Assembly: GCA_902786515.1 (NCBI GenBank)
Contig: CADADA010000010.1
Coordinates: 1-64,000, forward strand
DNA length: 64,000 bases
Source: an uncultured Lachnospiraceae bacterium
GTDB taxonomy: Bacteria; Bacillota; Clostridia; Lachnospirales; Lachnospiraceae
Direction of reading: 5' to 3'
The position numbers were made by a program, and so were the translations under genes. The notes beneath the pieces are model-generated. The model saw only the letters and a program-made list of their open reading frames with translations. It made no database searches and was not told the DNA's origin. Shown piece by piece: positions 1 to 64,000 of the stretch. Positions within the stretch are counted from its first letter, which is position 1, and each line of letters begins with the position of its first letter.

Positions 1-160
1 ATAGGGCGCTAACAAACAAAGAGATAGCCAATCTCGGATATATGTCCTTAACTGGCTATTATCTGCAAGTATGTGAAAACTAAGGAACCGCCGTGTACCA
101 AACGGTACGCACGGTGGTGTGAGAGGTCGGGGGATTATTCAAATCCCCCTCCTACTCGAT
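1..160 (+). mobile_element. Group II intron, 3' end (domains V and VI); 5' part lies outside the window
   Basis: Bases 87-118 form a textbook domain V: a 9-bp lower stem (87-95 with 110-118), a 2-nt bulge CG at 108-109, a 4-bp upper stem (96-99 with 104-107) and a 4-nt loop. It is followed by a domain VI hairpin (GGGGGATT at 129-136 with AATCCCCC at 142-149) and the sequence CCTACTCGAT, with a candidate branch adenosine at 154, seven bases from the 3' end, and a terminal AT at 159-160. No reverse-transcriptase coding is visible, so the intron-encoded protein, if any, lies to the left. The intron ends about 95 bp upstream of gdpP. Confidence 0.85.
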
Positions 161-171
161 ACTATTGGGTC

Positions 172-200
172 TTTTAATTTATAAAAAAAAATGCTATAAT
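172..200 (+). promoter_or_regulatory. Putative promoter for gdpP
   Basis: A perfect -10 TATAAT lies at 195-200; the -35 region at 172-177 (TTTTAA) is poor. It sits just downstream of the intron end and 55 bp upstream of the gdpP start. Confidence 0.35.
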
Positions 201-255
201 ATAGTTCGTGTTGTTATGTAAATAACCGGTATTATAGGAATGGAGGATTTGAGTT

Positions 256-2280
256 ATGAAAAAACAGAAGATTAACGGACGCTCCTTTTGGTATTACAAG
301 ATTCCGTTAATTTTGGTTATATTTCTTGTTCTGATAAATATCTGGATATATATACATGAAGTTGAAGCAGGTATAGCGATGAGTGGTATTGTACTTTTGT
401 ATAGTATTACTGTAATTGTATTATATCGTTATGTCAAAACCAGGCGAGTTCAGGAAATGATAGAATTTGCTGAAGATTATGCACATGTTCAAAAGCAGTT
501 GATTAATGATATAGAATTACCATATGGACTTATGGATCATACCGGAAAAATCATGTGGATGAATAATGAACTTGAAAGAATAATTGAGGATAATACATTT
601 AAGTACATATTCACACTGTTTCATGAGATAACGGAAGAAAGCCTTAAGTTTGAAGGAGATAAAAAGACATTTAATATAATGTATAAGGATCATTACTATA
701 GGATGGATATAGATATGCTCCTGTTTGATGAGGATTTTAAGGAAGCGTCTGATAACAATGAGAATATCATAGCTTTTTATCTGTTCGACGAGACTGAAAC
801 GGTGAGGCTTAAAAAGGAAATTGTTGACCAGAAGATGGTGGCAGGACTTATTTATCTGGATAATTATGATGATGCCCTTCAGAGTGTGGAAGATGTCAGG
901 AGGTCATTACTGGGAGCACTGATTGAGAGACGTATCAATAAATATTTTGCATCTATGAAAGCGGTTGTTAAAAAGCTGGAAAAGGATAAATATTTTGTGG
1001 CGATACAGCAAAAATATGTATCCCAGCTACAAAGCAGTAAGTTTTCCCTGCTTGATGAGATAAAGACGGTAAGTATAGGAAATGAGATGGCTGTTACGGC
1101 GAGTATAGGACTTGGTGTAAATGGCGAAAGCTATGTACAGAATTGTGAATATTCAAGAATAGCCATTGACCTTGCACTCGGAAGAGGTGGCGACCAGGCC
1201 GTAATAAAAGATGGAGAGAAGATATACTTCTATGGTGGTAAAACAAGGCAGGTAGAGAAAAATACACGAGTAAAGGCACGAGTAAAAGCACATGCGCTCA
1301 GAGAATTACTTGAGACAAAAGATAAGGTAATTATAATGGGGCACCAGCTCAGCGATATAGATGCTCTTGGAGCAGCTGTAGGTGTTTACAGAATATGTAA
1401 GACGATTAATAAAAGAGCGTATATTGTTTTGAACGAGGTTACGACATCCCTAAGACCGATGCTTGAAAGATTCACGGGTAACGATGAGTATGAAGAGGAT
1501 TTGTTTATCCAGAGTCCGCAGGCAATAGAACTGGTTGACGGCAATACTGCTGTAGTGGTGGTAGATGTAAACAGACCTAGTTATGTTGAATGTCCGGAAC
1601 TGTTGCATAAGGGAAAGTCAATCGTTATATTGGATCATCACAGACAGAGCAGTGAAGTAATAGAAAATGCATCACTATCATATATTGAGCCGTATGCGTC
1701 TTCGGCATCAGAGATGGTTGCAGAGATTCTTCAATACATACATGATGGAGTAAAACTTAAGCAGGCAGAGGCAGATGCTCTTTATGGCGGTATTTTGCTT
1801 GATACACAGAATTTTACGAACGGTATGGGTGTAAGAACTTTTGAAGCGGCAGCGTATCTTAAGAAAAACGGTGCTGATGTAAGTGGTGTAAGACGTTTGT
1901 TCAGAGACGGCGTTGATGACATAAAGGCAAGGGCAGAGGCTATTAAGAATACAGAGATATATGAGGGCAAATATGCCATATCTGTTTTGAATGCAGTTGA
2001 ACTCGATAGTCCTACCGTGGTGGGAGCGCAGGCGGCAAATGAGCTTTTAGGTATCAGGGATATCTGTGCCTCGTTTGTGGTTACGTATTATAGTGGTAAA
2101 TCATATATCAGCGCAAGGTCGATTGATGAATTAAATGTACAGATTATCATGGAGAAACTTGGCGGTGGCGGTCATATGAATATTGCCGGTGCACAGCTTG
2201 AATGTGATACAGCAGAGGCTGTACAGACACTTAAGTCAGTTTTGGATGATATGATAAAAAATGGAGATTTGCCGGCTTAG
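256..2280 (+). CDS. gdpP: Cyclic-di-AMP phosphodiesterase GdpP (DHH/DHHA1)
   Basis: Membrane-bound phosphodiesterase that hydrolyses c-di-AMP to pApA and so controls turgor and cell-wall homeostasis. The 674-aa length is normal for the family. Order of domains: two N-terminal transmembrane helices (about residues 15-60), a PAS-like sensor region (about 75-175), a degenerate GGDEF domain without the GGDEF motif (about 195-330), a DHH domain with GHQLSDIDAL (about 361-370) and DHH at about 459, and a DHHA1 domain with the GGGGH motif near 636. The ATG is preceded by GGAGG. It is followed 18 bp later by rplI, the common Firmicute gdpP-rplI-dnaB order, and is probably cotranscribed with both. Confidence 0.95.
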   Translation: MKKQKINGRSFWYYKIPLILVIFLVLINIWIYIHEVEAGIAMSGIVLLYSITVIVLYRYVKTRRVQEMIEFAEDYAHVQKQLINDIELPYGLMDHTGKIMWMNNELERIIEDNTFKYIFTLFHEITEESLKFEGDKKTFNIMYKDHYYRMDIDMLLFDEDFKEASDNNENIIAFYLFDETETVRLKKEIVDQKMVAGLIYLDNYDDALQSVEDVRRSLLGALIERRINKYFASMKAVVKKLEKDKYFVAIQQKYVSQLQSSKFSLLDEIKTVSIGNEMAVTASIGLGVNGESYVQNCEYSRIAIDLALGRGGDQAVIKDGEKIYFYGGKTRQVEKNTRVKARVKAHALRELLETKDKVIIMGHQLSDIDALGAAVGVYRICKTINKRAYIVLNEVTTSLRPMLERFTGNDEYEEDLFIQSPQAIELVDGNTAVVVVDVNRPSYVECPELLHKGKSIVILDHHRQSSEVIENASLSYIEPYASSASEMVAEILQYIHDGVKLKQAEADALYGGILLDTQNFTNGMGVRTFEAAAYLKKNGADVSGVRRLFRDGVDDIKARAEAIKNTEIYEGKYAISVLNAVELDSPTVVGAQAANELLGIRDICASFVVTYYSGKSYISARSIDELNVQIIMEKLGGGGHMNIAGAQLECDTAEAVQTLKSVLDDMIKNGDLPA

Positions 2281-2298
2281 TGATATAGGAGGTAAAAA

Positions 2299-2748
2299 AT
2301 GGAAATTATATTATTGGAAGATGTAAAATCAGTTGGAAAAAAAGGTGACAAAGTAAAAGTAAGTGACAGTTACGGAAGAAACTGCCTTATAAAAAAGAAA
2401 CTTGGAGTAGAAGCTACAGCGGCTAATCTGAATGATTTGAAACTGAAAAAAGCCAATGACGATAAAATCGCAAAGGAGCAGCTCGATGCAGCGAAAAAGC
2501 TTGCAGAAGAGATGAAAGAAATGTCTGTAGTACTTCACATGAAATCGGGAGAAGGCGGAAAGACATTTGGAACCATATCTACAAAAGAGATAGCTAAGGC
2601 GGCGAAGGAACAGCTTGGTCTTGATATTGACAAGAAGAAAATAGTGCTGGATGAAGCTATAAAGACATTGGGAACCCATATAGTATCAATCAGACTGCAC
2701 AAGGATGTGACTGCAAAATTGTCGGTTAAGGTTGAGGGTGACAAATAG
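2299..2748 (+). CDS. rplI: 50S ribosomal protein L9
   Basis: Large-subunit protein that binds 23S rRNA near the L1 stalk. The 149 aa match the family length. The N-terminal globular domain begins with the classic [17 protein letters not shown] segment, followed by a long charged helix (about 40-75) and the C-terminal domain. A strong AGGAGG site precedes the start. It lies between gdpP and dnaB, its usual context. Confidence 0.97.
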
Positions 2749-2762
2749 AAAGGGTATTGTAT

Positions 2763-4097
2763 ATGGACGAAGGACTTATTAAAAGGATATTACCGCATAG
2801 TGTTGAAGCAGAACGTTCGGTTATAGGTTCTATGATAATGGATTCAGAGGCTGTTATTACAGCTTCTGAAATTATTTCTAAGGATGATTTTTATGGAAAA
2901 CAATACGGTGTGTTATTTGAAACAATTGTCGAATTATACAATGCCGGAATACCGGTTGATTTGATTACTCTTCAAAACAAGCTTAAGGAAAAAGAAGTTC
3001 CGCCGGAACTTACCAGTATTGAATTTTTAAGAGAAATCATGAATATCGTACCTATATCCGCAAATGTCCGCTCATATTCAGAAATTGTCAGGGATAAAGC
3101 GATACTCAGGAGACTTATACGGGCTAATGAAGAGATTGAGAATATGTGCTATCTTGGTAATGAGCCGGTAGAAGATATTTTGGATGCGACAGAGAAAAGA
3201 ATTTTTAACATTGTACAGACGAAGCCGGGTGGAGATTTTGTGCCGATTAAAGATGTAGTAATAGAGGCACTGGAAAAAATCGAATTATCATCCAAGACAA
3301 AAGGAAATGTTACCGGACTTCCGACAGGATTTATTGACCTTGACTCTAAGACTGCAGGTTTTCATGCTTCAGAACTGATACTTATAGCTGCAAGACCGGC
3401 TATGGGAAAGACTGCGTTTGAATTGAATATTGCCCAATATATGGCATTCAGAAAAAACATTACCGTAGCGATATTCAGTCTGGAAATGCCGAAAGAACAG
3501 TTGGTAAACCGTTTATTTGCGTTGGAGTCGCATGTAGATGCACAAAAGATCAGAACCGGTAATCTGGAGGACGGTGACTGGGAAAATTTGATAGAAAGTG
3601 CCGGAGTTATCGGTAAATCAAATCTGATTATTGATGATACCCCGGGAATTACTATAGCAGAACTTCGCTCAAAGTGCAGAAAATACAAACTTGAGCATAA
3701 TTTAGGTGTGGTAATCATTGATTACTTGCAATTGATGAGCGGAGGAAAAAGAACGGAGAGCAGGCAGCAGGAAGTATCTGAGATATCAAGAGCATTGAAG
3801 GCGCTGGCAAGGGAACTGGATGTGCCTGTAATTGCATTATCACAGCTTAGTCGTGCAGTGGAGCAGCGTGAAGATAAAAGACCGATGCTTTCAGATTTGC
3901 GTGAATCCGGAGCGATAGAGCAGGATGCGGATGTTGTAATGTTTTTATACAGAGATGATTATTATCATAAAGATTCTGCTAAAAAAGGAGTTGCGGAGGT
4001 AATTATAGCAAAACAAAGAAGTGGTTCGACCGGAACAGTTGAGCTTGTATGGTTGGCTGAATATACAAAATTCGCCAATTTAGATAGAAAAAAATAA
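2763..4097 (+). CDS. dnaB: Replicative DNA helicase DnaB (DnaC in Bacillus)
   Basis: Hexameric 5'-3' helicase of the replication fork. The N-terminal primase-interacting domain begins LPHSVEAERSVIGSM-like; the RecA-type C-terminal domain carries Walker A ARPAMGKTAF (about residue 210), Walker B VVIIDYLQLM, and the arginine-rich tail motif SGAIEQDADVVMFLYRDDYY. I start at ATG 2763, 8 bp after AAAGGG, rather than the in-frame TTG at 2757, giving 444 aa. It is 14 bp after rplI and the last gene of that operon. Confidence 0.96.
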   Translation: MDEGLIKRILPHSVEAERSVIGSMIMDSEAVITASEIISKDDFYGKQYGVLFETIVELYNAGIPVDLITLQNKLKEKEVPPELTSIEFLREIMNIVPISANVRSYSEIVRDKAILRRLIRANEEIENMCYLGNEPVEDILDATEKRIFNIVQTKPGGDFVPIKDVVIEALEKIELSSKTKGNVTGLPTGFIDLDSKTAGFHASELILIAARPAMGKTAFELNIAQYMAFRKNITVAIFSLEMPKEQLVNRLFALESHVDAQKIRTGNLEDGDWENLIESAGVIGKSNLIIDDTPGITIAELRSKCRKYKLEHNLGVVIIDYLQLMSGGKRTESRQQEVSEISRALKALARELDVPVIALSQLSRAVEQREDKRPMLSDLRESGAIEQDADVVMFLYRDDYYHKDSAKKGVAEVIIAKQRSGSTGTVELVWLAEYTKFANLDRKK

Positions 4098-4116
4098 AAA
4101 ATAATAATATATTTCA

Positions 4117-4146
4117 TTGCAGTGCATGAAAATGCCGTGATATAAT
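4117..4146 (+). promoter_or_regulatory. Putative promoter for the MerR-family gene
   Basis: TTGCAG at 4117-4122, an 18-bp spacer and a perfect TATAAT at 4141-4146, 37 bp before the next ATG. Confidence 0.55.
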
Positions 4147-4182
4147 GATGGGGTATTTGGAGTAATTAGTAAGGAGGAAAGA

Positions 4183-4791
4183 ATGGAGAAGAGATACTTT
4201 ATATCTGACGCTTCTAAGATTGTTGATGTAGAGTCTCATGTGCTGAGATATTGGGAAGATGAATTGTCGATAGAGATTCCACGCAATGAAATGGGGCACA
4301 GATATTACACGGATTTTCACATTAAGCTTTTAAAAAATATCAAGGAACTTAAGGAACAGGGATTTCAGTTAAAGGCGATTAAGATGCTATTGCCGGATAT
4401 GCTGGAAGGCAGGGAAGTTACCACCTCTAAGATAGAGGAGATTCAGAAAGAGATTTGTGCTAATGAAGAGTCTTCACATCCGGATGTGATTGCACGCTCA
4501 GAGGTAAATCAGACTGACAGCAAGATGGAGCAGTTTCAGAAAATAATAGGAAATATTGTTTCTAAGGCATTGCAGGAGAATAACGATACCCTTGGAAAAA
4601 ATGTCAGCGACAGAGTGAGTGACAGCGTGCTTAAAGAAATGGATTACCTTATGAGAATGCGGGATGAGCACGAAGAAGACAGGTTTAAAAAGCTGGATGA
4701 AACGATAAGAAGTTATCAGACAAGCAGAAAGGAAGCGGCGGCATCGCAGGAAAGAAATATATTAAGAAAGATTCTACATAAAAAAGCATGA
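4183..4791 (+). CDS. MerR-family HTH protein with C-terminal coiled coil
   Basis: 202-aa protein. Residues 1-75 form a MerR-type winged helix-turn-helix (YFISDASKIVDVESHVLRYWEDE, then RYYTDFHIKLLKNIKELKEQGFQLKAIK). The rest is charged and predicted helical, with no cysteine metal site or ligand domain, so the effector is unknown. The region around 140-202 looks like coiled coil, as in chromosome-binding RacA-like MerR proteins, but a RacA role is not shown. Own promoter and GGAGG site; the stop codon lies inside the terminator hairpin that follows. Confidence 0.75.
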   Translation: MEKRYFISDASKIVDVESHVLRYWEDELSIEIPRNEMGHRYYTDFHIKLLKNIKELKEQGFQLKAIKMLLPDMLEGREVTTSKIEEIQKEICANEESSHPDVIARSEVNQTDSKMEQFQKIIGNIVSKALQENNDTLGKNVSDRVSDSVLKEMDYLMRMRDEHEEDRFKKLDETIRSYQTSRKEAAASQERNILRKILHKKA

Positions 4792-4812
4792 GCGGGCAGC
4801 CCATGCTTTTTT
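4780..4812. terminator. Bidirectional terminator between merR-like gene and ferredoxin
   Basis: AAAAAAGCATG (4780-4790) pairs with CATGCTTTTTT (4802-4812) around a GC-rich loop; A-tract on one side and T-tract on the other serve the two convergent genes. Confidence 0.8.
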
Positions 4813-4827
4813 ATGTGATAATAGTGA

Positions 4828-4998
4828 CTATTCAGCTGCTATAACACCTGCAGGGCATCCACCCTCGCAAGCACCGCAATCGATACATGTATCTGCATCA
4901 ATTACGTACTTTCCGTCGCCTTCTGAGATGGCGCCCACTGGACAGGCTGATTCGCATGCTCCACACATTAAACATCCATCGTTAATTACATGTGCCAT
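4828..4998 (-). CDS. 2[4Fe-4S] ferredoxin, 56 aa
   Basis: Small clostridial-type ferredoxin. The reverse-strand reading gives MAHVINDGCLMCGACES... with two CxxCxxCxxxCP motifs: CLMCGACESACP (residues 9-20) and CIDCGACEGGCP (about 38-49). Each binds one 4Fe-4S cluster for low-potential electron transfer. The start is preceded by AAGGAGGACG. Convergent with the MerR gene and divergent from the DUF1858 gene. Confidence 0.93.
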   Translation of the reverse strand: MAHVINDGCLMCGACESACPVGAISEGDGKYVIDADTCIDCGACEGGCPAGVIAAE

Positions 4999-5024
4999 AT
5001 TTTTCGTCCTCCTTGTTTAGTATT

Positions 5025-5055
5025 TAAATCTATCATAATACAAATATCGGAATAA
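5025..5055 (-). promoter_or_regulatory. Putative promoter for the ferredoxin gene
   Basis: On the reverse strand a TTGTTT -35-like box is followed by a 17-bp spacer and TATGAT just upstream of the ferredoxin ribosome site. Confidence 0.4.
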
Positions 5056-5064
5056 AACAAGACT

Positions 5065-5092
5065 TTTACTTAGAATTAATTTGTATTATAAT
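5065..5092 (+). promoter_or_regulatory. Putative promoter for the DUF1858 gene
   Basis: TTTACT at 5065-5070, a 16-bp spacer and a perfect TATAAT at 5087-5092, 31 bp upstream of the ATG. Confidence 0.5.
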
Positions 5093-5123
5093 ACTGCTTA
5101 TAAATTGAAAGGAGACATATTAG

Positions 5124-5327
5124 ATGCAGAAAATAAGTAAAGATATGATAATTAGTGATATCATAAGTATTGATACAAATCTCATACCTGTATTGATGGA
5201 TGCGGGTATGCATTGCGTGGGATGTCCTTCGGCACAGGGAGAGAGTCTGGAAGAGGCTGCCATGGTACACGGTATAAATCCTGATGAATTAACAGATGCA
5301 TTAAACGCATATCTGGAGTCTAAGTAG
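5124..5327 (+). CDS. DUF1858 domain protein, 67 aa
   Basis: Whole-length match by eye to the DUF1858/hybrid-cluster-associated disulfide family: a helical segment, then GMHCVGCPSAQGESLEEAA with the conserved CxxC, then a helical tail ending LNAYL. The family is thought to have a redox role, but the reaction is not established. Start preceded by AAAGGAG. Single gene between ferredoxin and mecA. Confidence 0.85.
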   Translation: MQKISKDMIISDIISIDTNLIPVLMDAGMHCVGCPSAQGESLEEAAMVHGINPDELTDALNAYLESK

Positions 5328-5347
5328 TAGAGCGAATAATATATAAG

Positions 5348-5379
5348 AAAATGGCAGAAATAAATTTCTGCCATTTTTT
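5348..5379. terminator. Bidirectional terminator between DUF1858 gene and mecA
   Basis: AAAATGGCAGAAAT (5348-5361) pairs perfectly with ATTTCTGCCATTTT (5364-5377), with A and T tracts on the two sides. It lies between convergent genes. Confidence 0.85.
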
Positions 5380-5386
5380 AAACAAA

Positions 5387-6157
5387 TCATATAGCTGAAA
5401 GTTTTTGCAACGCTTTATCAGCACAAATAACCTTTCCGTGTTCAGAATAATACCCTTCATCATTATAATGACTCCTTAGATAGGTGCCATATTCAGATAT
5501 CAGGTTACACAAACTGTTGAATTCTTCTAAGGCTAAGCCGGAAGAATGTATTGCGAGATAATAGTTTTCATCGTTTTCTAATTTGTAAAGTGTATTCTTT
5601 CCGTTGTATGAACCGGATGTCATTTTTCCTAAATCGGATATCATGTCAATGGACTCAAAAGAGAATAACTGAACGATATCTTTTTCCGTGGCTTCTGAAG
5701 TGTCCTCTGGTGAAACCTCTTCTGATTTTACCTCGGGAACAGCTTTTGCAAGAGGTACAAATCCGGAATCCTCAAGCTCTTCTTTTAAATTTTTGAACAA
5801 ATCTAAAACATTGTCCTCAGTGAATTCATCACTGTCGATAACATCGATATCATCTGCTTCATCATCTTCATAAGGCGAAAATTGAGAAAATCTTGTATCA
5901 AGTTCCTCGGGCTCCTCAACTTTTGTTACTAAAAGAATGATAGATTCGGATGATACAGGTATGGCTTCTATCATAATAGGAATATCTTCTGCGATAAAGC
6001 CAAGCTCAGTAGCAGCTTTGCTCATCATTTCGCTAAACAAAGCTTTTGCTTTATCGGTACCATATGCAAGTTCACTAAGATTAATATGTCTTGCAGCGAG
6101 ATCAGACTTGTTAAGTGTGCACTTGATTTGATTATCATTTATTTTTTCTATTTTCAT
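5387..6157 (-). CDS. mecA: Adaptor protein MecA family (ClpC adaptor)
   Basis: MecA proteins bind substrates and ClpC and deliver proteins such as ComK to ClpCP. The 256 aa start MKIEKINDNQIKCTLNKSDL, the typical substrate-binding N-terminus; a very acidic linker (about 85-120) is followed by the ClpC-binding C-terminal domain (about 165-255). Length is within the usual range. Start preceded by GAGG on the reverse strand. Its promoter is divergent from that of a small ORF at 6339. Substrates here are unknown. Confidence 0.85.
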   Translation of the reverse strand: MKIEKINDNQIKCTLNKSDLAARHINLSELAYGTDKAKALFSEMMSKAATELGFIAEDIPIMIEAIPVSSESIILLVTKVEEPEELDTRFSQFSPYEDDEADDIDVIDSDEFTEDNVLDLFKNLKEELEDSGFVPLAKAVPEVKSEEVSPEDTSEATEKDIVQLFSFESIDMISDLGKMTSGSYNGKNTLYKLENDENYYLAIHSSGLALEEFNSLCNLISEYGTYLRSHYNDEGYYSEHGKVICADKALQKLSAI

Positions 6158-6209
6158 AATAATAATCCTCGTTTCTTATAATATTAACTATACCGCATCT
6201 CTTACATAT

Positions 6210-6238
6210 ATTATAACCTATGAGCAAATCTTAGTAAA
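6210..6238 (-). promoter_or_regulatory. Promoter for mecA
   Basis: Reverse strand: TTTACT (6238-6233), 17-bp spacer, perfect TATAAT (6215-6210), about 50 bp upstream of the mecA start. Confidence 0.6.
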
Positions 6239-6271
6239 GTTTTTAAAAATGAAATATTTGTTAAAAAATGC

Positions 6272-6300
6272 TTGCAAAATGAGAATACACATATTATAAT
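6272..6300 (+). promoter_or_regulatory. Strong-looking promoter facing a small ORF
   Basis: TTGCAA (6272-6277), a 17-bp spacer and a perfect TATAAT (6295-6300). Transcription would start near 6307, right before the 34-codon ORF at 6339. Confidence 0.6.
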
Positions 6301-6338
6301 TAGTGATATGAGCGGAGCTTGTGAGAAGAAAGGGGGAT

Positions 6339-6443
6339 TTGCAGAATAAAATTCTTCAGGAAATGTTTACCGGAGGTTCCGGAATGACAGTTCTTGTCGA
6401 ACTTAATTCTATGATTACAGGAATGATGCAGTCGTTCCCGTAG
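6339..6443 (+). CDS. Putative small protein, 34 aa, TTG start
   Basis: Not a recognised family. A TTG codon lies 4 bp after AAAGGGGG (6330-6336 region), the strongest ribosome site nearby, and opens a 34-codon frame, (M)QNKILQEMFTGG..., ending MMQSFP. A consensus-like promoter (6272-6300) points straight at it. A 13-codon frame starts at ATG 6308 and ends at TAA within the start region of this one, so the two could be coupled. The peptide is methionine-rich with a mildly hydrophobic middle. It could also be an untranslated small RNA. Function unknown. Confidence 0.35.
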   Translation: MQNKILQEMFTGGSGMTVLVELNSMITGMMQSFP

Positions 6444-6710
6444 ATTATCTATATGGAAAATGTCATAATTTTATACCGTAATGATTTTTATATTATAATA
6501 AAAAATAAGAAAAAGCTGCCTGTTTATGAAAATGATTGATGTACATACTTTTTTATAAATATGGCAGAAAGCAAAAATAAGACAAGCAAAGTTCATAAAA
6601 AGTAACTAAAAGTGATGTTTACTGCAGAATGGCAATGGCACAGTCATGTCTTTGATAACTCCACCAATTCATATATCACAAATAAAACGCATGAGTGTAA
6701 GGAGTTTGTT
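6444..6710. other. Intergenic stretch with no recognised gene
   Basis: AT-rich sequence between the small ORF and the 71-aa gene. It holds a TATAAT-like box near 6493 but no convincing coding frame, hairpin terminator or RNA gene. Confidence 0.4.
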
Positions 6711-6926
6711 ATGAAGAGTAGATATAGAACTTTTATTGCGTTGAAAAAAGAATTAGAATCTTATGAAAAGCAAGGTGCAAAAATCACTATGTCGGGAGAA
6801 GATGTACCGGCAGAATTTGCTGCAATGGTATGTGCTTTTTGTGAGAGAAAAAGTTACATGAGAGACTACATCTTTGACGACCATGGAAGAGTCATAGAGA
6901 TTGGTTTTAATAAGACAAATTATTAA
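6711..6926 (+). CDS. Uncharacterised 71-aa protein
   Basis: Family not recognised. I choose ATG 6711, seven bp after TAAGGAG, rather than the in-frame ATG at 6612, whose upstream has no ribosome site and whose extra 33 residues look non-coding. The protein is MKSRYRTFIALKKELESYEK..., with one CAFC pair (CxxC, about residues 43-46) that could bind metal or form a disulfide, and an acidic/aromatic tail (RDYIFDDHGRVIEIGF). Soluble, no membrane segment. A hairpin follows at 6962. Confidence 0.6.
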   Translation: MKSRYRTFIALKKELESYEKQGAKITMSGEDVPAEFAAMVCAFCERKSYMRDYIFDDHGRVIEIGFNKTNY

Positions 6927-6961
6927 ATTTTAAGCGGCAGGCACTTTAAACACAAATAGCA

Positions 6962-6994
6962 CGCCAAAATATCAATTTATGCGGTATTTTGGCG
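6962..6994. terminator. Hairpin after the 71-aa gene
   Basis: CGCCAAAATA (6962-6971) pairs with TATTTTGGCG (6985-6994). There is no T-run afterwards, so termination is uncertain. Confidence 0.4.
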
Positions 6995-7034
6995 ACTGCT
7001 GCAAAATATGTTGATGACGTGAACTAAAAAACAT

Positions 7035-7043
7035 GTTATAATC
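7035..7043 (+). promoter_or_regulatory. Extended -10 promoter for the GH18 gene
   Basis: TGTTATAAT (TGn plus perfect TATAAT) about 35 bp before the GTG start; no good -35 at 17 bp. Confidence 0.4.
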
Positions 7044-7077
7044 ACCATGATTAAATAGAAAGGACAGGTGATTTTGA

Positions 7078-8787
7078 GTGAAAAATAAAAAGAAACAGAT
7101 ACCGCCGATACTTATCGCTTTATGCGTGGGTATAATATGTATCGTGGTATTTATTACCACCAGAATGATAGATAAGTATACGCCGTCAAAAGTGCATGTT
7201 GATGAGACACATATGAAAGAGATGTACGGACTTAACGGTGATGATGAGATAGCGATTGTTTTACAGGACGAGATATCAGAATCCAAAGCTTTTAAGGAAG
7301 GCGATACGATATATCTGGACTATAATCTGGTAAAAGAAAATCTTAACAGCAGATTTTATTGGGATAATAACGAAAACATACTGATATATACAACTCCTGA
7401 TGATATCATAAAGTCAAATGTGGGGTCAAAAGAGTATACACAGACAAAGTCAAAAAATGCTGTGGATTACGTTGTTGTTAAGACAGATGGAACGAATGTA
7501 TTTATAGCATTGGATTACGTTGCCATGTTTTCTAATATTAAGTATGAATATTATACGCAGCCTGACAGATTATGCATAACATATAAATGGAATGAGGTCT
7601 TAAGGAGCACGGCAAATGAAGAGGCTCAGGTAAGAACCGGAATGGGTATTAAAAAAGAAATTCTGACTACAGTGAAAAAGGGTGAGACAGTTACGGTATT
7701 GGAAGATACCGATGAATGGTATAAAGTAGTGACTGACGACGGTATTATTGGAAGTGTCAAAAAGTCACAGATGGGGGATGCCATAAATGTTCAGCTGGTG
7801 AACTCGGATTATGAAGAACCGGTATATACTAATATAAAAAAGGATTATACTATAAGTATGGCATGGCATATGATAGTGTCTGAAGCTGACAATGGAAAAC
7901 TAGTGGATTTAACGGCTTCGGCTAAGGGGATGAATGTTGTTTCTCCTACATGGTTCAGAATTATTGATAATGATGGAAATCTTTCATCGCTTGCAGATGC
8001 CACTTATGTGAACAGGGCACATCAGCTTGGAATGGAAGTATGGGCAATGGTAGATGATCAATCAGAAAATTCGAAAAATGACCAGATTTTTACGTACACG
8101 TCAAAGAGAGAGAATCTTGTCAATCAGCTTGTATCTGCAGCGATACAGTATAACTTTGACGGGATTAATATCGATTTTGAATACATTACAGAAGACATAG
8201 GTGAAGATTATGTGCAGTTTTTAAGGGAACTTTCTGTGAAATGCCGCAATAACGGAATTGTATTATCTATAGATGATAAGGTTCCGCTTGCATCCAATTC
8301 ATATTATAACAGGCAGGAACAGGGCATAATAGCAGACTATATAGTTGTTATGGCATATGATGAGCACTGGGGTGTTGATTCGGGTGCGGGTTCTACTGCA
8401 TCGTTGTCGTGGGTCAGGGAAGGTGTTGAAAATACATTGTCATCCGTTGATAGTGGAAAAGTGATTCTCGGAATACCTTTTTATACCCGCATATGGGGCG
8501 AAAAATCTGATGGAACAGTGGACAGCTATAAGACAGCAGATATGAGTATGACTGAATCGGAGATAGCATCATCGGGTGCTGAAAAAATATGGCTTGAGGA
8601 GTTAGGACAGAATTATAGCGAATATGAGTCGGGAGATGTCACTTTCAGAATCTGGGTAGAGGATGCAGCTTCCATAGAAAAGAAAGTACAGCTTATCGGT
8701 GAAAAAAATCTTGCGGGAGTATCAGCATGGAGACTGGGACAGGAAACTGCTGACATTTGGAATACGATAGTAAAGTACACAAATTAA
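7078..8787 (+). CDS. Membrane-anchored GH18 family glycosidase with SH3b domain
   Basis: 569 aa, GTG start after AAAGGACAGGTG. One N-terminal signal-anchor helix (about 7-30), a stalk domain resembling the copper-amine-oxidase N-terminal module (about 55-175; DTIYLDYNLVKENLNSRFYWDNNE), an SH3b domain (about 180-235; VRTGMGIKKEILTTVKKGETVTVLE), then a GH18 barrel (about 255-565). The GH18 active site DGINIDFEYI (DGxxxDxE) is intact, with the catalytic Glu. This architecture is close to YaaH/SleL-like peptidoglycan N-acetylglucosaminidases of spore formers, so a cell-wall or spore-cortex substrate is likelier than chitin. Followed by a cell-wall amidase gene. Confidence 0.85.
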   Translation: MKNKKKQIPPILIALCVGIICIVVFITTRMIDKYTPSKVHVDETHMKEMYGLNGDDEIAIVLQDEISESKAFKEGDTIYLDYNLVKENLNSRFYWDNNENILIYTTPDDIIKSNVGSKEYTQTKSKNAVDYVVVKTDGTNVFIALDYVAMFSNIKYEYYTQPDRLCITYKWNEVLRSTANEEAQVRTGMGIKKEILTTVKKGETVTVLEDTDEWYKVVTDDGIIGSVKKSQMGDAINVQLVNSDYEEPVYTNIKKDYTISMAWHMIVSEADNGKLVDLTASAKGMNVVSPTWFRIIDNDGNLSSLADATYVNRAHQLGMEVWAMVDDQSENSKNDQIFTYTSKRENLVNQLVSAAIQYNFDGINIDFEYITEDIGEDYVQFLRELSVKCRNNGIVLSIDDKVPLASNSYYNRQEQGIIADYIVVMAYDEHWGVDSGAGSTASLSWVREGVENTLSSVDSGKVILGIPFYTRIWGEKSDGTVDSYKTADMSMTESEIASSGAEKIWLEELGQNYSEYESGDVTFRIWVEDAASIEKKVQLIGEKNLAGVSAWRLGQETADIWNTIVKYTN

Positions 8788-8796
8788 TCATATTAT

Positions 8797-8839
8797 CCTT
8801 AACATTACACTAAAATGTAAAGTAGAAGTAATGTTAAGG
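8797..8839 (+). promoter_or_regulatory. 12-bp perfect inverted repeat over the cwlD start region
   Basis: CCTTAACATTAC (8797-8808) is the exact complement of GTAATGTTAAGG (8828-8839). The right arm contains the annotated ATG (8831) and part of the only strong ribosome site AAGGAG (8836-8841), so the stem could hide it. It could also be a transcription terminator without a T-tract. Confidence 0.55.
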
Positions 8840-9532
8840 AGTGTATGCTTTATCAGTCGTTTGAAAAAAATGATGGGTGTTATGATGATTGTTGTAGTGA
8901 CGGCTATTGTTCTGTACTGCAACAGTGCATCAGTGGTTACGTCTGACAGCGAAAAGAAGATGATAGTACTTATTGATCCGGGACATGGAGGGGGAGATCC
9001 GGGCAAGGTAGGGGTAAATGGTTTGAAAGAAAAGGATATCAATCTTGATATAGCATTGGAATTACAGGAAATGCTGACCGAATCAGGAATAAAAGCATAT
9101 CTTACAAGAGAAGAAGATGTGGATTTAGCAGATGAGTCGGCGGGGAACAGAAAGGTATCCGATTTAAAGAACAGGGTTTTGATGGCGGCTGACAAAAAAG
9201 CAGATATATTAGTCAGTATACATCAGAACAGCTTCAGCTCGGATAAAGTGAAAGGATGCCAGACATTCTACTATTCACATTCTGAAATGGGGAAAATACT
9301 AGCTGAAAACATATTAGAGTGTGTAAAAATACAAACAGATAAAGAAAACAGCCGGATTGCGAAGCCGAATGACAGTTATTACATTTTACTTCATTCGTCG
9401 TGTCCGGCTGTGATTGTTGAGTGTGGATTTTTATCCAATCATCAGGAGGCATCGAAACTTTCTGAAAAAGAATATAGAAAAAAAGTAGCAAAAGGCATAG
9501 CAGAGGGGATAGGGAAGTATCGTTCCGGTTAA
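8831..9532 (+). CDS. cwlD: N-acetylmuramoyl-L-alanine amidase, CwlD type
   Basis: Amidase_3 zinc enzyme that cuts the MurNAc-L-Ala bond; CwlD acts in making spore-cortex muramic lactam. 233 aa with a membrane-spanning N-terminus (about 12-32). Catalytic features: DPGHGGGDPG with the zinc His, a Glu in the following helix region, SIHQNS with the second zinc His, and VECGFLSN with the catalytic Glu. The start is unclear: ATG 8831 lacks a good ribosome site, while AAGGAG at 8836 precedes an out-of-frame ATG at 8845. Removing one base from the A7 run at 8864-8870 would join that ATG to the amidase frame. Confidence 0.85.
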   Translation: MLRSVCFISRLKKMMGVMMIVVVTAIVLYCNSASVVTSDSEKKMIVLIDPGHGGGDPGKVGVNGLKEKDINLDIALELQEMLTESGIKAYLTREEDVDLADESAGNRKVSDLKNRVLMAADKKADILVSIHQNSFSSDKVKGCQTFYYSHSEMGKILAENILECVKIQTDKENSRIAKPNDSYYILLHSSCPAVIVECGFLSNHQEASKLSEKEYRKKVAKGIAEGIGKYRSG

Positions 9533-9552
9533 AAAAATGGTTTTAATTTCCC

Positions 9553-9569
9553 TTGAAAAGTGATATAAT
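9553..9569 (+). promoter_or_regulatory. Putative -10 region for the sua5-rpiB-atp gene run
   Basis: GATATAATC with a perfect TATAAT box just upstream of the sua5 ribosome site; the -35 is weak (TTTTAA). It could serve the long co-directional run that follows. Confidence 0.4.
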
Positions 9570-9603
9570 CTTTATACTGTTAGTCGATAACGAGGAGAAA
9601 GAC

Positions 9604-10656
9604 ATGGACACAATCGTGAGAAAAGTCGATATTAATTCAATCGATAGAAATGTAATGGAAGAAGCTTCGGAGATTCTTAAAAAAGGTGGCATGGTTGCCT
9701 TTCCTACGGAGACGGTATACGGACTGGGAGCGGATGCACTTGATGAAGAAGCTTCGGCTAAGATATACAGGGCAAAAGGAAGGCCGTCAGACAATCCTCT
9801 TATAGTACACATAGCTGATATGAATCAGATAGACAGACTGGTAAAAAAGATACCGGATAAGGCGAAAAAACTCATGGAACGGTTTTGGCCGGGGCCGATA
9901 ACCGTTATTTTGGAGAAGAGTGATTTAGTACCGAAAGGAACGACGGGAGGTCTTGATACGGTCGCAATCAGGATGCCTTCCCATCCTATAGCATTGGAAC
10001 TGATAAGGACTTCCGGCATACCTATAGCTGCACCGAGTGCAAATGTTTCGGGCAGACCAAGTCCTACGCAGAGTAGTCATGTTGAGGAAGATTTAGGCGG
10101 AAAGGTTGACATGATTATAGATGGAGGACCTGTTGGGATAGGCATAGAGTCTACCATAGTTGATTGCACATCTGAGACACCTGTTATATTAAGACCGGGG
10201 TATGTTACGAAGGAGATGCTTGAGGAGACGATTGGTGATGTTGATACTGACAGGGCATTGACAGAACCTATGTCTGAGGGAGTGGTACCAAAGGCTCCCG
10301 GAATGAAGTACAAGCATTATGCACCTAAGGCAGATCTCACTATGTATAGGGGCGATGTGCAGAGCGTTATCCTAAAGATTAATGAAATGGCTAAGACAGA
10401 TACCGATGCGGGCAGAAAAGTAGGTATTATAGCCAGTGACGAGACTTTAGACGGGTATCGGCAGGGTACGGTCATATCGATAGGCACAAGAACAGATGAA
10501 GACACGATAGCACATAATTTATATAGAGTATTGAGAGAATTTGATTCTCTGGGAGTAGATGTTATTTACGGGGAGACTTTTGAAGATAATCGTCTTGGTC
10601 AGGCGATTATGAACCGGTTGTTAAAAGCTGCGGGATACCATATTGAGAATGTATAG
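9604..10656 (+). CDS. sua5: L-threonylcarbamoyladenylate synthase (Sua5/YwlC)
   Basis: Makes threonylcarbamoyl-AMP from threonine, bicarbonate and ATP, the first step of the t6A tRNA modification at position 37. ATG 9604 follows GAGGAGAAAG and gives 350 aa, the long Sua5 form. The YrdC domain fills residues 1-210 (KGGMVAFPTETVYGLGADA, KGRPSDNPLIVHI, SANVSGRPSPT, VGIESTIVDCT), followed by the Sua5 linker KAPGMKYKHYAPKA and C-terminal domain. The in-frame upstream TTG lies in the promoter and is rejected. Gene order matches Bacillus ywlC-ywlE-rpiB. Confidence 0.95.
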   Translation: MDTIVRKVDINSIDRNVMEEASEILKKGGMVAFPTETVYGLGADALDEEASAKIYRAKGRPSDNPLIVHIADMNQIDRLVKKIPDKAKKLMERFWPGPITVILEKSDLVPKGTTGGLDTVAIRMPSHPIALELIRTSGIPIAAPSANVSGRPSPTQSSHVEEDLGGKVDMIIDGGPVGIGIESTIVDCTSETPVILRPGYVTKEMLEETIGDVDTDRALTEPMSEGVVPKAPGMKYKHYAPKADLTMYRGDVQSVILKINEMAKTDTDAGRKVGIIASDETLDGYRQGTVISIGTRTDEDTIAHNLYRVLREFDSLGVDVIYGETFEDNRLGQAIMNRLLKAAGYHIENV

Positions 10657-10677
10657 GAAAGCGATGGTGATTAGCAG

Positions 10678-11115
10678 ATGCAGTATAAAAAGATACTTTT
10701 TGTGAGTACCAGTGATAATTGCAGGGGACCATGGGCAGCAGGAATTATGATGAAAAATTCGGATATGCAGGCGGAGTCGAGAGGAATTATCAGTCTGTTT
10801 CAGGAGCCGGCAAATCCTAAGGCGACAGCTGTTGCAAAAAGCAACGGTGTGGATATATCAGAGTATATGTCAAGGCAGCTTGGGTTTAACGATTTTTCTA
10901 CTGATACATTGATTCTTACGATGAGCGAATCAATGAAAAAGAAGATATATGAGGATTTTACGGAGGCAGAGAATGTCTACACAGTAAAAGAATTTGTGGG
11001 AGAGACAGGGGATATTGATGAGACTTATGGAGGCGGACTTAGTGAATATGGCATGCAGTTTGAAGAACTGGAAAGAATAGTGAAAAAAGTGATTGAAAAA
11101 CTGCAGATGAAATAG
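10678..11115 (+). CDS. Low-molecular-weight phosphatase-fold protein with altered catalytic Cys
   Basis: 145 aa, collinear with YwlE-type protein arginine/tyrosine phosphatases and in the same gene position. The family P-loop is (V)CxxNxCR(S)P; here residues 9-18 read VSTSDNCRGP, so the nucleophilic first Cys is Ser, the G-N is altered, and only the second Cys and the Arg remain. The downstream acid loop (DPY/DP motif) is replaced by TGDIDETYGGG. The fold is recognisable, but cysteine-based catalysis would be lost. It may be a non-catalytic phospho-binding protein or use different chemistry. Confidence 0.7.
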   Translation: MQYKKILFVSTSDNCRGPWAAGIMMKNSDMQAESRGIISLFQEPANPKATAVAKSNGVDISEYMSRQLGFNDFSTDTLILTMSESMKKKIYEDFTEAENVYTVKEFVGETGDIDETYGGGLSEYGMQFEELERIVKKVIEKLQMK

Positions 11116-11139
11116 GAAAACTGATTACGGAGGTTAAAG

Positions 11140-11568
11140 ATGATAGCAATAGGATGTGACCACGGCGGATACGAGTTAAAGCAGGAGATAAAAAAATATC
11201 TCAGTGAAGCCGGATATGAGTTTGAGGATTATGGATGCGACAGCACAGAGTCGTGTGATTATCCGGAATATGCGAAAAAAGTCGCAAAGGCAATAGTTTC
11301 AGGTAAGTGTGAAAAAGGAATACTGATATGTGGAACAGGAATCGGTATATCTATCGCGGCAAACAAGGTAAAAGGAATAAGAGCGGCCGTCTGCACTGAT
11401 TGTTTTACGGCTGAGGCGACAAGACTACATAATGATGCCAATATTCTTGCTCTTGGAGGAAGAGTTGTGGGACCGGGTCTTGCCATAAAGATTGTGGAAA
11501 CATTTCTTAGTACCGCTTTTTCAGGTGATGAGAGACATGTAAGGAGAATTGCTCAGATTGAAGAGTAG
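11140..11568 (+). CDS. rpiB: Ribose-5-phosphate isomerase B
   Basis: Interconverts ribose 5-phosphate and ribulose 5-phosphate in the pentose phosphate pathway. 142 aa; MIAIGCDHGGYELK at the N-terminus, ILICGTGIGISIAANK with the active-site Cys, and AVCTDCFTAEATRLHNDANILALGGR covering the phosphate-binding and catalytic His region. Preceded by GGAGG. Sits between the phosphatase-like gene and dCMP deaminase, as in many Firmicutes. Confidence 0.96.
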   Translation: MIAIGCDHGGYELKQEIKKYLSEAGYEFEDYGCDSTESCDYPEYAKKVAKAIVSGKCEKGILICGTGIGISIAANKVKGIRAAVCTDCFTAEATRLHNDANILALGGRVVGPGLAIKIVETFLSTAFSGDERHVRRIAQIEE

Positions 11569-11578
11569 GAAGGTATGA

Positions 11579-12073
11579 GTGGTGGCTGTGTCAGATAAAA
11601 GAGAAGATTATATATCATGGGATGAATATTTTATGGGAGTTGCTTACCTTTCAGCAATGCGCTCCAAAGATCCGAATACGCAGGTGGGAGCCTGTATAGT
11701 CGGAAAAGATAACCGGATTTTGTCTATGGGATATAACGGATTTCCGAATGGATGTTCAGATGATGAATTTCCGTGGGGAAAGCAGGGACTCGAACTGGAT
11801 ATAAAATATTTATATGCGGCACACAGCGAATTGAATGCCATATTGAATTACAGGGGTGGAAATCTTGAGGGAGCGAAGATGTATGTTACGTTGTTTCCAT
11901 GCAATGAATGTGCAAAAGCAATCATTCAGTCAGGCATAAAAACGGTTGTATATGACTGCGATAAGTATGCATCTACTCCGGCAGTTGTGGCATCGAAAAA
12001 AATGTTTGACGCCGCCGGTGTAAAATATATACCGTATCGGAAAAACGGCAGAAAGATAGAAATTGATTTGTAA
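11579..12073 (+). CDS. Deoxycytidylate deaminase (ComEB family)
   Basis: Zinc enzyme converting dCMP to dUMP for thymidylate synthesis. 164 aa, GTG start. The zinc/active-site motifs are HSELNAI (His zinc ligand and catalytic Glu, about residues 82-88) and PCNECAKAI (two Cys ligands, about 107-115). N-terminal MxxAYLSAMRSKDPNTQVGA is typical. It is 10 bp after rpiB and directly abuts the atp genes. Confidence 0.92.
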   Translation: MVAVSDKREDYISWDEYFMGVAYLSAMRSKDPNTQVGACIVGKDNRILSMGYNGFPNGCSDDEFPWGKQGLELDIKYLYAAHSELNAILNYRGGNLEGAKMYVTLFPCNECAKAIIQSGIKTVVYDCDKYASTPAVVASKKMFDAAGVKYIPYRKNGRKIEIDL

Positions 12074-12085
12074 GTGGTGATTGTG

Positions 12086-12343
12086 ATGAAATATAACAGG
12101 GAAGTTTTCAGAAACCTTGCGTTGATAAATCAATTGGCAATCCATATGCTGACACCTGTTTTTTTATGTGTGGCAGCAGGAGTTTTTTTAGATAATAAAT
12201 TTTCAACATGCTTTACGTTGCCATTTATGGTTCTGGGGATACTGGCAGGTGGCAGGAACACCTATATGCTGGCCGTGTCAGCAGGCAAACAAAGCTCAAA
12301 AGGTGGAAAGAAGAATGAAAAAGAGAAAATGGAAGATAAATGA
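12086..12343 (+). CDS. AtpZ/AtpI-family small membrane protein
   Basis: 85 aa with two hydrophobic helices (about 12-35 and 40-60) and a charged tail. AtpZ-like proteins sit at the head of atp operons and are linked to Mg2+/Ca2+ transport and assembly of the ATP synthase. I start at ATG 12086 after a GGTGA element; GTG codons upstream are alternatives. The 3' end overlaps the next gene by 29 bp. Confidence 0.7.
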   Translation: MKYNREVFRNLALINQLAIHMLTPVFLCVAAGVFLDNKFSTCFTLPFMVLGILAGGRNTYMLAVSAGKQSSKGGKKNEKEKMEDK

Positions 12344-12719
12344 TACATTTTTAGAATTGCTTTTTGGAATTATGTTAGTGGGTATTTTTGGAACACTGAT
12401 GATTATGCTGCTGATTCATGATAAAGGATACAGCGCGGGGGGATTTGTGGCAGGAGTCGTGATATCCGTAATGATGCTCACGCATATGTATTTTGAATTG
12501 GAAAAGGCTCTGTATATGGGAGAAGCGGGAGCGCTAAAGCATACCCGTATGACATCGGGACTGCGGATGGTTGTAGTTACGGCAGTCATGATGGTGTTGG
12601 CATATTCAGGTATTGTAAATATTTTTGCCCTTCTTACAGGAGCGATGTCATTGAAAGTGTCGGCGTACATACAGCCGTTCACACATAAATTTTTAATTAA
12701 ATTTTTACAGAAAGGATAG
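12315..12719 (+). CDS. ATP synthase subunit I-like membrane protein
   Basis: 134 aa, four predicted transmembrane helices (about 12-32, 40-58, 78-96, 100-120). ATG 12315 follows a GGTGGAAAGAAG site; the longer in-frame opening at 12249 reads through the previous gene and is rejected. AtpI proteins help assemble the c ring. Located immediately before atpB; sequence alone gives only a moderate match. Confidence 0.65.
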   Translation: MKKRKWKINDTFLELLFGIMLVGIFGTLMIMLLIHDKGYSAGGFVAGVVISVMMLTHMYFELEKALYMGEAGALKHTRMTSGLRMVVVTAVMMVLAYSGIVNIFALLTGAMSLKVSAYIQPFTHKFLIKFLQKG

Positions 12720-12727
12720 GTGAGAAA

Positions 12728-13794
<1,067 letters not shown>

Positions 13795-13829
13795 AATATA
13801 AGAACGAGTATCAGAAAGGAGGCGAAACC

Positions 13830-14372
13830 TTGGCTGGCGTGAATATGATGTTGTTGGAAGGAAGAATATTCGGATTAGATGCCCAGACGATATTTGATTC
13901 GTTATTTCTTGCAATAAATGTATTGATACTTTTTATTGTTTTATCCTATAAGTTGTTTAACCCTGTAAGAGATATGCTTAAGAGACGTCAGGATAAAATA
14001 ACACAAGAGAGAGAAGATACGGAAAATGACAGACGAAAAGCAGAGGAATTAAAAGCTGAATACGAGGAAAAACTGAAAAATGCAGACAAGGAAGCTGAAG
14101 GCATATTGAGCGAGGCACGTAAGAAAGCTTTGAAAAATGAAGAAAGAATCGTTGCAGAAGCAAAAGAAGAAGCAGCCAGAATTATTAACAGGGCAAATTC
14201 TGAAGTTGAACTGGAAAAGAAAAAGGCAGCAGATGATATGAAAAAAGAAATCATCACTGTTGCAACAATTATGGCAAACAAGGTAGTAGCTGCATCAATC
14301 GATGCAAAAACACAGGAAGCTCTTTTAGAGGAGACATTAAGAGAGATAGGTGATAACACATGGCTAAGCTAG
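13830..14372 (+). CDS. atpF: ATP synthase F0 subunit b
   Basis: Peripheral stalk protein, 180 aa. One N-terminal membrane helix (about 17-38: TIFDSLFLAINVLILFIVL) followed by a long charged coiled coil rich in Lys, Glu and Ala. TTG start supported by AAAGGAGG at 13815-13822. Overlaps atpH by 13 bp, implying translational coupling. Confidence 0.94.
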   Translation: MAGVNMMLLEGRIFGLDAQTIFDSLFLAINVLILFIVLSYKLFNPVRDMLKRRQDKITQEREDTENDRRKAEELKAEYEEKLKNADKEAEGILSEARKKALKNEERIVAEAKEEAARIINRANSEVELEKKKAADDMKKEIITVATIMANKVVAASIDAKTQEALLEETLREIGDNTWLS

Positions 14373-14908
14373 TATCCAAGACATACGGTGATGCATTGTT
14401 TGAACTGGCTCTTGAAAAAAATAGCGTGGATGCTCTATATGAAGAGGCGGGCGCTGTTCAAAAGGTATTTCTCGAACACAGCGATTTAGTCAAACTATTG
14501 AATCACCCTAAGATTGACAAAGAGGATAAGATTCATGTAGTTGAAAATGTATTTAAAGACAGGATATCAGAAGATTTGACCGGGTTTCTGACCATAGTGG
14601 TAAGAAAAGACCGGCATAATGATATTTTTAAAATATTAGAGTACTTTATCAGCAGGGTAAAGGAATATAAAAAGATAGGTGTTGCATATGTCACTACTGC
14701 AGTGGAGATGACAGATGCACAGAAGAAGGATGTAGAAAAGAAGCTTCTTGATACTACATCTTATGAAAAATTTGAGATGAATTATTCTGTTAATCCGGAA
14801 TTACTGGGAGGAATAATCATCCGTATAGGCGACAGGGTTGTGGATAGCAGTGTGAAATCAAAGATTGATGCGTTATCTAAAGAATTAATGAAAATCCAGC
14901 TTGCCTAA
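14360..14908 (+). CDS. atpH: ATP synthase F1 subunit delta
   Basis: Links the peripheral stalk to alpha3beta3. 182 aa; N-terminal helical domain (VSKTYGDALFELALEKN) and the C-terminal signature ELLGGIIIRIGDRVVDSSVKSKID. Normal length; starts inside the end of atpF. Confidence 0.95.
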   Translation: MAKLVSKTYGDALFELALEKNSVDALYEEAGAVQKVFLEHSDLVKLLNHPKIDKEDKIHVVENVFKDRISEDLTGFLTIVVRKDRHNDIFKILEYFISRVKEYKKIGVAYVTTAVEMTDAQKKDVEKKLLDTTSYEKFEMNYSVNPELLGGIIIRIGDRVVDSSVKSKIDALSKELMKIQLA

Positions 14909-14911
14909 TGA

Positions 14912-16438
<1,527 letters not shown>

Positions 16439-16462
16439 TTGTGTGGAAGGCGGTGAAAGTTC

Positions 16463-17323
16463 ATGGCGTCAATGAGAGACATTCAAAGACGTAAGAGCAG
16501 CATACAGAGTACCGGACAGATTACTAAGGCCATGAAACTGGTTGCAACCGTAAGGCTTCAAAAAGCCAGAGGCAATGCTGAAAACTCAAAACCGTATTTT
16601 GAACAAATGTATAAGTCAGTAAAAAGCATGCTGGCGCGCTCGGGAAATATAAATCACAGATATCTTAAAGCAGGAGAAAGCAGTAAAAAAGCCGTTATAG
16701 TTATTACATCAAACAGAGGACTGGCCGGCGGATATAATTCAAATGTTGTCAAACTGCTGACAAATAACGAAGAATTTGGTTCAGATAATGTGGTTGTGTA
16801 TAACATTGGAAAAAAAGGCAAAGAACTGCTTGGCAGAAAGAATTATGACATAAGAGAAGATTTTTCTGATGTAATAAATGAGCCTATATACAGAGATGCG
16901 ATGGATGTTTCGGAAAAAGTTCTTGAAGATTTTTCAAATGGCGAGTTTGGAGAATTATACATCGCATATACAATGTTTAAAAACACGGTAAGTCATGTTC
17001 CGACGCTGATAAAGCTATTACCTGTATCGGCAGAGGATGAAGAACTTGATGAAAATGAAAAACTTACGATTATGAATTATGAGCCGGAGGCGGAAGAGGC
17101 ACTGGACATTATAATTCCAAAATATGTAAGCAGTTTGATATATGGCGCATTAATAGAAGCTGTAGCCAGTGAAAATGGAGCCAGGATGCAGGCCATGGAC
17201 TCAGCAACAAGTAATGCTGAAGATATGCTGGCAGACCTGTCACTTATGTATAATCGTGCCCGTCAGGGTTCGATTACCCAGGAATTAACAGAAATCATAG
17301 CCGGAGCGGAAGCAATATCCTAG
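16463..17323 (+). CDS. atpG: ATP synthase F1 subunit gamma
   Basis: Central rotating shaft, 286 aa. N-terminal coiled-coil helix MRDIQRRKSSIQSTGQITKAM, middle ITSNRGLAGGYNSNV, and C-terminal helix MDSATSNAEDMLADLSLMYNRARQ-like, which are diagnostic. Preceded by AAGGCGGTG. Confidence 0.97.
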   Translation: MASMRDIQRRKSSIQSTGQITKAMKLVATVRLQKARGNAENSKPYFEQMYKSVKSMLARSGNINHRYLKAGESSKKAVIVITSNRGLAGGYNSNVVKLLTNNEEFGSDNVVVYNIGKKGKELLGRKNYDIREDFSDVINEPIYRDAMDVSEKVLEDFSNGEFGELYIAYTMFKNTVSHVPTLIKLLPVSAEDEELDENEKLTIMNYEPEAEEALDIIIPKYVSSLIYGALIEAVASENGARMQAMDSATSNAEDMLADLSLMYNRARQGSITQELTEIIAGAEAIS

Positions 17324-17375
17324 CGGATTTTGTTCCGGTATGAGAAGGGTGAAAATAACAGCCAAACGGAGGTAG

Positions 17376-18779
<1,404 letters not shown>

Positions 18780-18803
18780 CACATGTCCGGAAATGAGGTA
18801 GAG

Positions 18804-19211
18804 ATGGCGGATAATCTGATGACATTAAAAATCATTTCACCTGACCGAATCTTCTATGAGGGAGCAACCTCTTTTGTGGAAATGGTAACCAGTGAGGGTG
18901 AAATCGGTGTTTACAAGAATCATATTCCAATGACGAACATTCTGGCTCCGGGAATCATAAAAATACATGAAGAAGACGGAGTAAAGGAAGCGGCCATACA
19001 TGCGGGATTTGTGGAAATATTGCCTGATAATATTGTGGTAATGGCAGAGATTGCAGAGTGGCCGGATGAGATAGATATCAACCGTGCAAAAGAAGCTAAG
19101 ATAAGAGCTGAAAGAAGACTTGGCGGAGAACATGCCGGAATCGATATTATGAGGGCGGAGATTGCTCTTAAAAAGTCATTGACCAGAATAGAATTGACGG
19201 AACGTAAATAA
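18804..19211 (+). CDS. atpC: ATP synthase F1 subunit epsilon
   Basis: Rotor protein and regulator of ATP hydrolysis, 135 aa with start at ATG 18804 (MADNLMTLKIISPDRIFYEG, the usual family N-terminus; GAGG 5 bp upstream). ATG 18783 in the same frame is an alternative. Beta-sandwich N-terminal domain with GEIGVYKNHIPM, and two C-terminal helices. Last gene of the atp operon. Confidence 0.95.
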   Translation: MADNLMTLKIISPDRIFYEGATSFVEMVTSEGEIGVYKNHIPMTNILAPGIIKIHEEDGVKEAAIHAGFVEILPDNIVVMAEIAEWPDEIDINRAKEAKIRAERRLGGEHAGIDIMRAEIALKKSLTRIELTERK

Positions 19212-19231
19212 ATTAAATTGTAATTATAAAG

Positions 19232-19259
19232 CAGCTCAGCAGGAAACTCTGCTGAGCTG
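19232..19259. terminator. Hairpin terminator between atpC and a convergent gene
   Basis: CAGCTCAGCAG (19232-19242) pairs with CTGCTGAGCTG (19249-19259), loop GAAACT. There is no T-run on the + strand; on the - strand it is followed by GCTTTATAATT. It probably ends both convergent units. Confidence 0.65.
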
Positions 19260-19263
19260 TCAG

Positions 19264-19608
19264 CTATATACGGAAGGAAGAATGATGTCGCCTTCTGTTA
19301 CGTCTGCGGCACATTTCGTTGCATAAAATGACAGATACAACATCATGAACAATACCCTTGTCATGATAAGAATCGCAGTCATTACATTCTCTGTGTACTC
19401 TTTTACATATATGATTGTTCAGGTTGCTGGTCATAAGTCTGTCAGGATATTCATCATACATAAAACTTCCGTCATACTCCAGTTTGTCACATTCATCATC
19501 CACAATTGACTGGATTTGTCTCATCATATCAGGGTACATTCTTCTAAGATAAATGATATCTCTGGATTCATCATTTAGTTTTGCAAATATATCATAAGAG
19601 GGGAACAT
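19264..19608 (-). CDS. Uncharacterised 114-aa protein, Cys- and Arg-rich tail
   Basis: Family not recognised. Start supported by GGAG 10 bp upstream on the reverse strand. The N-terminal two thirds are acidic (DESRDIIYLRRMYPDMMRQIQSIVDDECDKLEYDGSFMYDEYPDR); the C-terminal third has Cys/His pairs (HICKRVHRECNDCDSYHD) that could hold a metal, then an Arg/His-rich end (CRRRNRRRHH). Soluble. Position between the atp operon and ywmB is all that context offers. Confidence 0.65.
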   Translation of the reverse strand: MFPSYDIFAKLNDESRDIIYLRRMYPDMMRQIQSIVDDECDKLEYDGSFMYDEYPDRLMTSNLNNHICKRVHRECNDCDSYHDKGIVHDVVSVILCNEMCRRRNRRRHHSSFRI

Positions 19609-19670
19609 AAGACTATTTTCTCCATTAAAATAATACTTACAATAGTATATTCAGAAAATTACAAAATGGT

Positions 19671-20423
19671 TCAATAATCATAATTGATGATAGGAGATGA
19701 AAGAAATACTTCCGTGCAGTCTTTTTCATCGTTATAGGAAAATGCGATATTAAAATTAATCTTGCTGCCATCACATTTAATATAGTTATCAATAGAATCC
19801 GAATATCCATATACGGTATAAGTATTATCAAGTTTAACGGTATCAGTGATTGTTCCGTTTAGTTCTGAGGCGATAGAGTTACAGATGGATTCTTCGCGTG
19901 CAGAGTCAGCCGGTCCGTTAATAATTCCGTGGAAGTTGGTAAAAATATCGCCATGATATCCGTTTTCATCTAAATAGTTTTGCAATTGATTCCTGCAGTA
20001 CGATATATCGTCAGGCAATACACGGAAATCAATTTTTATATAAAGATACTGAGACAAAGAAAGTTCAACGCCGTTAATAGGCTGTTCAATTGTAGTGAGC
20101 TTAATTACAGCATCTACCTTATCATTGACTATGTTATAAGAAGTAGTGAGACTGTTGCCTGTATGGCAGGTCTTAAGTGTATAATCATCCGGAAAATCCA
20201 GTTTTTTTGCAACAGATAGAATAACCGCTTCTCTGTCAGCCTGATTTATATAGTCATTTCCAAGATAAATATTTGTTTTTAAAGAACAGTTTAGCTGCTC
20301 TAAATTGCCGTTATCGGCAATGTGATTAAATACAGTCGCTGTATTTGCATTTTTTGTTCCTGCAAAACTTATTATTATAATTGCTGACAAAACAGCAGGA
20401 AAGTAAGTGATAAAATATTTCAT
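19671..20423 (-). CDS. YwmB-like secreted/anchored protein
   Basis: 250 aa when started at ATG 20423 (MKYFITYFPAVLSAIIIISF), preceded on the reverse strand by GGGGGGAT; the longer frame to 20525 has no ribosome site. One N-terminal signal or anchor helix (about 5-22), then an extracytoplasmic domain. Overall pattern (weak similarity in the central TSYNIVNDKVDAVIKL and C-terminal part) and its place beside atpC fit the YwmB/TATA-box-binding-like family of Bacillus, whose function is unknown. Reading is convergent with atp, whereas Bacillus has them co-directional. Confidence 0.55.
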   Translation of the reverse strand: MKYFITYFPAVLSAIIIISFAGTKNANTATVFNHIADNGNLEQLNCSLKTNIYLGNDYINQADREAVILSVAKKLDFPDDYTLKTCHTGNSLTTSYNIVNDKVDAVIKLTTIEQPINGVELSLSQYLYIKIDFRVLPDDISYCRNQLQNYLDENGYHGDIFTNFHGIINGPADSAREESICNSIASELNGTITDTVKLDNTYTVYGYSDSIDNYIKCDGSKINFNIAFSYNDEKDCTEVFLSSPIINYDY

Positions 20424-20492
20424 TATAATCCCCCCAAGTACCGAGTATAAAGGAAAGTATTTCCTGAAAGCTAAAAAATATAACAATAACAC

Positions 20493-20521
20493 TTGCAATA
20501 ATATAGAAAGAGTGTTAATAT
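20493..20521 (+). promoter_or_regulatory. Putative promoter for the rib operon
   Basis: TTGCAA (20493-20498), 17-bp spacer, TAATAT (20516-20521), ending about 20 bp before the FMN riboswitch. Confidence 0.5.
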
Positions 20522-20539
20522 TCAAAGCAGAAAAAAGAA

Positions 20540-20646
20540 TACTTCGGGGCAGGGTGAGATTCCCTACCGGCGGTAGAGCCCGCGAGCGAGTAATCGTTGA
20601 TTTGGTGTGATTCCAAAGCCGACAGTGACAGTCTGGATGATAGAAG
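20540..20646 (+). promoter_or_regulatory. FMN riboswitch (RFN element)
   Basis: All conserved RFN blocks are present in order: CTTCGGGGCAGGGTGAGATT, CCCTACCGGCGGTAGAGCCC, GCGAGC, GATTTGGTGTGATTCCAAAG, CCGACAGTGACAGTCTGGAT and closing GATAGAAG. It senses flavin mononucleotide and controls the ribDEBAH operon, here by termination at the hairpin at 20699-20741. Confidence 0.97.
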
Positions 20647-20698
20647 TTTTATTAGCGATTATAGAATTATTGATTAGAAAATATATTGAGATAAATGT

Positions 20699-20741
20699 CC
20701 CGGAATGCAGTTTAAGCATCCGGGATATTGTTTTAAGCAGG
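20699..20741 (+). terminator. Riboswitch-controlled terminator (expression platform)
   Basis: TCCCGGAATGC pairs with GCATCCGGGA around AGTTTAA, followed by TATTGTTTT. It lies between the RFN element and ribD and is the likely FMN-dependent attenuator. Confidence 0.8.
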
Positions 20742-20753
20742 TGTAATATTAGT

Positions 20754-21857
20754 ATGGAAGAAAAATATATGAGGCGTGCCATAGAACTGGCAAAAAAAGG
20801 AGAAGGTTTCACAAATCCTAACCCGATGGTTGGATGCGTTGTGGTTAAAGATGGTAAAATCATAAGTGAAGATTATCACCACAGATATGGAGAATATCAT
20901 GCGGAAAGAAATGCATTACTTAAATGCAGTGAGGATACTGAGGGAGCTGAATTATATGTAACACTTGAGCCATGCTGTCATCATGGAAAGACTCCTCCTT
21001 GTACAGATATCATAATTGAAAAAGGAATAAAAAAAGTATATGTCGGAAGCTCAGATCCGAACCCTCTGGTAGATGGGGGAGGTAATCGTATCCTTAAAGA
21101 AAACGGTATTGAGGTGATAGAGCATGTACTGGAGGAAGAGTGTGATGTAATCAATGAAATATTCTTCCATTACATAAAAAATAAAATACCGTTTGTTGCC
21201 ATGAAGTATGCAATGACACTGGATGGAAAGATAGCGGCACATACCGGAGATTCGAAGTGGATTACATCAGAAGAGGCCAGAGGTCACGTACATTTACTTA
21301 GAAAACGATATGCGGGAATAATGGCGGGAATCGGAACCGTTATAGCAGATAATCCAATGCTGAACTGCCGTATATGTGAGGGTGCAGACCCGGTTCGCAT
21401 TATATGTGATACATCTCTTCGGATTGATTTTGATTCAAATATAGTAAACACTGCTCATGAGATACCCGTAATAATCGCGTGTGCGGCTGAAGCTTCTGAA
21501 GAAAAAGAAAAGAGACTTAAAGAGAAAGGAGTGCAGATAGTACGCGTGGACAGGACAGAAGAGGGAAAACTTGATTTGAGAGAACTTATGCGGTATCTTG
21601 GACATGAAAAGAAGATAGACAGTGTGCTTCTTGAAGGTGGCGGTACGCTCAACGCTTCAGCGTTAACACAGGGAATTGTCAATAAGGTATATGCATATAT
21701 TGCGCCAAAGCTTATAGGAGGTGCATCGTCAAAATCCCCGATAGAAGGAGAGGGAATAGATTTGATGAGGGATGCCGTTAATATAAAAAATGCAGACATT
21801 ATTCGTCTTGGAAATGACATATGTATATCAGGAAATATAGAAGGCGGTGAATGTTGA
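20754..21857 (+). CDS. ribD: Bifunctional riboflavin deaminase/reductase RibD
   Basis: Catalyses deamination of the pyrimidine from GTP cyclohydrolase II and then ribosyl reduction. ATG 20754 (AGGTG 10 bp upstream) gives 367 aa; the longer in-frame opening at 20607 runs through the riboswitch and terminator and is rejected. Deaminase domain: HAERNALL and EPCCHHGKTPPC zinc motifs (about residues 48-85). Reductase domain from about 145: KYAMTLDGKIAAHTGDSKWIT and LLEGGGTLN. Overlaps ribE by one base. Confidence 0.96.
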   Translation: MEEKYMRRAIELAKKGEGFTNPNPMVGCVVVKDGKIISEDYHHRYGEYHAERNALLKCSEDTEGAELYVTLEPCCHHGKTPPCTDIIIEKGIKKVYVGSSDPNPLVDGGGNRILKENGIEVIEHVLEEECDVINEIFFHYIKNKIPFVAMKYAMTLDGKIAAHTGDSKWITSEEARGHVHLLRKRYAGIMAGIGTVIADNPMLNCRICEGADPVRIICDTSLRIDFDSNIVNTAHEIPVIIACAAEASEEKEKRLKEKGVQIVRVDRTEEGKLDLRELMRYLGHEKKIDSVLLEGGGTLNASALTQGIVNKVYAYIAPKLIGGASSKSPIEGEGIDLMRDAVNIKNADIIRLGNDICISGNIEGGEC

Positions 21858-22504
21858 TGTTTACAGGTATAATAGAAGAAATGGGAAAAATCAAAAGCAT
21901 ATCTGACGGGATGGCTTCGAAAATACTAACCATAGAGTGTGAAAAAGTACTTGAAAATACAAAGCCCGGTGACAGTATAGCGGTCAACGGAGTATGTCTT
22001 ACGGTAACAACCTTGTCGGATAAAGAATATACGGCAGATGTTATGCATGAAACGCTGAACAGAAGCACACTTGGAAATCTTAAGCCTGACGATGTGGTAA
22101 ATCTGGAAAGAGCTATGGCAGCTGATGGGAGATTTGGCGGTCATATTGTTTCGGGACACATAGACGGTGTAGGTCATATAATAAATATACAGGAAGATGA
22201 CAATGCGGTCTGGTTCAGTATAGAAGCAAATGAAGATATAATGAGATATGTTGTGGAAAAAGGCTCGATAACCATAGACGGAATCAGCCTGACAGTTGCA
22301 TACGCAGACAAGAATATATTTAAAGTTTCGACAATACCACATACCAGAAAAGTGACAACCCTTTCTGCTAAAAGAGCGGGAGATGCAGTCAATCTGGAAT
22401 GTGATATTATAGGTAAATATGTGGAGAAAATGCTTAATGCAGGAAATGTAAGAAAAACCAGCAACATAACTGAAAGTTTTCTTGAAGAAAATGGATTTAT
22501 ATAA
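21857..22504 (+). CDS. ribE: Riboflavin synthase alpha chain
   Basis: Dismutates two 6,7-dimethyl-8-ribityllumazine to riboflavin and the pyrimidine. 215 aa from ATG 21857 ([10 protein letters not shown], the standard N-terminus; GGCGGTGA upstream). Two lumazine-binding repeats, each with an MFTGIIE / GHIDGVG / GDxVNLE-type pattern: NGVCLTV and GISLTVA are the duplicated motif. Second gene of the rib operon. Confidence 0.96.
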
Positions 22505-22524
22505 AAAAATACTTGGAGGTAGCT

Positions 22525-23730
<1,206 letters not shown>

Positions 23731-23756
23731 ATAAAATTAAATAGAAATGGAGAAAT

Positions 23757-24221
23757 ATGATGAACAAATTAGAAGGAAATGTAGTAGGAAGCAATATTAA
23801 AGTTGGAATGGTGGCAGCAAGATTTAATGAATTTATTGTAAGTAAACTTGTAGGCGGTGCACAGGATGCGCTCATAAGACACGGAGTCAGTGATGAGGAT
23901 ATTGATGTGGCATATGTGCCGGGAGCATTTGAGATTCCACTGATTGCAAAAAAAATGGCACAATCAGGAAAGTATGATGCGGTAATCTGTTTAGGAGCAG
24001 TTATTAAAGGTTCTACAAGTCATTATGACTATGTATGTGCCGAAGTCAGCAAAGGAGTAGCTTCTGTATCGCTGGAATCAGGTATTCCGGTGCTGTTTGG
24101 TGTACTGACAACCGACAATATTGAACAGGCAATAGAAAGAGCGGGAACAAAGGCAGGCAATAAGGGTTACGACGTGGCATGCTCAGCGATAGAAATGGTT
24201 AATCTTTTGAAAAATATCTAA
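23757..24221 (+). CDS. ribH: 6,7-dimethyl-8-ribityllumazine synthase
   Basis: Joins the ribityl pyrimidine and DHBP; forms icosahedral or pentameric capsids. 154 aa with [41 protein letters not shown] (catalytic His) and GVLTTDN. Last gene of the rib operon; ATG 23760 is an equally possible start. Confidence 0.96.
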
Positions 24222-24234
24222 AAAAAGATTATGT

Positions 24235-24256
24235 AATTACAAAGAAGGTAATTTTT
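24235..24256 (+). terminator. Short terminator after ribH
   Basis: AATTAC (24235-24240) pairs with GTAATT (24248-24253) followed by TTT. The stem is only 6 bp. Confidence 0.4.
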
Positions 24257-24282
24257 GGATTAAAAAAAATACATCATTTAAG

Positions 24283-24311
24283 TTGACAAATACAAAAGCG
24301 GTAGTTATAAT
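24283..24311 (+). promoter_or_regulatory. Exact consensus sigma-A promoter
   Basis: TTGACA (24283-24288), exactly 17 bp, TATAAT (24306-24311). No mismatch to the vegetative consensus. Drives the secreted repeat protein 57 bp downstream. Confidence 0.9.
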
Positions 24312-24367
24312 GAAGAGGAAATGTCGAAAAAGCTTTAACATTAAACAAATAATTAAGGAGGAAGAAA

Positions 24368-26014
24368 ATGATTAAAGACTTATTTACTAAAAAAGCTCTT
24401 GCGGTTGTTTGTGCAGCAACATTGTCAGTAGGTAGTGTTGCAGTTGCATTTGCTGGATCAGGTGAGTATGAGTTAGCGACATCTGCAGCTAGTGCTAGTG
24501 CATCAGCTAGTGCTGGACCAGAGGTGGAGACAACAACTAAGCAGGAAGAGACAACAACAAAGTCAACTCCAAGTGAGAAACCTTCACAGGAGGAGACAAC
24601 AACAAAGTCAACTCCAAGTGAGAAACCTTCACAGGAAGAGACAACAACAAAGTCAACTCCAAGTGAGAAACCTTCACAGGAAGAGACAACAACAGCAACT
24701 CCAAGTGCAAAGCCATCTGAGGAACCAAGTACAGATCCAGTAGCAGTTGATACATATCAGATTCTTGGAAGCTTCAACAACTGGGCATTAGGTTCAGGCT
24801 TATTCATGACACAGGATAGTAGCAATCCAAACATCTATACAGCAACAATTAAGTTAGCAGCTGGAAAGTATGAGTATCAGATTGTTAAGAATAATTCATG
24901 GGATTACAAGTTCTCAGGAGCTGACGGATTTATTAATTCTTCATATCCTAACTTGACCGTTGAAGTTCCTGAAGAGATGGATGTTATCTTTACACTTGAC
25001 TTAGCTAACATGACAGTTAAGACAAATCTTGACAAAGATATAGAAGACCAGGCAGACATTTCAGCAGCCACAGTAACACTTACATCAGCAGCAGTTACAT
25101 ATAACGGAGAAGTTCAGAATCCTGTTGTTGCGTCTGTAACACTTGGTGCTGCAACATTAGTTGAAGATACAGATTATGAAGTTAAGGCTATTGAAGCAAA
25201 AGACGCAGGAACATATACTGTTGAAGTTACAGGAAAAGGTGCTTATAAGGGAACAGCTACAGCTGAATACGTAATCAACAGAAAGACAATCAGCAAAGCA
25301 ACAGCAACAGTTGGAGCTAAGACATATACAGGAAAGACACTTAAGTCATCAAGCTATTCAGTAAAACTTAAGCTTAATGGTAAGAGCGTTAAACTTGTTA
25401 AAGGTACAGATTACTCTGTAACAGCAGCTTCAGGAAAGAATGCAGGAAAGTATGCTGTAACATTCAAGGGTATTGGAAACTTCAAAGGTTCTGTTAAGGC
25501 TAACTTTGTAATCAATGCTAAGAAGCTTGCTAAGAAGAATGTAACAGTTGCATCAAAGGCTGTATACACAGGAAAAGCTATTAAGGCTAAAGTTACAGTT
25601 AAAGATGGAAGCAAACTTACAACAAAGAATTACAAAGTAACTTACAAGAACAACAAGAAGGTCGGTAAGGCTACAGTAACAGTAACAGGTAAGGGTAACT
25701 ACACAGGAACAGTTAAGAAGACATTCAAGATTGTACCTGCAACAGTTAAGGTTAAATCTGTTAAGAATACAGCTAAGAAGACTGTAACAGTTAAGTTTAA
25801 TAAAGCAAAAGGTGCTGCATCTTACACAGTTTACTATAAAGTAAAAGGTGCTAAGAAGTGGTCTAAGAAAGTAACAAAGAAGACAACTCTTAAGATTGCT
25901 AAGTTAAAGAAAGGTAAGACATATCAGGTTAAAGTTGTTGCTACAGCTAAATCTGGTAAGACTACATTCTCATCAGCAGACAGCAAAGTTCTTTCAGTAA
26001 AGATTAAAAAATAA
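24368..26014 (+). CDS. Secreted surface protein: Thr/Pro repeats, CBM-like, Ig-like and Fn3-like domains
   Basis: 548 aa with a clear signal peptide (cleavage after AVAFA, about residue 29). Then a Ser/Ala segment, three exact 15-aa repeats (EETTTKSTPSEKPSQ, residues about 59-103) as a low-complexity linker, a module resembling pullulanase-type starch-binding X25/CBM domains (about 135-225; ILGSFNNWALGSG...YEYQIVKNNSWDYKFSG), three MBG/Ig-like repeats (about 240-455; DAGTYTVEVTGKGAYKG, NAGKYAVTFKGIGNFKG, KVGKATVTVTGKGNYTG) and a C-terminal Fn3-like domain. Very Lys-rich at the end; no LPxTG or membrane anchor. Consensus promoter, AAGGAGG site and narrow codon choice suggest high expression. 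Likely a glycan-binding cell-surface protein. Confidence 0.8.
   Translation: MIKDLFTKKALAVVCAATLSVGSVAVAFAGSGEYELATSAASASASASAGPEVETTTKQEETTTKSTPSEKPSQEETTTKSTPSEKPSQEETTTKSTPSEKPSQEETTTATPSAKPSEEPSTDPVAVDTYQILGSFNNWALGSGLFMTQDSSNPNIYTATIKLAAGKYEYQIVKNNSWDYKFSGADGFINSSYPNLTVEVPEEMDVIFTLDLANMTVKTNLDKDIEDQADISAATVTLTSAAVTYNGEVQNPVVASVTLGAATLVEDTDYEVKAIEAKDAGTYTVEVTGKGAYKGTATAEYVINRKTISKATATVGAKTYTGKTLKSSSYSVKLKLNGKSVKLVKGTDYSVTAASGKNAGKYAVTFKGIGNFKGSVKANFVINAKKLAKKNVTVASKAVYTGKAIKAKVTVKDGSKLTTKNYKVTYKNNKKVGKATVTVTGKGNYTGTVKKTFKIVPATVKVKSVKNTAKKTVTVKFNKAKGAASYTVYYKVKGAKKWSKKVTKKTTLKIAKLKKGKTYQVKVVATAKSGKTTFSSADSKVLSVKIKK
24542..24676 (+). repeat. Three tandem copies of a 45-bp unit
   Basis: Copies at 24542-24586, 24587-24631 and 24632-24676, then a partial fourth. 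They encode the Thr/Ser/Pro linker of the secreted protein and differ by a single GAA/GAG-type change, so copy number may vary by recombination. Confidence 0.95.
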
Positions 26015-26031
26015 TTATCAGAAATGATATT

Positions 26032-26062
26032 AAGGAGACATGCATTTGCATGTCTCCTTTTT
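26032..26062 (+). terminator. Strong terminator after the secreted protein gene
   Basis: AAGGAGACATGCA pairs perfectly with TGCATGTCTCCTT, followed by TTT. Confidence 0.92.
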
Positions 26063-26080
26063 GATTAAGCAACGAGACAA

Positions 26081-26197
26081 AATAAAGCTTGCCCGTGCGT
26101 GCACGGCGAGAAGTTTAGAAGTAATTGCCCTCCGTGCTTGCACGAAAGGGCAATTACTTCTAAACTTCTCAATATTCACAAATATGCAAGCTTTGTT
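26081..26197. repeat. Long nested inverted repeat
   Basis: A perfect 24-bp inverted repeat (26108-26131 with 26147-26170) has a 15-nt loop that itself holds CGTGC-TT-GCACG. Outer arms AAAGCTTGC (about 26085-26093) and GCAAGCTTT (about 26185-26193) extend it. It lies in a non-coding gap and would form a very stable hairpin or cruciform. It resembles a miniature non-coding repeat element; no transposase is present. Confidence 0.85.
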
Positions 26198-26206
26198 TTG
26201 GCGACT

Positions 26207-26260
26207 GCCCATCACCGAACACGAAGTGTGAGGTGAAAAAGCCCATCACCGAACACGAAG
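26207..26260 (+). repeat. 20-bp direct repeat pair
   Basis: GCCCATCACCGAACACGAAG occurs at 26207-26226 and again at 26241-26260, right after the long inverted repeat and just before the promoter of the sugar cluster. Confidence 0.9.
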
Positions 26261-26270
26261 ATAAATATTA

Positions 26271-26299
26271 TTGAAAAAAAGATAGTTATATGATAATAT
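26271..26299 (+). promoter_or_regulatory. Putative promoter of the CDP-sugar cluster
   Basis: TTGAAA (26271-26276), 17-bp spacer, TAATAT (26294-26299), 50 bp before the first gene. Confidence 0.55.
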
Positions 26300-26349
26300 A
26301 AGAACAGTATTTTCAGAAAGAATGAATGAGTCAGAAACGGAGGAAGATA

Positions 26350-27123
26350 ATGAAAGTAGTTATATTAGCTGGCGGTTTTGGTACAAGAATCAGTGAGGAA
26401 AGTCACTTGAAACCGAAGCCAATGATAGAGATTGGGGAACAGCCGATTTTATGGCATATTATGAAAGAGTACTCACACTATGGATTTAATGAATTTATTA
26501 TATGTCTAGGATATAAGCAGTATGTAATAAAAGAATACTTTGCTGATTATTTTTTACACACATCAGATGTGACATTTGATTTAGCAAAGAATGAGATGAC
26601 TGTTCACAATAACGCTTCAGAACCGTGGAAGGTTACGTTGGTTGATACAGGACTGAACACTATGACTGGTGGAAGGATAAAGAGAGTAAAAGAATATATT
26701 GGAAATGAAACATTTATGTTGACATATGGTGATGGTGTTTCGGATGTCAATATAAGTAAACTGTTAGAATTCCATAAATCTCATGGAAAAATTGCGACCA
26801 TGACAGCTATCGGACTGGACCAGAGATTTGGAGTGCTTGATATTGCCGAGGATGGACAGACTATAACAGCTTTCAGAGAGAAGACAAAGTCGGATGGAAG
26901 TATTATCAATGGTGGATATATGGTAATGGAGCCGCAGATTATTGATTATATCGATGATGATAGTACCGTGTTTGAAAAAAAACCTTTGGAAACGGTAGCG
27001 AAGATGGGTGAATTAATGGCATACAACCACAAAGGATTTTGGCATTGTATGGATACACAGAGAGACAAGATGCACTTGGAAGAAATGTGGGCAAGTGGAA
27101 ATGCTCCGTGGAAAGTGTGGTAA
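26350..27123 (+). CDS. rfbF: Glucose-1-phosphate cytidylyltransferase
   Basis: Makes CDP-glucose from CTP and glucose 1-phosphate, the entry to CDP-3,6-dideoxyhexoses. ATG 26350 follows GGAGGAAG and gives 257 aa, the usual RfbF length. Nucleotidyltransferase signature AGGFGTRISEESHLKPKPMIEIG, then WHIMKEYSHYG, TGGRIKRVKEYI and TYGDGVSDV. First gene of the cluster; only 2 bp separate it from rfbG. Confidence 0.95.
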   Translation: MKVVILAGGFGTRISEESHLKPKPMIEIGEQPILWHIMKEYSHYGFNEFIICLGYKQYVIKEYFADYFLHTSDVTFDLAKNEMTVHNNASEPWKVTLVDTGLNTMTGGRIKRVKEYIGNETFMLTYGDGVSDVNISKLLEFHKSHGKIATMTAIGLDQRFGVLDIAEDGQTITAFREKTKSDGSIINGGYMVMEPQIIDYIDDDSTVFEKKPLETVAKMGELMAYNHKGFWHCMDTQRDKMHLEEMWASGNAPWKVW

Positions 27124-27125
27124 TC

Positions 27126-28169
27126 ATGGAATTTTATAGAGGAAAGAAAGTATTAGTTACAGGACATACAGGATTTAAGGGCTCTTGGATGTGCAGAGTG
27201 TTAGTAAACGCAGGTGCAGTTGTGGGAGGATATTCTCTAGAAGCTCCAACAAATCCGAATCTGTTCAGTATGTGTGATGTAGAAAATAAGATGACATCAG
27301 TTATAGGAGATATAAGAGATTTAGAAAAGTTGAATAATCTTTTTGATGAATTTCAGCCTGAGATAGTAATACATCTGGCAGCACAACCGATAGTTAGGGA
27401 TTCCTATAAAGACCCTGTATACACCTATGAGACGAATGTTATGGGTACAGTGAATATATGCGAGTGTGTGAGAACTCACGAATGTGTAAAGTCATTCTTA
27501 AATGTAACCACGGACAAAGTTTATGAGAATAAAGAATGGGAATGGGGATACAGGGAAAACGAGCCATTAGACGGCTATGATCCTTATTCTAACAGTAAGT
27601 CCTGTTCAGAATTGGTCACACATAGTTATAAGAATTCCTTTTTTAATGATATGGAAGTTGCCGTATCTACTGCGAGAGCAGGAAATGTAATCGGAGGGGG
27701 AGATTTTGCAAATGACAGAATTGTTCCTGACTGTGTAAGAGCAGCTAAGCAGAATAATAAGATAATAGTAAGAAATCCACATTCCACAAGACCGTATCAG
27801 CATGTATTAGAACCGGTAATGGCTTATCTTATGATAGCAGAAAAACAGTACGAAGATAAAAAATATCAGGGATACTATAACGTAGGACCGGATGAAAGTG
27901 ACTGTATTACGACAGGAGATTTAGTAGATACGTTTTGTAAAAAATGGGGCGAGGGAATCAGTTGGATAAATAAATATGATGGGGGTCCGCATGAAGCTAA
28001 CTTCCTTAAGCTCGATTGTTCAAAACTGAAAACGATATATGGCTGGAAACCACGTTGGAATTTTGATATGGCTATGGAAAAGACTGTGGAATGGTCTAAA
28101 GTATATGTAAGCGATGGCGATGTTGTAAAATGCATGGACAAGCAGATAGATGAATATATGAATAGGTAA
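27126..28169 (+). CDS. rfbG: CDP-glucose 4,6-dehydratase
   Basis: Extended short-chain dehydrogenase that makes CDP-4-keto-6-deoxyglucose. ATG 27126 (MEFYRGKKVLVTGHTGFKGSW) gives 347 aa. NAD-binding GHTGFKG, catalytic YSNSK (YxxxK), and the sugar-binding TARAGNVIGGGDFANDRIVPD. The start overlaps the end of rfbF closely, implying coupled translation. Confidence 0.95.
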   Translation: MEFYRGKKVLVTGHTGFKGSWMCRVLVNAGAVVGGYSLEAPTNPNLFSMCDVENKMTSVIGDIRDLEKLNNLFDEFQPEIVIHLAAQPIVRDSYKDPVYTYETNVMGTVNICECVRTHECVKSFLNVTTDKVYENKEWEWGYRENEPLDGYDPYSNSKSCSELVTHSYKNSFFNDMEVAVSTARAGNVIGGGDFANDRIVPDCVRAAKQNNKIIVRNPHSTRPYQHVLEPVMAYLMIAEKQYEDKKYQGYYNVGPDESDCITTGDLVDTFCKKWGEGISWINKYDGGPHEANFLKLDCSKLKTIYGWKPRWNFDMAMEKTVEWSKVYVSDGDVVKCMDKQIDEYMNR

Positions 28170-28183
28170 AATGGAGGAATAAA

Positions 28184-29518
28184 ATGTTTGAAAATAAAAC
28201 AGAATCAGAGGCAAGAGAAGAGATATTAGGATTAGTAGAAGAGTATTGCAACAAATACCATAATCAGCAGACGTACAAAGAAGGAGACAGAATACCGTAC
28301 GCTTCAAGATTTTATGGAAGCGAGGAGATGGTGAATCTGGTAGACAGTTCATTAGAGTTCTGGCTCACGGCTGGAAGATATACAGATAAGTTTGAGAAAG
28401 AATTTGCAAAATATCTTGGTGTAAAATATTGCTCTCTTGTTAATTCAGGTTCATCAGCTAACCTGAATGCATTTATGGCACTTACATCATCACTTCTAGG
28501 GGATAGACAGGTGAAACGTGGAGATGAAGTTATTACAGTTGCAGCAGGCTTTCCTACAACAGTGGCCGCAATCATTCAATATGGTGCAATACCTGTATTT
28601 GTTGACGTTACTATACCACAGTATAATATTGATGTTAATATGCTTGAGGAAGCATATTCAGAGAAGACAAAAGCAGTTATGATTGCACACACATTGGGAA
28701 ATCCATTTGATTTGTCAGCTGTAAAAGCATTTTGTGACAAACATAATCTGTGGCTGATAGAAGATAACTGCGATGCATTAGGCTCGTTATACGAGATAGA
28801 TGGAAAGCAGAAATTCACAGGAACAGTCGGCGATATTGGAACTTCAAGCTTCTATCCTCCACATCATATGACAATGGGTGAAGGCGGAGCTGTTTACACA
28901 GATAATCCATTATTAAACAAGATTATAAGATCATTCAGAGACTGGGGAAGAGACTGCGTATGTGCACCGGGACAGGATAATTTATGTGGACACAGATTTG
29001 ATAAACAGTATGGCGAATTGCCTTTGGGATATGACCACAAATATGTATATTCTCACTTTGGATATAATTTAAAAGCAACAGATATGCAGGCAGCAATAGG
29101 ATGTGCACAGCTTGAGAAATTCCCTTCATTTGTAGAGAAGAGAAGACACAACTTCGACAGATTAAAAGAAGGACTTAAGGAAGTAGAGGACAAATTGATT
29201 CTTCCGGAGCCATGTGAAAATTCTACGCCAAGCTGGTTTGGATTCCTTATTACATGTAAAGAAGGAGTAGAAAGAAGCAAGGTTGTTCCTTATATAGAAG
29301 ATCATGGAGTGCAGACAAGAATGCTCTTTGCAGGTAATCTGATAAAACATCCTTGTTTTGACGAAATGAGAGCTACAGGCGAAGGCTACAGAGTTGTAGG
29401 AGAACTCACGAATACAGACAGAATTTTAAAAGACACATTCTGGGTAGGAGTGTACCCTGGAATGACAGATGAAAAAATTGATTATATGATAAAGACCATT
29501 AAGGAAGCAGTAAAATAA
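28184..29518 (+). CDS. rfbH: CDP-4-keto-6-deoxyglucose 3-dehydrase (E1)
   Basis: PMP- and [2Fe-2S]-dependent C3 dehydratase of 3,6-dideoxysugar synthesis, 444 aa. The aminotransferase-fold Lys is replaced by His (FYPPHHMTMGEGGAV), the hallmark of E1. Iron-sulfur ligands are visible in RDCVCAPGQDNLCGH (CxCx7C). GGAGG site. The matching E3 reductase (RfbI/AscD) is not in the window. Confidence 0.95.
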   Translation: MFENKTESEAREEILGLVEEYCNKYHNQQTYKEGDRIPYASRFYGSEEMVNLVDSSLEFWLTAGRYTDKFEKEFAKYLGVKYCSLVNSGSSANLNAFMALTSSLLGDRQVKRGDEVITVAAGFPTTVAAIIQYGAIPVFVDVTIPQYNIDVNMLEEAYSEKTKAVMIAHTLGNPFDLSAVKAFCDKHNLWLIEDNCDALGSLYEIDGKQKFTGTVGDIGTSSFYPPHHMTMGEGGAVYTDNPLLNKIIRSFRDWGRDCVCAPGQDNLCGHRFDKQYGELPLGYDHKYVYSHFGYNLKATDMQAAIGCAQLEKFPSFVEKRRHNFDRLKEGLKEVEDKLILPEPCENSTPSWFGFLITCKEGVERSKVVPYIEDHGVQTRMLFAGNLIKHPCFDEMRATGEGYRVVGELTNTDRILKDTFWVGVYPGMTDEKIDYMIKTIKEAVK

Positions 29519-29524
29519 TAAATG

Positions 29525-29567
29525 ATAAAGCTGTCGTGCAGATTATATCTGTACTGTACAGCTTTAT
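29525..29567 (+). other. Hairpin between rfbH and the ThDP-enzyme gene
   Basis: ATAAAGCTGT (29525-29534) pairs with ACAGCTTTAT (29558-29567); GCAGAT and ATCTGT pair inside. Only a short T-run follows, so it could be a weak terminator or a transcript-processing site inside the operon. Confidence 0.5.
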
Positions 29568-29601
29568 ATTGATTATGATGAAAAAAGGAGAATTACAAAG
29601 T

Positions 29602-31440
29602 ATGAAACAGAGACTTGCTGATTATGTGGCAGATTTTTTGGTAAATCACGGAATAAAAGATTGTTTTATGATAACAGGAGGAGGTGCAATGCATTTAAAC
29701 GATGCATTGGGACATAAGGAAGGACTTCACTGTACTTATAATCATCATGAGCAGGGATGTGCGATAGCAGCAGAAAGCTACGCAAGAGTGAATAATACGA
29801 TGGCAGCACTATGTGTAACAACAGGACCGGGAGGAACAAATGCCATAACAGGTGTGCTCGGAGGATGGCTTGATTCTGTTCCCATGTTTGTGTTATCAGG
29901 TCAGGTAAGATATGATACAACGGCTAGATATATGGAACAATTTACAGAAGGATATAAGTTAAGAGCGGTGGGAGACCAGGAATTTGATATTACGAAATCA
30001 GTGGGAGCAATGTGCAAATATGCGGTAATGCTGGAGGATCCGACAAATATACGATATGTACTTGAAAAGGCTTATCATCTTGCTACTACAGGAAGAAGAG
30101 GCCCTGTATGGATTGATATCCCGTTGAATTTTCAGGGAGCTATAGTTGAAACCGAAGATTTAAAAGGTTATGACGTTAAAGAAGATGAGGCATCAGAATT
30201 AAAGCCTGTTGAAAAAACGGTTGTTAAGGAAATAATTGAAAAAATAAGAAATGCAAAAAGACCTGTATTATATGCAGGAAATGGTATTCGTCTTTCAGAA
30301 GGATACCAGGTGTTTAGAAAAGTAATAGAAAAGCTTGGAATTCCTGTGGCTACATGCTGGGATTCAATAGATGCCATAGAGACAGAACATCCTCTATATG
30401 TAGGACGTGGAGGAATTATGGGTGACAGAGCCGGCAACTTTGCTGTGCAGAATTCTGATCTGGTGCTTGCAATAGGCAACAGATTATCTATACGTCAGGT
30501 AGGATACAGCTGGACAACATGGGCAAGAGAAGCTTATGTTATCATGGTAGATGCTGACCCGGCAGAGCTTAGAAAAACTACTCTTCATGTTGAAATGCCT
30601 GTACTTGCTGATGCAAAGGAATTTCTTGAAAGTGTTTATGAAGAGATTGAGTCACAAGATAAAACAATATTTAATGGAGAAGAATGGCTTAAAAGATGTA
30701 GTGACTGGAAGAAAAACTATCCGGTGACACAGCCAAAACACTGGGAAGAAGATGGTGAGTATGCAAATGTGTATGCGTTTGTTAATTATTTAAGCAGCAT
30801 CCTGCCTGATGGAAATATGACAGTAGTGTCTAACGGAAGTGCCTGCGTTGTAGGAAGCCATAATTATGTTATAAAAAAAGACAGCAGATTCATAATTAAC
30901 AGTGGTGTTGCGAGTATGGGATATGGACTTCCGGCGGCAATCGGAGCATGTGTAGCCTATGATAAAAAAACAACTATATGCCTTGAGGGGGATGGAAGTA
31001 TAATGATGAACCTTCAGGAATTGCAAACTATTATTACAAATAAACTTCCGATAAAGATATTCCTTATCAATAATCAGGGATATCATTCAATCAGACAGAC
31101 ACAGAATAATCTGTTCAAGGAACACTGTAAGATTGGTATAGGACCTGAAAGCGGAGATTTGTCATTTCCTGATTTTGGTAAATTATCTCAGGCATTTGGA
31201 TATCCGTATTATGAGGCACACAGCAATGAAGAAATGAAAAAAGCGGTAGATGATACCCTGGCAACGGAGGGACCTGCATTTTGTGAGATATTTGTATCAA
31301 CTGTCCAGAATTTTGAACCAAAGAGTGCAACTAAAAGGCTGGAAGACGGAACACTTGTAAGCCCGCCACTTGAGGATCTGGCACCATTCCTTGACAGAGA
31401 TGAGTTTGAGAAAAATATGGTGATTAAACCTATTTCTTAG
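29602..31440 (+). CDS. Thiamine-diphosphate enzyme, acetolactate-synthase-like (YerE-type candidate)
   Basis: 612 aa from ATG 29602 (GGAG upstream). N-terminal PYR domain with the catalytic Glu in NHHEQGCAIAAESYAR, central domain, and C-terminal ThDP-binding motif GDGSIMMNL...INNQGY. Biosynthetic acetolactate synthase would lie beside ilvN/ilvC; here it sits inside an rfbFGH operon, which fits YerE, the ThDP enzyme that adds a two-carbon unit to a CDP-4-keto-3,6-dideoxyhexose in yersiniose synthesis. The substrate is inferred from context. Confidence 0.75.
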   Translation: MKQRLADYVADFLVNHGIKDCFMITGGGAMHLNDALGHKEGLHCTYNHHEQGCAIAAESYARVNNTMAALCVTTGPGGTNAITGVLGGWLDSVPMFVLSGQVRYDTTARYMEQFTEGYKLRAVGDQEFDITKSVGAMCKYAVMLEDPTNIRYVLEKAYHLATTGRRGPVWIDIPLNFQGAIVETEDLKGYDVKEDEASELKPVEKTVVKEIIEKIRNAKRPVLYAGNGIRLSEGYQVFRKVIEKLGIPVATCWDSIDAIETEHPLYVGRGGIMGDRAGNFAVQNSDLVLAIGNRLSIRQVGYSWTTWAREAYVIMVDADPAELRKTTLHVEMPVLADAKEFLESVYEEIESQDKTIFNGEEWLKRCSDWKKNYPVTQPKHWEEDGEYANVYAFVNYLSSILPDGNMTVVSNGSACVVGSHNYVIKKDSRFIINSGVASMGYGLPAAIGACVAYDKKTTICLEGDGSIMMNLQELQTIITNKLPIKIFLINNQGYHSIRQTQNNLFKEHCKIGIGPESGDLSFPDFGKLSQAFGYPYYEAHSNEEMKKAVDDTLATEGPAFCEIFVSTVQNFEPKSATKRLEDGTLVSPPLEDLAPFLDRDEFEKNMVIKPIS

Positions 31441-31459
31441 TAATGAAAGGAACATATTT

Positions 31460-32197
31460 ATGATAAAGGCGGTTTTATTTGATTTAGATGGAACAATTTA
31501 TTATGGAAGCAAGCTGATAGATGGAGCAAAAGAGGTTGTTCAGGCATATAGAGACAGCGGAAAACAGGTTTTTTTCATGACAAATAATTCTACAAAGAGT
31601 AGAAAAGACATTTATGAAAGGCTTACGGGAATGGGACTTTTATGCAGCCTTTCAGAAATATACACATCAAGCTATGCATCTGCGTTGTATGCCAAACGCA
31701 AGGGATATAAAACGGTCTATATATTTGGTGCAAAAGGACTGGAAGATGAGTTCAGACAGCTTGGAATTAACACTTCTGAGGAAGCTGAGGTTGTTGTAGT
31801 CGGATATGATATGGAGATGGATTATGCAAAACTTACAGCTGCGCTTCAGGTTGCTTTACATGCAAAATCAATTATAGCATGTAACAAAGAAAAGCATTAT
31901 CCGGGTGAAAATGCTAAGAGAATGCCGGGATGCGGAGCGATGGTGGGAGCTTTGGAAGGAAGTCTTGGAAGAAGTGTCGATTATGTGGTCGGAAAACCGA
32001 ATCCGTTGTTACTTGACATTATTTGCACAGAGCAGAATATGAAAAAAGAAGATATAATGGTAATTGGAGATACTTATGAAAGTGATATCGTTATGGCAAA
32101 TGAATACGGCTGTGATTCCATATACATAGGAGAAGAGAAGCATACGGACACAGTATGTGTTAAGTTCATCAGAGATATTTTAAACTTATCTAAGTAG
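31460..32197 (+). CDS. HAD-superfamily IIA phosphatase (NagD/AraL-like)
   Basis: 245 aa. HAD motifs: DLDGTIYYG (nucleophile Asp, residues about 8-16), TNNSTKS (motif II), KPNPLLLD (motif III Lys), VIGDTYESDIVMA (motif IV). The IIA cap is typical of sugar-phosphate or p-nitrophenyl phosphatases. It lies in the sugar operon, so it may dephosphorylate a sugar intermediate; the substrate is unknown. Confidence 0.85.
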   Translation: MIKAVLFDLDGTIYYGSKLIDGAKEVVQAYRDSGKQVFFMTNNSTKSRKDIYERLTGMGLLCSLSEIYTSSYASALYAKRKGYKTVYIFGAKGLEDEFRQLGINTSEEAEVVVVGYDMEMDYAKLTAALQVALHAKSIIACNKEKHYPGENAKRMPGCGAMVGALEGSLGRSVDYVVGKPNPLLLDIICTEQNMKKEDIMVIGDTYESDIVMANEYGCDSIYIGEEKHTDTVCVKFIRDILNLSK

Positions 32198-32212
32198 GAT
32201 ATGGAGGTATAG

Positions 32213-33787
32213 ATGAATAAAATTAGTTTATTAGATTGTACATTAAGAGATGGCGGTTATGTCAATGACTGGCATTTTGGGGAAAAAGCAATCAGAAATA
32301 TAACAAAGAAAATGGTAAAGGCGGGAGTGGAATATTTTGAAATTGGCTTTGTAAGAGAGTGCGATTACAGTGTTGATTATTCATTGTTTGATGGAAATGA
32401 AAGCGTTAGCAAAATGATAGCACCAAAGCAGTCCGGAACAAAATATGTCGGAATGATAGATATGGGTAAGCCAATCTCACTGGAAAAACTTGGACGAATC
32501 AGAGAAGACGGCTTTGATGTGTTCAGAGTCATATTTAAAAAGAGCAAAATAGAAGAAGCCTACACTTATATAGAAAAGCTTATTGGATTGGGATATGAAG
32601 TATTTGCACAGGCAGTTGGAACGGATAATTATTCAGATAAAGAGTTTATAGAATTGATAGAGAAGTTTAATGAACTTCCTATTAAGGCTTTCTACATTGT
32701 GGACAGCTTTGGACTTATCAAGAAAAAACAGTTTACAAGACTTGTTCAGATAGCGGACAACAATTTGAGGGAAGATATTACTCTGGGATATCATTCACAT
32801 AATAATATGCAGCAGGCAATGGGAAATGCCTCATGCATGACTGAAATGAATTTAAAGAGAGATATCGTATTGGATGCATGCGTGTTTGGAATGGGAAGAG
32901 GCGCAGGTAATCTGAATATGGAATTGTTTGCTGAATACATGAATGAGAACTTTGGCAAGCATTACAGAATAGAGCCTATGCTTGAAATAATCGATGAATA
33001 TTTAAATGACATTTATAGAGAAAGTTTTTGGGGATACTCCCTTCCACTTTATCTGTCAGCATCAAATGCCTGCCATCCGAACTATGCGATTTATTTTGCG
33101 TCAAAAGGAACTTTGACAGTAAAATCATATAATGAAATACTTAAGTCCATTCCTAAAGAAGACAAGGCTTTATACAGCAAGGATAAGGCAGAAGAGGTAT
33201 ATAAAAAATACCAGGAAAACTTTATTGATGACAGGGATGTTTTAAAAGAGTTGGAGAACGAGTGGACTGGAAGAGAAATATTGTTGCTTGGCCCCGGAAG
33301 GACATTGATAGAAGAAAAAGATAAGATTGATAAATATATTTCTGAACACAATCCTATAGTAATAGCATTAAATTTTGTGCCGGATTCGTACAGATGTGAT
33401 TATGTGTTCAGCTGCCATATGAGAAGATATAAGAATATTCAGGAAAGGAATGATGTGAAAAAAATTATAACGTCTAATTTACGTGAAGCCCAGAACTATG
33501 ATTACATGGTGAATTTTGCAAGTTATTCAGCAGAACATCCAGAGATTATGGAAAACTCCGGTGTTATGTGTGTGAATTTCCTGTTAAGTCTTGGAGTTAA
33601 AAAAGTAAGTATTGCGGGCTTGGACGGATATGACACAAGTAATAAAGGAAACTATGTAAATAGTGGACTTGAATATGATTTTTCTCCGGAAGTATTGAAT
33701 TTGAGAAACCAGCTGATTAAAGAGGAATTTGGTAATAAATCAGGTAAAATTGATGTGGAATTTCTGACGGAGAGCATGTACAGATAA
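32213..33787 (+). CDS. HMG-CoA-lyase-like aldolase with extra C-terminal domain
   Basis: 524 aa. Residues 1-285 are a DRE-TIM metallolyase barrel: LLDCTLRDGGYVNDW (metal Asp and Arg), GYHSHNNMQQA (metal His pair) and GMGRGAGNLNME, as in 4-hydroxy-2-oxovalerate aldolases. Residues about 340-524 form a second domain (EILLLGPGRTLIEEKDKIDKY, VSIAGLDGYD) that recalls the DUF115/MAF-like fold. The pairing occurs in polysaccharide loci; the reaction product is not known. It may lengthen or trim a branched sugar side chain. Confidence 0.7.
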   Translation: MNKISLLDCTLRDGGYVNDWHFGEKAIRNITKKMVKAGVEYFEIGFVRECDYSVDYSLFDGNESVSKMIAPKQSGTKYVGMIDMGKPISLEKLGRIREDGFDVFRVIFKKSKIEEAYTYIEKLIGLGYEVFAQAVGTDNYSDKEFIELIEKFNELPIKAFYIVDSFGLIKKKQFTRLVQIADNNLREDITLGYHSHNNMQQAMGNASCMTEMNLKRDIVLDACVFGMGRGAGNLNMELFAEYMNENFGKHYRIEPMLEIIDEYLNDIYRESFWGYSLPLYLSASNACHPNYAIYFASKGTLTVKSYNEILKSIPKEDKALYSKDKAEEVYKKYQENFIDDRDVLKELENEWTGREILLLGPGRTLIEEKDKIDKYISEHNPIVIALNFVPDSYRCDYVFSCHMRRYKNIQERNDVKKIITSNLREAQNYDYMVNFASYSAEHPEIMENSGVMCVNFLLSLGVKKVSIAGLDGYDTSNKGNYVNSGLEYDFSPEVLNLRNQLIKEEFGNKSGKIDVEFLTESMYR

Positions 33788-33800
33788 AAGGAGTTTTGTT

Positions 33801-34721
33801 TTGAAAAGAGCAGTTATAACCGGACCAACCGGTGCTATAGGAATTGCGTTAATAAATGAATTAGTTGCAAATAATATAGAAGTATATGCTGTATGCAGAC
33901 CGGGTTCAAAAAGAATTGCAAGAATCCCAGAGGATGAAAAAGTTACGATTATAGAATGTAGTTTGAGTGACATAGAGAAACTGCCTTTGCTTATCGAACG
34001 AAAAACAGATGTATTTTATCATTTTGCATGGGATGGAACTTTTGGTGAATCCAGGAATGATATGGAGTTGCAGAATAATAATGTAAAATACACATTGCAG
34101 GCGGTAAGGGTGGCAAAGGAACTTGGATGTACCAAATTTGTCGGAGCGGGTTCGCAGGCTGAATATGGAAGAGTCGAGGGAGTGTTAAGACCTGATACTC
34201 CTGCATTTCCCGAAAATGGATACGGGATTGCAAAACTCTGTGCAGGACAGATGACAAGGATTCTTTGTGGTCAGCTTGGAATAGAGCATGTATGGACAAG
34301 AATACTGAGTATCTACGGCCCTTATGACGGTGAAAACACCATGATTATGTCTACCATCAGCAAATTGCTAAATGGAGGAAAACCTGCACTGACTAAAGGC
34401 GAGCAGATGTGGGATTATCTGTATTCCGGTGATGTGGCAAAAGCGTTCAGATTGATTGGTGAAAAGGGAAAGGACGGCGAGACATACTGTTTGGGAAGTG
34501 GAAAAGCCAGACCGTTAAAAGAATATGTTGAAATATTAAGAGATTCTATCGACAGCACTCTGCCATTAGGAATAGGTGAGCGACCTTATGGCGATAAACA
34601 GGTAATGTATTTGTGTGCAGATATAGAAAACTTGACAAGAGATACAGGATTTGTGCCTGATACAGATTTTGTAGAGGGGATAATAAAGACAATAGAATTT
34701 GTTAGGAAGGAGATTGTATGA
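33801..34721 (+). CDS. NAD-dependent sugar epimerase/reductase
   Basis: 306 aa, TTG start with AAAGGAG 7-8 bp upstream. Extended SDR: GPTGAIGIAL nucleotide site, FVGAGSQAEYG, catalytic YGIAK. Could reduce the 4-keto group or epimerise the final CDP-sugar (YerF-like step in the yersiniose model). Ends with ATGA overlap with the following gene. Confidence 0.8.
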   Translation: MKRAVITGPTGAIGIALINELVANNIEVYAVCRPGSKRIARIPEDEKVTIIECSLSDIEKLPLLIERKTDVFYHFAWDGTFGESRNDMELQNNNVKYTLQAVRVAKELGCTKFVGAGSQAEYGRVEGVLRPDTPAFPENGYGIAKLCAGQMTRILCGQLGIEHVWTRILSIYGPYDGENTMIMSTISKLLNGGKPALTKGEQMWDYLYSGDVAKAFRLIGEKGKDGETYCLGSGKARPLKEYVEILRDSIDSTLPLGIGERPYGDKQVMYLCADIENLTRDTGFVPDTDFVEGIIKTIEFVRKEIV

Positions 34722-36292
34722 AGAAATTTAATACTGCAGGTTTATGCGTACCAAATAAGCATTATATGGTGGATACTTCAAAAAAACTTGATGAGATAAT
34801 ACGCTTAATTGAAAATGAAGAATACTTTACAATTAACCGTTCCAGGCAGTATGGAAAAACGACAACGATTTATATGTTGAAGAATAGGTTGAGTAAACAT
34901 CATGAGGTTATTACAATTAGTTTTGAAGGTGTCGGGGAAGCACCTTTTTCATCAAACAGTAGTTTTGTAAATATGTTTATTCATCTTGTAGCGAGGGCTA
35001 TGAAATTTACAAAAATAAGTGAAGAAAATATTGCTTTATGGAGAGCAGAAGAGCAGTTTAGGGAAGAAGATGCTATTTTAGAGTTAAGTGATAGAATTAC
35101 AAACCTGTGTGAAAAATATTCCGTTATCCTTATGGTGGATGAGATGGATAAATGTTCAGATAATCAAGTATTTTTAAATTTTCTTGGAATGCTTAGAAAT
35201 AAGTATTTAGCTAGAAATACCGGAGAGGATTTTACTTTCAAGAGTGTGATTTTAGCTGGTGTATATGATGTGAAGAACTTAAAATTGAAGCTTCGACCAG
35301 ACGAGGAGCGCAAGTACAATAGTCCTTGGAATATTGCGGTTGATTTTAATGTTGATATGAGTTTTAATCCCAAAGAAATAGCAACTATGTTAGTGGATTA
35401 TGAAAATGATTTTCATACAGGAATGGATATTGAGAAAATTAGCAATCAAATATATCATTACACTAGCGGATATCCGTATTTAGTCAGTTGGATTTGTAAG
35501 TGGATTAATGAACGGGGAAATAATAATTGGACAAGTGACAGTATAAAAAAAGCACAGAAGGCATTTTTAATGTTACGTACACCGCTTATGGACGATTTGG
35601 TAAAAAATATAGAACAATATGAAGGACTAAAAAATCTCATCGTGCAGATATTATTCACGGATAATAATGTATTGTTTAACATTTTAAATCCGGACATATC
35701 TCTTGGAAATGTATTTGGAATACTTCGCGAAAAAAATGGGAAGGTATCAATATCAAATATCATATTTGAAATTGCTTTATATGATTATTTTTCATCTATT
35801 CGTGTTCAGAACGGATGGAGAAATAAAAGCGAGAAGAGTCAGTTTATAAAAGAAGATGGACATTTGGATATGGTTCGTGTTCTTAATCGTTTTCAAGCAT
35901 TGATGAAATCGGAGTATCGCAAGGAAAATGAGCAGTTTATTGAAGGTCAGGGAAGATTGTTATTTCTGTGTTTTTTGAAACCTATTATTAATGGTACAGG
36001 TTTTTATTATGTGGAACCGGAGACGAGAACAAGTAATCGAATGGATATTGTTGTGACTTATTTGGAGGAAGAATTTATTATCGAACTAAAAATATGGCAT
36101 GGGAAGCAATATCGAAAAGAAGGTATTAAACAACTTAATGGTTATTTGGATAGTCGAGAGCAGAAAAGAGGATACCTTGTTAGCTTTTCTTTTTTAAAGA
36201 ACAAAGAATATACAGCCGGGTACTTGTCTGATGTTACGAATGAGGATGTGGATGGAATTGAGGATAAAGAAATCTATGAAGTAATAGTGTGA
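34718..36292 (+). CDS. AAA-like ATPase with C-terminal PD-(D/E)XK nuclease-like domain
   Basis: 524 aa. N-terminal ATPase: NRSRQYGKTTTIYML (P-loop, about residues 43-57) and Walker B VILMVDEMDKCSDN; C-terminal nuclease-like core RMDIVVTYLEEEFIIELKIWHGKQY (D...ExK-type). This AAA/PDDEXK family is abundant in gut anaerobes and poorly understood; some members behave like mobile or defence genes. It is translationally coupled to the sugar epimerase by a 4-bp overlap yet seems unrelated to sugar synthesis. Its stop codon lies within the following perfect hairpin. Confidence 0.75.
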   Translation: MKKFNTAGLCVPNKHYMVDTSKKLDEIIRLIENEEYFTINRSRQYGKTTTIYMLKNRLSKHHEVITISFEGVGEAPFSSNSSFVNMFIHLVARAMKFTKISEENIALWRAEEQFREEDAILELSDRITNLCEKYSVILMVDEMDKCSDNQVFLNFLGMLRNKYLARNTGEDFTFKSVILAGVYDVKNLKLKLRPDEERKYNSPWNIAVDFNVDMSFNPKEIATMLVDYENDFHTGMDIEKISNQIYHYTSGYPYLVSWICKWINERGNNNWTSDSIKKAQKAFLMLRTPLMDDLVKNIEQYEGLKNLIVQILFTDNNVLFNILNPDISLGNVFGILREKNGKVSISNIIFEIALYDYFSSIRVQNGWRNKSEKSQFIKEDGHLDMVRVLNRFQALMKSEYRKENEQFIEGQGRLLFLCFLKPIINGTGFYYVEPETRTSNRMDIVVTYLEEEFIIELKIWHGKQYRKEGIKQLNGYLDSREQKRGYLVSFSFLKNKEYTAGYLSDVTNEDVDGIEDKEIYEVIV

Positions 36293-36322
36293 AAAATCAT
36301 ATTGATATATGATTTTTCACAC
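36287..36322. terminator. Perfect 16-bp hairpin over the ATPase stop codon
   Basis: GTGTGAAAAATCATAT (36287-36302) and ATATGATTTTTCACAC (36307-36322) are exact complements with a 4-nt loop. No separate T-run follows; it may terminate in either direction. Confidence 0.75.
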
Positions 36323-36323
36323 G

Positions 36324-36425
36324 TCAATTTGTGCCGCAGGCGCCACAAATTGCAAGTATCGCAGAGCTGAATTGGATATTCAGCTCGCGATTCCTCCGAC
36401 GCAAGCGTCTGCGGAATGGAGATTA
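36324..36425. repeat. Cluster of three small palindromes
   Basis: CAATTTGTG/CACAAATTG (36325-36351), GAGCTGAAT/ATTCAGCTC (about 36366-36387) and ATTCC...GACGC/GCGTC...GGAAT (about 36390-36417) follow one another. The last runs into GGAATGGAGATTA, also found at 48820 and 58289. No gene is seen here. Confidence 0.6.
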
Positions 36426-36457
36426 GTATAGAAAAAAATGTAAAAAAAGAAAATTTC

Positions 36458-36486
36458 TTGACAGTCATATAATAAATCGGTATCAT
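36458..36486 (+). promoter_or_regulatory. Promoter for the GtrB-like glycosyltransferase gene
   Basis: TTGACA (36458-36463), 17-bp spacer ending ATAAATCGG, TATCAT (36481-36486). Strikingly like the promoter at 38682 (spacer ending ATAAATAGG, TATGAT). Confidence 0.75.
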
Positions 36487-36543
36487 AAAAAAGATGATGT
36501 AATGATAGATTTTATAATCATAAGAAAGGCACAGTGAACAATA

Positions 36544-37506
36544 ATGAAAAAGGTAAGTGTACTTATTCCTTGTTATAATGAAGAAGACAATGTGGTTCCG
36601 ATGAGTGAGGCAATCACAGAGTTATTTGAAAAACAGTTGACACAGTATGATTGGGAGCTGTTATTCATAGATAATGATTCGCATGATAAAACGAGGGAGC
36701 TTTTGAGAAAGATATGCGAAGGAAATAGTCATATAAAAGCGATATTTAATGCAAAGAATTTCGGACAATTTAATTCTCCATATTATGGAATATTACAGAC
36801 AACGGGAGATTGTACAATTTCTATGGTCTGCGATTTCCAGGATCCTATTGAATTGATTCCGCAGTATCTTGAAGAGTGGGAAAATGGCTATAAGATTGTT
36901 ATCGGAATTAAGACTGGAAGTAAGGAAAGTAAGATAATGTATGGTCTTAGGTCTCTTTATTATAAAATGATAAAGAAGTTTTCTGATGTGGAGCAGATAG
37001 AACATTTTACAGGGTCCGGACTGTACGATAGAGATTTTGTGGAAGTATTAAGAAAGTTGGACGACCCTACACCATTCCTCAGAGGAATTGTCGCAGAACT
37101 AGGATTTAGAAGAAAAGAGATTCCATACGTACAACCTCAGAGAAGAGCAGGAAAGACTCATAATAACTGGTACAGTCTCTATGATGCTGCAATGCTAAGC
37201 TTTACTTCTTATACGAAAATAGGGTTAAGATTATGTACGTTTGCCGGCTTGATATGCGGAGCGTTAAGTTTTTTGATAGGTATGGTTTACCTGATAGCAA
37301 AATTAATTTGGTGGTATTCAATGGATGCAGGTATGGCACCGGTACTAATCGGTGTATTCTTCCTAGGAGCGGTCGAGTTATTCTTTATCGGATTTATTGG
37401 TGAATATATCATGAGTATTAACCAAAGAGTCATGAAAAGACCGTTGGTGATAGAAGAAGAAAGAATTGGATTTGATAAAACGGAACAAGCGGATACTAAA
37501 AGATAA
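36544..37506 (+). CDS. GT2 glycosyltransferase, GtrB/DPM1-like
   Basis: 320 aa. N-terminal GT-A domain: SVLIPCYNEEDNV, LFIDNDSHDKT, and VCDFQDPIE as the metal-binding DxD equivalent; C-terminal two transmembrane helices (about 228-255 and 265-290). Such enzymes load a sugar onto polyprenyl phosphate at the membrane. Its own promoter separates it from the upstream cluster. It lies just before the recombinase gene and outside the invertible segment, so it would act in both states. Confidence 0.88.
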   Translation: MKKVSVLIPCYNEEDNVVPMSEAITELFEKQLTQYDWELLFIDNDSHDKTRELLRKICEGNSHIKAIFNAKNFGQFNSPYYGILQTTGDCTISMVCDFQDPIELIPQYLEEWENGYKIVIGIKTGSKESKIMYGLRSLYYKMIKKFSDVEQIEHFTGSGLYDRDFVEVLRKLDDPTPFLRGIVAELGFRRKEIPYVQPQRRAGKTHNNWYSLYDAAMLSFTSYTKIGLRLCTFAGLICGALSFLIGMVYLIAKLIWWYSMDAGMAPVLIGVFFLGAVELFFIGFIGEYIMSINQRVMKRPLVIEEERIGFDKTEQADTKR

Positions 37507-37527
37507 AATAAATAATCAAAGTGTTGA

Positions 37528-37577
37528 AAAGGCGGATAATATATGTTGTTGACTACAATGTCTCATATTCCGCTTTT
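37528..37577 (+). terminator. Terminator before the recombinase gene
   Basis: AAGGCGGATAATATATG pairs imperfectly with CATATTCCGCTTTTTT; the T-run ends it. Confidence 0.65.
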
Positions 37578-37692
37578 TTACATTTTGGGGTTTAAAATTC
37601 CTTTGATTTGTAAAAACTAACGTGAAAGATAAAAAATGGAATATGGTAAGATTAAAAATCTTTAACATAAATAATAATATGAGGTGATTTAT

Positions 37693-38649
37693 GTGGAAAA
37701 AATAACGTTAGAAGAATTATCAAATGAATGGTTGTTATCGAGAGAGAAATTTGTAAAAGAATCGACATATTCAATATACTGTACTCATGTGGGAAACCAT
37801 ATTGTTCCACAGTTCGGAAATTTGATATGTCAGGATATTACATCTGACGGTATACAAAATAGAATTAATACATGGCTTTCTCGAAATGAGCAAAATCAAC
37901 TGTCGGAAAAAACTATTAAAGATATTATTACTATTTTAAAATCAATTCTAAAGTATGGGGTAAAAAAAATGTATATTCCAAACACGGATTTTGATTTTAA
38001 AATTCCGAATTCCATGATTAAAATTAAAAGAAAAAAAATAGTGACTTATACGTTGAAAGAACAAAAAATTATCTATGATGCAGTTTCTCAAAATATTAGT
38101 TATAAAAATCTTGGGATATTATTTTGCTTATATACCGGAATAAGGATTGGAGAAGTATGTGCGTTAAAATGGAAAGACATTGACTTTACAAATAATGTGG
38201 TATATATTTCTAAAACACTGCAGAGAATTTATATTCGCATTCCGGAAAACGATATGATAAATAAAGGGTATTCTAAAATTACCATAACTTCTCCTAAGAC
38301 AATATCTGTTGAAAGAATAATTCCTATATCCAGCGAATTAATAAATATTGTTGAAATGGTAAAACCGGAGGATTTAGACACATATTTTCTGACAGGAACA
38401 ACAAAGTTTATAGAACCCAGAACGTATAGAAATTATTATAAGAAATTTATAACATCGTTAGACATCAATGTTTTAAAATTCCACAGTCTTAGACATAGTT
38501 TTGCGACACGTTGCATTGAGGCAGGTGCTGATTATAAGACTGTTAGTGAGCTTTTGGGACATACGTCAGTGAATATTACAATGAACCTATATGTTCATCC
38601 AAGTATAGAACAAAAAAGAAAGTGTATTGAAATGGTCAGCCTGCATTGA
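37693..38649 (+). CDS. Tyrosine recombinase, candidate invertase of the adjacent glycan segment
   Basis: 318 aa from GTG 37693, placed 5 bp after GAGGTGAT; GTG 37684 is an in-frame alternative. N-terminal SAM-like core-binding domain (about 1-110) and a complete catalytic domain: Arg151 (TGIRIGEV), a Lys in TSPKTISVERIIPI, His264 and Arg267 (HSLRH), His290 (LLGHTS) and nucleophile Tyr300 (NLYVH). All catalytic residues are present, so it should be active. No excisionase, phage or conjugation gene accompanies it. It is 76 bp from the 23-bp repeat that recurs inverted at 58157, which strongly suggests a role in inversion rather than in integration. Confidence 0.92.
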   Translation: MEKITLEELSNEWLLSREKFVKESTYSIYCTHVGNHIVPQFGNLICQDITSDGIQNRINTWLSRNEQNQLSEKTIKDIITILKSILKYGVKKMYIPNTDFDFKIPNSMIKIKRKKIVTYTLKEQKIIYDAVSQNISYKNLGILFCLYTGIRIGEVCALKWKDIDFTNNVVYISKTLQRIYIRIPENDMINKGYSKITITSPKTISVERIIPISSELINIVEMVKPEDLDTYFLTGTTKFIEPRTYRNYYKKFITSLDINVLKFHSLRHSFATRCIEAGADYKTVSELLGHTSVNITMNLYVHPSIEQKRKCIEMVSLH

Positions 38650-38681
38650 TAATGAAGGTAAAAATAGTTAAATAAAATTGC

Positions 38682-38710
38682 TTGACATAAATACAATAAA
38701 TAGGTATGAT
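38682..38710 (+). promoter_or_regulatory. Fixed promoter reading into the invertible segment
   Basis: TTGACA (38682-38687), 17-bp spacer, TATGAT (38705-38710; one mismatch). Transcription would begin near 38717, about 9 bp before the left inverted repeat, so the promoter stays outside the segment while the genes behind it can be exchanged. Confidence 0.85.
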
Positions 38711-38725
38711 TATCTTGATTGTGAT

Positions 38726-38748
38726 ATTAAGTAAAGTACTTAAGGATT
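38726..38748 (+). repeat. Left inverted repeat (recombination site), 23 bp
   Basis: Exact reverse complement of 58157-58179. It contains the interrupted palindrome TTAAGTA-AAG-TACTTAA (38727-38743), the sort of paired arms that two recombinase monomers bind, and a GGATT extension on the inner side that gives it direction. Confidence 0.95.
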
Positions 38749-38807
38749 CAAACTGAAAATACTATTTTAAGAGAAAAGTTTAATTAAAAATTAAGAAAGG
38801 ATACAAG

Positions 38808-39836
38808 ATGAGGTTAAATATTCTTTATCAAACAGATAACAATTATGCACCATATACCGGTGTATCAATGACTTCACTGTTTGAGAGAAATAAAAGTATA
38901 GCTGAAATATTTGTCTATATATTAGACAACAAAATAAGTGAAGATAATAAACGAAGAATGAAACAAACAGCTAAAACCTTTGGAAGGACGATTGAATTTA
39001 TTCCGGCAAATGATGTAGTTGAATATATCAAACAGTGTGATATGCCAGAATATAGGGGTGGTTATACTAATTACTTAAAATTATTTGCCGGAAATTATTT
39101 TAAAACAAAAAATATTGATATTGATAGACTGGTATTTATAGACAGTGATACATTGGTGTTGGGAGATTTATCAGACTTAATAACTATGGATTTAAAAAAT
39201 AATCTAATCGCCATGGTTGAAGATTCACTTACGTATAAATTTAAAAACAAATATATTGGATTAGAAGAAGATTCACCATACTACAATGCAGGATTTGTTT
39301 TGTTTGACATGAAGTTGTGGTTAGAAGAAGACATAATTACTCAAATAAAGTCTTATGTGGTAAATGTTAGAAGTTCGTTTACTAATCATGAGCAAGATAT
39401 ATTGAATGTTATGTTCAAAGACAGAATTTTGACAATTAGTCCAAAATATAATTTTCAGCCAATACATGATATATATACACCATCACAATATTATAGAATA
39501 TTTAAGAAAAAAAACTATTACTCAAACGAAGAATTAAACAATGCAAAAAAAGATATACGGATTTATCATACATATCGTTTTATAGGTATTTTCCCGTGGG
39601 ATGACAATGATGTTCATCCGGCAAATGAATTATTTGATAATGAGCTTTATTGTTCAGAGTGGAAAAATTACAAAAAAAAGAAAAAAAATCTGCCAGGTTA
39701 TATAAAGTTAGAACGAGTACTTTATAAATATTTACCTAAAATGGTTTTTTTAAAGATTTTTCAAATGGTAAATCATGTTATATATACAAAAAGCAATCGG
39801 AAAAGCTATCTTATTTCGCAAAGTAATATAAGATAA
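38808..39836 (+). CDS. GT8-family glycosyltransferase (module A, first gene)
   Basis: 342 aa. GT8 features: NILYQTDNNYAPYTGVSMTSL at the N-terminus, the metal-binding DSD in LVFIDSDTLVLGDL (about residue 108), YYNAGFVLFDMKLW and NHEQDILNVMF, as in LPS galactosyl/glucosyltransferases. Soluble, with a basic C-terminus (KKKKKN) that may bind membranes. AAAGGA site; lies 59 bp inside the left inverted repeat and would be transcribed from the fixed promoter in the orientation shown. Confidence 0.9.
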   Translation: MRLNILYQTDNNYAPYTGVSMTSLFERNKSIAEIFVYILDNKISEDNKRRMKQTAKTFGRTIEFIPANDVVEYIKQCDMPEYRGGYTNYLKLFAGNYFKTKNIDIDRLVFIDSDTLVLGDLSDLITMDLKNNLIAMVEDSLTYKFKNKYIGLEEDSPYYNAGFVLFDMKLWLEEDIITQIKSYVVNVRSSFTNHEQDILNVMFKDRILTISPKYNFQPIHDIYTPSQYYRIFKKKNYYSNEELNNAKKDIRIYHTYRFIGIFPWDDNDVHPANELFDNELYCSEWKNYKKKKKNLPGYIKLERVLYKYLPKMVFLKIFQMVNHVIYTKSNRKSYLISQSNIR

Positions 39837-39951
39837 AAAGGATAACATGCTAATTTAGCTTTAATAAATGCAATTTTTTTAAGCTTTACTATATGTTAGA
39901 AAATTTTAAGTGAAATAATAGTATATAAGATTATATAAAAGAGGTAACAAT
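39837..39951. other. 115-bp gap in module A
   Basis: AT-rich; no convincing terminator, ORF or promoter seen. A weak hairpin-like AT stretch is present only. Confidence 0.3.
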
Positions 39952-40752
39952 GTGAAAATATCTGTAGTCATTCCATTATATAATGGAGAAAAGTACATAA
40001 ATTATATGTTGAATACGATGAAATGCAACAGCCAAAAATTACCTGATGGATATCATCTGGAAATCTTATTCATAAAAGATAGTACTGAGTCCATCGAATT
40101 TGATAAATATAAAATTGAAAATTTAGATGTCAAATTTTTGGAAAATAAAGAGAATAAAGGTATTCATTATTCCAGAGTAAGAGGCATTTTGTGTTCATCC
40201 GGAGAGTATATACATATGTTAGATCAGGATGATAAAATAACAGAAGATTTTTATTTGCATTTTTTGAAATATTTTAATAAAGGTGACGTTATTGTAGGTA
40301 ATGGAATAGAGGAAAAAAATGGATATGATAAATATTTATATAAATATTATTTTATGCAATCAACTGTTAAATATAAATACTTTTATACAAAATTTTCATG
40401 TCGTATTATTTCACCAGGACAATGCTTAATAAAAAAGACTTCAATACCAAATGCATGGATACAAAATATAGTGAAAAAAAATGGAAGTGATGATGCCATG
40501 TTATGGTTAATGATGTTGCACGACAAAAGAAATTTCATTGTTAACAGGTATGTGGGATATAGACACATTAATACCGGAGCTAATTTATCACTTGATATTC
40601 AAAAAATGAATACCTCTCTTTCAGAAATAATTGAAATTATGAAAAAAACAAATTATATATCTAAAAAAGATTTACTAAGATTGCAAAGTCAACTAAGTAA
40701 TAACAATAAAAGCTTTTTTGTAAAATGCATGGAAAAATTAAACAAAAAATGA
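39952..40752 (+). CDS. GT2-family glycosyltransferase (module A)
   Basis: 266 aa, GTG start after GAGGTAA. GT-A fold: KISVVIPLYNGEKYI, and the DxD-type motif HMLDQDDKITEDFY (about residue 88). The C-terminal part (GSDDAMLWLMMLHDKRNF) carries the acceptor-side acidic residues. No membrane helix. Adds one sugar of the module A repeat unit; donor and acceptor unknown. Confidence 0.85.
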   Translation: MKISVVIPLYNGEKYINYMLNTMKCNSQKLPDGYHLEILFIKDSTESIEFDKYKIENLDVKFLENKENKGIHYSRVRGILCSSGEYIHMLDQDDKITEDFYLHFLKYFNKGDVIVGNGIEEKNGYDKYLYKYYFMQSTVKYKYFYTKFSCRIISPGQCLIKKTSIPNAWIQNIVKKNGSDDAMLWLMMLHDKRNFIVNRYVGYRHINTGANLSLDIQKMNTSLSEIIEIMKKTNYISKKDLLRLQSQLSNNNKSFFVKCMEKLNKK

Positions 40753-40764
40753 GGAGATAGAAAA

Positions 40765-41532
40765 TTGAAAATATATGTTGTTACACATAAAGATTTTAAT
40801 AAACCCCAACTACCGACTATTTACTCTACATTACAGGTAGGAGCCGAAATAAATAATAAATTATCAAATATAGATGAGTATGATAATACATATGAAAATA
40901 TCTCGGAAAAAAATCTAGTATATAACGAAATGACAGGAGCATATTGGATTTGGAAAAACTCTAATGAAGATATTGTTGGATTGTGTCATTATAGAAGATA
41001 TTTTGTAAAATTCTATGGTTTAATATCAAGATTTTTATTTAATAAACAATGTGGATTTGTTGACGAAAAATGGATAAAGAAAAAATTAAAACATTATGAT
41101 GCCGTTGTTCATAAAGTAACATATTTTCCCGATGGAACAAACTTTGAACAATCGAAAGTGCGCGTTAAAAACGGTGATGATCTGATGCTTGTGAGGGAAG
41201 TGTTACAGGATAATTATCCTGAATATATAGACGCATTCGATAGTGTTATGAATTCTAAAACTGCTCACCTTTTCAATATGATAATTACTAAAAAAGAAAT
41301 TTATAATGCTTATTGTGAATGGGTATTTGCCGTTTTATATGAAGTTGAAAAAAGAATGTTGGATGCTGAAGAAACCGAATTTTCAAGAAGAATGGGAATG
41401 TTAGCAGAGCGCCTTCAGGATGTTTGGCTAAAAAAGAACAACATAAAAATAAAATCCTGCTGGGTAATACATTCTGAAAAGAAGACATTTGAGTTTTATG
41501 CAAAGTTAAAATATAAGGGTGACAATCTATGA
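40765..41532 (+). CDS. DUF4422 glycosyltransferase-like protein (module A)
   Basis: 255 aa, TTG start after GAGGAGATAG. KIYVVTHKDFNKPQLPTIYSTLQVGA, TGAYWIWKN and VGLCHYRRYF are the standard DUF4422 blocks; members occur in capsule loci and are thought to be glycosyltransferases. Overlaps the next gene by 4 bp (ATGA). Confidence 0.85.
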   Translation: MKIYVVTHKDFNKPQLPTIYSTLQVGAEINNKLSNIDEYDNTYENISEKNLVYNEMTGAYWIWKNSNEDIVGLCHYRRYFVKFYGLISRFLFNKQCGFVDEKWIKKKLKHYDAVVHKVTYFPDGTNFEQSKVRVKNGDDLMLVREVLQDNYPEYIDAFDSVMNSKTAHLFNMIITKKEIYNAYCEWVFAVLYEVEKRMLDAEETEFSRRMGMLAERLQDVWLKKNNIKIKSCWVIHSEKKTFEFYAKLKYKGDNL

Positions 41533-43454
41533 AAAAATACCTAATACAATATAAAAAAGAAATATTACAACTATTTATATGTATGTCTTTTATAATGATA
41601 TTTTGGAACTTTGCATTAGCCTCTCCATATACCATAAAAAAACATATTATATCTATTATTGTAAAAACAATACTAATTAATGGTATTTGGCTGATATTAT
41701 TGATATTATCATTGAATAATTACGTAGAGTACCTGAATTTAAAAAAAATACAAAAATTAATTTTTGCAAACAAGGAAATACTTATTACTTTGATTATATT
41801 TACGGTCAGTCTGTTTAGCATTTTTGATATATGGTTAATGGGTGATGGCTCAATATATTATTCTTATTTGATGCTAAACAGACCATGGGATTTTGGTAAT
41901 ATTTTTGACTTACAGCTTGCAGGGCATTTAACTTGCTTTTATACAATGTGGCTGCTGATTGGAGAATATTTAATACCCGGATTTGCTATAGGCGTAAGGG
42001 GGATTATTATTATCTTGGCAACAATTACTGTTGCTATGTTTTACAAAATATTAGAAAAAATTTTTATACATATAAATAAAATTAATCTGGCATTGTTTAC
42101 ATGTTTATTTGCTTTTCATGCTGCCTTTTGGGGAATATTAGGAGAAGTAAATGCCGATTTTCCCGTATTAGTTTTTTTTGTATGGATGATATATTTTGGC
42201 ATAAATCAATTATACTTCTTACAAGCATTTTCCGCACTTATGTTATGTTTTTCTAAAGAGACTGGTGTTCTGATTTTTGCATTTTTTGTATTTGGAAGTG
42301 TGTTTTACAGTTTCGTAAAATCATTTAAGCTTGGTTTTAAAGGAATTGTTAATAAAGTTTTTTCCTTTTCAAATTGTTTGATGTATATAAGTGGAATAAC
42401 TTGGTTTTGTGTCTGGAAATTTAATAATAATGGAGCAATATGGACAGGCGGAGCAAATAGCGATGTATTAGATAAAAAAAGTATATCTGGCGTGAAATTG
42501 GATACATTTAACAGTTGTTATGAATATATTTGGCATAAATTAAAAGAAATAGTATTTCTCAACAATGGATATATTTTTTGGATTTTAGGAATAATCGCAA
42601 TTTTGTGTTATGTATTTGGGAAAAATAAGTTTAATATTGAAAAAAAACATATGGGAATTGTCATTGGAATATATATGTCTTTTGTAGGGTTCCTGAATTT
42701 TCAAATGTATTTTTTGACATGGCCTAATTACAGATATTTAATCCCAATTGCATTTTTTGAACCTTTTTTAGCAGCGTTATTTGTGTTGGGTTATATGAAA
42801 AATATAAATAAACAACGAGTTGTTACTATTGTTTGTGTTATAATGATTATTATGTCTAACTTTGGATTTGATCCTATATCAAAGTCCATATTTCAAACCA
42901 TTGATTTAGGAAACGGACATATGATTAGTACCAATCTGTTTTATATAAAAGATTTAGATAATAAAATATTGGCAAAAGATATGGAACTGACATATGAATA
43001 TGCCTATGACGATGAGGGGGTTTCTAATAGAGAATATTGTTACAGAGAGAAATGCATTAATGCTATTCTAAAGAGAATTGATTATACAGATAAGAAGCTT
43101 ATTATTTTCCCTTATATTAATGGTGCAAAATCTTTTTATTATGGGCGCAGAGAGGGATATGAGTTTGAAGATCTATATGTTAATAAAAGGACAAAAAAAT
43201 TAAGCATGAATGCATTTGGTTATGATGTCTCAGACTCAACCCAATGGATACTGTTTAACGATTTATATTTAATAGACAATGCACAAATCAGCACAGAGCT
43301 TTTAAACTCATATGACGAAGTTTATTACGTTTATCCTACATTATCAGATAAGCACAAAATTGATTGGAAGTATCAAATAAATGGGTCGGAAGTTTTGGAT
43401 TCATTCACTATAAAACAATGTACCACAGGTTTTAAGATTTTGAGATTAAAGTAG
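41529..43454 (+). CDS. Large multi-spanning membrane protein, GT-C-like (module A)
   Basis: 641 aa with about 11 transmembrane helices in the first 470 residues and a soluble C-terminal domain. An acidic pair in the first loop (WLMGDGSIYY, about residue 112) and GEVNADFPVLVFFVWM recall GT-C glycosyltransferases or Wzy-like polymerases. It is a clear paralogue of the module B protein at 50920-52839: both have EYLIPG.AIGVR / EFLFPDNVIGVR, E(V/I)N(A/T)DFP and (L)MLCFSKE(T/P)G at matching positions. Each module thus carries its own version. Exact reaction not established. Confidence 0.75.
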   Translation: MKKYLIQYKKEILQLFICMSFIMIFWNFALASPYTIKKHIISIIVKTILINGIWLILLILSLNNYVEYLNLKKIQKLIFANKEILITLIIFTVSLFSIFDIWLMGDGSIYYSYLMLNRPWDFGNIFDLQLAGHLTCFYTMWLLIGEYLIPGFAIGVRGIIIILATITVAMFYKILEKIFIHINKINLALFTCLFAFHAAFWGILGEVNADFPVLVFFVWMIYFGINQLYFLQAFSALMLCFSKETGVLIFAFFVFGSVFYSFVKSFKLGFKGIVNKVFSFSNCLMYISGITWFCVWKFNNNGAIWTGGANSDVLDKKSISGVKLDTFNSCYEYIWHKLKEIVFLNNGYIFWILGIIAILCYVFGKNKFNIEKKHMGIVIGIYMSFVGFLNFQMYFLTWPNYRYLIPIAFFEPFLAALFVLGYMKNINKQRVVTIVCVIMIIMSNFGFDPISKSIFQTIDLGNGHMISTNLFYIKDLDNKILAKDMELTYEYAYDDEGVSNREYCYREKCINAILKRIDYTDKKLIIFPYINGAKSFYYGRREGYEFEDLYVNKRTKKLSMNAFGYDVSDSTQWILFNDLYLIDNAQISTELLNSYDEVYYVYPTLSDKHKIDWKYQINGSEVLDSFTIKQCTTGFKILRLK

Positions 43455-43464
43455 GAATAATACA

Positions 43465-44892
43465 ATGAACACTATAAAAAGAAATTATATTTTTAACTTA
43501 GCATATCAGGTCTTGATATTGATTGTTCCACTGATAACAGCACCTTATTTATCTCGTGTTTTAGGAGCTGATAAGATTGGAGAGTATTCTTTTGCTCAAT
43601 CTATAGTATCCTATTTTTCTCTTGTAGCTGTGCTTGGAACTTCTCTTTATGGGCAACGTACAATTTCATATGAGAGGTCACGAGGCGGAAATATACGAAA
43701 AACTTTTTTAGAGATATTATCTTTGCGTATTGTTGGAACATTTATATCTACTTTATGTTATTTTTTGTTTATTGTATGCAATGTAGATAACAAAATATTA
43801 TATATCGTTGCTGTCATTGAATTGATAGCAGTAATATTTGATATTTCATGGTTTTATCAGGGAATTGAAAAATTTCAGACTATTACAATTTACAATGGGA
43901 TAAGCAAGGTAATAGGCACATGCCTGATTTTCACTTTTGTTAGGACCAAAAGTGATTTAGTATATTACGTCCTTTTCTATTGTGGAACGATTTTGCTTGG
44001 TAATATTTTGCAATGGTTAAACCTAAAAAAGGTATTGCCGAATTACAAAAAGGAAGATTTAAATATTAAGGTGCATTTGCTACCATCTTTCGCATTATTT
44101 GTTTCGCAATTAGCAATACAATTATATACCGTATTAGATAAGACAATGATAGGACTCATAACAAAATCGAATTATGAAAACGGTTATTACGAGCAAAGCC
44201 AAAAACTTGTAAAAATGGCAACAACCATTGTAACTGCTATAGGTGCAGTTATGGCATCACGAATTGCTGTCTTATATGGAGAAGGATACGAAAAAAATAA
44301 ATACAAAATTAAAAAGTTATTGGAGTTTTCATTCAGACTAGTATTTTGTACTTCAATTCCAATTGCTGTCGGAATAAGACTTGTTGCAAGCAGATTTGTT
44401 CCTCTGTTTTACGGAAACGGATATGACGAAGTAATTCCAATGTTGTCAAGGTTATCTATTATTGTTCCTATAATTGGGTGTAGTAACATCATTGGAATAC
44501 AATTGTTCGTTCCTTCAAAACGTGAAAATTTACTAACAAAATCAGTTTTTGTTGGTTCGTGTATTAATGTTATTTTAAACATATTTTTAATCAAAAGATA
44601 TGCAGCTATGGGAGCCATTATAGCATCTGTTATTGCCGAATTTGGTGTTACCTGTGTACAATTTTACTTTGCAAAGGACGAGATATCATTAAAGACAACG
44701 ACAAAGCTTTTTGTCAGATATACTTTCTTTTCTGTGGTAATGTATTATTCAGGAAAGATATTATCTTCAACATTAGATTATAGCGTTTTTAGTATGCTGA
44801 TAATCATTAGCGTGTGTGTTATAATATATGCAACTGAGTTAATTGTAAGTAAAGACCCTATTTTAACATTTGTATTTAATAAAGAAACATAG
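43465..44892 (+). CDS. Wzx-type oligosaccharide flippase (module A)
   Basis: 475 aa, 12-14 predicted transmembrane helices; N-terminal NYIFNLAYQVLILIVPLITAPYLSRVLGADKIGEYSF is the classic polysaccharide-biosynthesis transporter start. Moves the lipid-linked repeat unit across the membrane. A different flippase serves module B. Confidence 0.92.
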   Translation: MNTIKRNYIFNLAYQVLILIVPLITAPYLSRVLGADKIGEYSFAQSIVSYFSLVAVLGTSLYGQRTISYERSRGGNIRKTFLEILSLRIVGTFISTLCYFLFIVCNVDNKILYIVAVIELIAVIFDISWFYQGIEKFQTITIYNGISKVIGTCLIFTFVRTKSDLVYYVLFYCGTILLGNILQWLNLKKVLPNYKKEDLNIKVHLLPSFALFVSQLAIQLYTVLDKTMIGLITKSNYENGYYEQSQKLVKMATTIVTAIGAVMASRIAVLYGEGYEKNKYKIKKLLEFSFRLVFCTSIPIAVGIRLVASRFVPLFYGNGYDEVIPMLSRLSIIVPIIGCSNIIGIQLFVPSKRENLLTKSVFVGSCINVILNIFLIKRYAAMGAIIASVIAEFGVTCVQFYFAKDEISLKTTTKLFVRYTFFSVVMYYSGKILSSTLDYSVFSMLIIISVCVIIYATELIVSKDPILTFVFNKET

Positions 44893-44954
44893 AAGAAATA
44901 TAGAATTAACGAAAGGAGATTCGTAGTAATATTTATTATTATGAAAATAAAAAA

Positions 44955-46076
44955 ATGCAATACGATTATTTAATAGTAGGTGCCGGACTTTTCGGAGCAA
45001 CCGTTGCACATGAAATGAAGAAAAAAGGTAAAAAAATACTGGTTATAGATAAAAGAAACCACATAGCGGGAAATGTCTATACCGAAAAGATAGAGGGAAT
45101 CAATGTACACCAGTATGGTGCGCATATTTTCCATACAAACAATAAAGAAGTATGGAATTACGTAAATCAATTTGCTGAATTTAATAGATTTACAAATTCA
45201 CCGGTGGCAAATTACAAAGGTGAATTATATTCTTTGCCTTTTAACATGTATACCTTTAATAAAATGTGGGGATGTGTAACGCCTGAAGAGGCAAAGAATA
45301 AAATTGAAGAACAGAAAAAAGAAGCTGGAATAACAGAGCCAAAAAATCTTGAAGAACAGGCAATCAGTCTTGTTGGTACGGATATTTATGAAAAGCTAAT
45401 CAAAGGATATACCGAAAAGCAATGGGGCCGTCCATGTACGGAACTTCCTTCATTTATTATTAAACGACTTCCTGTCAGACTTACTTTTGATAATAATTAT
45501 TTTAATGCATTATATCAGGGAATACCTGTAGGCGGATATACAAAGATGGTGGAGAATATGTTATCTGGTATAGAAGTGAAGCTGGAAGCCAACTATTTAG
45601 AAAATAAAGAATCATTCAATGAGATGGCTGATAAAGTTATTTATACCGGACCAATAGATGCATATTTTGAATTCAAATTGGGAACTTTGGAATATCGTTC
45701 AGTGAGATTCGAAAATGAATTGTTGAACATACCAAACTTTCAGGGAAATGCTGCCGTAAATTATACAGACAGAGAAACACCATGGACTAGAATTATTGAA
45801 CATAAATGGTTTGAATTTGGTAAGGATGAAGAAGGAAATGATTTACCAAAGACAGTAATAAGCAGAGAGTATTCATCAGAATGGAAGCCGGGTGATGAAC
45901 CATATTATCCTGTAAATGACGAGAAAAATAGTCAGTTATATGAGAACTACAAAGTTCTGGCGGAAAAAGAAGAAAAAGTATTATTTGGCGGAAGACTAGG
46001 AGAATATAAGTATTATGATATGGATTGTGTGATTGAATCTGCACTTGATATGAGTCGAAATGAAATGATGTTGTAA
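44955..46076 (+). CDS. glf: UDP-galactopyranose mutase
   Basis: FAD enzyme that converts UDP-galactopyranose to UDP-galactofuranose, so the module A glycan probably contains galactofuranose. 373 aa. YDYLIVGAGLFGATVAHEMKKKGKKILVIDKR is the FAD-binding motif; GAHIFHTNNKEVW, YTEKQWGRPC and GRLGEYKYYDMD complete the signature. The nearest AAGGAG lies some 37 bp upstream before a short out-of-frame ORF (44941), so the initiation signal is unusual. A decayed second copy lies at 48892. Confidence 0.95.
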   Translation: MQYDYLIVGAGLFGATVAHEMKKKGKKILVIDKRNHIAGNVYTEKIEGINVHQYGAHIFHTNNKEVWNYVNQFAEFNRFTNSPVANYKGELYSLPFNMYTFNKMWGCVTPEEAKNKIEEQKKEAGITEPKNLEEQAISLVGTDIYEKLIKGYTEKQWGRPCTELPSFIIKRLPVRLTFDNNYFNALYQGIPVGGYTKMVENMLSGIEVKLEANYLENKESFNEMADKVIYTGPIDAYFEFKLGTLEYRSVRFENELLNIPNFQGNAAVNYTDRETPWTRIIEHKWFEFGKDEEGNDLPKTVISREYSSEWKPGDEPYYPVNDEKNSQLYENYKVLAEKEEKVLFGGRLGEYKYYDMDCVIESALDMSRNEMML

Positions 46077-46181
46077 TACATATATAATTTAGAATAGCTT
46101 GACAAACATTATTCTTCAATGCATAACATATTTCGTGTTTACGGTTGTTAATGTATTAATATTTAGAGGGAGGTATTTACC

Positions 46182-47564
46182 ATGACTTTTACATCATCCA
46201 TTTTTTTTATTGGATTTTTTCCGTGGCTGTTGGCTTTCATTTTATGTTTTGGAAAAAAACAGCCTATTTTTAGGCGTATATTAATTTGTATTTCTAATAC
46301 TATTTTTTATATATGGAGTGGGATAGGGGCATTTGTATTTATGTGCCTGTATACGATTTTAGTTTGGCTATTCTCAAATATATTAAAAAGATATAAGAAT
46401 AAGAAAATTTTTTCTATTATAATAATATTAACGTTATTACCTTTAACGTTTATTAAATATATCAATTTTATTATAGTGAATATTAACAATATCTTTAATA
46501 TGCCGTTGAATAATATATCAATTATTGTTCCAATAGGTATTTCTTTTTTTACATTTGAGGCTGTATCCTTAATTGTAGATGTATACAAAGGGAAGATTGA
46601 AAATAAGCTAAGATTAGATGATATTTATTTGTATTTGTCTTTTTTTCCAACAGTTACATCTGGACCAATTGTAAGATTTAATGAATTTAAAAAGGGTATA
46701 GAAAATAATAATTATTTGGTAGATTATAATAGAGCGTTTGAACGTATATCAGTAGGTCTATGTAAAAAAGTTCTTATAGCAGATAAGATTTATGTATTGG
46801 TCGACTATTATTTTAATGGGATAGCTATTGGAAATAGATATTCGTGTTTGGGATTATGGACAGGCTCATTTGCATACTCTTTACAATTATATTTTGATTT
46901 TTCAGGATATTCGGACATTGCAATAGGAATTGGTGCGTTACTTGGGTTTGAAATAAAAGAAAATTTCAATAAGCCGTATCAAGCAAGTAGCATATCAGAT
47001 TTTTGGAAAAGATGGCATATATCACTTACTGAGTGGTTTAGAGACTATGTATATATACCATTAGGCGGAAATAGATGTTCAATTTCTCGACATTTACTAA
47101 ATATGTTGATAGTATGGTTTATAACTGGAATTTGGCACGGTGCAGATTGGTCATTTGTTATATGGGGACTTGGATATTTTGTGCTTTTGGTTATGGAAAA
47201 ATATGTACCTATGATAAAAAGTATTACTAAAAGCTGGTGGGGACACGTATATGCTTTGTTTTTTGTGAATTTTTTATGGATTCCATTTAGGGCAAATAAC
47301 ATGGCAAGTGCAATTTTATATATCAATGGTATGTTTAATTTTAAAAACTGTACGTTATCTGTGGAAGAAAAAGCAGTTAGATTTATGCCGCTGTTATTGG
47401 TTGCGGCGTTACTGTGTTTGCCGTGGAACAAATGGTTTAGTATTTGGTTAAATAAAAGGTGGTTTAAAGTTATAAGGTCTATAATATTAATACTTTTGTT
47501 TTTGCTGTGTATATGTGCCATTATTAATGCATCATATGCACCATACATATACGGAAATTTTTAG
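46182..47564 (+). CDS. MBOAT-family membrane O-acyltransferase (module A)
   Basis: 460 aa, about 10 membrane helices. DltB/AlgI-like: FDFSGYSDIAIGIGALLGF, DFWKRWHISLTEWFRDYVYIPLGG, and GIWHGADWSFVIWG with the catalytic His. Transfers acyl groups, typically acetyl, to exported glycans. GAGGGAGG site. Paired with the DHHW protein that follows, as AlgI with AlgJ/AlgX. Confidence 0.92.
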   Translation: MTFTSSIFFIGFFPWLLAFILCFGKKQPIFRRILICISNTIFYIWSGIGAFVFMCLYTILVWLFSNILKRYKNKKIFSIIIILTLLPLTFIKYINFIIVNINNIFNMPLNNISIIVPIGISFFTFEAVSLIVDVYKGKIENKLRLDDIYLYLSFFPTVTSGPIVRFNEFKKGIENNNYLVDYNRAFERISVGLCKKVLIADKIYVLVDYYFNGIAIGNRYSCLGLWTGSFAYSLQLYFDFSGYSDIAIGIGALLGFEIKENFNKPYQASSISDFWKRWHISLTEWFRDYVYIPLGGNRCSISRHLLNMLIVWFITGIWHGADWSFVIWGLGYFVLLVMEKYVPMIKSITKSWWGHVYALFFVNFLWIPFRANNMASAILYINGMFNFKNCTLSVEEKAVRFMPLLLVAALLCLPWNKWFSIWLNKRWFKVIRSIILILLFLLCICAIINASYAPYIYGNF

Positions 47565-47573
47565 GAGGTATTT

Positions 47574-48758
47574 ATGAAAAAATATATTAAAAAGATTTTT
47601 AAATACCCTATTGTGGGAGTATTTATTGCAATATTGATAATGTCTGCTGCATCATGGTGCGATACTGAAAAAAAAATAATGATTATAATGAAAAAGGATT
47701 CAACACAGCAAACAGCGGATATAAAAACTAATGAAGAAAATAAAAAAGATGATGATAAAAACAATAGATTGAGTGAACGAGGATTAATTTCGTTTGTGGA
47801 TTCATCAATAAAATCAGTAAATTCTTTGTGGACTATTTCACATAATTCTTTATTTAGTAAAGTGGACTCGCTATTTACATACAAAATGGTAGGTGAGATA
47901 GTAAATTCACAAGTACTAAATGGAAGCGATAAATGGTTGTTTTATAAGAGTAAAACCGATGGGGACAGTATAGCTGATTATGAGGGGACAAATAGTTTTA
48001 CTACTGATGAATTAAAACAGGCAATAGATAAATCAAAAATTACGCAAAATGAGGTTGAAAAAAGGGGAATAAAATTTGAAATAACAATTATTCCAAATAA
48101 AGAGAATATTTACAGCGAGTATATGCCTGAGACATATAAACACAGTGAAATCTCAAGAACAGACAATTTAATAAAAAAATTAAAAGAAAATGGAGTTAAT
48201 GTAGTTTCACCAAAACAAGAATTATTAGATAATCATATTAATTATCAGCTTTATTATTATTATGACACACATTGGAATCAGTTGGGAGCATATATAGGTG
48301 TGAAAGATGTTTTGGCTGAATGGAACATTCAAATGCCTAATTTGCCAGAATGTTCTATTCACAAGAAAAATCTACGTGAGAATTATCATTATTGTGGTGT
48401 GGATGATTTGGCTCAAATGGTTGGTCTGATATCTTTATTTGATGACGAAATAGAATATGAAGTTGATAAGACAATATCAATGGATTGGAAGCGTTTTGAA
48501 ACAGAACAAAATAATTTTCAAATCTCTCATTTCACAAATAAAAAAGCACGACAACATGAAAAGATTTTGCTTGTTGGAGACTCTTTTAGAAGTTCGATGA
48601 TACCTTCTTTGAGTCAGATTTTTTCAGATGTATATGTTGTTCATCGCGATTATTATTCAGAAAATATGTTAGACGAAATTGGACCAGACTATTTAATAGC
48701 TGAATACGTTGAAAGATATTCGGAAGAAATATTAACTATAGATGATTTAGTTGAGTAG
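47574..48758 (+). CDS. DHHW/AlgX-like SGNH protein, partner of the MBOAT (module A)
   Basis: 394 aa with an N-terminal anchor helix (about 10-28) and an extracytoplasmic SGNH-type domain. Visible catalytic residues: YDTHWNQLGAY (Asp-x-His, about residue 231) and LLVGDSFRSSMIP (Ser in GDS). This family completes O-acetylation of the glycan outside the cell. Starts 9 bp after the MBOAT gene and is the last gene of module A. Confidence 0.85.
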   Translation: MKKYIKKIFKYPIVGVFIAILIMSAASWCDTEKKIMIIMKKDSTQQTADIKTNEENKKDDDKNNRLSERGLISFVDSSIKSVNSLWTISHNSLFSKVDSLFTYKMVGEIVNSQVLNGSDKWLFYKSKTDGDSIADYEGTNSFTTDELKQAIDKSKITQNEVEKRGIKFEITIIPNKENIYSEYMPETYKHSEISRTDNLIKKLKENGVNVVSPKQELLDNHINYQLYYYYDTHWNQLGAYIGVKDVLAEWNIQMPNLPECSIHKKNLRENYHYCGVDDLAQMVGLISLFDDEIEYEVDKTISMDWKRFETEQNNFQISHFTNKKARQHEKILLVGDSFRSSMIPSLSQIFSDVYVVHRDYYSENMLDEIGPDYLIAEYVERYSEEILTIDDLVE

Positions 48759-48819
48759 TAAAAAATTTGATTACATTTATGATTAAGAGTTGTTATAATA
48801 AAGAACGGATAATTAAAGT

Positions 48820-48886
48820 GGAATGGAGATTAATATTAGTATTTGTAATAAATTGTTCGATTTTGTACAAGATAAAAGTTAAAATG
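48820..48886 (+). repeat. Dispersed ~65-bp repeat, copy 1
   Basis: GGAATGGAGATTAATA...GTTAAAATG; about three quarters of the bases match 58289-58349 on the same strand, and the first 13 bases also occur at 36413. It abuts the glf remnant. Confidence 0.75.
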
Positions 48887-48891
48887 AAAAA

Positions 48892-49066
48892 AATTGAAGA
48901 ACAGAAAAAAAGCACTTAAATAACAGAGTCAAAAACTCGAAGAACATGCGATTGTGTTTGATAATAATTATTTTAGGGAAATGCTGATGTAAATTATAAT
49001 GACAGCGAAACACCATGAACCAGAATTACTGAAGATAAATGGTTTGAATTCGGTAAAGATGAGGAG
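48892..49066 (+). pseudogene. glf: Decayed fragment of a glf gene
   Basis: Three pieces align in order with the intact glf: 48892-48952 with 45303-45363, 48957-48975 with 45485-45503, and 48976-49066 with 45743-45835 (GGGAAATGCTG..GTAAATTAT, ACACCATG, TAAATGGTTTGAATT). The sequence between is deleted and stops and shifts are present (for example TAAATAACAGAG). The original DEEG codons now supply the GAGGAGG ribosome site of the next gene. Confidence 0.85.
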
Positions 49067-49073
49067 GATTGTT

Positions 49074-50534
49074 ATGGACAATTATGTTTTTTCTAGAAAA
49101 GACGTAGATAATTTTATAAAAGGGTTATCTATCCCATTTGGTATTGAAAAAAAATGCATTGCATTTTTTGGTACTTGTGTCAGTGTTTTGAATTTGGATA
49201 ATGTTTCATTAAGCCAAAAAATAGAGCAATATCATCTGTTATGGAAAAATACTATCATAGACATGTATGATACCGAATTACCGTATTCGGACATCAAGCC
49301 AATAGTAAATATAAATATTGAATTAACACCTTTTTCTATTATTACTGCAGAATTAAGCATGATAGATTATATTGAGGCTATGGCTATGACAGAGTCAGAT
49401 AAATCGTATTGTTTAAATTCTATTAACAACATAAATGAAATTGAATCCTCTTCATGGAATGATGAAAGAAAAATCAATTTTATGATGACCATTTTCTTGA
49501 TGCCACCTTTGAGTTTACTTGGAAACTTCTATAGACAGGCATATGAGTACCATTGCCAAAAATCATATGATATTTTACGAATTGTACAGAATATGCCGGT
49601 TAATAATTTACCCTACAAAACTAATCTTGGATTAAAACTCGCCACTAATTTTGTTGATCAAAAAACATATGAAAAATATGGAGGTATGATTGGTATAATT
49701 AATAATCCGAAGTTTCATAATCTCAAGAATCGTCTACTAAAAATCAAAGATGAATGCGCAGAATCTGCAATACTTCCCTATACAAGACGCTGTCCTCATT
49801 GCGGTAAGGAACATAGCATTACAGTAAATCAAAATGATATCTTTTGGGCTCGTTTAAAAATGTTACATTCAGATGTTGAAAAAGAACTAGGATTGTTGTT
49901 GCTCGATGAATACAGAGAGATGTTTAAAGAAAAGTTTGAAACTGTGATACAGAAACGATATAATATTTTGAACAATGTTGAAAACCCTAAATGTTACATA
50001 CTTGTAGAGGGTGACACAGAAGAATTAGCGATACCATATATGGCAATTAAATACGGCAAACCACTATCAAGCAATAGTATAAAAGTATGGAACTCTAAAA
50101 CAAAACAAAAGGTACTGATGGATTTTGAAAAAATCATGAAAAACAGTCCTGATATAAAAATGTGTGTTTTACTTGATGGTGATGCAAAAAAAGAAATTGA
50201 TCATATACAGAGAATGACAAAAGAAAAATTAGACAGATATGCAATATATCATATTACCGGAAATGGTACGTTTGAAGATATTATAGATATAGATATCTCA
50301 ATTATGGCATTGAATAAAATATACGGTGATAATAAATTTAGTAAATCAGACTTTGAAGCTAATAAGAATTTTTTAAATCAGGTCGAAAAAAAGCTACATT
50401 CAGATTGCACACTTGGTAAATTTGATAAAATAGAATTTATTAAAGTCGTACTGCAACTTATGGATAAAGAACACATTCCTGAAATAATAAAAAAAGTAAT
50501 AGATACGAGCTATAGTCTTGTAAAACAGGCATAA
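49074..50534 (+). CDS. OLD-like TOPRIM domain protein with zinc-knuckle-like motif
   Basis: 486 aa from ATG 49074, 7 bp after GAGGAGG; the upstream in-frame ATG 48999 lies in the glf remnant. Residues 1-240 are not recognised; CPHCGKEH (about 245-252) is half a zinc finger. C-terminal TOPRIM: CYILVEGDTEELAIPYMA (Glu, about 316) and KMCVLLDGDAKKE (DxD, about 370), as in OLD-family nucleases, but without the ABC ATPase that OLD proteins normally have. Could be a defence or DNA-repair nuclease. It lies at the hinge between modules A and B. Confidence 0.65.
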   Translation: MDNYVFSRKDVDNFIKGLSIPFGIEKKCIAFFGTCVSVLNLDNVSLSQKIEQYHLLWKNTIIDMYDTELPYSDIKPIVNINIELTPFSIITAELSMIDYIEAMAMTESDKSYCLNSINNINEIESSSWNDERKINFMMTIFLMPPLSLLGNFYRQAYEYHCQKSYDILRIVQNMPVNNLPYKTNLGLKLATNFVDQKTYEKYGGMIGIINNPKFHNLKNRLLKIKDECAESAILPYTRRCPHCGKEHSITVNQNDIFWARLKMLHSDVEKELGLLLLDEYREMFKEKFETVIQKRYNILNNVENPKCYILVEGDTEELAIPYMAIKYGKPLSSNSIKVWNSKTKQKVLMDFEKIMKNSPDIKMCVLLDGDAKKEIDHIQRMTKEKLDRYAIYHITGNGTFEDIIDIDISIMALNKIYGDNKFSKSDFEANKNFLNQVEKKLHSDCTLGKFDKIEFIKVVLQLMDKEHIPEIIKKVIDTSYSLVKQA

Positions 50535-50545
50535 ATCTTTTTGTT

Positions 50546-50596
50546 ATATGACCGCTTAATTATAAAAATTATTATTAAGCGGTCACATATTTTTAT
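50546..50596 (+). terminator. Terminator after the TOPRIM gene
   Basis: TGACCGCTTAAT (50549-50560) pairs with ATTAAGCGGTCA (50574-50585), followed by a T-rich tail. Confidence 0.8.
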
Positions 50597-50919
50597 TTGT
50601 TCATACATATTTAGAATAAAATTTCATTTCATACCTACGCTAATTCTATATTTTGATGAAATATAATATCTGTATTGTTTATCTGACAATAGCAAATGAC
50701 ACTTGCCTATCTCTTGATTTTTGATAGAAAATACTTGTGTCACACATATATGCAACACAAGTATTCTCCTATTTGAAATGTCGATATTGTAAATTAACAT
50801 TAAACAATCTGTTTTAACAAACTATAACCGACTTCAATTTTATCACAAGTCTGCGAAAAAATCCATAATTATTAAACAACATGTTATAGCAAAATGTAAT
50901 TTATATATTTACCAATTAA
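50597..50919. other. Hinge intergenic region between modules A and B
   Basis: AT-rich, no credible ORF. It contains one hairpin, AATACTTGTGT (50730-50740) with ACACAAGTATT (50755-50765), which may end module B transcripts on the reverse strand. Confidence 0.5.
50730..50765 (-). terminator. Hairpin at the end of module B
   Basis: 11-bp perfect stem; on the reverse strand it is followed by TTTTCTATC. It lies 155 bp beyond the last module B stop codon. Confidence 0.5.
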
Positions 50920-52839
50920 TTATTTTATCCTATCAATATTCCATTTCCAGCTAAAACACTGTACTGAGGATTTTGAAATCACATTATTGTTATTCAAAAA
51001 TGCAGAATGATTAAACTGTTTATCAAAAGGCATTTCAAAATAATATATTTCATCATAATTATTCCGTTCACTGTCCGTCAATTCAGACAAAGAGTTTAAT
51101 ACCCTGATATTTAACTTATCATATTCATTATTGTTTTTATAATTATCTACTAAATTTGCACAATTGATTTGTACATGTCCATCTTTACTACTCCAATATA
51201 TTTCATTAATTCCTATAATGTTAACTCCAAATATAGATGCTTTAGTTCCAAACTCATCTCTATATTGTCTGGGTAATATTATAAGTTTATTTTCATCATA
51301 TTTAATTTTTTTCAACGACTTATCAAAACACGACTTCAAGTGTGCACATTGAAAATTATAAACAGCTGAATTGTTCATCTTTGCAAGATCTTTTCTTGAT
51401 TTATCTGCAATAGATACAATACTATTTGAATCACTATTCATAGTAGATGGAATCAAAATTTCATCTACGCCTGTTCCCTGTGTCATAAATATCTTTCTCG
51501 AAAACGGATCTAATGTATAAAAATTTGATAAAATTAGCAATATAAGAAAAATAACCGAAAAACATTTTCTAGCTTTTGCTTTTTCAATACAACACTCTAA
51601 CGCTATTGGTGTTGCCAATGAAATAAAAAACACAAACGGAATTAAGTATCTGTAATGAATAAATGTAATATAAATAAAGTTATACGCTACAAATGATATA
51701 AACGATATTATTATCCCCATAAAACATTCAGCTTGTAATTTTAATTTATCACTTATAATTTTTTTTCCGAATATAATAAGCGAAAAAATCAAAAACAAAA
51801 GCAAAAAATATGGCAGAAAACTAAAATTCATAAATAACATTTGCATTACTTTTGTCCATATATATTTAGGATAGAATGCAATCGTATTTAAATGATATCC
51901 GGACATTTTACCAGTATTTGAAAGTGCGCTATCTCCCCAACTTTGTCCTGAATATGTTATACGATTAATAATCCACAGCACTCCTGCAATAACAGATATA
52001 ATAATATCAACAGAAAAGATTTTTTTTATATATTCTTTTATGGATATTTTTCTGTAAGCAAATAAACGATATAGCACAACTCCCATTAAAAAAAATCCAT
52101 ATAAAAGGCATCCTGGTTCTTTTGAAAAACATAGCATGATTGCACACATGCACTCTAATAAATTTTTTTTATTTATAAATGCACAAATCATCCATACTAA
52201 AAAACAAAGCATTGGAAAATCAGTGTTAATTTCTGAAATCATACCCAAAAACAAGGGATTAAATGCAAATAGTGCCGTATACAGCGTTAAATCTAGTTTT
52301 CCTATTTTTTTAAATGTATTTAGTAATATATTATAAAAACATGTAATAGTAATAAATGCCATAATACAATGTATTATTCTGACACCTATAACATTGTCAG
52401 GAAATAGGAACTCTCCTATCATAACCAGCATAGTATAACCTTGAGACATATGACCCGCCAACATAAAATGATTAAAATCCCGCATGTTCCAATATTTCAT
52501 ATTTCTCAAATCTTTATAATATATATATCCATCAAGATTCATCCAACTGTCTGAAACTGTTAAAAACAGTAATATAAAAATTGAAAAAATAATAAAAACA
52601 GGATAATATGTTAATAAAAAGCCTTTTACATCATACATTTTTATATTTCTTATCGCCTTTAACAAAAGCAATAAAAAAACGATATTGAGTACAATAACCG
52701 TAGCTATATAAATTGCTGCATCATTTTTAAACGTATAACTTGACAACAACGAAACATTTCCAAAAACTACTAGTGGCAACAATACTAACAACAATTCAAA
52801 TACATTTTTTATCTGAATTTTAAAGTTATTCTTAATCAT
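50920..52839 (-). CDS. Large multi-spanning membrane protein, GT-C-like (module B)
   Basis: 639 aa, about 12 membrane helices then a soluble C-terminal domain, the same plan and length as the module A protein at 41529. Shared blocks: EFLFPDNVIGVR, MISEINTDFPMLCFLVWM, IMLCFSKEPGCLLYGFF, and an acidic first loop (WMNLDGYIYY). Likely a membrane glycosyltransferase or polymerase with module-specific substrate. Overlaps the upstream flippase gene by 8 bp. Last gene of module B. Confidence 0.75.
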   Translation of the reverse strand: MIKNNFKIQIKNVFELLLVLLPLVVFGNVSLLSSYTFKNDAAIYIATVIVLNIVFLLLLLKAIRNIKMYDVKGFLLTYYPVFIIFSIFILLFLTVSDSWMNLDGYIYYKDLRNMKYWNMRDFNHFMLAGHMSQGYTMLVMIGEFLFPDNVIGVRIIHCIMAFITITCFYNILLNTFKKIGKLDLTLYTALFAFNPLFLGMISEINTDFPMLCFLVWMICAFINKKNLLECMCAIMLCFSKEPGCLLYGFFLMGVVLYRLFAYRKISIKEYIKKIFSVDIIISVIAGVLWIINRITYSGQSWGDSALSNTGKMSGYHLNTIAFYPKYIWTKVMQMLFMNFSFLPYFLLLFLIFSLIIFGKKIISDKLKLQAECFMGIIISFISFVAYNFIYITFIHYRYLIPFVFFISLATPIALECCIEKAKARKCFSVIFLILLILSNFYTLDPFSRKIFMTQGTGVDEILIPSTMNSDSNSIVSIADKSRKDLAKMNNSAVYNFQCAHLKSCFDKSLKKIKYDENKLIILPRQYRDEFGTKASIFGVNIIGINEIYWSSKDGHVQINCANLVDNYKNNNEYDKLNIRVLNSLSELTDSERNNYDEIYYFEMPFDKQFNHSAFLNNNNVISKSSVQCFSWKWNIDRIK

Positions 52840-54061
52840 CCTGTACCTCCTTTAAACTGCTCTCAGCATAGTAAAATGCAAATCCGGCTGCATACGCAAA
52901 CCTTAATATATTAGTAATTAATATTGCCAATGAAAACGTATACAAGTTACCCCAAATACTCATTGGAATTACAAGAGCTACAAAGGTAATTCCATACATT
53001 ATATTAATGTATAACTGGCATTTTTCCTCAGCAAATCTTAAAATTATTGTTGTAAAAATACCACTGATAAAATAAAATATCTGACCCAGATTTGCTATAA
53101 AAAGGTAATGTTTTACAGTATCAAATTCATCAGGATACAAGAATCTAAGCACGATAAACGATGCTACTGTACATGCAATACCTATTATAAAAACTGAAAA
53201 TAACAGCAATACCAATAACTTCAAAACCGTTTTTTTTGTAAATGCCCCTTTATATTTTGAAATATGACCAATTACTACACTATTAAGTGGCATTGTGAGA
53301 AGAGATACAGTTTTTCCAAACAGTGATGCAATAAAATAAATACTTACAGCACTGGCACTAACTAAAAATTTCAGCACAATCCTGTCGGAATTAAAAATCA
53401 AATTTGATAATAATTGTGCAGAAATAAGATATAAAAATGATTTCACACAAACTGATAATTGCTTATCAAGCTTAAGAAACCCCTGTCGTATCGTAGTTCC
53501 TTTGAAAAAAACAATCAAAATTCCCAATAACTCTCCGGGAATAAGAGCTAACTGCCATATTTTTGTTATATGAAACAGTAACAAACCAAATCCATATCCT
53601 AAACTTATCCACAAATAGTAGAAGAAGTAACCTTTATAATTAAGAGAAAGTCTGTATTCTACATCTGAGTAGTAGCGCCATAATGTTAAACACATTAAAA
53701 TCCAAAATAAAATAATATCGTAAACATTCATATCCACACTGGAAACCAGCGAAACTATTATACAAACAGGTATACAAACAATGTTCGTACATAAGAGTAT
53801 AATATTATAATTTCCATTTTTTGTAGTTGATTTAGAACTGGCTACCATTCTTGATAAATTAAGTGCACAACCTCCTGAAACCGCAACTATATTGATTATT
53901 GATATCAAATAAAGAATATTCCCATAACCTTCATCACCAAATACCTTAGCCCATATTGGATATACTGCAAATTGCGCCACGACATTCATAAGGAGTAATC
54001 CTGCCATACTCCATAATGAATCGTTTATAAAATTTTTATAAGAAAGAAGTTTATTTTTCAT
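52832..54061 (-). CDS. Wzx-like flippase (module B)
   Basis: 409 aa, about 12 membrane helices. NDSLWSMAGLLLMNVVAQFAVYPIWAKVFGDEGYGNILYLISI is a typical N-terminus for polysaccharide flippases. Little visible similarity to the module A flippase, fitting a different repeat unit. Confidence 0.85.
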   Translation of the reverse strand: MKNKLLSYKNFINDSLWSMAGLLLMNVVAQFAVYPIWAKVFGDEGYGNILYLISIINIVAVSGGCALNLSRMVASSKSTTKNGNYNIILLCTNIVCIPVCIIVSLVSSVDMNVYDIILFWILMCLTLWRYYSDVEYRLSLNYKGYFFYYLWISLGYGFGLLLFHITKIWQLALIPGELLGILIVFFKGTTIRQGFLKLDKQLSVCVKSFLYLISAQLLSNLIFNSDRIVLKFLVSASAVSIYFIASLFGKTVSLLTMPLNSVVIGHISKYKGAFTKKTVLKLLVLLLFSVFIIGIACTVASFIVLRFLYPDEFDTVKHYLFIANLGQIFYFISGIFTTIILRFAEEKCQLYINIMYGITFVALVIPMSIWGNLYTFSLAILITNILRFAYAAGFAFYYAESSLKEVQDD

Positions 54062-54103
54062 TTTTAGTCTTTATCCCTTCCAATTGCAAACACAATCCTA
54101 AAA

Positions 54104-54982
54104 TCACTCATAAACAATGTTGTCCATAGGATATTTCCATTCGTATCCTGTTTTTTTTGCAAACTCACAAACAGTCTTCATTTTAGATTTTGTTATTGCA
54201 TTATATTTCCATTCATGAGTAAACACTTCGATAATTTTATTCTGATTAGTGTTCTTACATATAGCTGTCAAATCATTATAAGGAACAACTGAGTTTTCCA
54301 AACGTAAATCCGTAGATACAAGATAGATTTTTTTTGATTGCTCAAAGTAATCATCATGTTCAGCAATATAACGGCTATCATTATCATCTAAAAAGTAGCT
54401 TATCCTGTCATCATCTGCTGTGAGCAACCCCTGTATTCCGTTTTCCGAACTCATTAAACCATCCACAGCATCCGAACTACCCGCAAAGTTTTGCAGACGG
54501 ATTACTGTATCTATGCATTCTTCACTACCTGTAATTTCAATTAACTGTTTTGTTACGGTTGTATAATACTCAACAGCTTCAGAGGATGTAGTATTTGCCA
54601 AGTTTCCCTGATCACTCATATTATGAAAACCGAATTTCAACCAGTCAGCATTGTCTTTAAAATCTTGCTGAAATTTATGCGTACAGTTTAACAGGTTGAA
54701 ATCGTCATTTTGATAAAAACAGTAAAAGCTGAATACTGCTCCATATTCTTCATGCAGCTCTTTACAATACGCTAACATGTCATTATCAAAAACAGATTCA
54801 TATGTGTCCTGATTTTTCGTCAAATCCTCAAACAAACTAATCGTATCATCAAATGACATGTGAATATATCCACCATCCGGTGCCGATGGGGAACTTGTAT
54901 AATTGTACACTGTGAAACCTGTATATGCCAACAAGACTAATATTATTCCTGTAATAATAATCTTTACAATTATCTTTTTCAT
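54104..54982 (-). CDS. Anchored protein, possible NodB-like carbohydrate deacetylase fold
   Basis: 292 aa. One N-terminal signal-anchor helix (about 5-25), then an extracellular domain. HMSFDDTISLFEDL (about 41-54) carries the Asp-Asp of polysaccharide deacetylases; FGFHNMSD and EVFTHEWKYN supply His residues in plausible positions, but the standard HxxxH motif is not clear. It may remove acyl groups from the module B glycan or only share the fold. Confidence 0.5.
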   Translation of the reverse strand: MKKIIVKIIITGIILVLLAYTGFTVYNYTSSPSAPDGGYIHMSFDDTISLFEDLTKNQDTYESVFDNDMLAYCKELHEEYGAVFSFYCFYQNDDFNLLNCTHKFQQDFKDNADWLKFGFHNMSDQGNLANTTSSEAVEYYTTVTKQLIEITGSEECIDTVIRLQNFAGSSDAVDGLMSSENGIQGLLTADDDRISYFLDDNDSRYIAEHDDYFEQSKKIYLVSTDLRLENSVVPYNDLTAICKNTNQNKIIEVFTHEWKYNAITKSKMKTVCEFAKKTGYEWKYPMDNIVYE

Positions 54983-54994
54983 TTTGGAACCTAC

Positions 54995-56086
54995 CTAATT
55001 TTTTGTAATTTTAAGGTACACCTTAACCGGGAAATTTTTCACAAAATTTTTTACTTTTAAAAACCTTTTTCTTCCCTTTGTATATTCCTTATTGCTTTCA
55101 ACCAGCTTTGTTGATAAAAATTTTCTCATTTTCGGCTGAACCCAATGAGATTCCTTACCATCCTTAACAACAACTCTGTCACGCATTTTCAAATATACAG
55201 GTGAATCCAGCTCAGGTATTGCGCCCATAGTTAAAAATGCATGCGAATTGTAACAATGGCTAAGATGACAATAACCCATTGCCTCAAACTTAATCGGCTT
55301 ATTAATGTATTCAAAAATATTCTGTCCACCATATGTGTAATAACATGGCTTTAGTATACCTGTCACAAGATTCAGATAACCGGTCCAATCTCCTGCATAA
55401 CAAAATTCTTTTCTCTTTACACCGAATGTAGACATCTTAAACCTAAACATATCAGAATCAAAAGAACCCCACGTTTTAATATATTCTTCTTTTGATAAAT
55501 CTGTGAGTATCGGAATTGCTGTCTTTGACGCATCTCTTGCAACTGTAACATGACATACTGCCCCAACGTTATCCAGACACACCTGTTTAATCTCATCTAT
55601 CTTGTCTATCAATCCATCATGTGGTGTTATCTCTAATGAAAATGATGCTCCTGCATCATACATTCTTTTAATGTTAGCAAAAAACTTATCCATCATATTA
55701 AGCCGCAACAATTCTTCATAATGAAACGAAAACTTAAAAGAAAGTCTCTCCAGGTATTCTTTGGGGAATTTCGCAATAGCCTCAAAACGCTTTGTAATCG
55801 TACCATTTGTAATAATCATTACGTAATGTCCCTGCTTTAAAATATTATATATGATATCAACCATTTCAGCCGGAATTAATGTTTCTCCCAGTCCACATAT
55901 ATTAATATGGCAGACACCGCCTAATCTTTCCTGAGATAAAACTTCACCAATGATTTCCGGAGAATATTTTAATTTTGGTAATTCTTCATTCCATTTGTTT
56001 TCCTGAGTAATATAACAATATTGGCAACGCAAATTACATTTCGTCGCTGTATATGTGCAGTCTATAAATCGTTTTACCTTATCCAT
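54995..56086 (-). CDS. Radical SAM protein (module B)
   Basis: 363 aa. Cluster motif CNLRCQYC (CxxxCxxC, residues about 18-25), GLGETLIP as the GGE-like SAM motif, and a C-terminal set of Cys (FCYAGDWTGYLNLVTGILKPCYY, GYCHLSHCYNSH) resembling SPASM/twitch auxiliary cluster ligands. Radical SAM enzymes of this kind occur in surface-glycan loci; the substrate is unknown. GGAGG-type site on the reverse strand. Confidence 0.85.
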   Translation of the reverse strand: MDKVKRFIDCTYTATKCNLRCQYCYITQENKWNEELPKLKYSPEIIGEVLSQERLGGVCHINICGLGETLIPAEMVDIIYNILKQGHYVMIITNGTITKRFEAIAKFPKEYLERLSFKFSFHYEELLRLNMMDKFFANIKRMYDAGASFSLEITPHDGLIDKIDEIKQVCLDNVGAVCHVTVARDASKTAIPILTDLSKEEYIKTWGSFDSDMFRFKMSTFGVKRKEFCYAGDWTGYLNLVTGILKPCYYTYGGQNIFEYINKPIKFEAMGYCHLSHCYNSHAFLTMGAIPELDSPVYLKMRDRVVVKDGKESHWVQPKMRKFLSTKLVESNKEYTKGRKRFLKVKNFVKNFPVKVYLKITKN

Positions 56087-56099
56087 TTTGTCCTCCTGT

Positions 56100-57065
56100 T
56101 TATGAACCAGAATACCTTAACTTATACATCTTTATTAGAATTTTATAATTAATCGCTGTCATAACAGCACTTAATTTAAATACCATACTAACATAACTAC
56201 AAAAAATAATCTTATCCAAATTCTGGCGTATATCAACTACAATCTTACGTATCAGTTTTTGATCATATTTTTGGTTCTTCCCCATAGATACAATTATAGC
56301 CATTTCTTCTATCATTCCGTAATTAATAATTTCCTTTTTCAAGGCTGGAAACTGTGCTACCAATTTTTTTCTGTATGACATATACATATTGTATGACACA
56401 ATACGTTCTTCATTGAATCCGCCTTTGCTCATAGTGGTTGCAGCCTGTATATAATGATATTTACATCCGGAACATACAGATATTTTTTTTGAATGTAGTA
56501 CCGCCTGAAGAACAATGCTGTAATCTTCACCTATGATATTTCCTTTAGGAAAATTCACTTTATAAAAAACTTCTTTTTTATATAATTTGTTCCATGCATA
56601 TGTCATCACTTCGCTACGTTTGTGAATAAAGGAAATCGCCTGTTCAGGTGTCAGCACATCTCCGGATTTCAGTGGAAAATCTATATTATCGGAATGATTT
56701 CCATAATCCATAAAAAAGCCAATACTGGCGATATCCGAATTATTTTTTAAAATATTATCCATCAAACATTGATACATGTCTGGTTCTATCCAATCATCTG
56801 CATCTACAAAACCAATATAGTCTCCCGTTGCATTTTCCACGCCGGTTTTGCGAGCCTGAGGCAACCCTTGATTTTTCTTATGTATTACTTTGATTCGCGA
56901 ATCAACAGCTGCATACTTATCAGCTATATCTCCGCTTGAATCTTTACTTCCATCATCTATAACTAATATTTCAAGGTTTTTATATGTCTGGTTAATGATA
57001 CTTCTTAAGCAACGTTCAATATCTTTTTCAACCTGATATGCAGGCACAATAACACTAATCATCAT
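56100..57065 (-). CDS. GT2-family glycosyltransferase (module B)
   Basis: 321 aa from the ATG at 57065, preceded by AGAGGAG on the reverse strand; ATG 57083 is a longer in-frame alternative. ISVIVPAYQVEKDIERCLRSIINQTYKNLEILVIDDGSKDSSG, then GFVDADDWIEPDMY as DxD motif: classic GT2. Overlaps the pyruvyltransferase gene by 11 bp. Confidence 0.92.
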   Translation of the reverse strand: MMISVIVPAYQVEKDIERCLRSIINQTYKNLEILVIDDGSKDSSGDIADKYAAVDSRIKVIHKKNQGLPQARKTGVENATGDYIGFVDADDWIEPDMYQCLMDNILKNNSDIASIGFFMDYGNHSDNIDFPLKSGDVLTPEQAISFIHKRSEVMTYAWNKLYKKEVFYKVNFPKGNIIGEDYSIVLQAVLHSKKISVCSGCKYHYIQAATTMSKGGFNEERIVSYNMYMSYRKKLVAQFPALKKEIINYGMIEEMAIIVSMGKNQKYDQKLIRKIVVDIRQNLDKIIFCSYVSMVFKLSAVMTAINYKILIKMYKLRYSGS

Positions 57066-58104
57066 TTGTAGTTCTCCTCTCATGAATCCTCTTTAACAAG
57101 TCCCACAAAGGTTTACTATCCTCTTCAAAATTTTTTATAGAGTATTCAACATTCGATATATTTGTTAAATATTCCAATTGTTGTTCAAGCTCATTTTTTT
57201 CTGCAAATTGCACATAATCAATATCATGCAATTGATTAAACACACCCCGTACTTTATGTGATGAATTATCAAATGCAAGGCAAGGCGTAGATGTTATAAT
57301 TGCAAAAATCATTCCATGTAACCTATCTGTAATAACCAATCCTGCTTTACGATATTGCGATAGTTTTCTGTTCAAAAAAAATTTTCTTGCATATACAGGA
57401 AATTCACAGTGTTCTCTTGTCATAGAAATTGTTTTGGTATGATATCCATTTTTATCAAGAAATTTCTGAATTCTCTCTTTGGTTATATCATCCAACACAC
57501 GTTCTCTATCATTTCTAAAACAGAGTACAACTTCTTTATTTGACATCCTGTCTTTTGGGAAATCCAATCCCAAAACCATATCAGGAACTAAATATATATT
57601 CTCTTTTTTTTCAGGTAACCATTGCCCCGTAACAAACTCATATGAATTTTTTTCCCTCAGACAGATGTATAAATGCTTATGTTCCAAAAAGTATTTTTTT
57701 GATTGGGACATAATTTTTTTATCTTGAAAAAATATAGTCTGCGGAAATACTACAATATGATTTTCAGGATACGTCTCCAATATCTCTTCTGTATATTTTT
57801 GAAATACCGGCCATATATCACCCAAAAAACCACCGCCTGATATTATCAGAATGTCGTTATCTGAAATATGTGATTGTAAGAATTGCTTCCAGTTCTCATA
57901 AAAATTAACTGAAATTTCAAAAACACGTCTATCTGGGAAATTTTTTTTCAAATACATCAACGATGAATACGCAATTGCGTGATCTCCATAATTAACGTAT
58001 TGTGGAGATAGCAGTAATAGGACTTTGTCACCCTTAAAAAAAATCAATTTAAAAAAAGTTCCTAAATTCATAAACCATTCAATCAATTTTTTTAAATTCT
58101 TCAT
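57055..58104 (-). CDS. Polysaccharide pyruvyl transferase family protein (module B, first gene)
   Basis: 349 aa from ATG 58104 with AAGGAG 6 bp upstream; the TTG at 58137 lies before that site. LLLLSPQYVNYGDHAIAYSSL, ISGGGFLGDIWP and VITDRLHGMIFAIITSTPCLAFDNSSHK are CsaB/WcaK family blocks. Adds ketal pyruvate, or in some members acts as a glycosyltransferase. It is 52 bp inside the right inverted repeat, the same arrangement as the GT8 gene at the other end, so it would become promoter-proximal after inversion. Confidence 0.88.
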   Translation of the reverse strand: MKNLKKLIEWFMNLGTFFKLIFFKGDKVLLLLSPQYVNYGDHAIAYSSLMYLKKNFPDRRVFEISVNFYENWKQFLQSHISDNDILIISGGGFLGDIWPVFQKYTEEILETYPENHIVVFPQTIFFQDKKIMSQSKKYFLEHKHLYICLREKNSYEFVTGQWLPEKKENIYLVPDMVLGLDFPKDRMSNKEVVLCFRNDRERVLDDITKERIQKFLDKNGYHTKTISMTREHCEFPVYARKFFLNRKLSQYRKAGLVITDRLHGMIFAIITSTPCLAFDNSSHKVRGVFNQLHDIDYVQFAEKNELEQQLEYLTNISNVEYSIKNFEEDSKPLWDLLKRIHERRTTNDD

Positions 58105-58156
58105 ACTATACTCCTTAAACAAATAATGTTTTTTCAATCAGGCAACTATGTATAAA

Positions 58157-58179
58157 AATCCTTAAGTACTTTACTTAAT
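58157..58179 (-). repeat. Right inverted repeat (recombination site), 23 bp
   Basis: Exact reverse complement of 38726-38748, including the palindromic core (58162-58178). The outer flank (58180 onward) shows no clear promoter reading toward module B. Confidence 0.95.
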
Positions 58180-58288
58180 GAGACGTAGCGTTTGCAAAGC
58201 TGATTGACGTGGGTGTTTATAACTGAAAAGTCTCTTCAGATTTTTTCAAGAATATATAGAGTTTCTTTTCTTCGAGGAGGGTAGTTGG

Positions 58289-58349
58289 GGAATGGAGATT
58301 AATAATTACAATAAATCGTTTGATTTTGCACAAAATATAAGTTAAAATG
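58289..58349 (+). repeat. Dispersed ~65-bp repeat, copy 2
   Basis: Matches 48820-48886 from GGAATGGAGATTAATA to GTTAAAATG with a 6-bp gap and scattered changes. It lies outside the right inverted repeat. Confidence 0.75.
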
Positions 58350-58409
58350 TGCGATTTCATTGACTTATATAAAAAAATCGACCATAATATTCAAGAGGAG
58401 GTGTATACG

Positions 58410-58643
58410 ATGCTAGAGATATCAGCAACTGAGTTTAAAACAAATTTTGGGCATTATTTGGATTTAGTTTCCACAGAAGATATTTGGGTTACTAGAAACG
58501 GAAAGTATGTTGTACGTTTAGTCAATCCTAATGTTTCCGCTGTTGACGCCATTTCGGGCATATTAAAAGGAAAAATATCCGAAGATATTGACAGACACAG
58601 TATAAGAGACGAAAGGTTTTCACATAATGAGATTGATGATTGA
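58410..58643 (+). CDS. Phd/YefM-family antitoxin
   Basis: 77 aa from ATG 58410 (AGAGGAGG upstream; the longer opening at 58347 lacks a site). LEISATEFKTNFGHYLDLVSTEDIWVTRNGKYVVRLVNP is the Phd/YefM DNA-binding part; the C-terminal acidic tail would wrap the toxin. Overlaps the PIN gene by 17 bp, typical of a toxin-antitoxin operon. Confidence 0.88.
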   Translation: MLEISATEFKTNFGHYLDLVSTEDIWVTRNGKYVVRLVNPNVSAVDAISGILKGKISEDIDRHSIRDERFSHNEIDD

Positions 58644-58926
58644 CACAAATATAATTCTTGATGTTTTTCTTGAAAGAGAATCCTTTTATGAACAGTCAAA
58701 GGAGATTCTTACCATGTGTGAAAATAAAGATATATATGGATTTGTATCTGCTTCCACAGTCACGGATATTTTTTATTTGGTTCGTAAGGCGTTAAACAGC
58801 ACTGATGAAGCATATAAAGCACATGGAAATATTCTTAATATTGTAACAAGAAACAAAAAGAATTTTATAATATTTGGAATTACACTTTACTCACCGGAAG
58901 AGATTATAGAAATTATAAAAAAATAG
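58627..58926 (+). CDS. PIN-domain toxin, apparently internally shortened
   Basis: 99 aa where PIN toxins of this type are about 130-140. The N-terminus (MIDTNIILDVFLERESFYEQSKEIL, first catalytic Asp at residue 6, and STVTDIFYLVRKAL) and the end (IVTRNKKNFIIFGITLYSPEEII) are normal. Between them the segment usually holding DFEDAL/Asp metal ligands is missing, with the frame kept. RNase activity is probably lost. Confidence 0.8.
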   Translation: MRLMIDTNIILDVFLERESFYEQSKEILTMCENKDIYGFVSASTVTDIFYLVRKALNSTDEAYKAHGNILNIVTRNKKNFIIFGITLYSPEEIIEIIKK

Positions 58927-58938
58927 TAATATTATTTT

Positions 58939-58973
58939 ATCTCCACTCTATTTTTATGGGGTGGAGATTTTTT
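58939..58973 (+). terminator. Terminator after the toxin-antitoxin pair
   Basis: ATCTCCAC pairs with GTGGAGAT, followed by TTTTT. Confidence 0.85.
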
Positions 58974-59132
58974 ACAAAACAAATAGAAATTAATACGATT
59001 ACATTGACTCTTTAATTAAAAACGACTATACTTCTATTACACTTAAAATTATGTTTGTTATTAAATTAAGTTATAAAATTGACCAGTTATAAAGCTGGCG
59101 ATTGAGGCGGCACAGGAACGGGAGTGATAGAA

Positions 59133-60830
59133 ATGAAAATGAAATTGGCAACAGGCATACAGAGCTTTGAAAAAATAAGAACGAAAAATTTATTTTATAT
59201 AGATAAAACAGAATTTATAAAAAATTTTGGAAAGACATTGAATATGAATATGTTAGAGTGTTTCTTTTCGTTAAAATATGCAGGACGTAGTGATTTGTTC
59301 GAAGAATTATCTGTCTGGAAAGATGAGGAGTATCGGGAGTTACAAGGGACATTTCCGGTGATTAATTTAAGTTTTGCGGATGTGAAAGCTACTACTTTTG
59401 AAGAAGCAAGGTATACAATTTATCAATTATTGACAGATGTATATATTGAATATATTGATGTTTTGAAAGAAATGGATTTATCAGATCAAGATAAGAATTA
59501 TATTCGCCAAATTGACCGACAAATGTCAGACGATATTGCTAAAAATAGTATGAAGAAATTATCTTCATTTCTTTCTAAAAAAGAAAAAAAGGGAGTTATT
59601 ATTCTTTTGGACGAATATGATACACCTCTTATCGAAGCCTACACCCATGGTTACTGGAAAGAAATGACAGAATTTATGCGTGGATTTTTTAATGCTACTT
59701 TTAAGTCAAATACAAGTCTGTATCGGGGTGTGATGACGGGAATTACCAGAATAAGCAAGGAGTCGATGTTCTCAGACCTAAATAATTTAAAAGTTTGTAC
59801 AACTACTTCAAAAGAGTATGCAACCTGTTTTGGATTTACTGAGGAAGAAGTCTTCGCTTCAATGGATGCGTATGGCTATGGCGAACAAAAAGATGCGGTG
59901 AAGCGTTGGTATGACGGTTTTATCTTTGGTAATCAGAAGGATATGTATAATCCCTGGTCGATTATCAATTTTTTAACGTATGGAAAATTGGATAATTATT
60001 GGGTAAATACCAGTGGAAATGGTTTGGTAAATCAGCTTATACAAAAGGGAAGTGGAAAGATTAAGGAGCAGATGGAGAGTTTGTTGGTGGGAAAATCCAT
60101 TTTTGTACCTATAGAAGAGGAGATTATATATAATCAATTGGATTATAGCGAGGAAGCTATTTGGAGTCTTTTACTTGCAAGTGGATATCTTAAGGTAAAG
60201 CAGGTAACAGAAGAAGATAATGATTTTGGCGGAATTGAGAGAATTTACGAGCTGGCATTGACAAATGTAGAAGTGATACAGATGTTTGCTAAATTTATCA
60301 GAGGATGGTTTCATAATTCAAACGTAGAAAGCACATACAACGAATTTGTGCAAAATCTTATGCAAAATAATTTAAAGAAAATGAATAGATTCATGAATAA
60401 AGTTGCATTGGAGACAATCAGTTCTTTTGATACGGGAACAAAACCGTCTGAATATACAGAACCAGAACGATTCTATCACGGCTTTGTTTTGGGATTGTTG
60501 GTGGAATTAAAGAATAAATATGAAGTGTTGTCGAATAGAGAAAGTGGTTATGGACGTTATGATGTTATGCTTGTACCTAAGGATATGAAAGAAAATGCAT
60601 ATATATTTGAGTTCAAAGTATATGAACCTGATGATGAAAAAACACTTGAAGATACTGTAAAGGCTGCACTACAGCAGATAGAAGACAAGAAATATGTGAC
60701 ATCCCTTCTGGAAAAAGGCATACCGAAAGAAAATATTTATTGTTATGGTTTTGCATTTGAAGGAAAGAAAGTATTGATAGGGAGCGATAGAAATGAAAAT
60801 GAAATTGGCAACAGGCATACAGAGCTTTGA
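59133..60830 (+). CDS. AAA-ATPase-like / PD-(D/E)XK protein, copy 1, P-loop deletion
   Basis: 565 aa from ATG 59133 (GGGAG 8 bp upstream). N-terminal AAA-ATPase-like domain (PF09820 type) and C-terminal PDDEXK domain (GYGRYDVMLVPKDMKENAYIFEFKVYEPD). Walker B VIILLDEYDTPLIEAY is intact, but the P-loop reads KNFGKTL where copy 2 has KNPRRFGKTL: three codons (PRR) are deleted, so ATP binding may fail. The central half is almost identical to copy 2. The end reads through the ribosome site and start of copy 2 (38-bp overlap). Confidence 0.8.
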   Translation: MKMKLATGIQSFEKIRTKNLFYIDKTEFIKNFGKTLNMNMLECFFSLKYAGRSDLFEELSVWKDEEYRELQGTFPVINLSFADVKATTFEEARYTIYQLLTDVYIEYIDVLKEMDLSDQDKNYIRQIDRQMSDDIAKNSMKKLSSFLSKKEKKGVIILLDEYDTPLIEAYTHGYWKEMTEFMRGFFNATFKSNTSLYRGVMTGITRISKESMFSDLNNLKVCTTTSKEYATCFGFTEEEVFASMDAYGYGEQKDAVKRWYDGFIFGNQKDMYNPWSIINFLTYGKLDNYWVNTSGNGLVNQLIQKGSGKIKEQMESLLVGKSIFVPIEEEIIYNQLDYSEEAIWSLLLASGYLKVKQVTEEDNDFGGIERIYELALTNVEVIQMFAKFIRGWFHNSNVESTYNEFVQNLMQNNLKKMNRFMNKVALETISSFDTGTKPSEYTEPERFYHGFVLGLLVELKNKYEVLSNRESGYGRYDVMLVPKDMKENAYIFEFKVYEPDDEKTLEDTVKAALQQIEDKKYVTSLLEKGIPKENIYCYGFAFEGKKVLIGSDRNENEIGNRHTEL

Positions 60831-62457
60831 AAAAATAAGAACGAAAAATTTATTTTATATAGATAAAACAGAATTTATAAAAAATCCGCGACGCTTTGGA
60901 AAGACCTTAAATATGAGTATGTTAGATTGTTTCTTTTCGCTTCAATACGCAGATCGTGGTGATTTGTTTAAAGGTTTGTCTATTTGGAAAGAGAAAGAAT
61001 ACAGACAGTTGCAAGGAAACTATCCGGTGGTAAATTTAAGCTTTGCAAATGTAAAATGTACGGATTTTGAGAGTGCATGCAAGTTGATTTGTCAAAATAT
61101 TGCAAATGCCACGCGCCCTTATGCAGATTTGAAAAAAAACAAAAACGTAGATGATGCAGATCGACGTTTTTTAAAGCAAATAGATATAGACATGCCAAAC
61201 CATGTTGCAGTACAGAGTATACAAGTGTTATCTTCTGTCTTACAGTCTTATTATGGCAGGAAAGTGATTATCTTGCTGGACGAATATGATACCCCTCTTA
61301 TCGAAGCCTACACTCATGGTTACTGGAAAGAAATGACAGAGTTTATGTGTGGATTTTTTAATGCTACTTTTAAGTCAAATTCAAGTCTGTATCGGGGTGT
61401 GATGACGGGAATTACTAGAATAAGCAAGGAGTCTATGTTTTCAGACCTAAATAATTTAAAAGTTTGTACAACTACTTCAAAAGAGTATGCCACCTGTTTT
61501 GGATTCACTGAGGAAGAAGTCTTTGCGTCAATGGATGCGTATGGCTATGGCGAACAAAAAGATGCGGTGAAGCGTTGGTATGACGGTTTTATCTTTGGTG
61601 ATCAGAAGGATATGTATAATCCGTGGTCGATTATCAATTTTTTAACGTATGGAAAATTGGATAATTATTGGGTAAATACCAGTGGCAATGGGCTGGTAAA
61701 TCAACTTATACAAAGGGGAAGTAGAAAAATTAAGGAGCAGATGGAGAGTTTATTGGTAGGAAAATCCATTTTTGTACCTATAGAAGAGGAGATTATATAT
61801 AATCAATTGGATGACAGTGAGGAAGCTATTTGGAGCCTTTTGCTTGCAAGCGGATATCTGAAAGTTTTACAAGTGATAGAAGAAGATAATGATTTTGGTG
61901 GAATTGACAGGACTTATGAACTGGCATTGACAAATGTGGAAGTAGTGCAGATGTTTGCTAAATTCATTAAAGGATGGTTTCGAAATAAAACAACTTCTGA
62001 AAATTATAATGCTTTTCTGCATTGTTTACGACAACATGATATAGATGGCATGAACGAATATATGAATGAAGTGGCGATTAGAGTGTTTAGTTTTTTTGAT
62101 GTTGCAAATAATGATAACACAATGCAAAAAACTGAGAATTTTTATCATGGATTTGTACTTGGACTATTAGTGGAATTGCGAAAAGAGTATGAAGTAATCT
62201 CTAATAGAGAAAGCGGGCTTGGACGCTATGATGTAATGCTTGTTCCGAGAGATTTGAAAAAAGATGCATTTGTCTTTGAGTTTAAAGTATTTCGCCCAAG
62301 CAAAGAAAAAACACTTGAAGATACTGTAAGGGCTGCACTACAGCAGATTCAAGATAAGAAATATGTTGTAGCCCTTTTAGAAAAGGGCATACCGAAAGAA
62401 AATATTTATTGTTATGGTTTTGCGTTTGAGGGCAAGAAAGTATTGATTGGGGAGTAA
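60793..62457 (+). CDS. AAA-ATPase-like / PD-(D/E)XK protein, copy 2, intact
   Basis: 554 aa. P-loop NPRRFGKT (residues 31-38), Walker B VIILLDEYDTPL (about 150), and C-terminal nuclease-like GLGRYDVMLVPRDLKKDAFVFEFKV with the D and ExK pattern. Family members are widespread in anaerobic Firmicutes and Bacteroidetes, often in several copies; function unknown, DNA-processing or defence suspected. Tandem duplicate of the preceding gene. Confidence 0.85.
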   Translation: MKMKLATGIQSFEKIRTKNLFYIDKTEFIKNPRRFGKTLNMSMLDCFFSLQYADRGDLFKGLSIWKEKEYRQLQGNYPVVNLSFANVKCTDFESACKLICQNIANATRPYADLKKNKNVDDADRRFLKQIDIDMPNHVAVQSIQVLSSVLQSYYGRKVIILLDEYDTPLIEAYTHGYWKEMTEFMCGFFNATFKSNSSLYRGVMTGITRISKESMFSDLNNLKVCTTTSKEYATCFGFTEEEVFASMDAYGYGEQKDAVKRWYDGFIFGDQKDMYNPWSIINFLTYGKLDNYWVNTSGNGLVNQLIQRGSRKIKEQMESLLVGKSIFVPIEEEIIYNQLDDSEEAIWSLLLASGYLKVLQVIEEDNDFGGIDRTYELALTNVEVVQMFAKFIKGWFRNKTTSENYNAFLHCLRQHDIDGMNEYMNEVAIRVFSFFDVANNDNTMQKTENFYHGFVLGLLVELRKEYEVISNRESGLGRYDVMLVPRDLKKDAFVFEFKVFRPSKEKTLEDTVRAALQQIQDKKYVVALLEKGIPKENIYCYGFAFEGKKVLIGE

Positions 62458-62472
62458 AATTTACGTTTAACG

Positions 62473-64000
62473 TTACTTTTTTGTAAACCTGAATATTTTA
62501 CCGGCATCATTTACCGGCAAATTAACCATATAATTAAGATACATTTCCACCACCTCGTCTGCATTGCCGCTGTCGATGATACTTTTAAGCATACGGATTC
62601 CCTCATCTTTGCGGCCGAGATGGAAGAGACGAATAGCTTCTCTGAAGTTACCCCTGTTTTTTAGGCGTGAAAGTCTTGCAGTTTCAGGCAGACACTCTAA
62701 AACTTCATATATAGCTTTCACTTCGTTGACTCCTGCAACCTGCACAATTCCCATATACCTGAGTGCGAGGTCATCAGGAGACGACATACGGTCAATCGTA
62801 TCCTTAGAAACCAGCATGGCTGTATGATATTGCTTGGTTAGAGATTCAAGTCTTGAACTTAAATTTACCGTGTCGGAGATAACAGTGCCTGAAAGTCGCT
62901 CATTTTCACCAACGATACCGATTCTTGCCATACCGGTATGAACTCCGATACCGATATTTATATCGCTAATATTAAGAGATTTTGCGGTTTCGGGATTCAG
63001 AACGATTTCCCTGTAAAGTTCAATTCCGCACATAACCGCATCATCAGGTATTTCAAATAAAGCCATAACCGCATCACCGATATATTTATCCACAAATCCA
63101 TTGTATTTGCGGACAATAGGTCCGGCAATTCCGTAGATTATATTTACAAATTCAAAATTTTCCTTAGCAGTCATGATCTCAGAATTAATCGAGAATGAAC
63201 GGATATCGCAGAAAAGTACAGTCAGTTCTTTACTTTCAGCATCTCCCAGCTTCAAATCAGTAATCTTTTCTTTCCCGAGGAGTTCGCGGAATTTTTCAGG
63301 AACAAATTTATAATAAAACTTTTCAGTTCTGTCTTTTTCGTTGAACAGTTCTTCCATATTTTGTGCCATCATATTAACCTGTGAGCAGATTTGTCCAAGC
63401 TCGTCATTGGATTTGTAATCTGCCCTTGCTGAAAAATCACCGCCTGCAATGCGTGATACAATACCCGTCGTATTTTTGATTGTTGTCGAAATACGGATGG
63501 TAAGAAGAACAATAATGGTAATAATGGCCACTGACTGAAAAATTACGGACTTTAATATACGGTCAAAAATCTCTTCACGTTGATGACGAAATACAATATT
63601 ATCAGTTTTTACCTTCAGATAGGCGTTCACATTACCGTTTTTATCATATATTTTGCCTATGGCATAAAGACCGTCATAATTGCTGTCTGATAAAAAGTAA
63701 TTACTTGTATTTTGAATGATTGAAATACGTCCCGAAAATGATTCCTCGGGTGTTATTTCAGTCAGTGTACTTCCGGGAATGTATGTATTATCAGAACCGG
63801 CGATAATAGAGGCAGTTGAATCTGTCTGGCGTTTTATAATATAACAAGTGTAGAGTTCGCTCCATTTACTTTGATTGTTGGAGCTTATCCTGTCAAGATT
63901 TTTTTTAAGTAAATGGTACACTTGATTAGTATCAGTGCCGAGTGTCTTCATGTTTGAAAAATCAAAGTCATCAAATGTCATTGCTCCCAATTCGCATACG
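62473..64000 (-). CDS. Class III adenylate/guanylate cyclase with HAMP domain (5' end outside window)
   Basis: At least 509 aa; the frame stays open to the right edge, so the N-terminus is missing. Visible: part of an extracellular sensor domain, one transmembrane helix (about 150-170 from the edge), a HAMP domain (SRIAGGDFSARADYKSNDELGQICSQVNMMAQNM), a catalytic domain with the two metal Asp (VLFCDIRSF, YIGDAVMALF), substrate Lys (VDKYIGD) and NLSSRLES with transition-state Asn/Arg, and a helical tail. Makes a cyclic nucleotide in response to an external signal. Converges on the AAA gene. Confidence 0.9.
   Translation of the reverse strand, partial: VCELGAMTFDDFDFSNMKTLGTDTNQVYHLLKKNLDRISSNNQSKWSELYTCYIIKRQTDSTASIIAGSDNTYIPGSTLTEITPEESFSGRISIIQNTSNYFLSDSNYDGLYAIGKIYDKNGNVNAYLKVKTDNIVFRHQREEIFDRILKSVIFQSVAIITIIVLLTIRISTTIKNTTGIVSRIAGGDFSARADYKSNDELGQICSQVNMMAQNMEELFNEKDRTEKFYYKFVPEKFRELLGKEKITDLKLGDAESKELTVLFCDIRSFSINSEIMTAKENFEFVNIIYGIAGPIVRKYNGFVDKYIGDAVMALFEIPDDAVMCGIELYREIVLNPETAKSLNISDINIGIGVHTGMARIGIVGENERLSGTVISDTVNLSSRLESLTKQYHTAMLVSKDTIDRMSSPDDLALRYMGIVQVAGVNEVKAIYEVLECLPETARLSRLKNRGNFREAIRLFHLGRKDEGIRMLKSIIDSGNADEVVEMYLNYMVNLPVNDAGKIFRFTKK

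Follow-up and report, generated by a model that had tools for sequence, protein, structure and literature searches.

Sequence evidence for a probable 19.4-kb invertible segment predicted to exchange two convergent glycan operons behind one fixed promoter in an uncultured Lachnospiraceae bacterium

The block at positions 38726-58179 of the window, the 64,000-nucleotide stretch of an uncultured Lachnospiraceae genome analysed here, is very likely a programmed invertible segment that swaps two glycan operons behind one fixed promoter. Such a two-operon exchange, proposed in the preliminary description, fits the layout of the window and draws support from the repeats found beside relatives of the recombinase and from the layout in a sister species, with the inversion, its reversibility, its occurrence in populations, and the silence of the right-hand operon being what we infer. 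A fuller reading, which we consider likely, is that two complete surface-glycan programmes lie end to end and are flipped by a dedicated recombinase, that the fixed promoter always reads exactly one of them, and that exchange between species affects the contents but leaves the sites and the operon ends unchanged. If true, the cell would read a single glycan programme at a time and never the two together, which would suit evasion of phages or immunity.

The predicted inversion sites are a 23-bp sequence at 38726-38748 (plus strand, core AAGTA-AAG-TACTT) and, at 58157-58179 on the minus strand, an inverted copy without mismatch, both at the positions first reported. In 100 windows simulated with an order-3 Markov model, exact inverted repeats whose arms lay 500 bp or more from each other reached maximum lengths of 15–19 bp, and the 23 bp observed exceed this simulated chance level. 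The core AGTANNNTACT (AGTA-nnn-TACT) is exact in the repeat, has a chance of ~2e-4 of occurring in any given 23-mer, and within the window is confined to the two arms, with sequence identity ending at the arm ends on both sides. Two sites in inverted orientation, as an inversion switch requires, are present, and their role would be that of recombinase sites. The distance from the left repeat to the first gene is the 59 bp originally given (ATG at 38808), whereas that on the right, given as 52 bp, measures 51 bp (ATG at 58105).

Throughout the assembly of the organism itself (G000, 3.2 Mb in 108 contigs), the 23-bp sequence and its inverted copy occupy only these two places when up to three mismatches are allowed, and a shufflon, which would have more than two sites and several segments to exchange, was rejected on this ground. 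A 21-bp site pattern gave two extra places in G000, one with two mismatches (C15:3076) and one with three (on C6); the former looks coding by eye, and we take it as a chance match. The control pattern likewise gave matches, one in G000, one in G002, and two in G004, and 22 bp of the site had no exact match in IMG/VR.

The tyrosine recombinase that would invert the segment is encoded at 37684-38649 on the plus strand, with 76 bp separating its stop codon from the left repeat. The complete recombinase described beforehand is indeed there, its 321-aa reading frame being open and containing the two integrase domains (Pfam PF00589, at 98 bits, and PF14659), and residues R154, K205, H267, R270, H293, and Y303, which we take to be its catalytic residues, are invariant in an alignment of eight sequences. 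The gene thus carries both the integrase catalytic domain and the R-K-H-R-H-Y set by which a tyrosine recombinase is recognised. Its dN/dS of 0.098 against the sister species G004 points to purifying selection. The recombinase would likely act on the adjacent 23-bp repeats. Domains of this kind are common to phage and plasmid integrases, and the G+C content of the segment (0.29 and 0.31, vs 0.36 to the left) is low, both of which would suit an integrase beside an integrated island. Attachment sites flanking an island are direct repeats, however, and those of the window are inverted, for which reason the island was rejected; moreover, the recombinase lies outside the segment and the Pfam matches of the 15 enclosed genes show no mobility gene, making this a very improbable explanation.

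A family search returned 130 matches (129 without that of the window), with 94 of 397 genomes, the organism's own included, matching at E 1e-40 or better; the protein cluster to which the recombinase belongs comprises 10 contigs. Repeats were surveyed at 63 of the 129 loci. At 11 of these 63 the flanking sequence on either side was no longer than ~1.5 kb, and several lay near contig ends. The criterion was an inverted repeat, exact over 17 bp or more, of which one arm is no more than 700 bp from the gene, with reversed sequence serving as control. Such a repeat lies beside the gene in 33 of the 63 relatives, compared with a maximum of 15 bp in the reversed control. Among these 33 repeats, the core AGTANNNTACT is exact in eight, one base off in nine, and two or more bases off in 16; some of the long ones may be unrelated repeats, as those of L141, L149, and L156 look to be. 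In 27 of the 33, unlike in the window, the recombinase gene lies between the repeats, and no core-bearing pair as far apart as that of the window was found in the other surveyed relatives. In one genome, G292, the stretch searched for a distant partner was limited by a contig end.

Three of the closest relatives outside the genus, G107 (47%), G253 (45%), and G325 (43%), have no repeat pair above the control in 60 kb, and the exact core is absent from L043 (46% identity). Searches of the order and class added two relatives: G561 (45%), which is full-length and whose 21-bp pair, at 61 and 4140, does not contain the core, and G644, which is partial. Taken together, the survey favours the 23-bp repeat as a recombination site. 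Several relatives of the recombinase sit at glycan loci: in G336 the recombinase element lies between two divergent glycosyltransferase operons, the neighbours in G253 are HMGL-like, TPP-enzyme, and GT2 genes, and a sugar transferase is found beside the gene in G070 and DegT aminotransferases in G107 and G355. In G325 a choline-binding-repeat protein and an AAA-ATPase/PDDEXK_9 gene take the place of such neighbours. Among 19 relatives in which repeats surround the gene and the analysed stretch includes a neighbour to its left and right, the nearest genes are divergent in six.

Within the repeats, operon A lies on the plus strand and begins with A1, a GT8 glycosyltransferase (38808-39836), A2, a GT2 glycosyltransferase (39952-40752), A3, a DUF4422 protein (40765-41532), and A4, a 641-aa membrane protein (41529-43454). 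These are followed by A5, a Wzx-type flippase (43465-44892), A6, the UDP-galactopyranose mutase Glf (44955-46076), A7, an MBOAT O-acyltransferase (46182-47564), A8, an AlgX-like SGNH protein (47574-48758), and a last gene, A9, encoding an OLD-like TOPRIM protein (48999-50534). A long hairpin followed by T at 50549-50591 (plus strand), recognised by eye and also present as an inverted self-match, resembles a terminator for operon A, though it is not among the sites listed by the terminator scan. Operon B, on the minus strand, starts at the right-hand end with B1, a polysaccharide pyruvyl transferase (57055-58105, its ATG at 58105 following AAGGAG), and continues with B2, a GT2 glycosyltransferase (56100-57083), B3, a radical SAM protein (54995-56086), B4, which has no family match (54104-54982), B5, a flippase-like protein (52832-54061), and B6, a 639-aa membrane protein (50920-52839). 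A4 and B6 are homologues (30% over 603 aa, E 1e-70), with a GT-C-like fold predicted by a structure model for B6 only of the pair.

Both operons combine glycosyltransferases and a flippase with a membrane polymerase or GT-C protein, in keeping with the convergent operons of the preliminary description, each with glycosyltransferases, a flippase, and a large membrane protein, save that the flippase of operon B is only a weak Polysacc_synt match with ~9 predicted membrane spans. Their further characterisation as entire glycan operons needs one correction, in that A9 is not a glycan gene. Judging from gene content, the products of the operons would be surface polysaccharides.

The predicted fixed promoter, TTGACA-17-TATGAT at 38682-38710 on the plus strand, points inward into the segment and is identical in G004. 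In the promoter scan, the promoter-like site outside the left arm scores 11/12, whilst no minus-strand promoter-like site lies outside the right arm at 58180-59047 (868 bp; scan of 57900-59300), the two 9/12 minus-strand sites on that side being farther out, past antitoxin and toxin genes. The scans yield about as many sites as shuffled sequences do (11 vs 10.6 on the left side, 11 vs 8.6 on the right), so conservation weighs more than scan hits. From three sites found in this analysis we derived the motif TTGACA-N8-ATAAATNGGTATNAT, which without mismatch occurs in G000 only before the left repeat and, at 36458-36486 (plus strand), before a GT2-family glycosyltransferase gene outside the segment (36544-37506, plus strand; assigned by family match). 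Elsewhere it occurs without mismatch at the two equivalent places of G004 and before a GT8-led glycan operon in G002, all remaining matches in the five genus genomes having two mismatches; at up to three mismatches the window holds two matches, compared with 0.09 expected. An inverton with an invertible promoter was rejected, given this conserved promoter motif outside the left repeat.

In the mechanism that we propose, the recombinase would bind half-sites around AGTA-nnn-TACT, strands would be exchanged in the centre of the site, and inversion of the whole 19.4-kb block would place B1 behind the fixed promoter. Transcription would be expected to start near 38717, outside the segment, so that A and B alike would be read from this promoter with a short leader.

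Comparison of five genomes of the genus, that of the organism included, places the site sequence (up to two mismatches) in three: G000 and G004, each with both sites, and G002, with one. G004, a MAG of a sister species in ~110 contigs, encodes a recombinase 92% identical in amino acid sequence to that of the window, and preserves 22 of 23 bases of the left repeat and 23 of 23 of the right. The segment of G004 is divided over contigs C20, C74, and C63, with the end of C20 recurring in C74 over 40 bases but not 60, and a gap in operon B between C74 and C63. The fragmentation of both assemblies, and of this segment in particular, could suggest an assembly or binning artefact; the window segment, however, lies within a single 130-kb contig, and two species concur on both junctions, which renders an artefact extremely improbable.

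The sister species keeps both ends of operon A and differs in its middle. A1 (98%) and Glf (97%) are retained, A3 (50%) and A4 (38%) have distant counterparts, the sole match to A2 (37%) is to the B2 region, and A5, A7, A8, and A9 have no match at E 1e-5 on the three contigs. B1-B6 are kept at 80-98%, B4 and B5 being only partial because of the contig gap. Synonymous divergence between G000 and G004 is uneven, at 0.03 for A1, 0.06 for B6, 0.38 for the recombinase, and 0.60 for B3, which suggests that stretches of the segment were recently exchanged while the sites stayed.

Both genomes with both sites have the same orientation, with operon A in the read position; neither G000 nor G004 presents the opposite one, and the G000 assembly has no second, inverted junction. 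A single orientation in two species is what would also be seen were this a locked former inverton, with a dead recombinase or dead sites and operon A permanently on, and the remnants of glf and the right flank that lie between A8 and A9, a mark of past rearrangement, would agree with such a history, as would the resemblance of the G002 locus to a one-site derivative. Nevertheless, the recombinase is intact and, from its dN/dS between species, constrained, both repeats are kept at 22–23 of 23 bases in both species, and operon B is open in each, so that a locked locus seems decidedly unlikely compared with a working switch.

In G002, a single copy of the site with two mismatches in 23 follows a similar promoter and precedes a GT8-led operon, whose products include a GT8 protein 31% identical to A1, a Glf (85%), and another protein that shares 49% identity with B6. 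Neither a partner site (21-bp pattern, up to three mismatches) nor a close recombinase (best 21%, at E 1e-11) was found in this genome, in which a relative of B3 (46%) lies on contig C69, from which the exact core is absent. We read this locus as a probable derivative that lacks the switch, though the lone copy could also be the site sequence in another role. The 23-bp sequence might, for instance, be a shared cis-regulatory leader element such as a regulator site, duplicated before both operons, with the recombinase acting elsewhere, as the placement of the G002 copy and the leader position of both window copies would allow. Several observations speak against such an element: the right copy has no outer promoter-like site within 868 bp, the centre of the repeat is the core of the repeats beside recombinase relatives, identity stops at the arm ends on both sides, and spare copies are missing from the other genomes of the genus, with none in G001 or G003 at up to two mismatches. 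We regard a purely regulatory role as unlikely, and retain the recombination site as the preferred reading.

In most inversion switches described so far, what turns is a promoter or a single gene. The capsule loci of gut Bacteroides have short invertible promoter segments that turn each operon on or off, and resemble the proposed switch in that site-specific inversion phase-varies surface polysaccharide operons; there, however, the promoter turns, whereas here the promoter would be fixed and the operons would turn, giving A or B. The sap locus of Campylobacter fetus, in which invertible DNA serves S-layer genes from one promoter, shares invertible DNA and a single promoter with the proposed switch, but its promoter lies inside the segment and the genes are single structural genes. 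Closer at hand, the small Lachnospiraceae invertons such as that of G336 carry a recombinase of the same family and sites related to those here, and several of them lie at glycan loci, yet in G336 the repeats enclose the recombinase, so that the element between the operons would turn, rather than the operons as predicted here.

In the parts available to us, a 2025 review describes single-gene or promoter switches (PMC11868660), and two inverton studies contain no Lachnospira-type words in the main text (PMC11892184, PMC10939037). A literature search with poor coverage of subscription journals and bioRxiv yielded no account of two operons being inverted together in Lachnospiraceae or other Firmicutes, which does not imply absence. 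According to the accessible text on the vpma locus of Mycoplasma agalactiae, the site-specific recombinase Xer1 changes which coding sequence lies at the one promoter (PMC5634654), as would be the case here; the vpma locus consists of single lipoprotein genes with several sites, compared with whole biosynthetic operons and two sites in the window. The accessible portions of a 2026 preprint on Eggerthella lenta describe megabase inversions at 16-bp repeats that are linked to altered expression of whole capsule clusters, three in number, with no recombinase gene beside the breakpoints, and its authors lean towards something beyond a simple promoter swap (PMC13174815). The same authors state that long inversions easily escape short-read surveys (PMC13174815). 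A 19-kb segment would readily escape such inverton surveys too, so other switches of this kind may have gone unnoticed. The two cases are alike in their short inverted repeats and in affecting whole glycan or capsule clusters (PMC13174815). Whilst inversion was shown in E. lenta and is predicted here, the proposed switch differs from what is described of that system in its 23-bp repeats, its span of 19.4 kb, its two convergent operons, its adjacent recombinase, and its one promoter (PMC13174815).

Comparison of the segment (38808-58105) with the same locus of the sister Lachnospira species (G004) reveals strongly uneven synonymous divergence within this one locus, ranging from 0.03 to 0.60, and therefore suggests that stretches of it have recently been exchanged between species. 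Between the AlgX-like gene A8 and the OLD-like TOPRIM gene A9, the interval 48820-49065 carries fragments of glf (A6; matching 45300-45829) together with fragments of sequence lying outside the right repeat (58289-58349), which, judged by these matches, are scars of past rearrangement. The membrane proteins of the two operons, A4 (41529-43454) and B6 (50920-52839), are homologous to each other, and neither scores above the cut-off for any family in Pfam or NCBIfam. For B6, a GT-C fold is predicted, and a protein search returned 29 relatives.

The extended promoter motif TTGACA-N8-ATAAATNGGTATNAT occurs both before the fixed GT2 gene (36458-36486) and outside the left repeat, pointing into the segment (38682-38710), with exact matches among the five genus genomes searched confined to glycan units of three Lachnospira genomes. 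A short element between genes (36275-36437), which carries a terminal hairpin, looks like a small mobile repeat, because it has 18 matches in its own genome (73-100% identity, some overlapping) and copies in G004 at places where the window has none.

Immediately beyond the right repeat lies a PhdYefM antitoxin and PIN toxin pair (58347-58926), and a tandem pair of AAA-ATPase/PDDEXK_9 genes (59124-62457) is kept in G004. Among the genes of a nucleotide-sugar cassette at 26326-34721 are one for a TPP enzyme and one for an HMGL-like protein, and similar genes adjoin the recombinase relative in genome G253. In genome G336, a relative of the window's tyrosine recombinase lies between 28-bp inverted repeats (C23:19392-20829; locus L097, at 19392, to L098), with divergent glycosyltransferase operons on both sides, an arrangement that is likely a small two-way switch.
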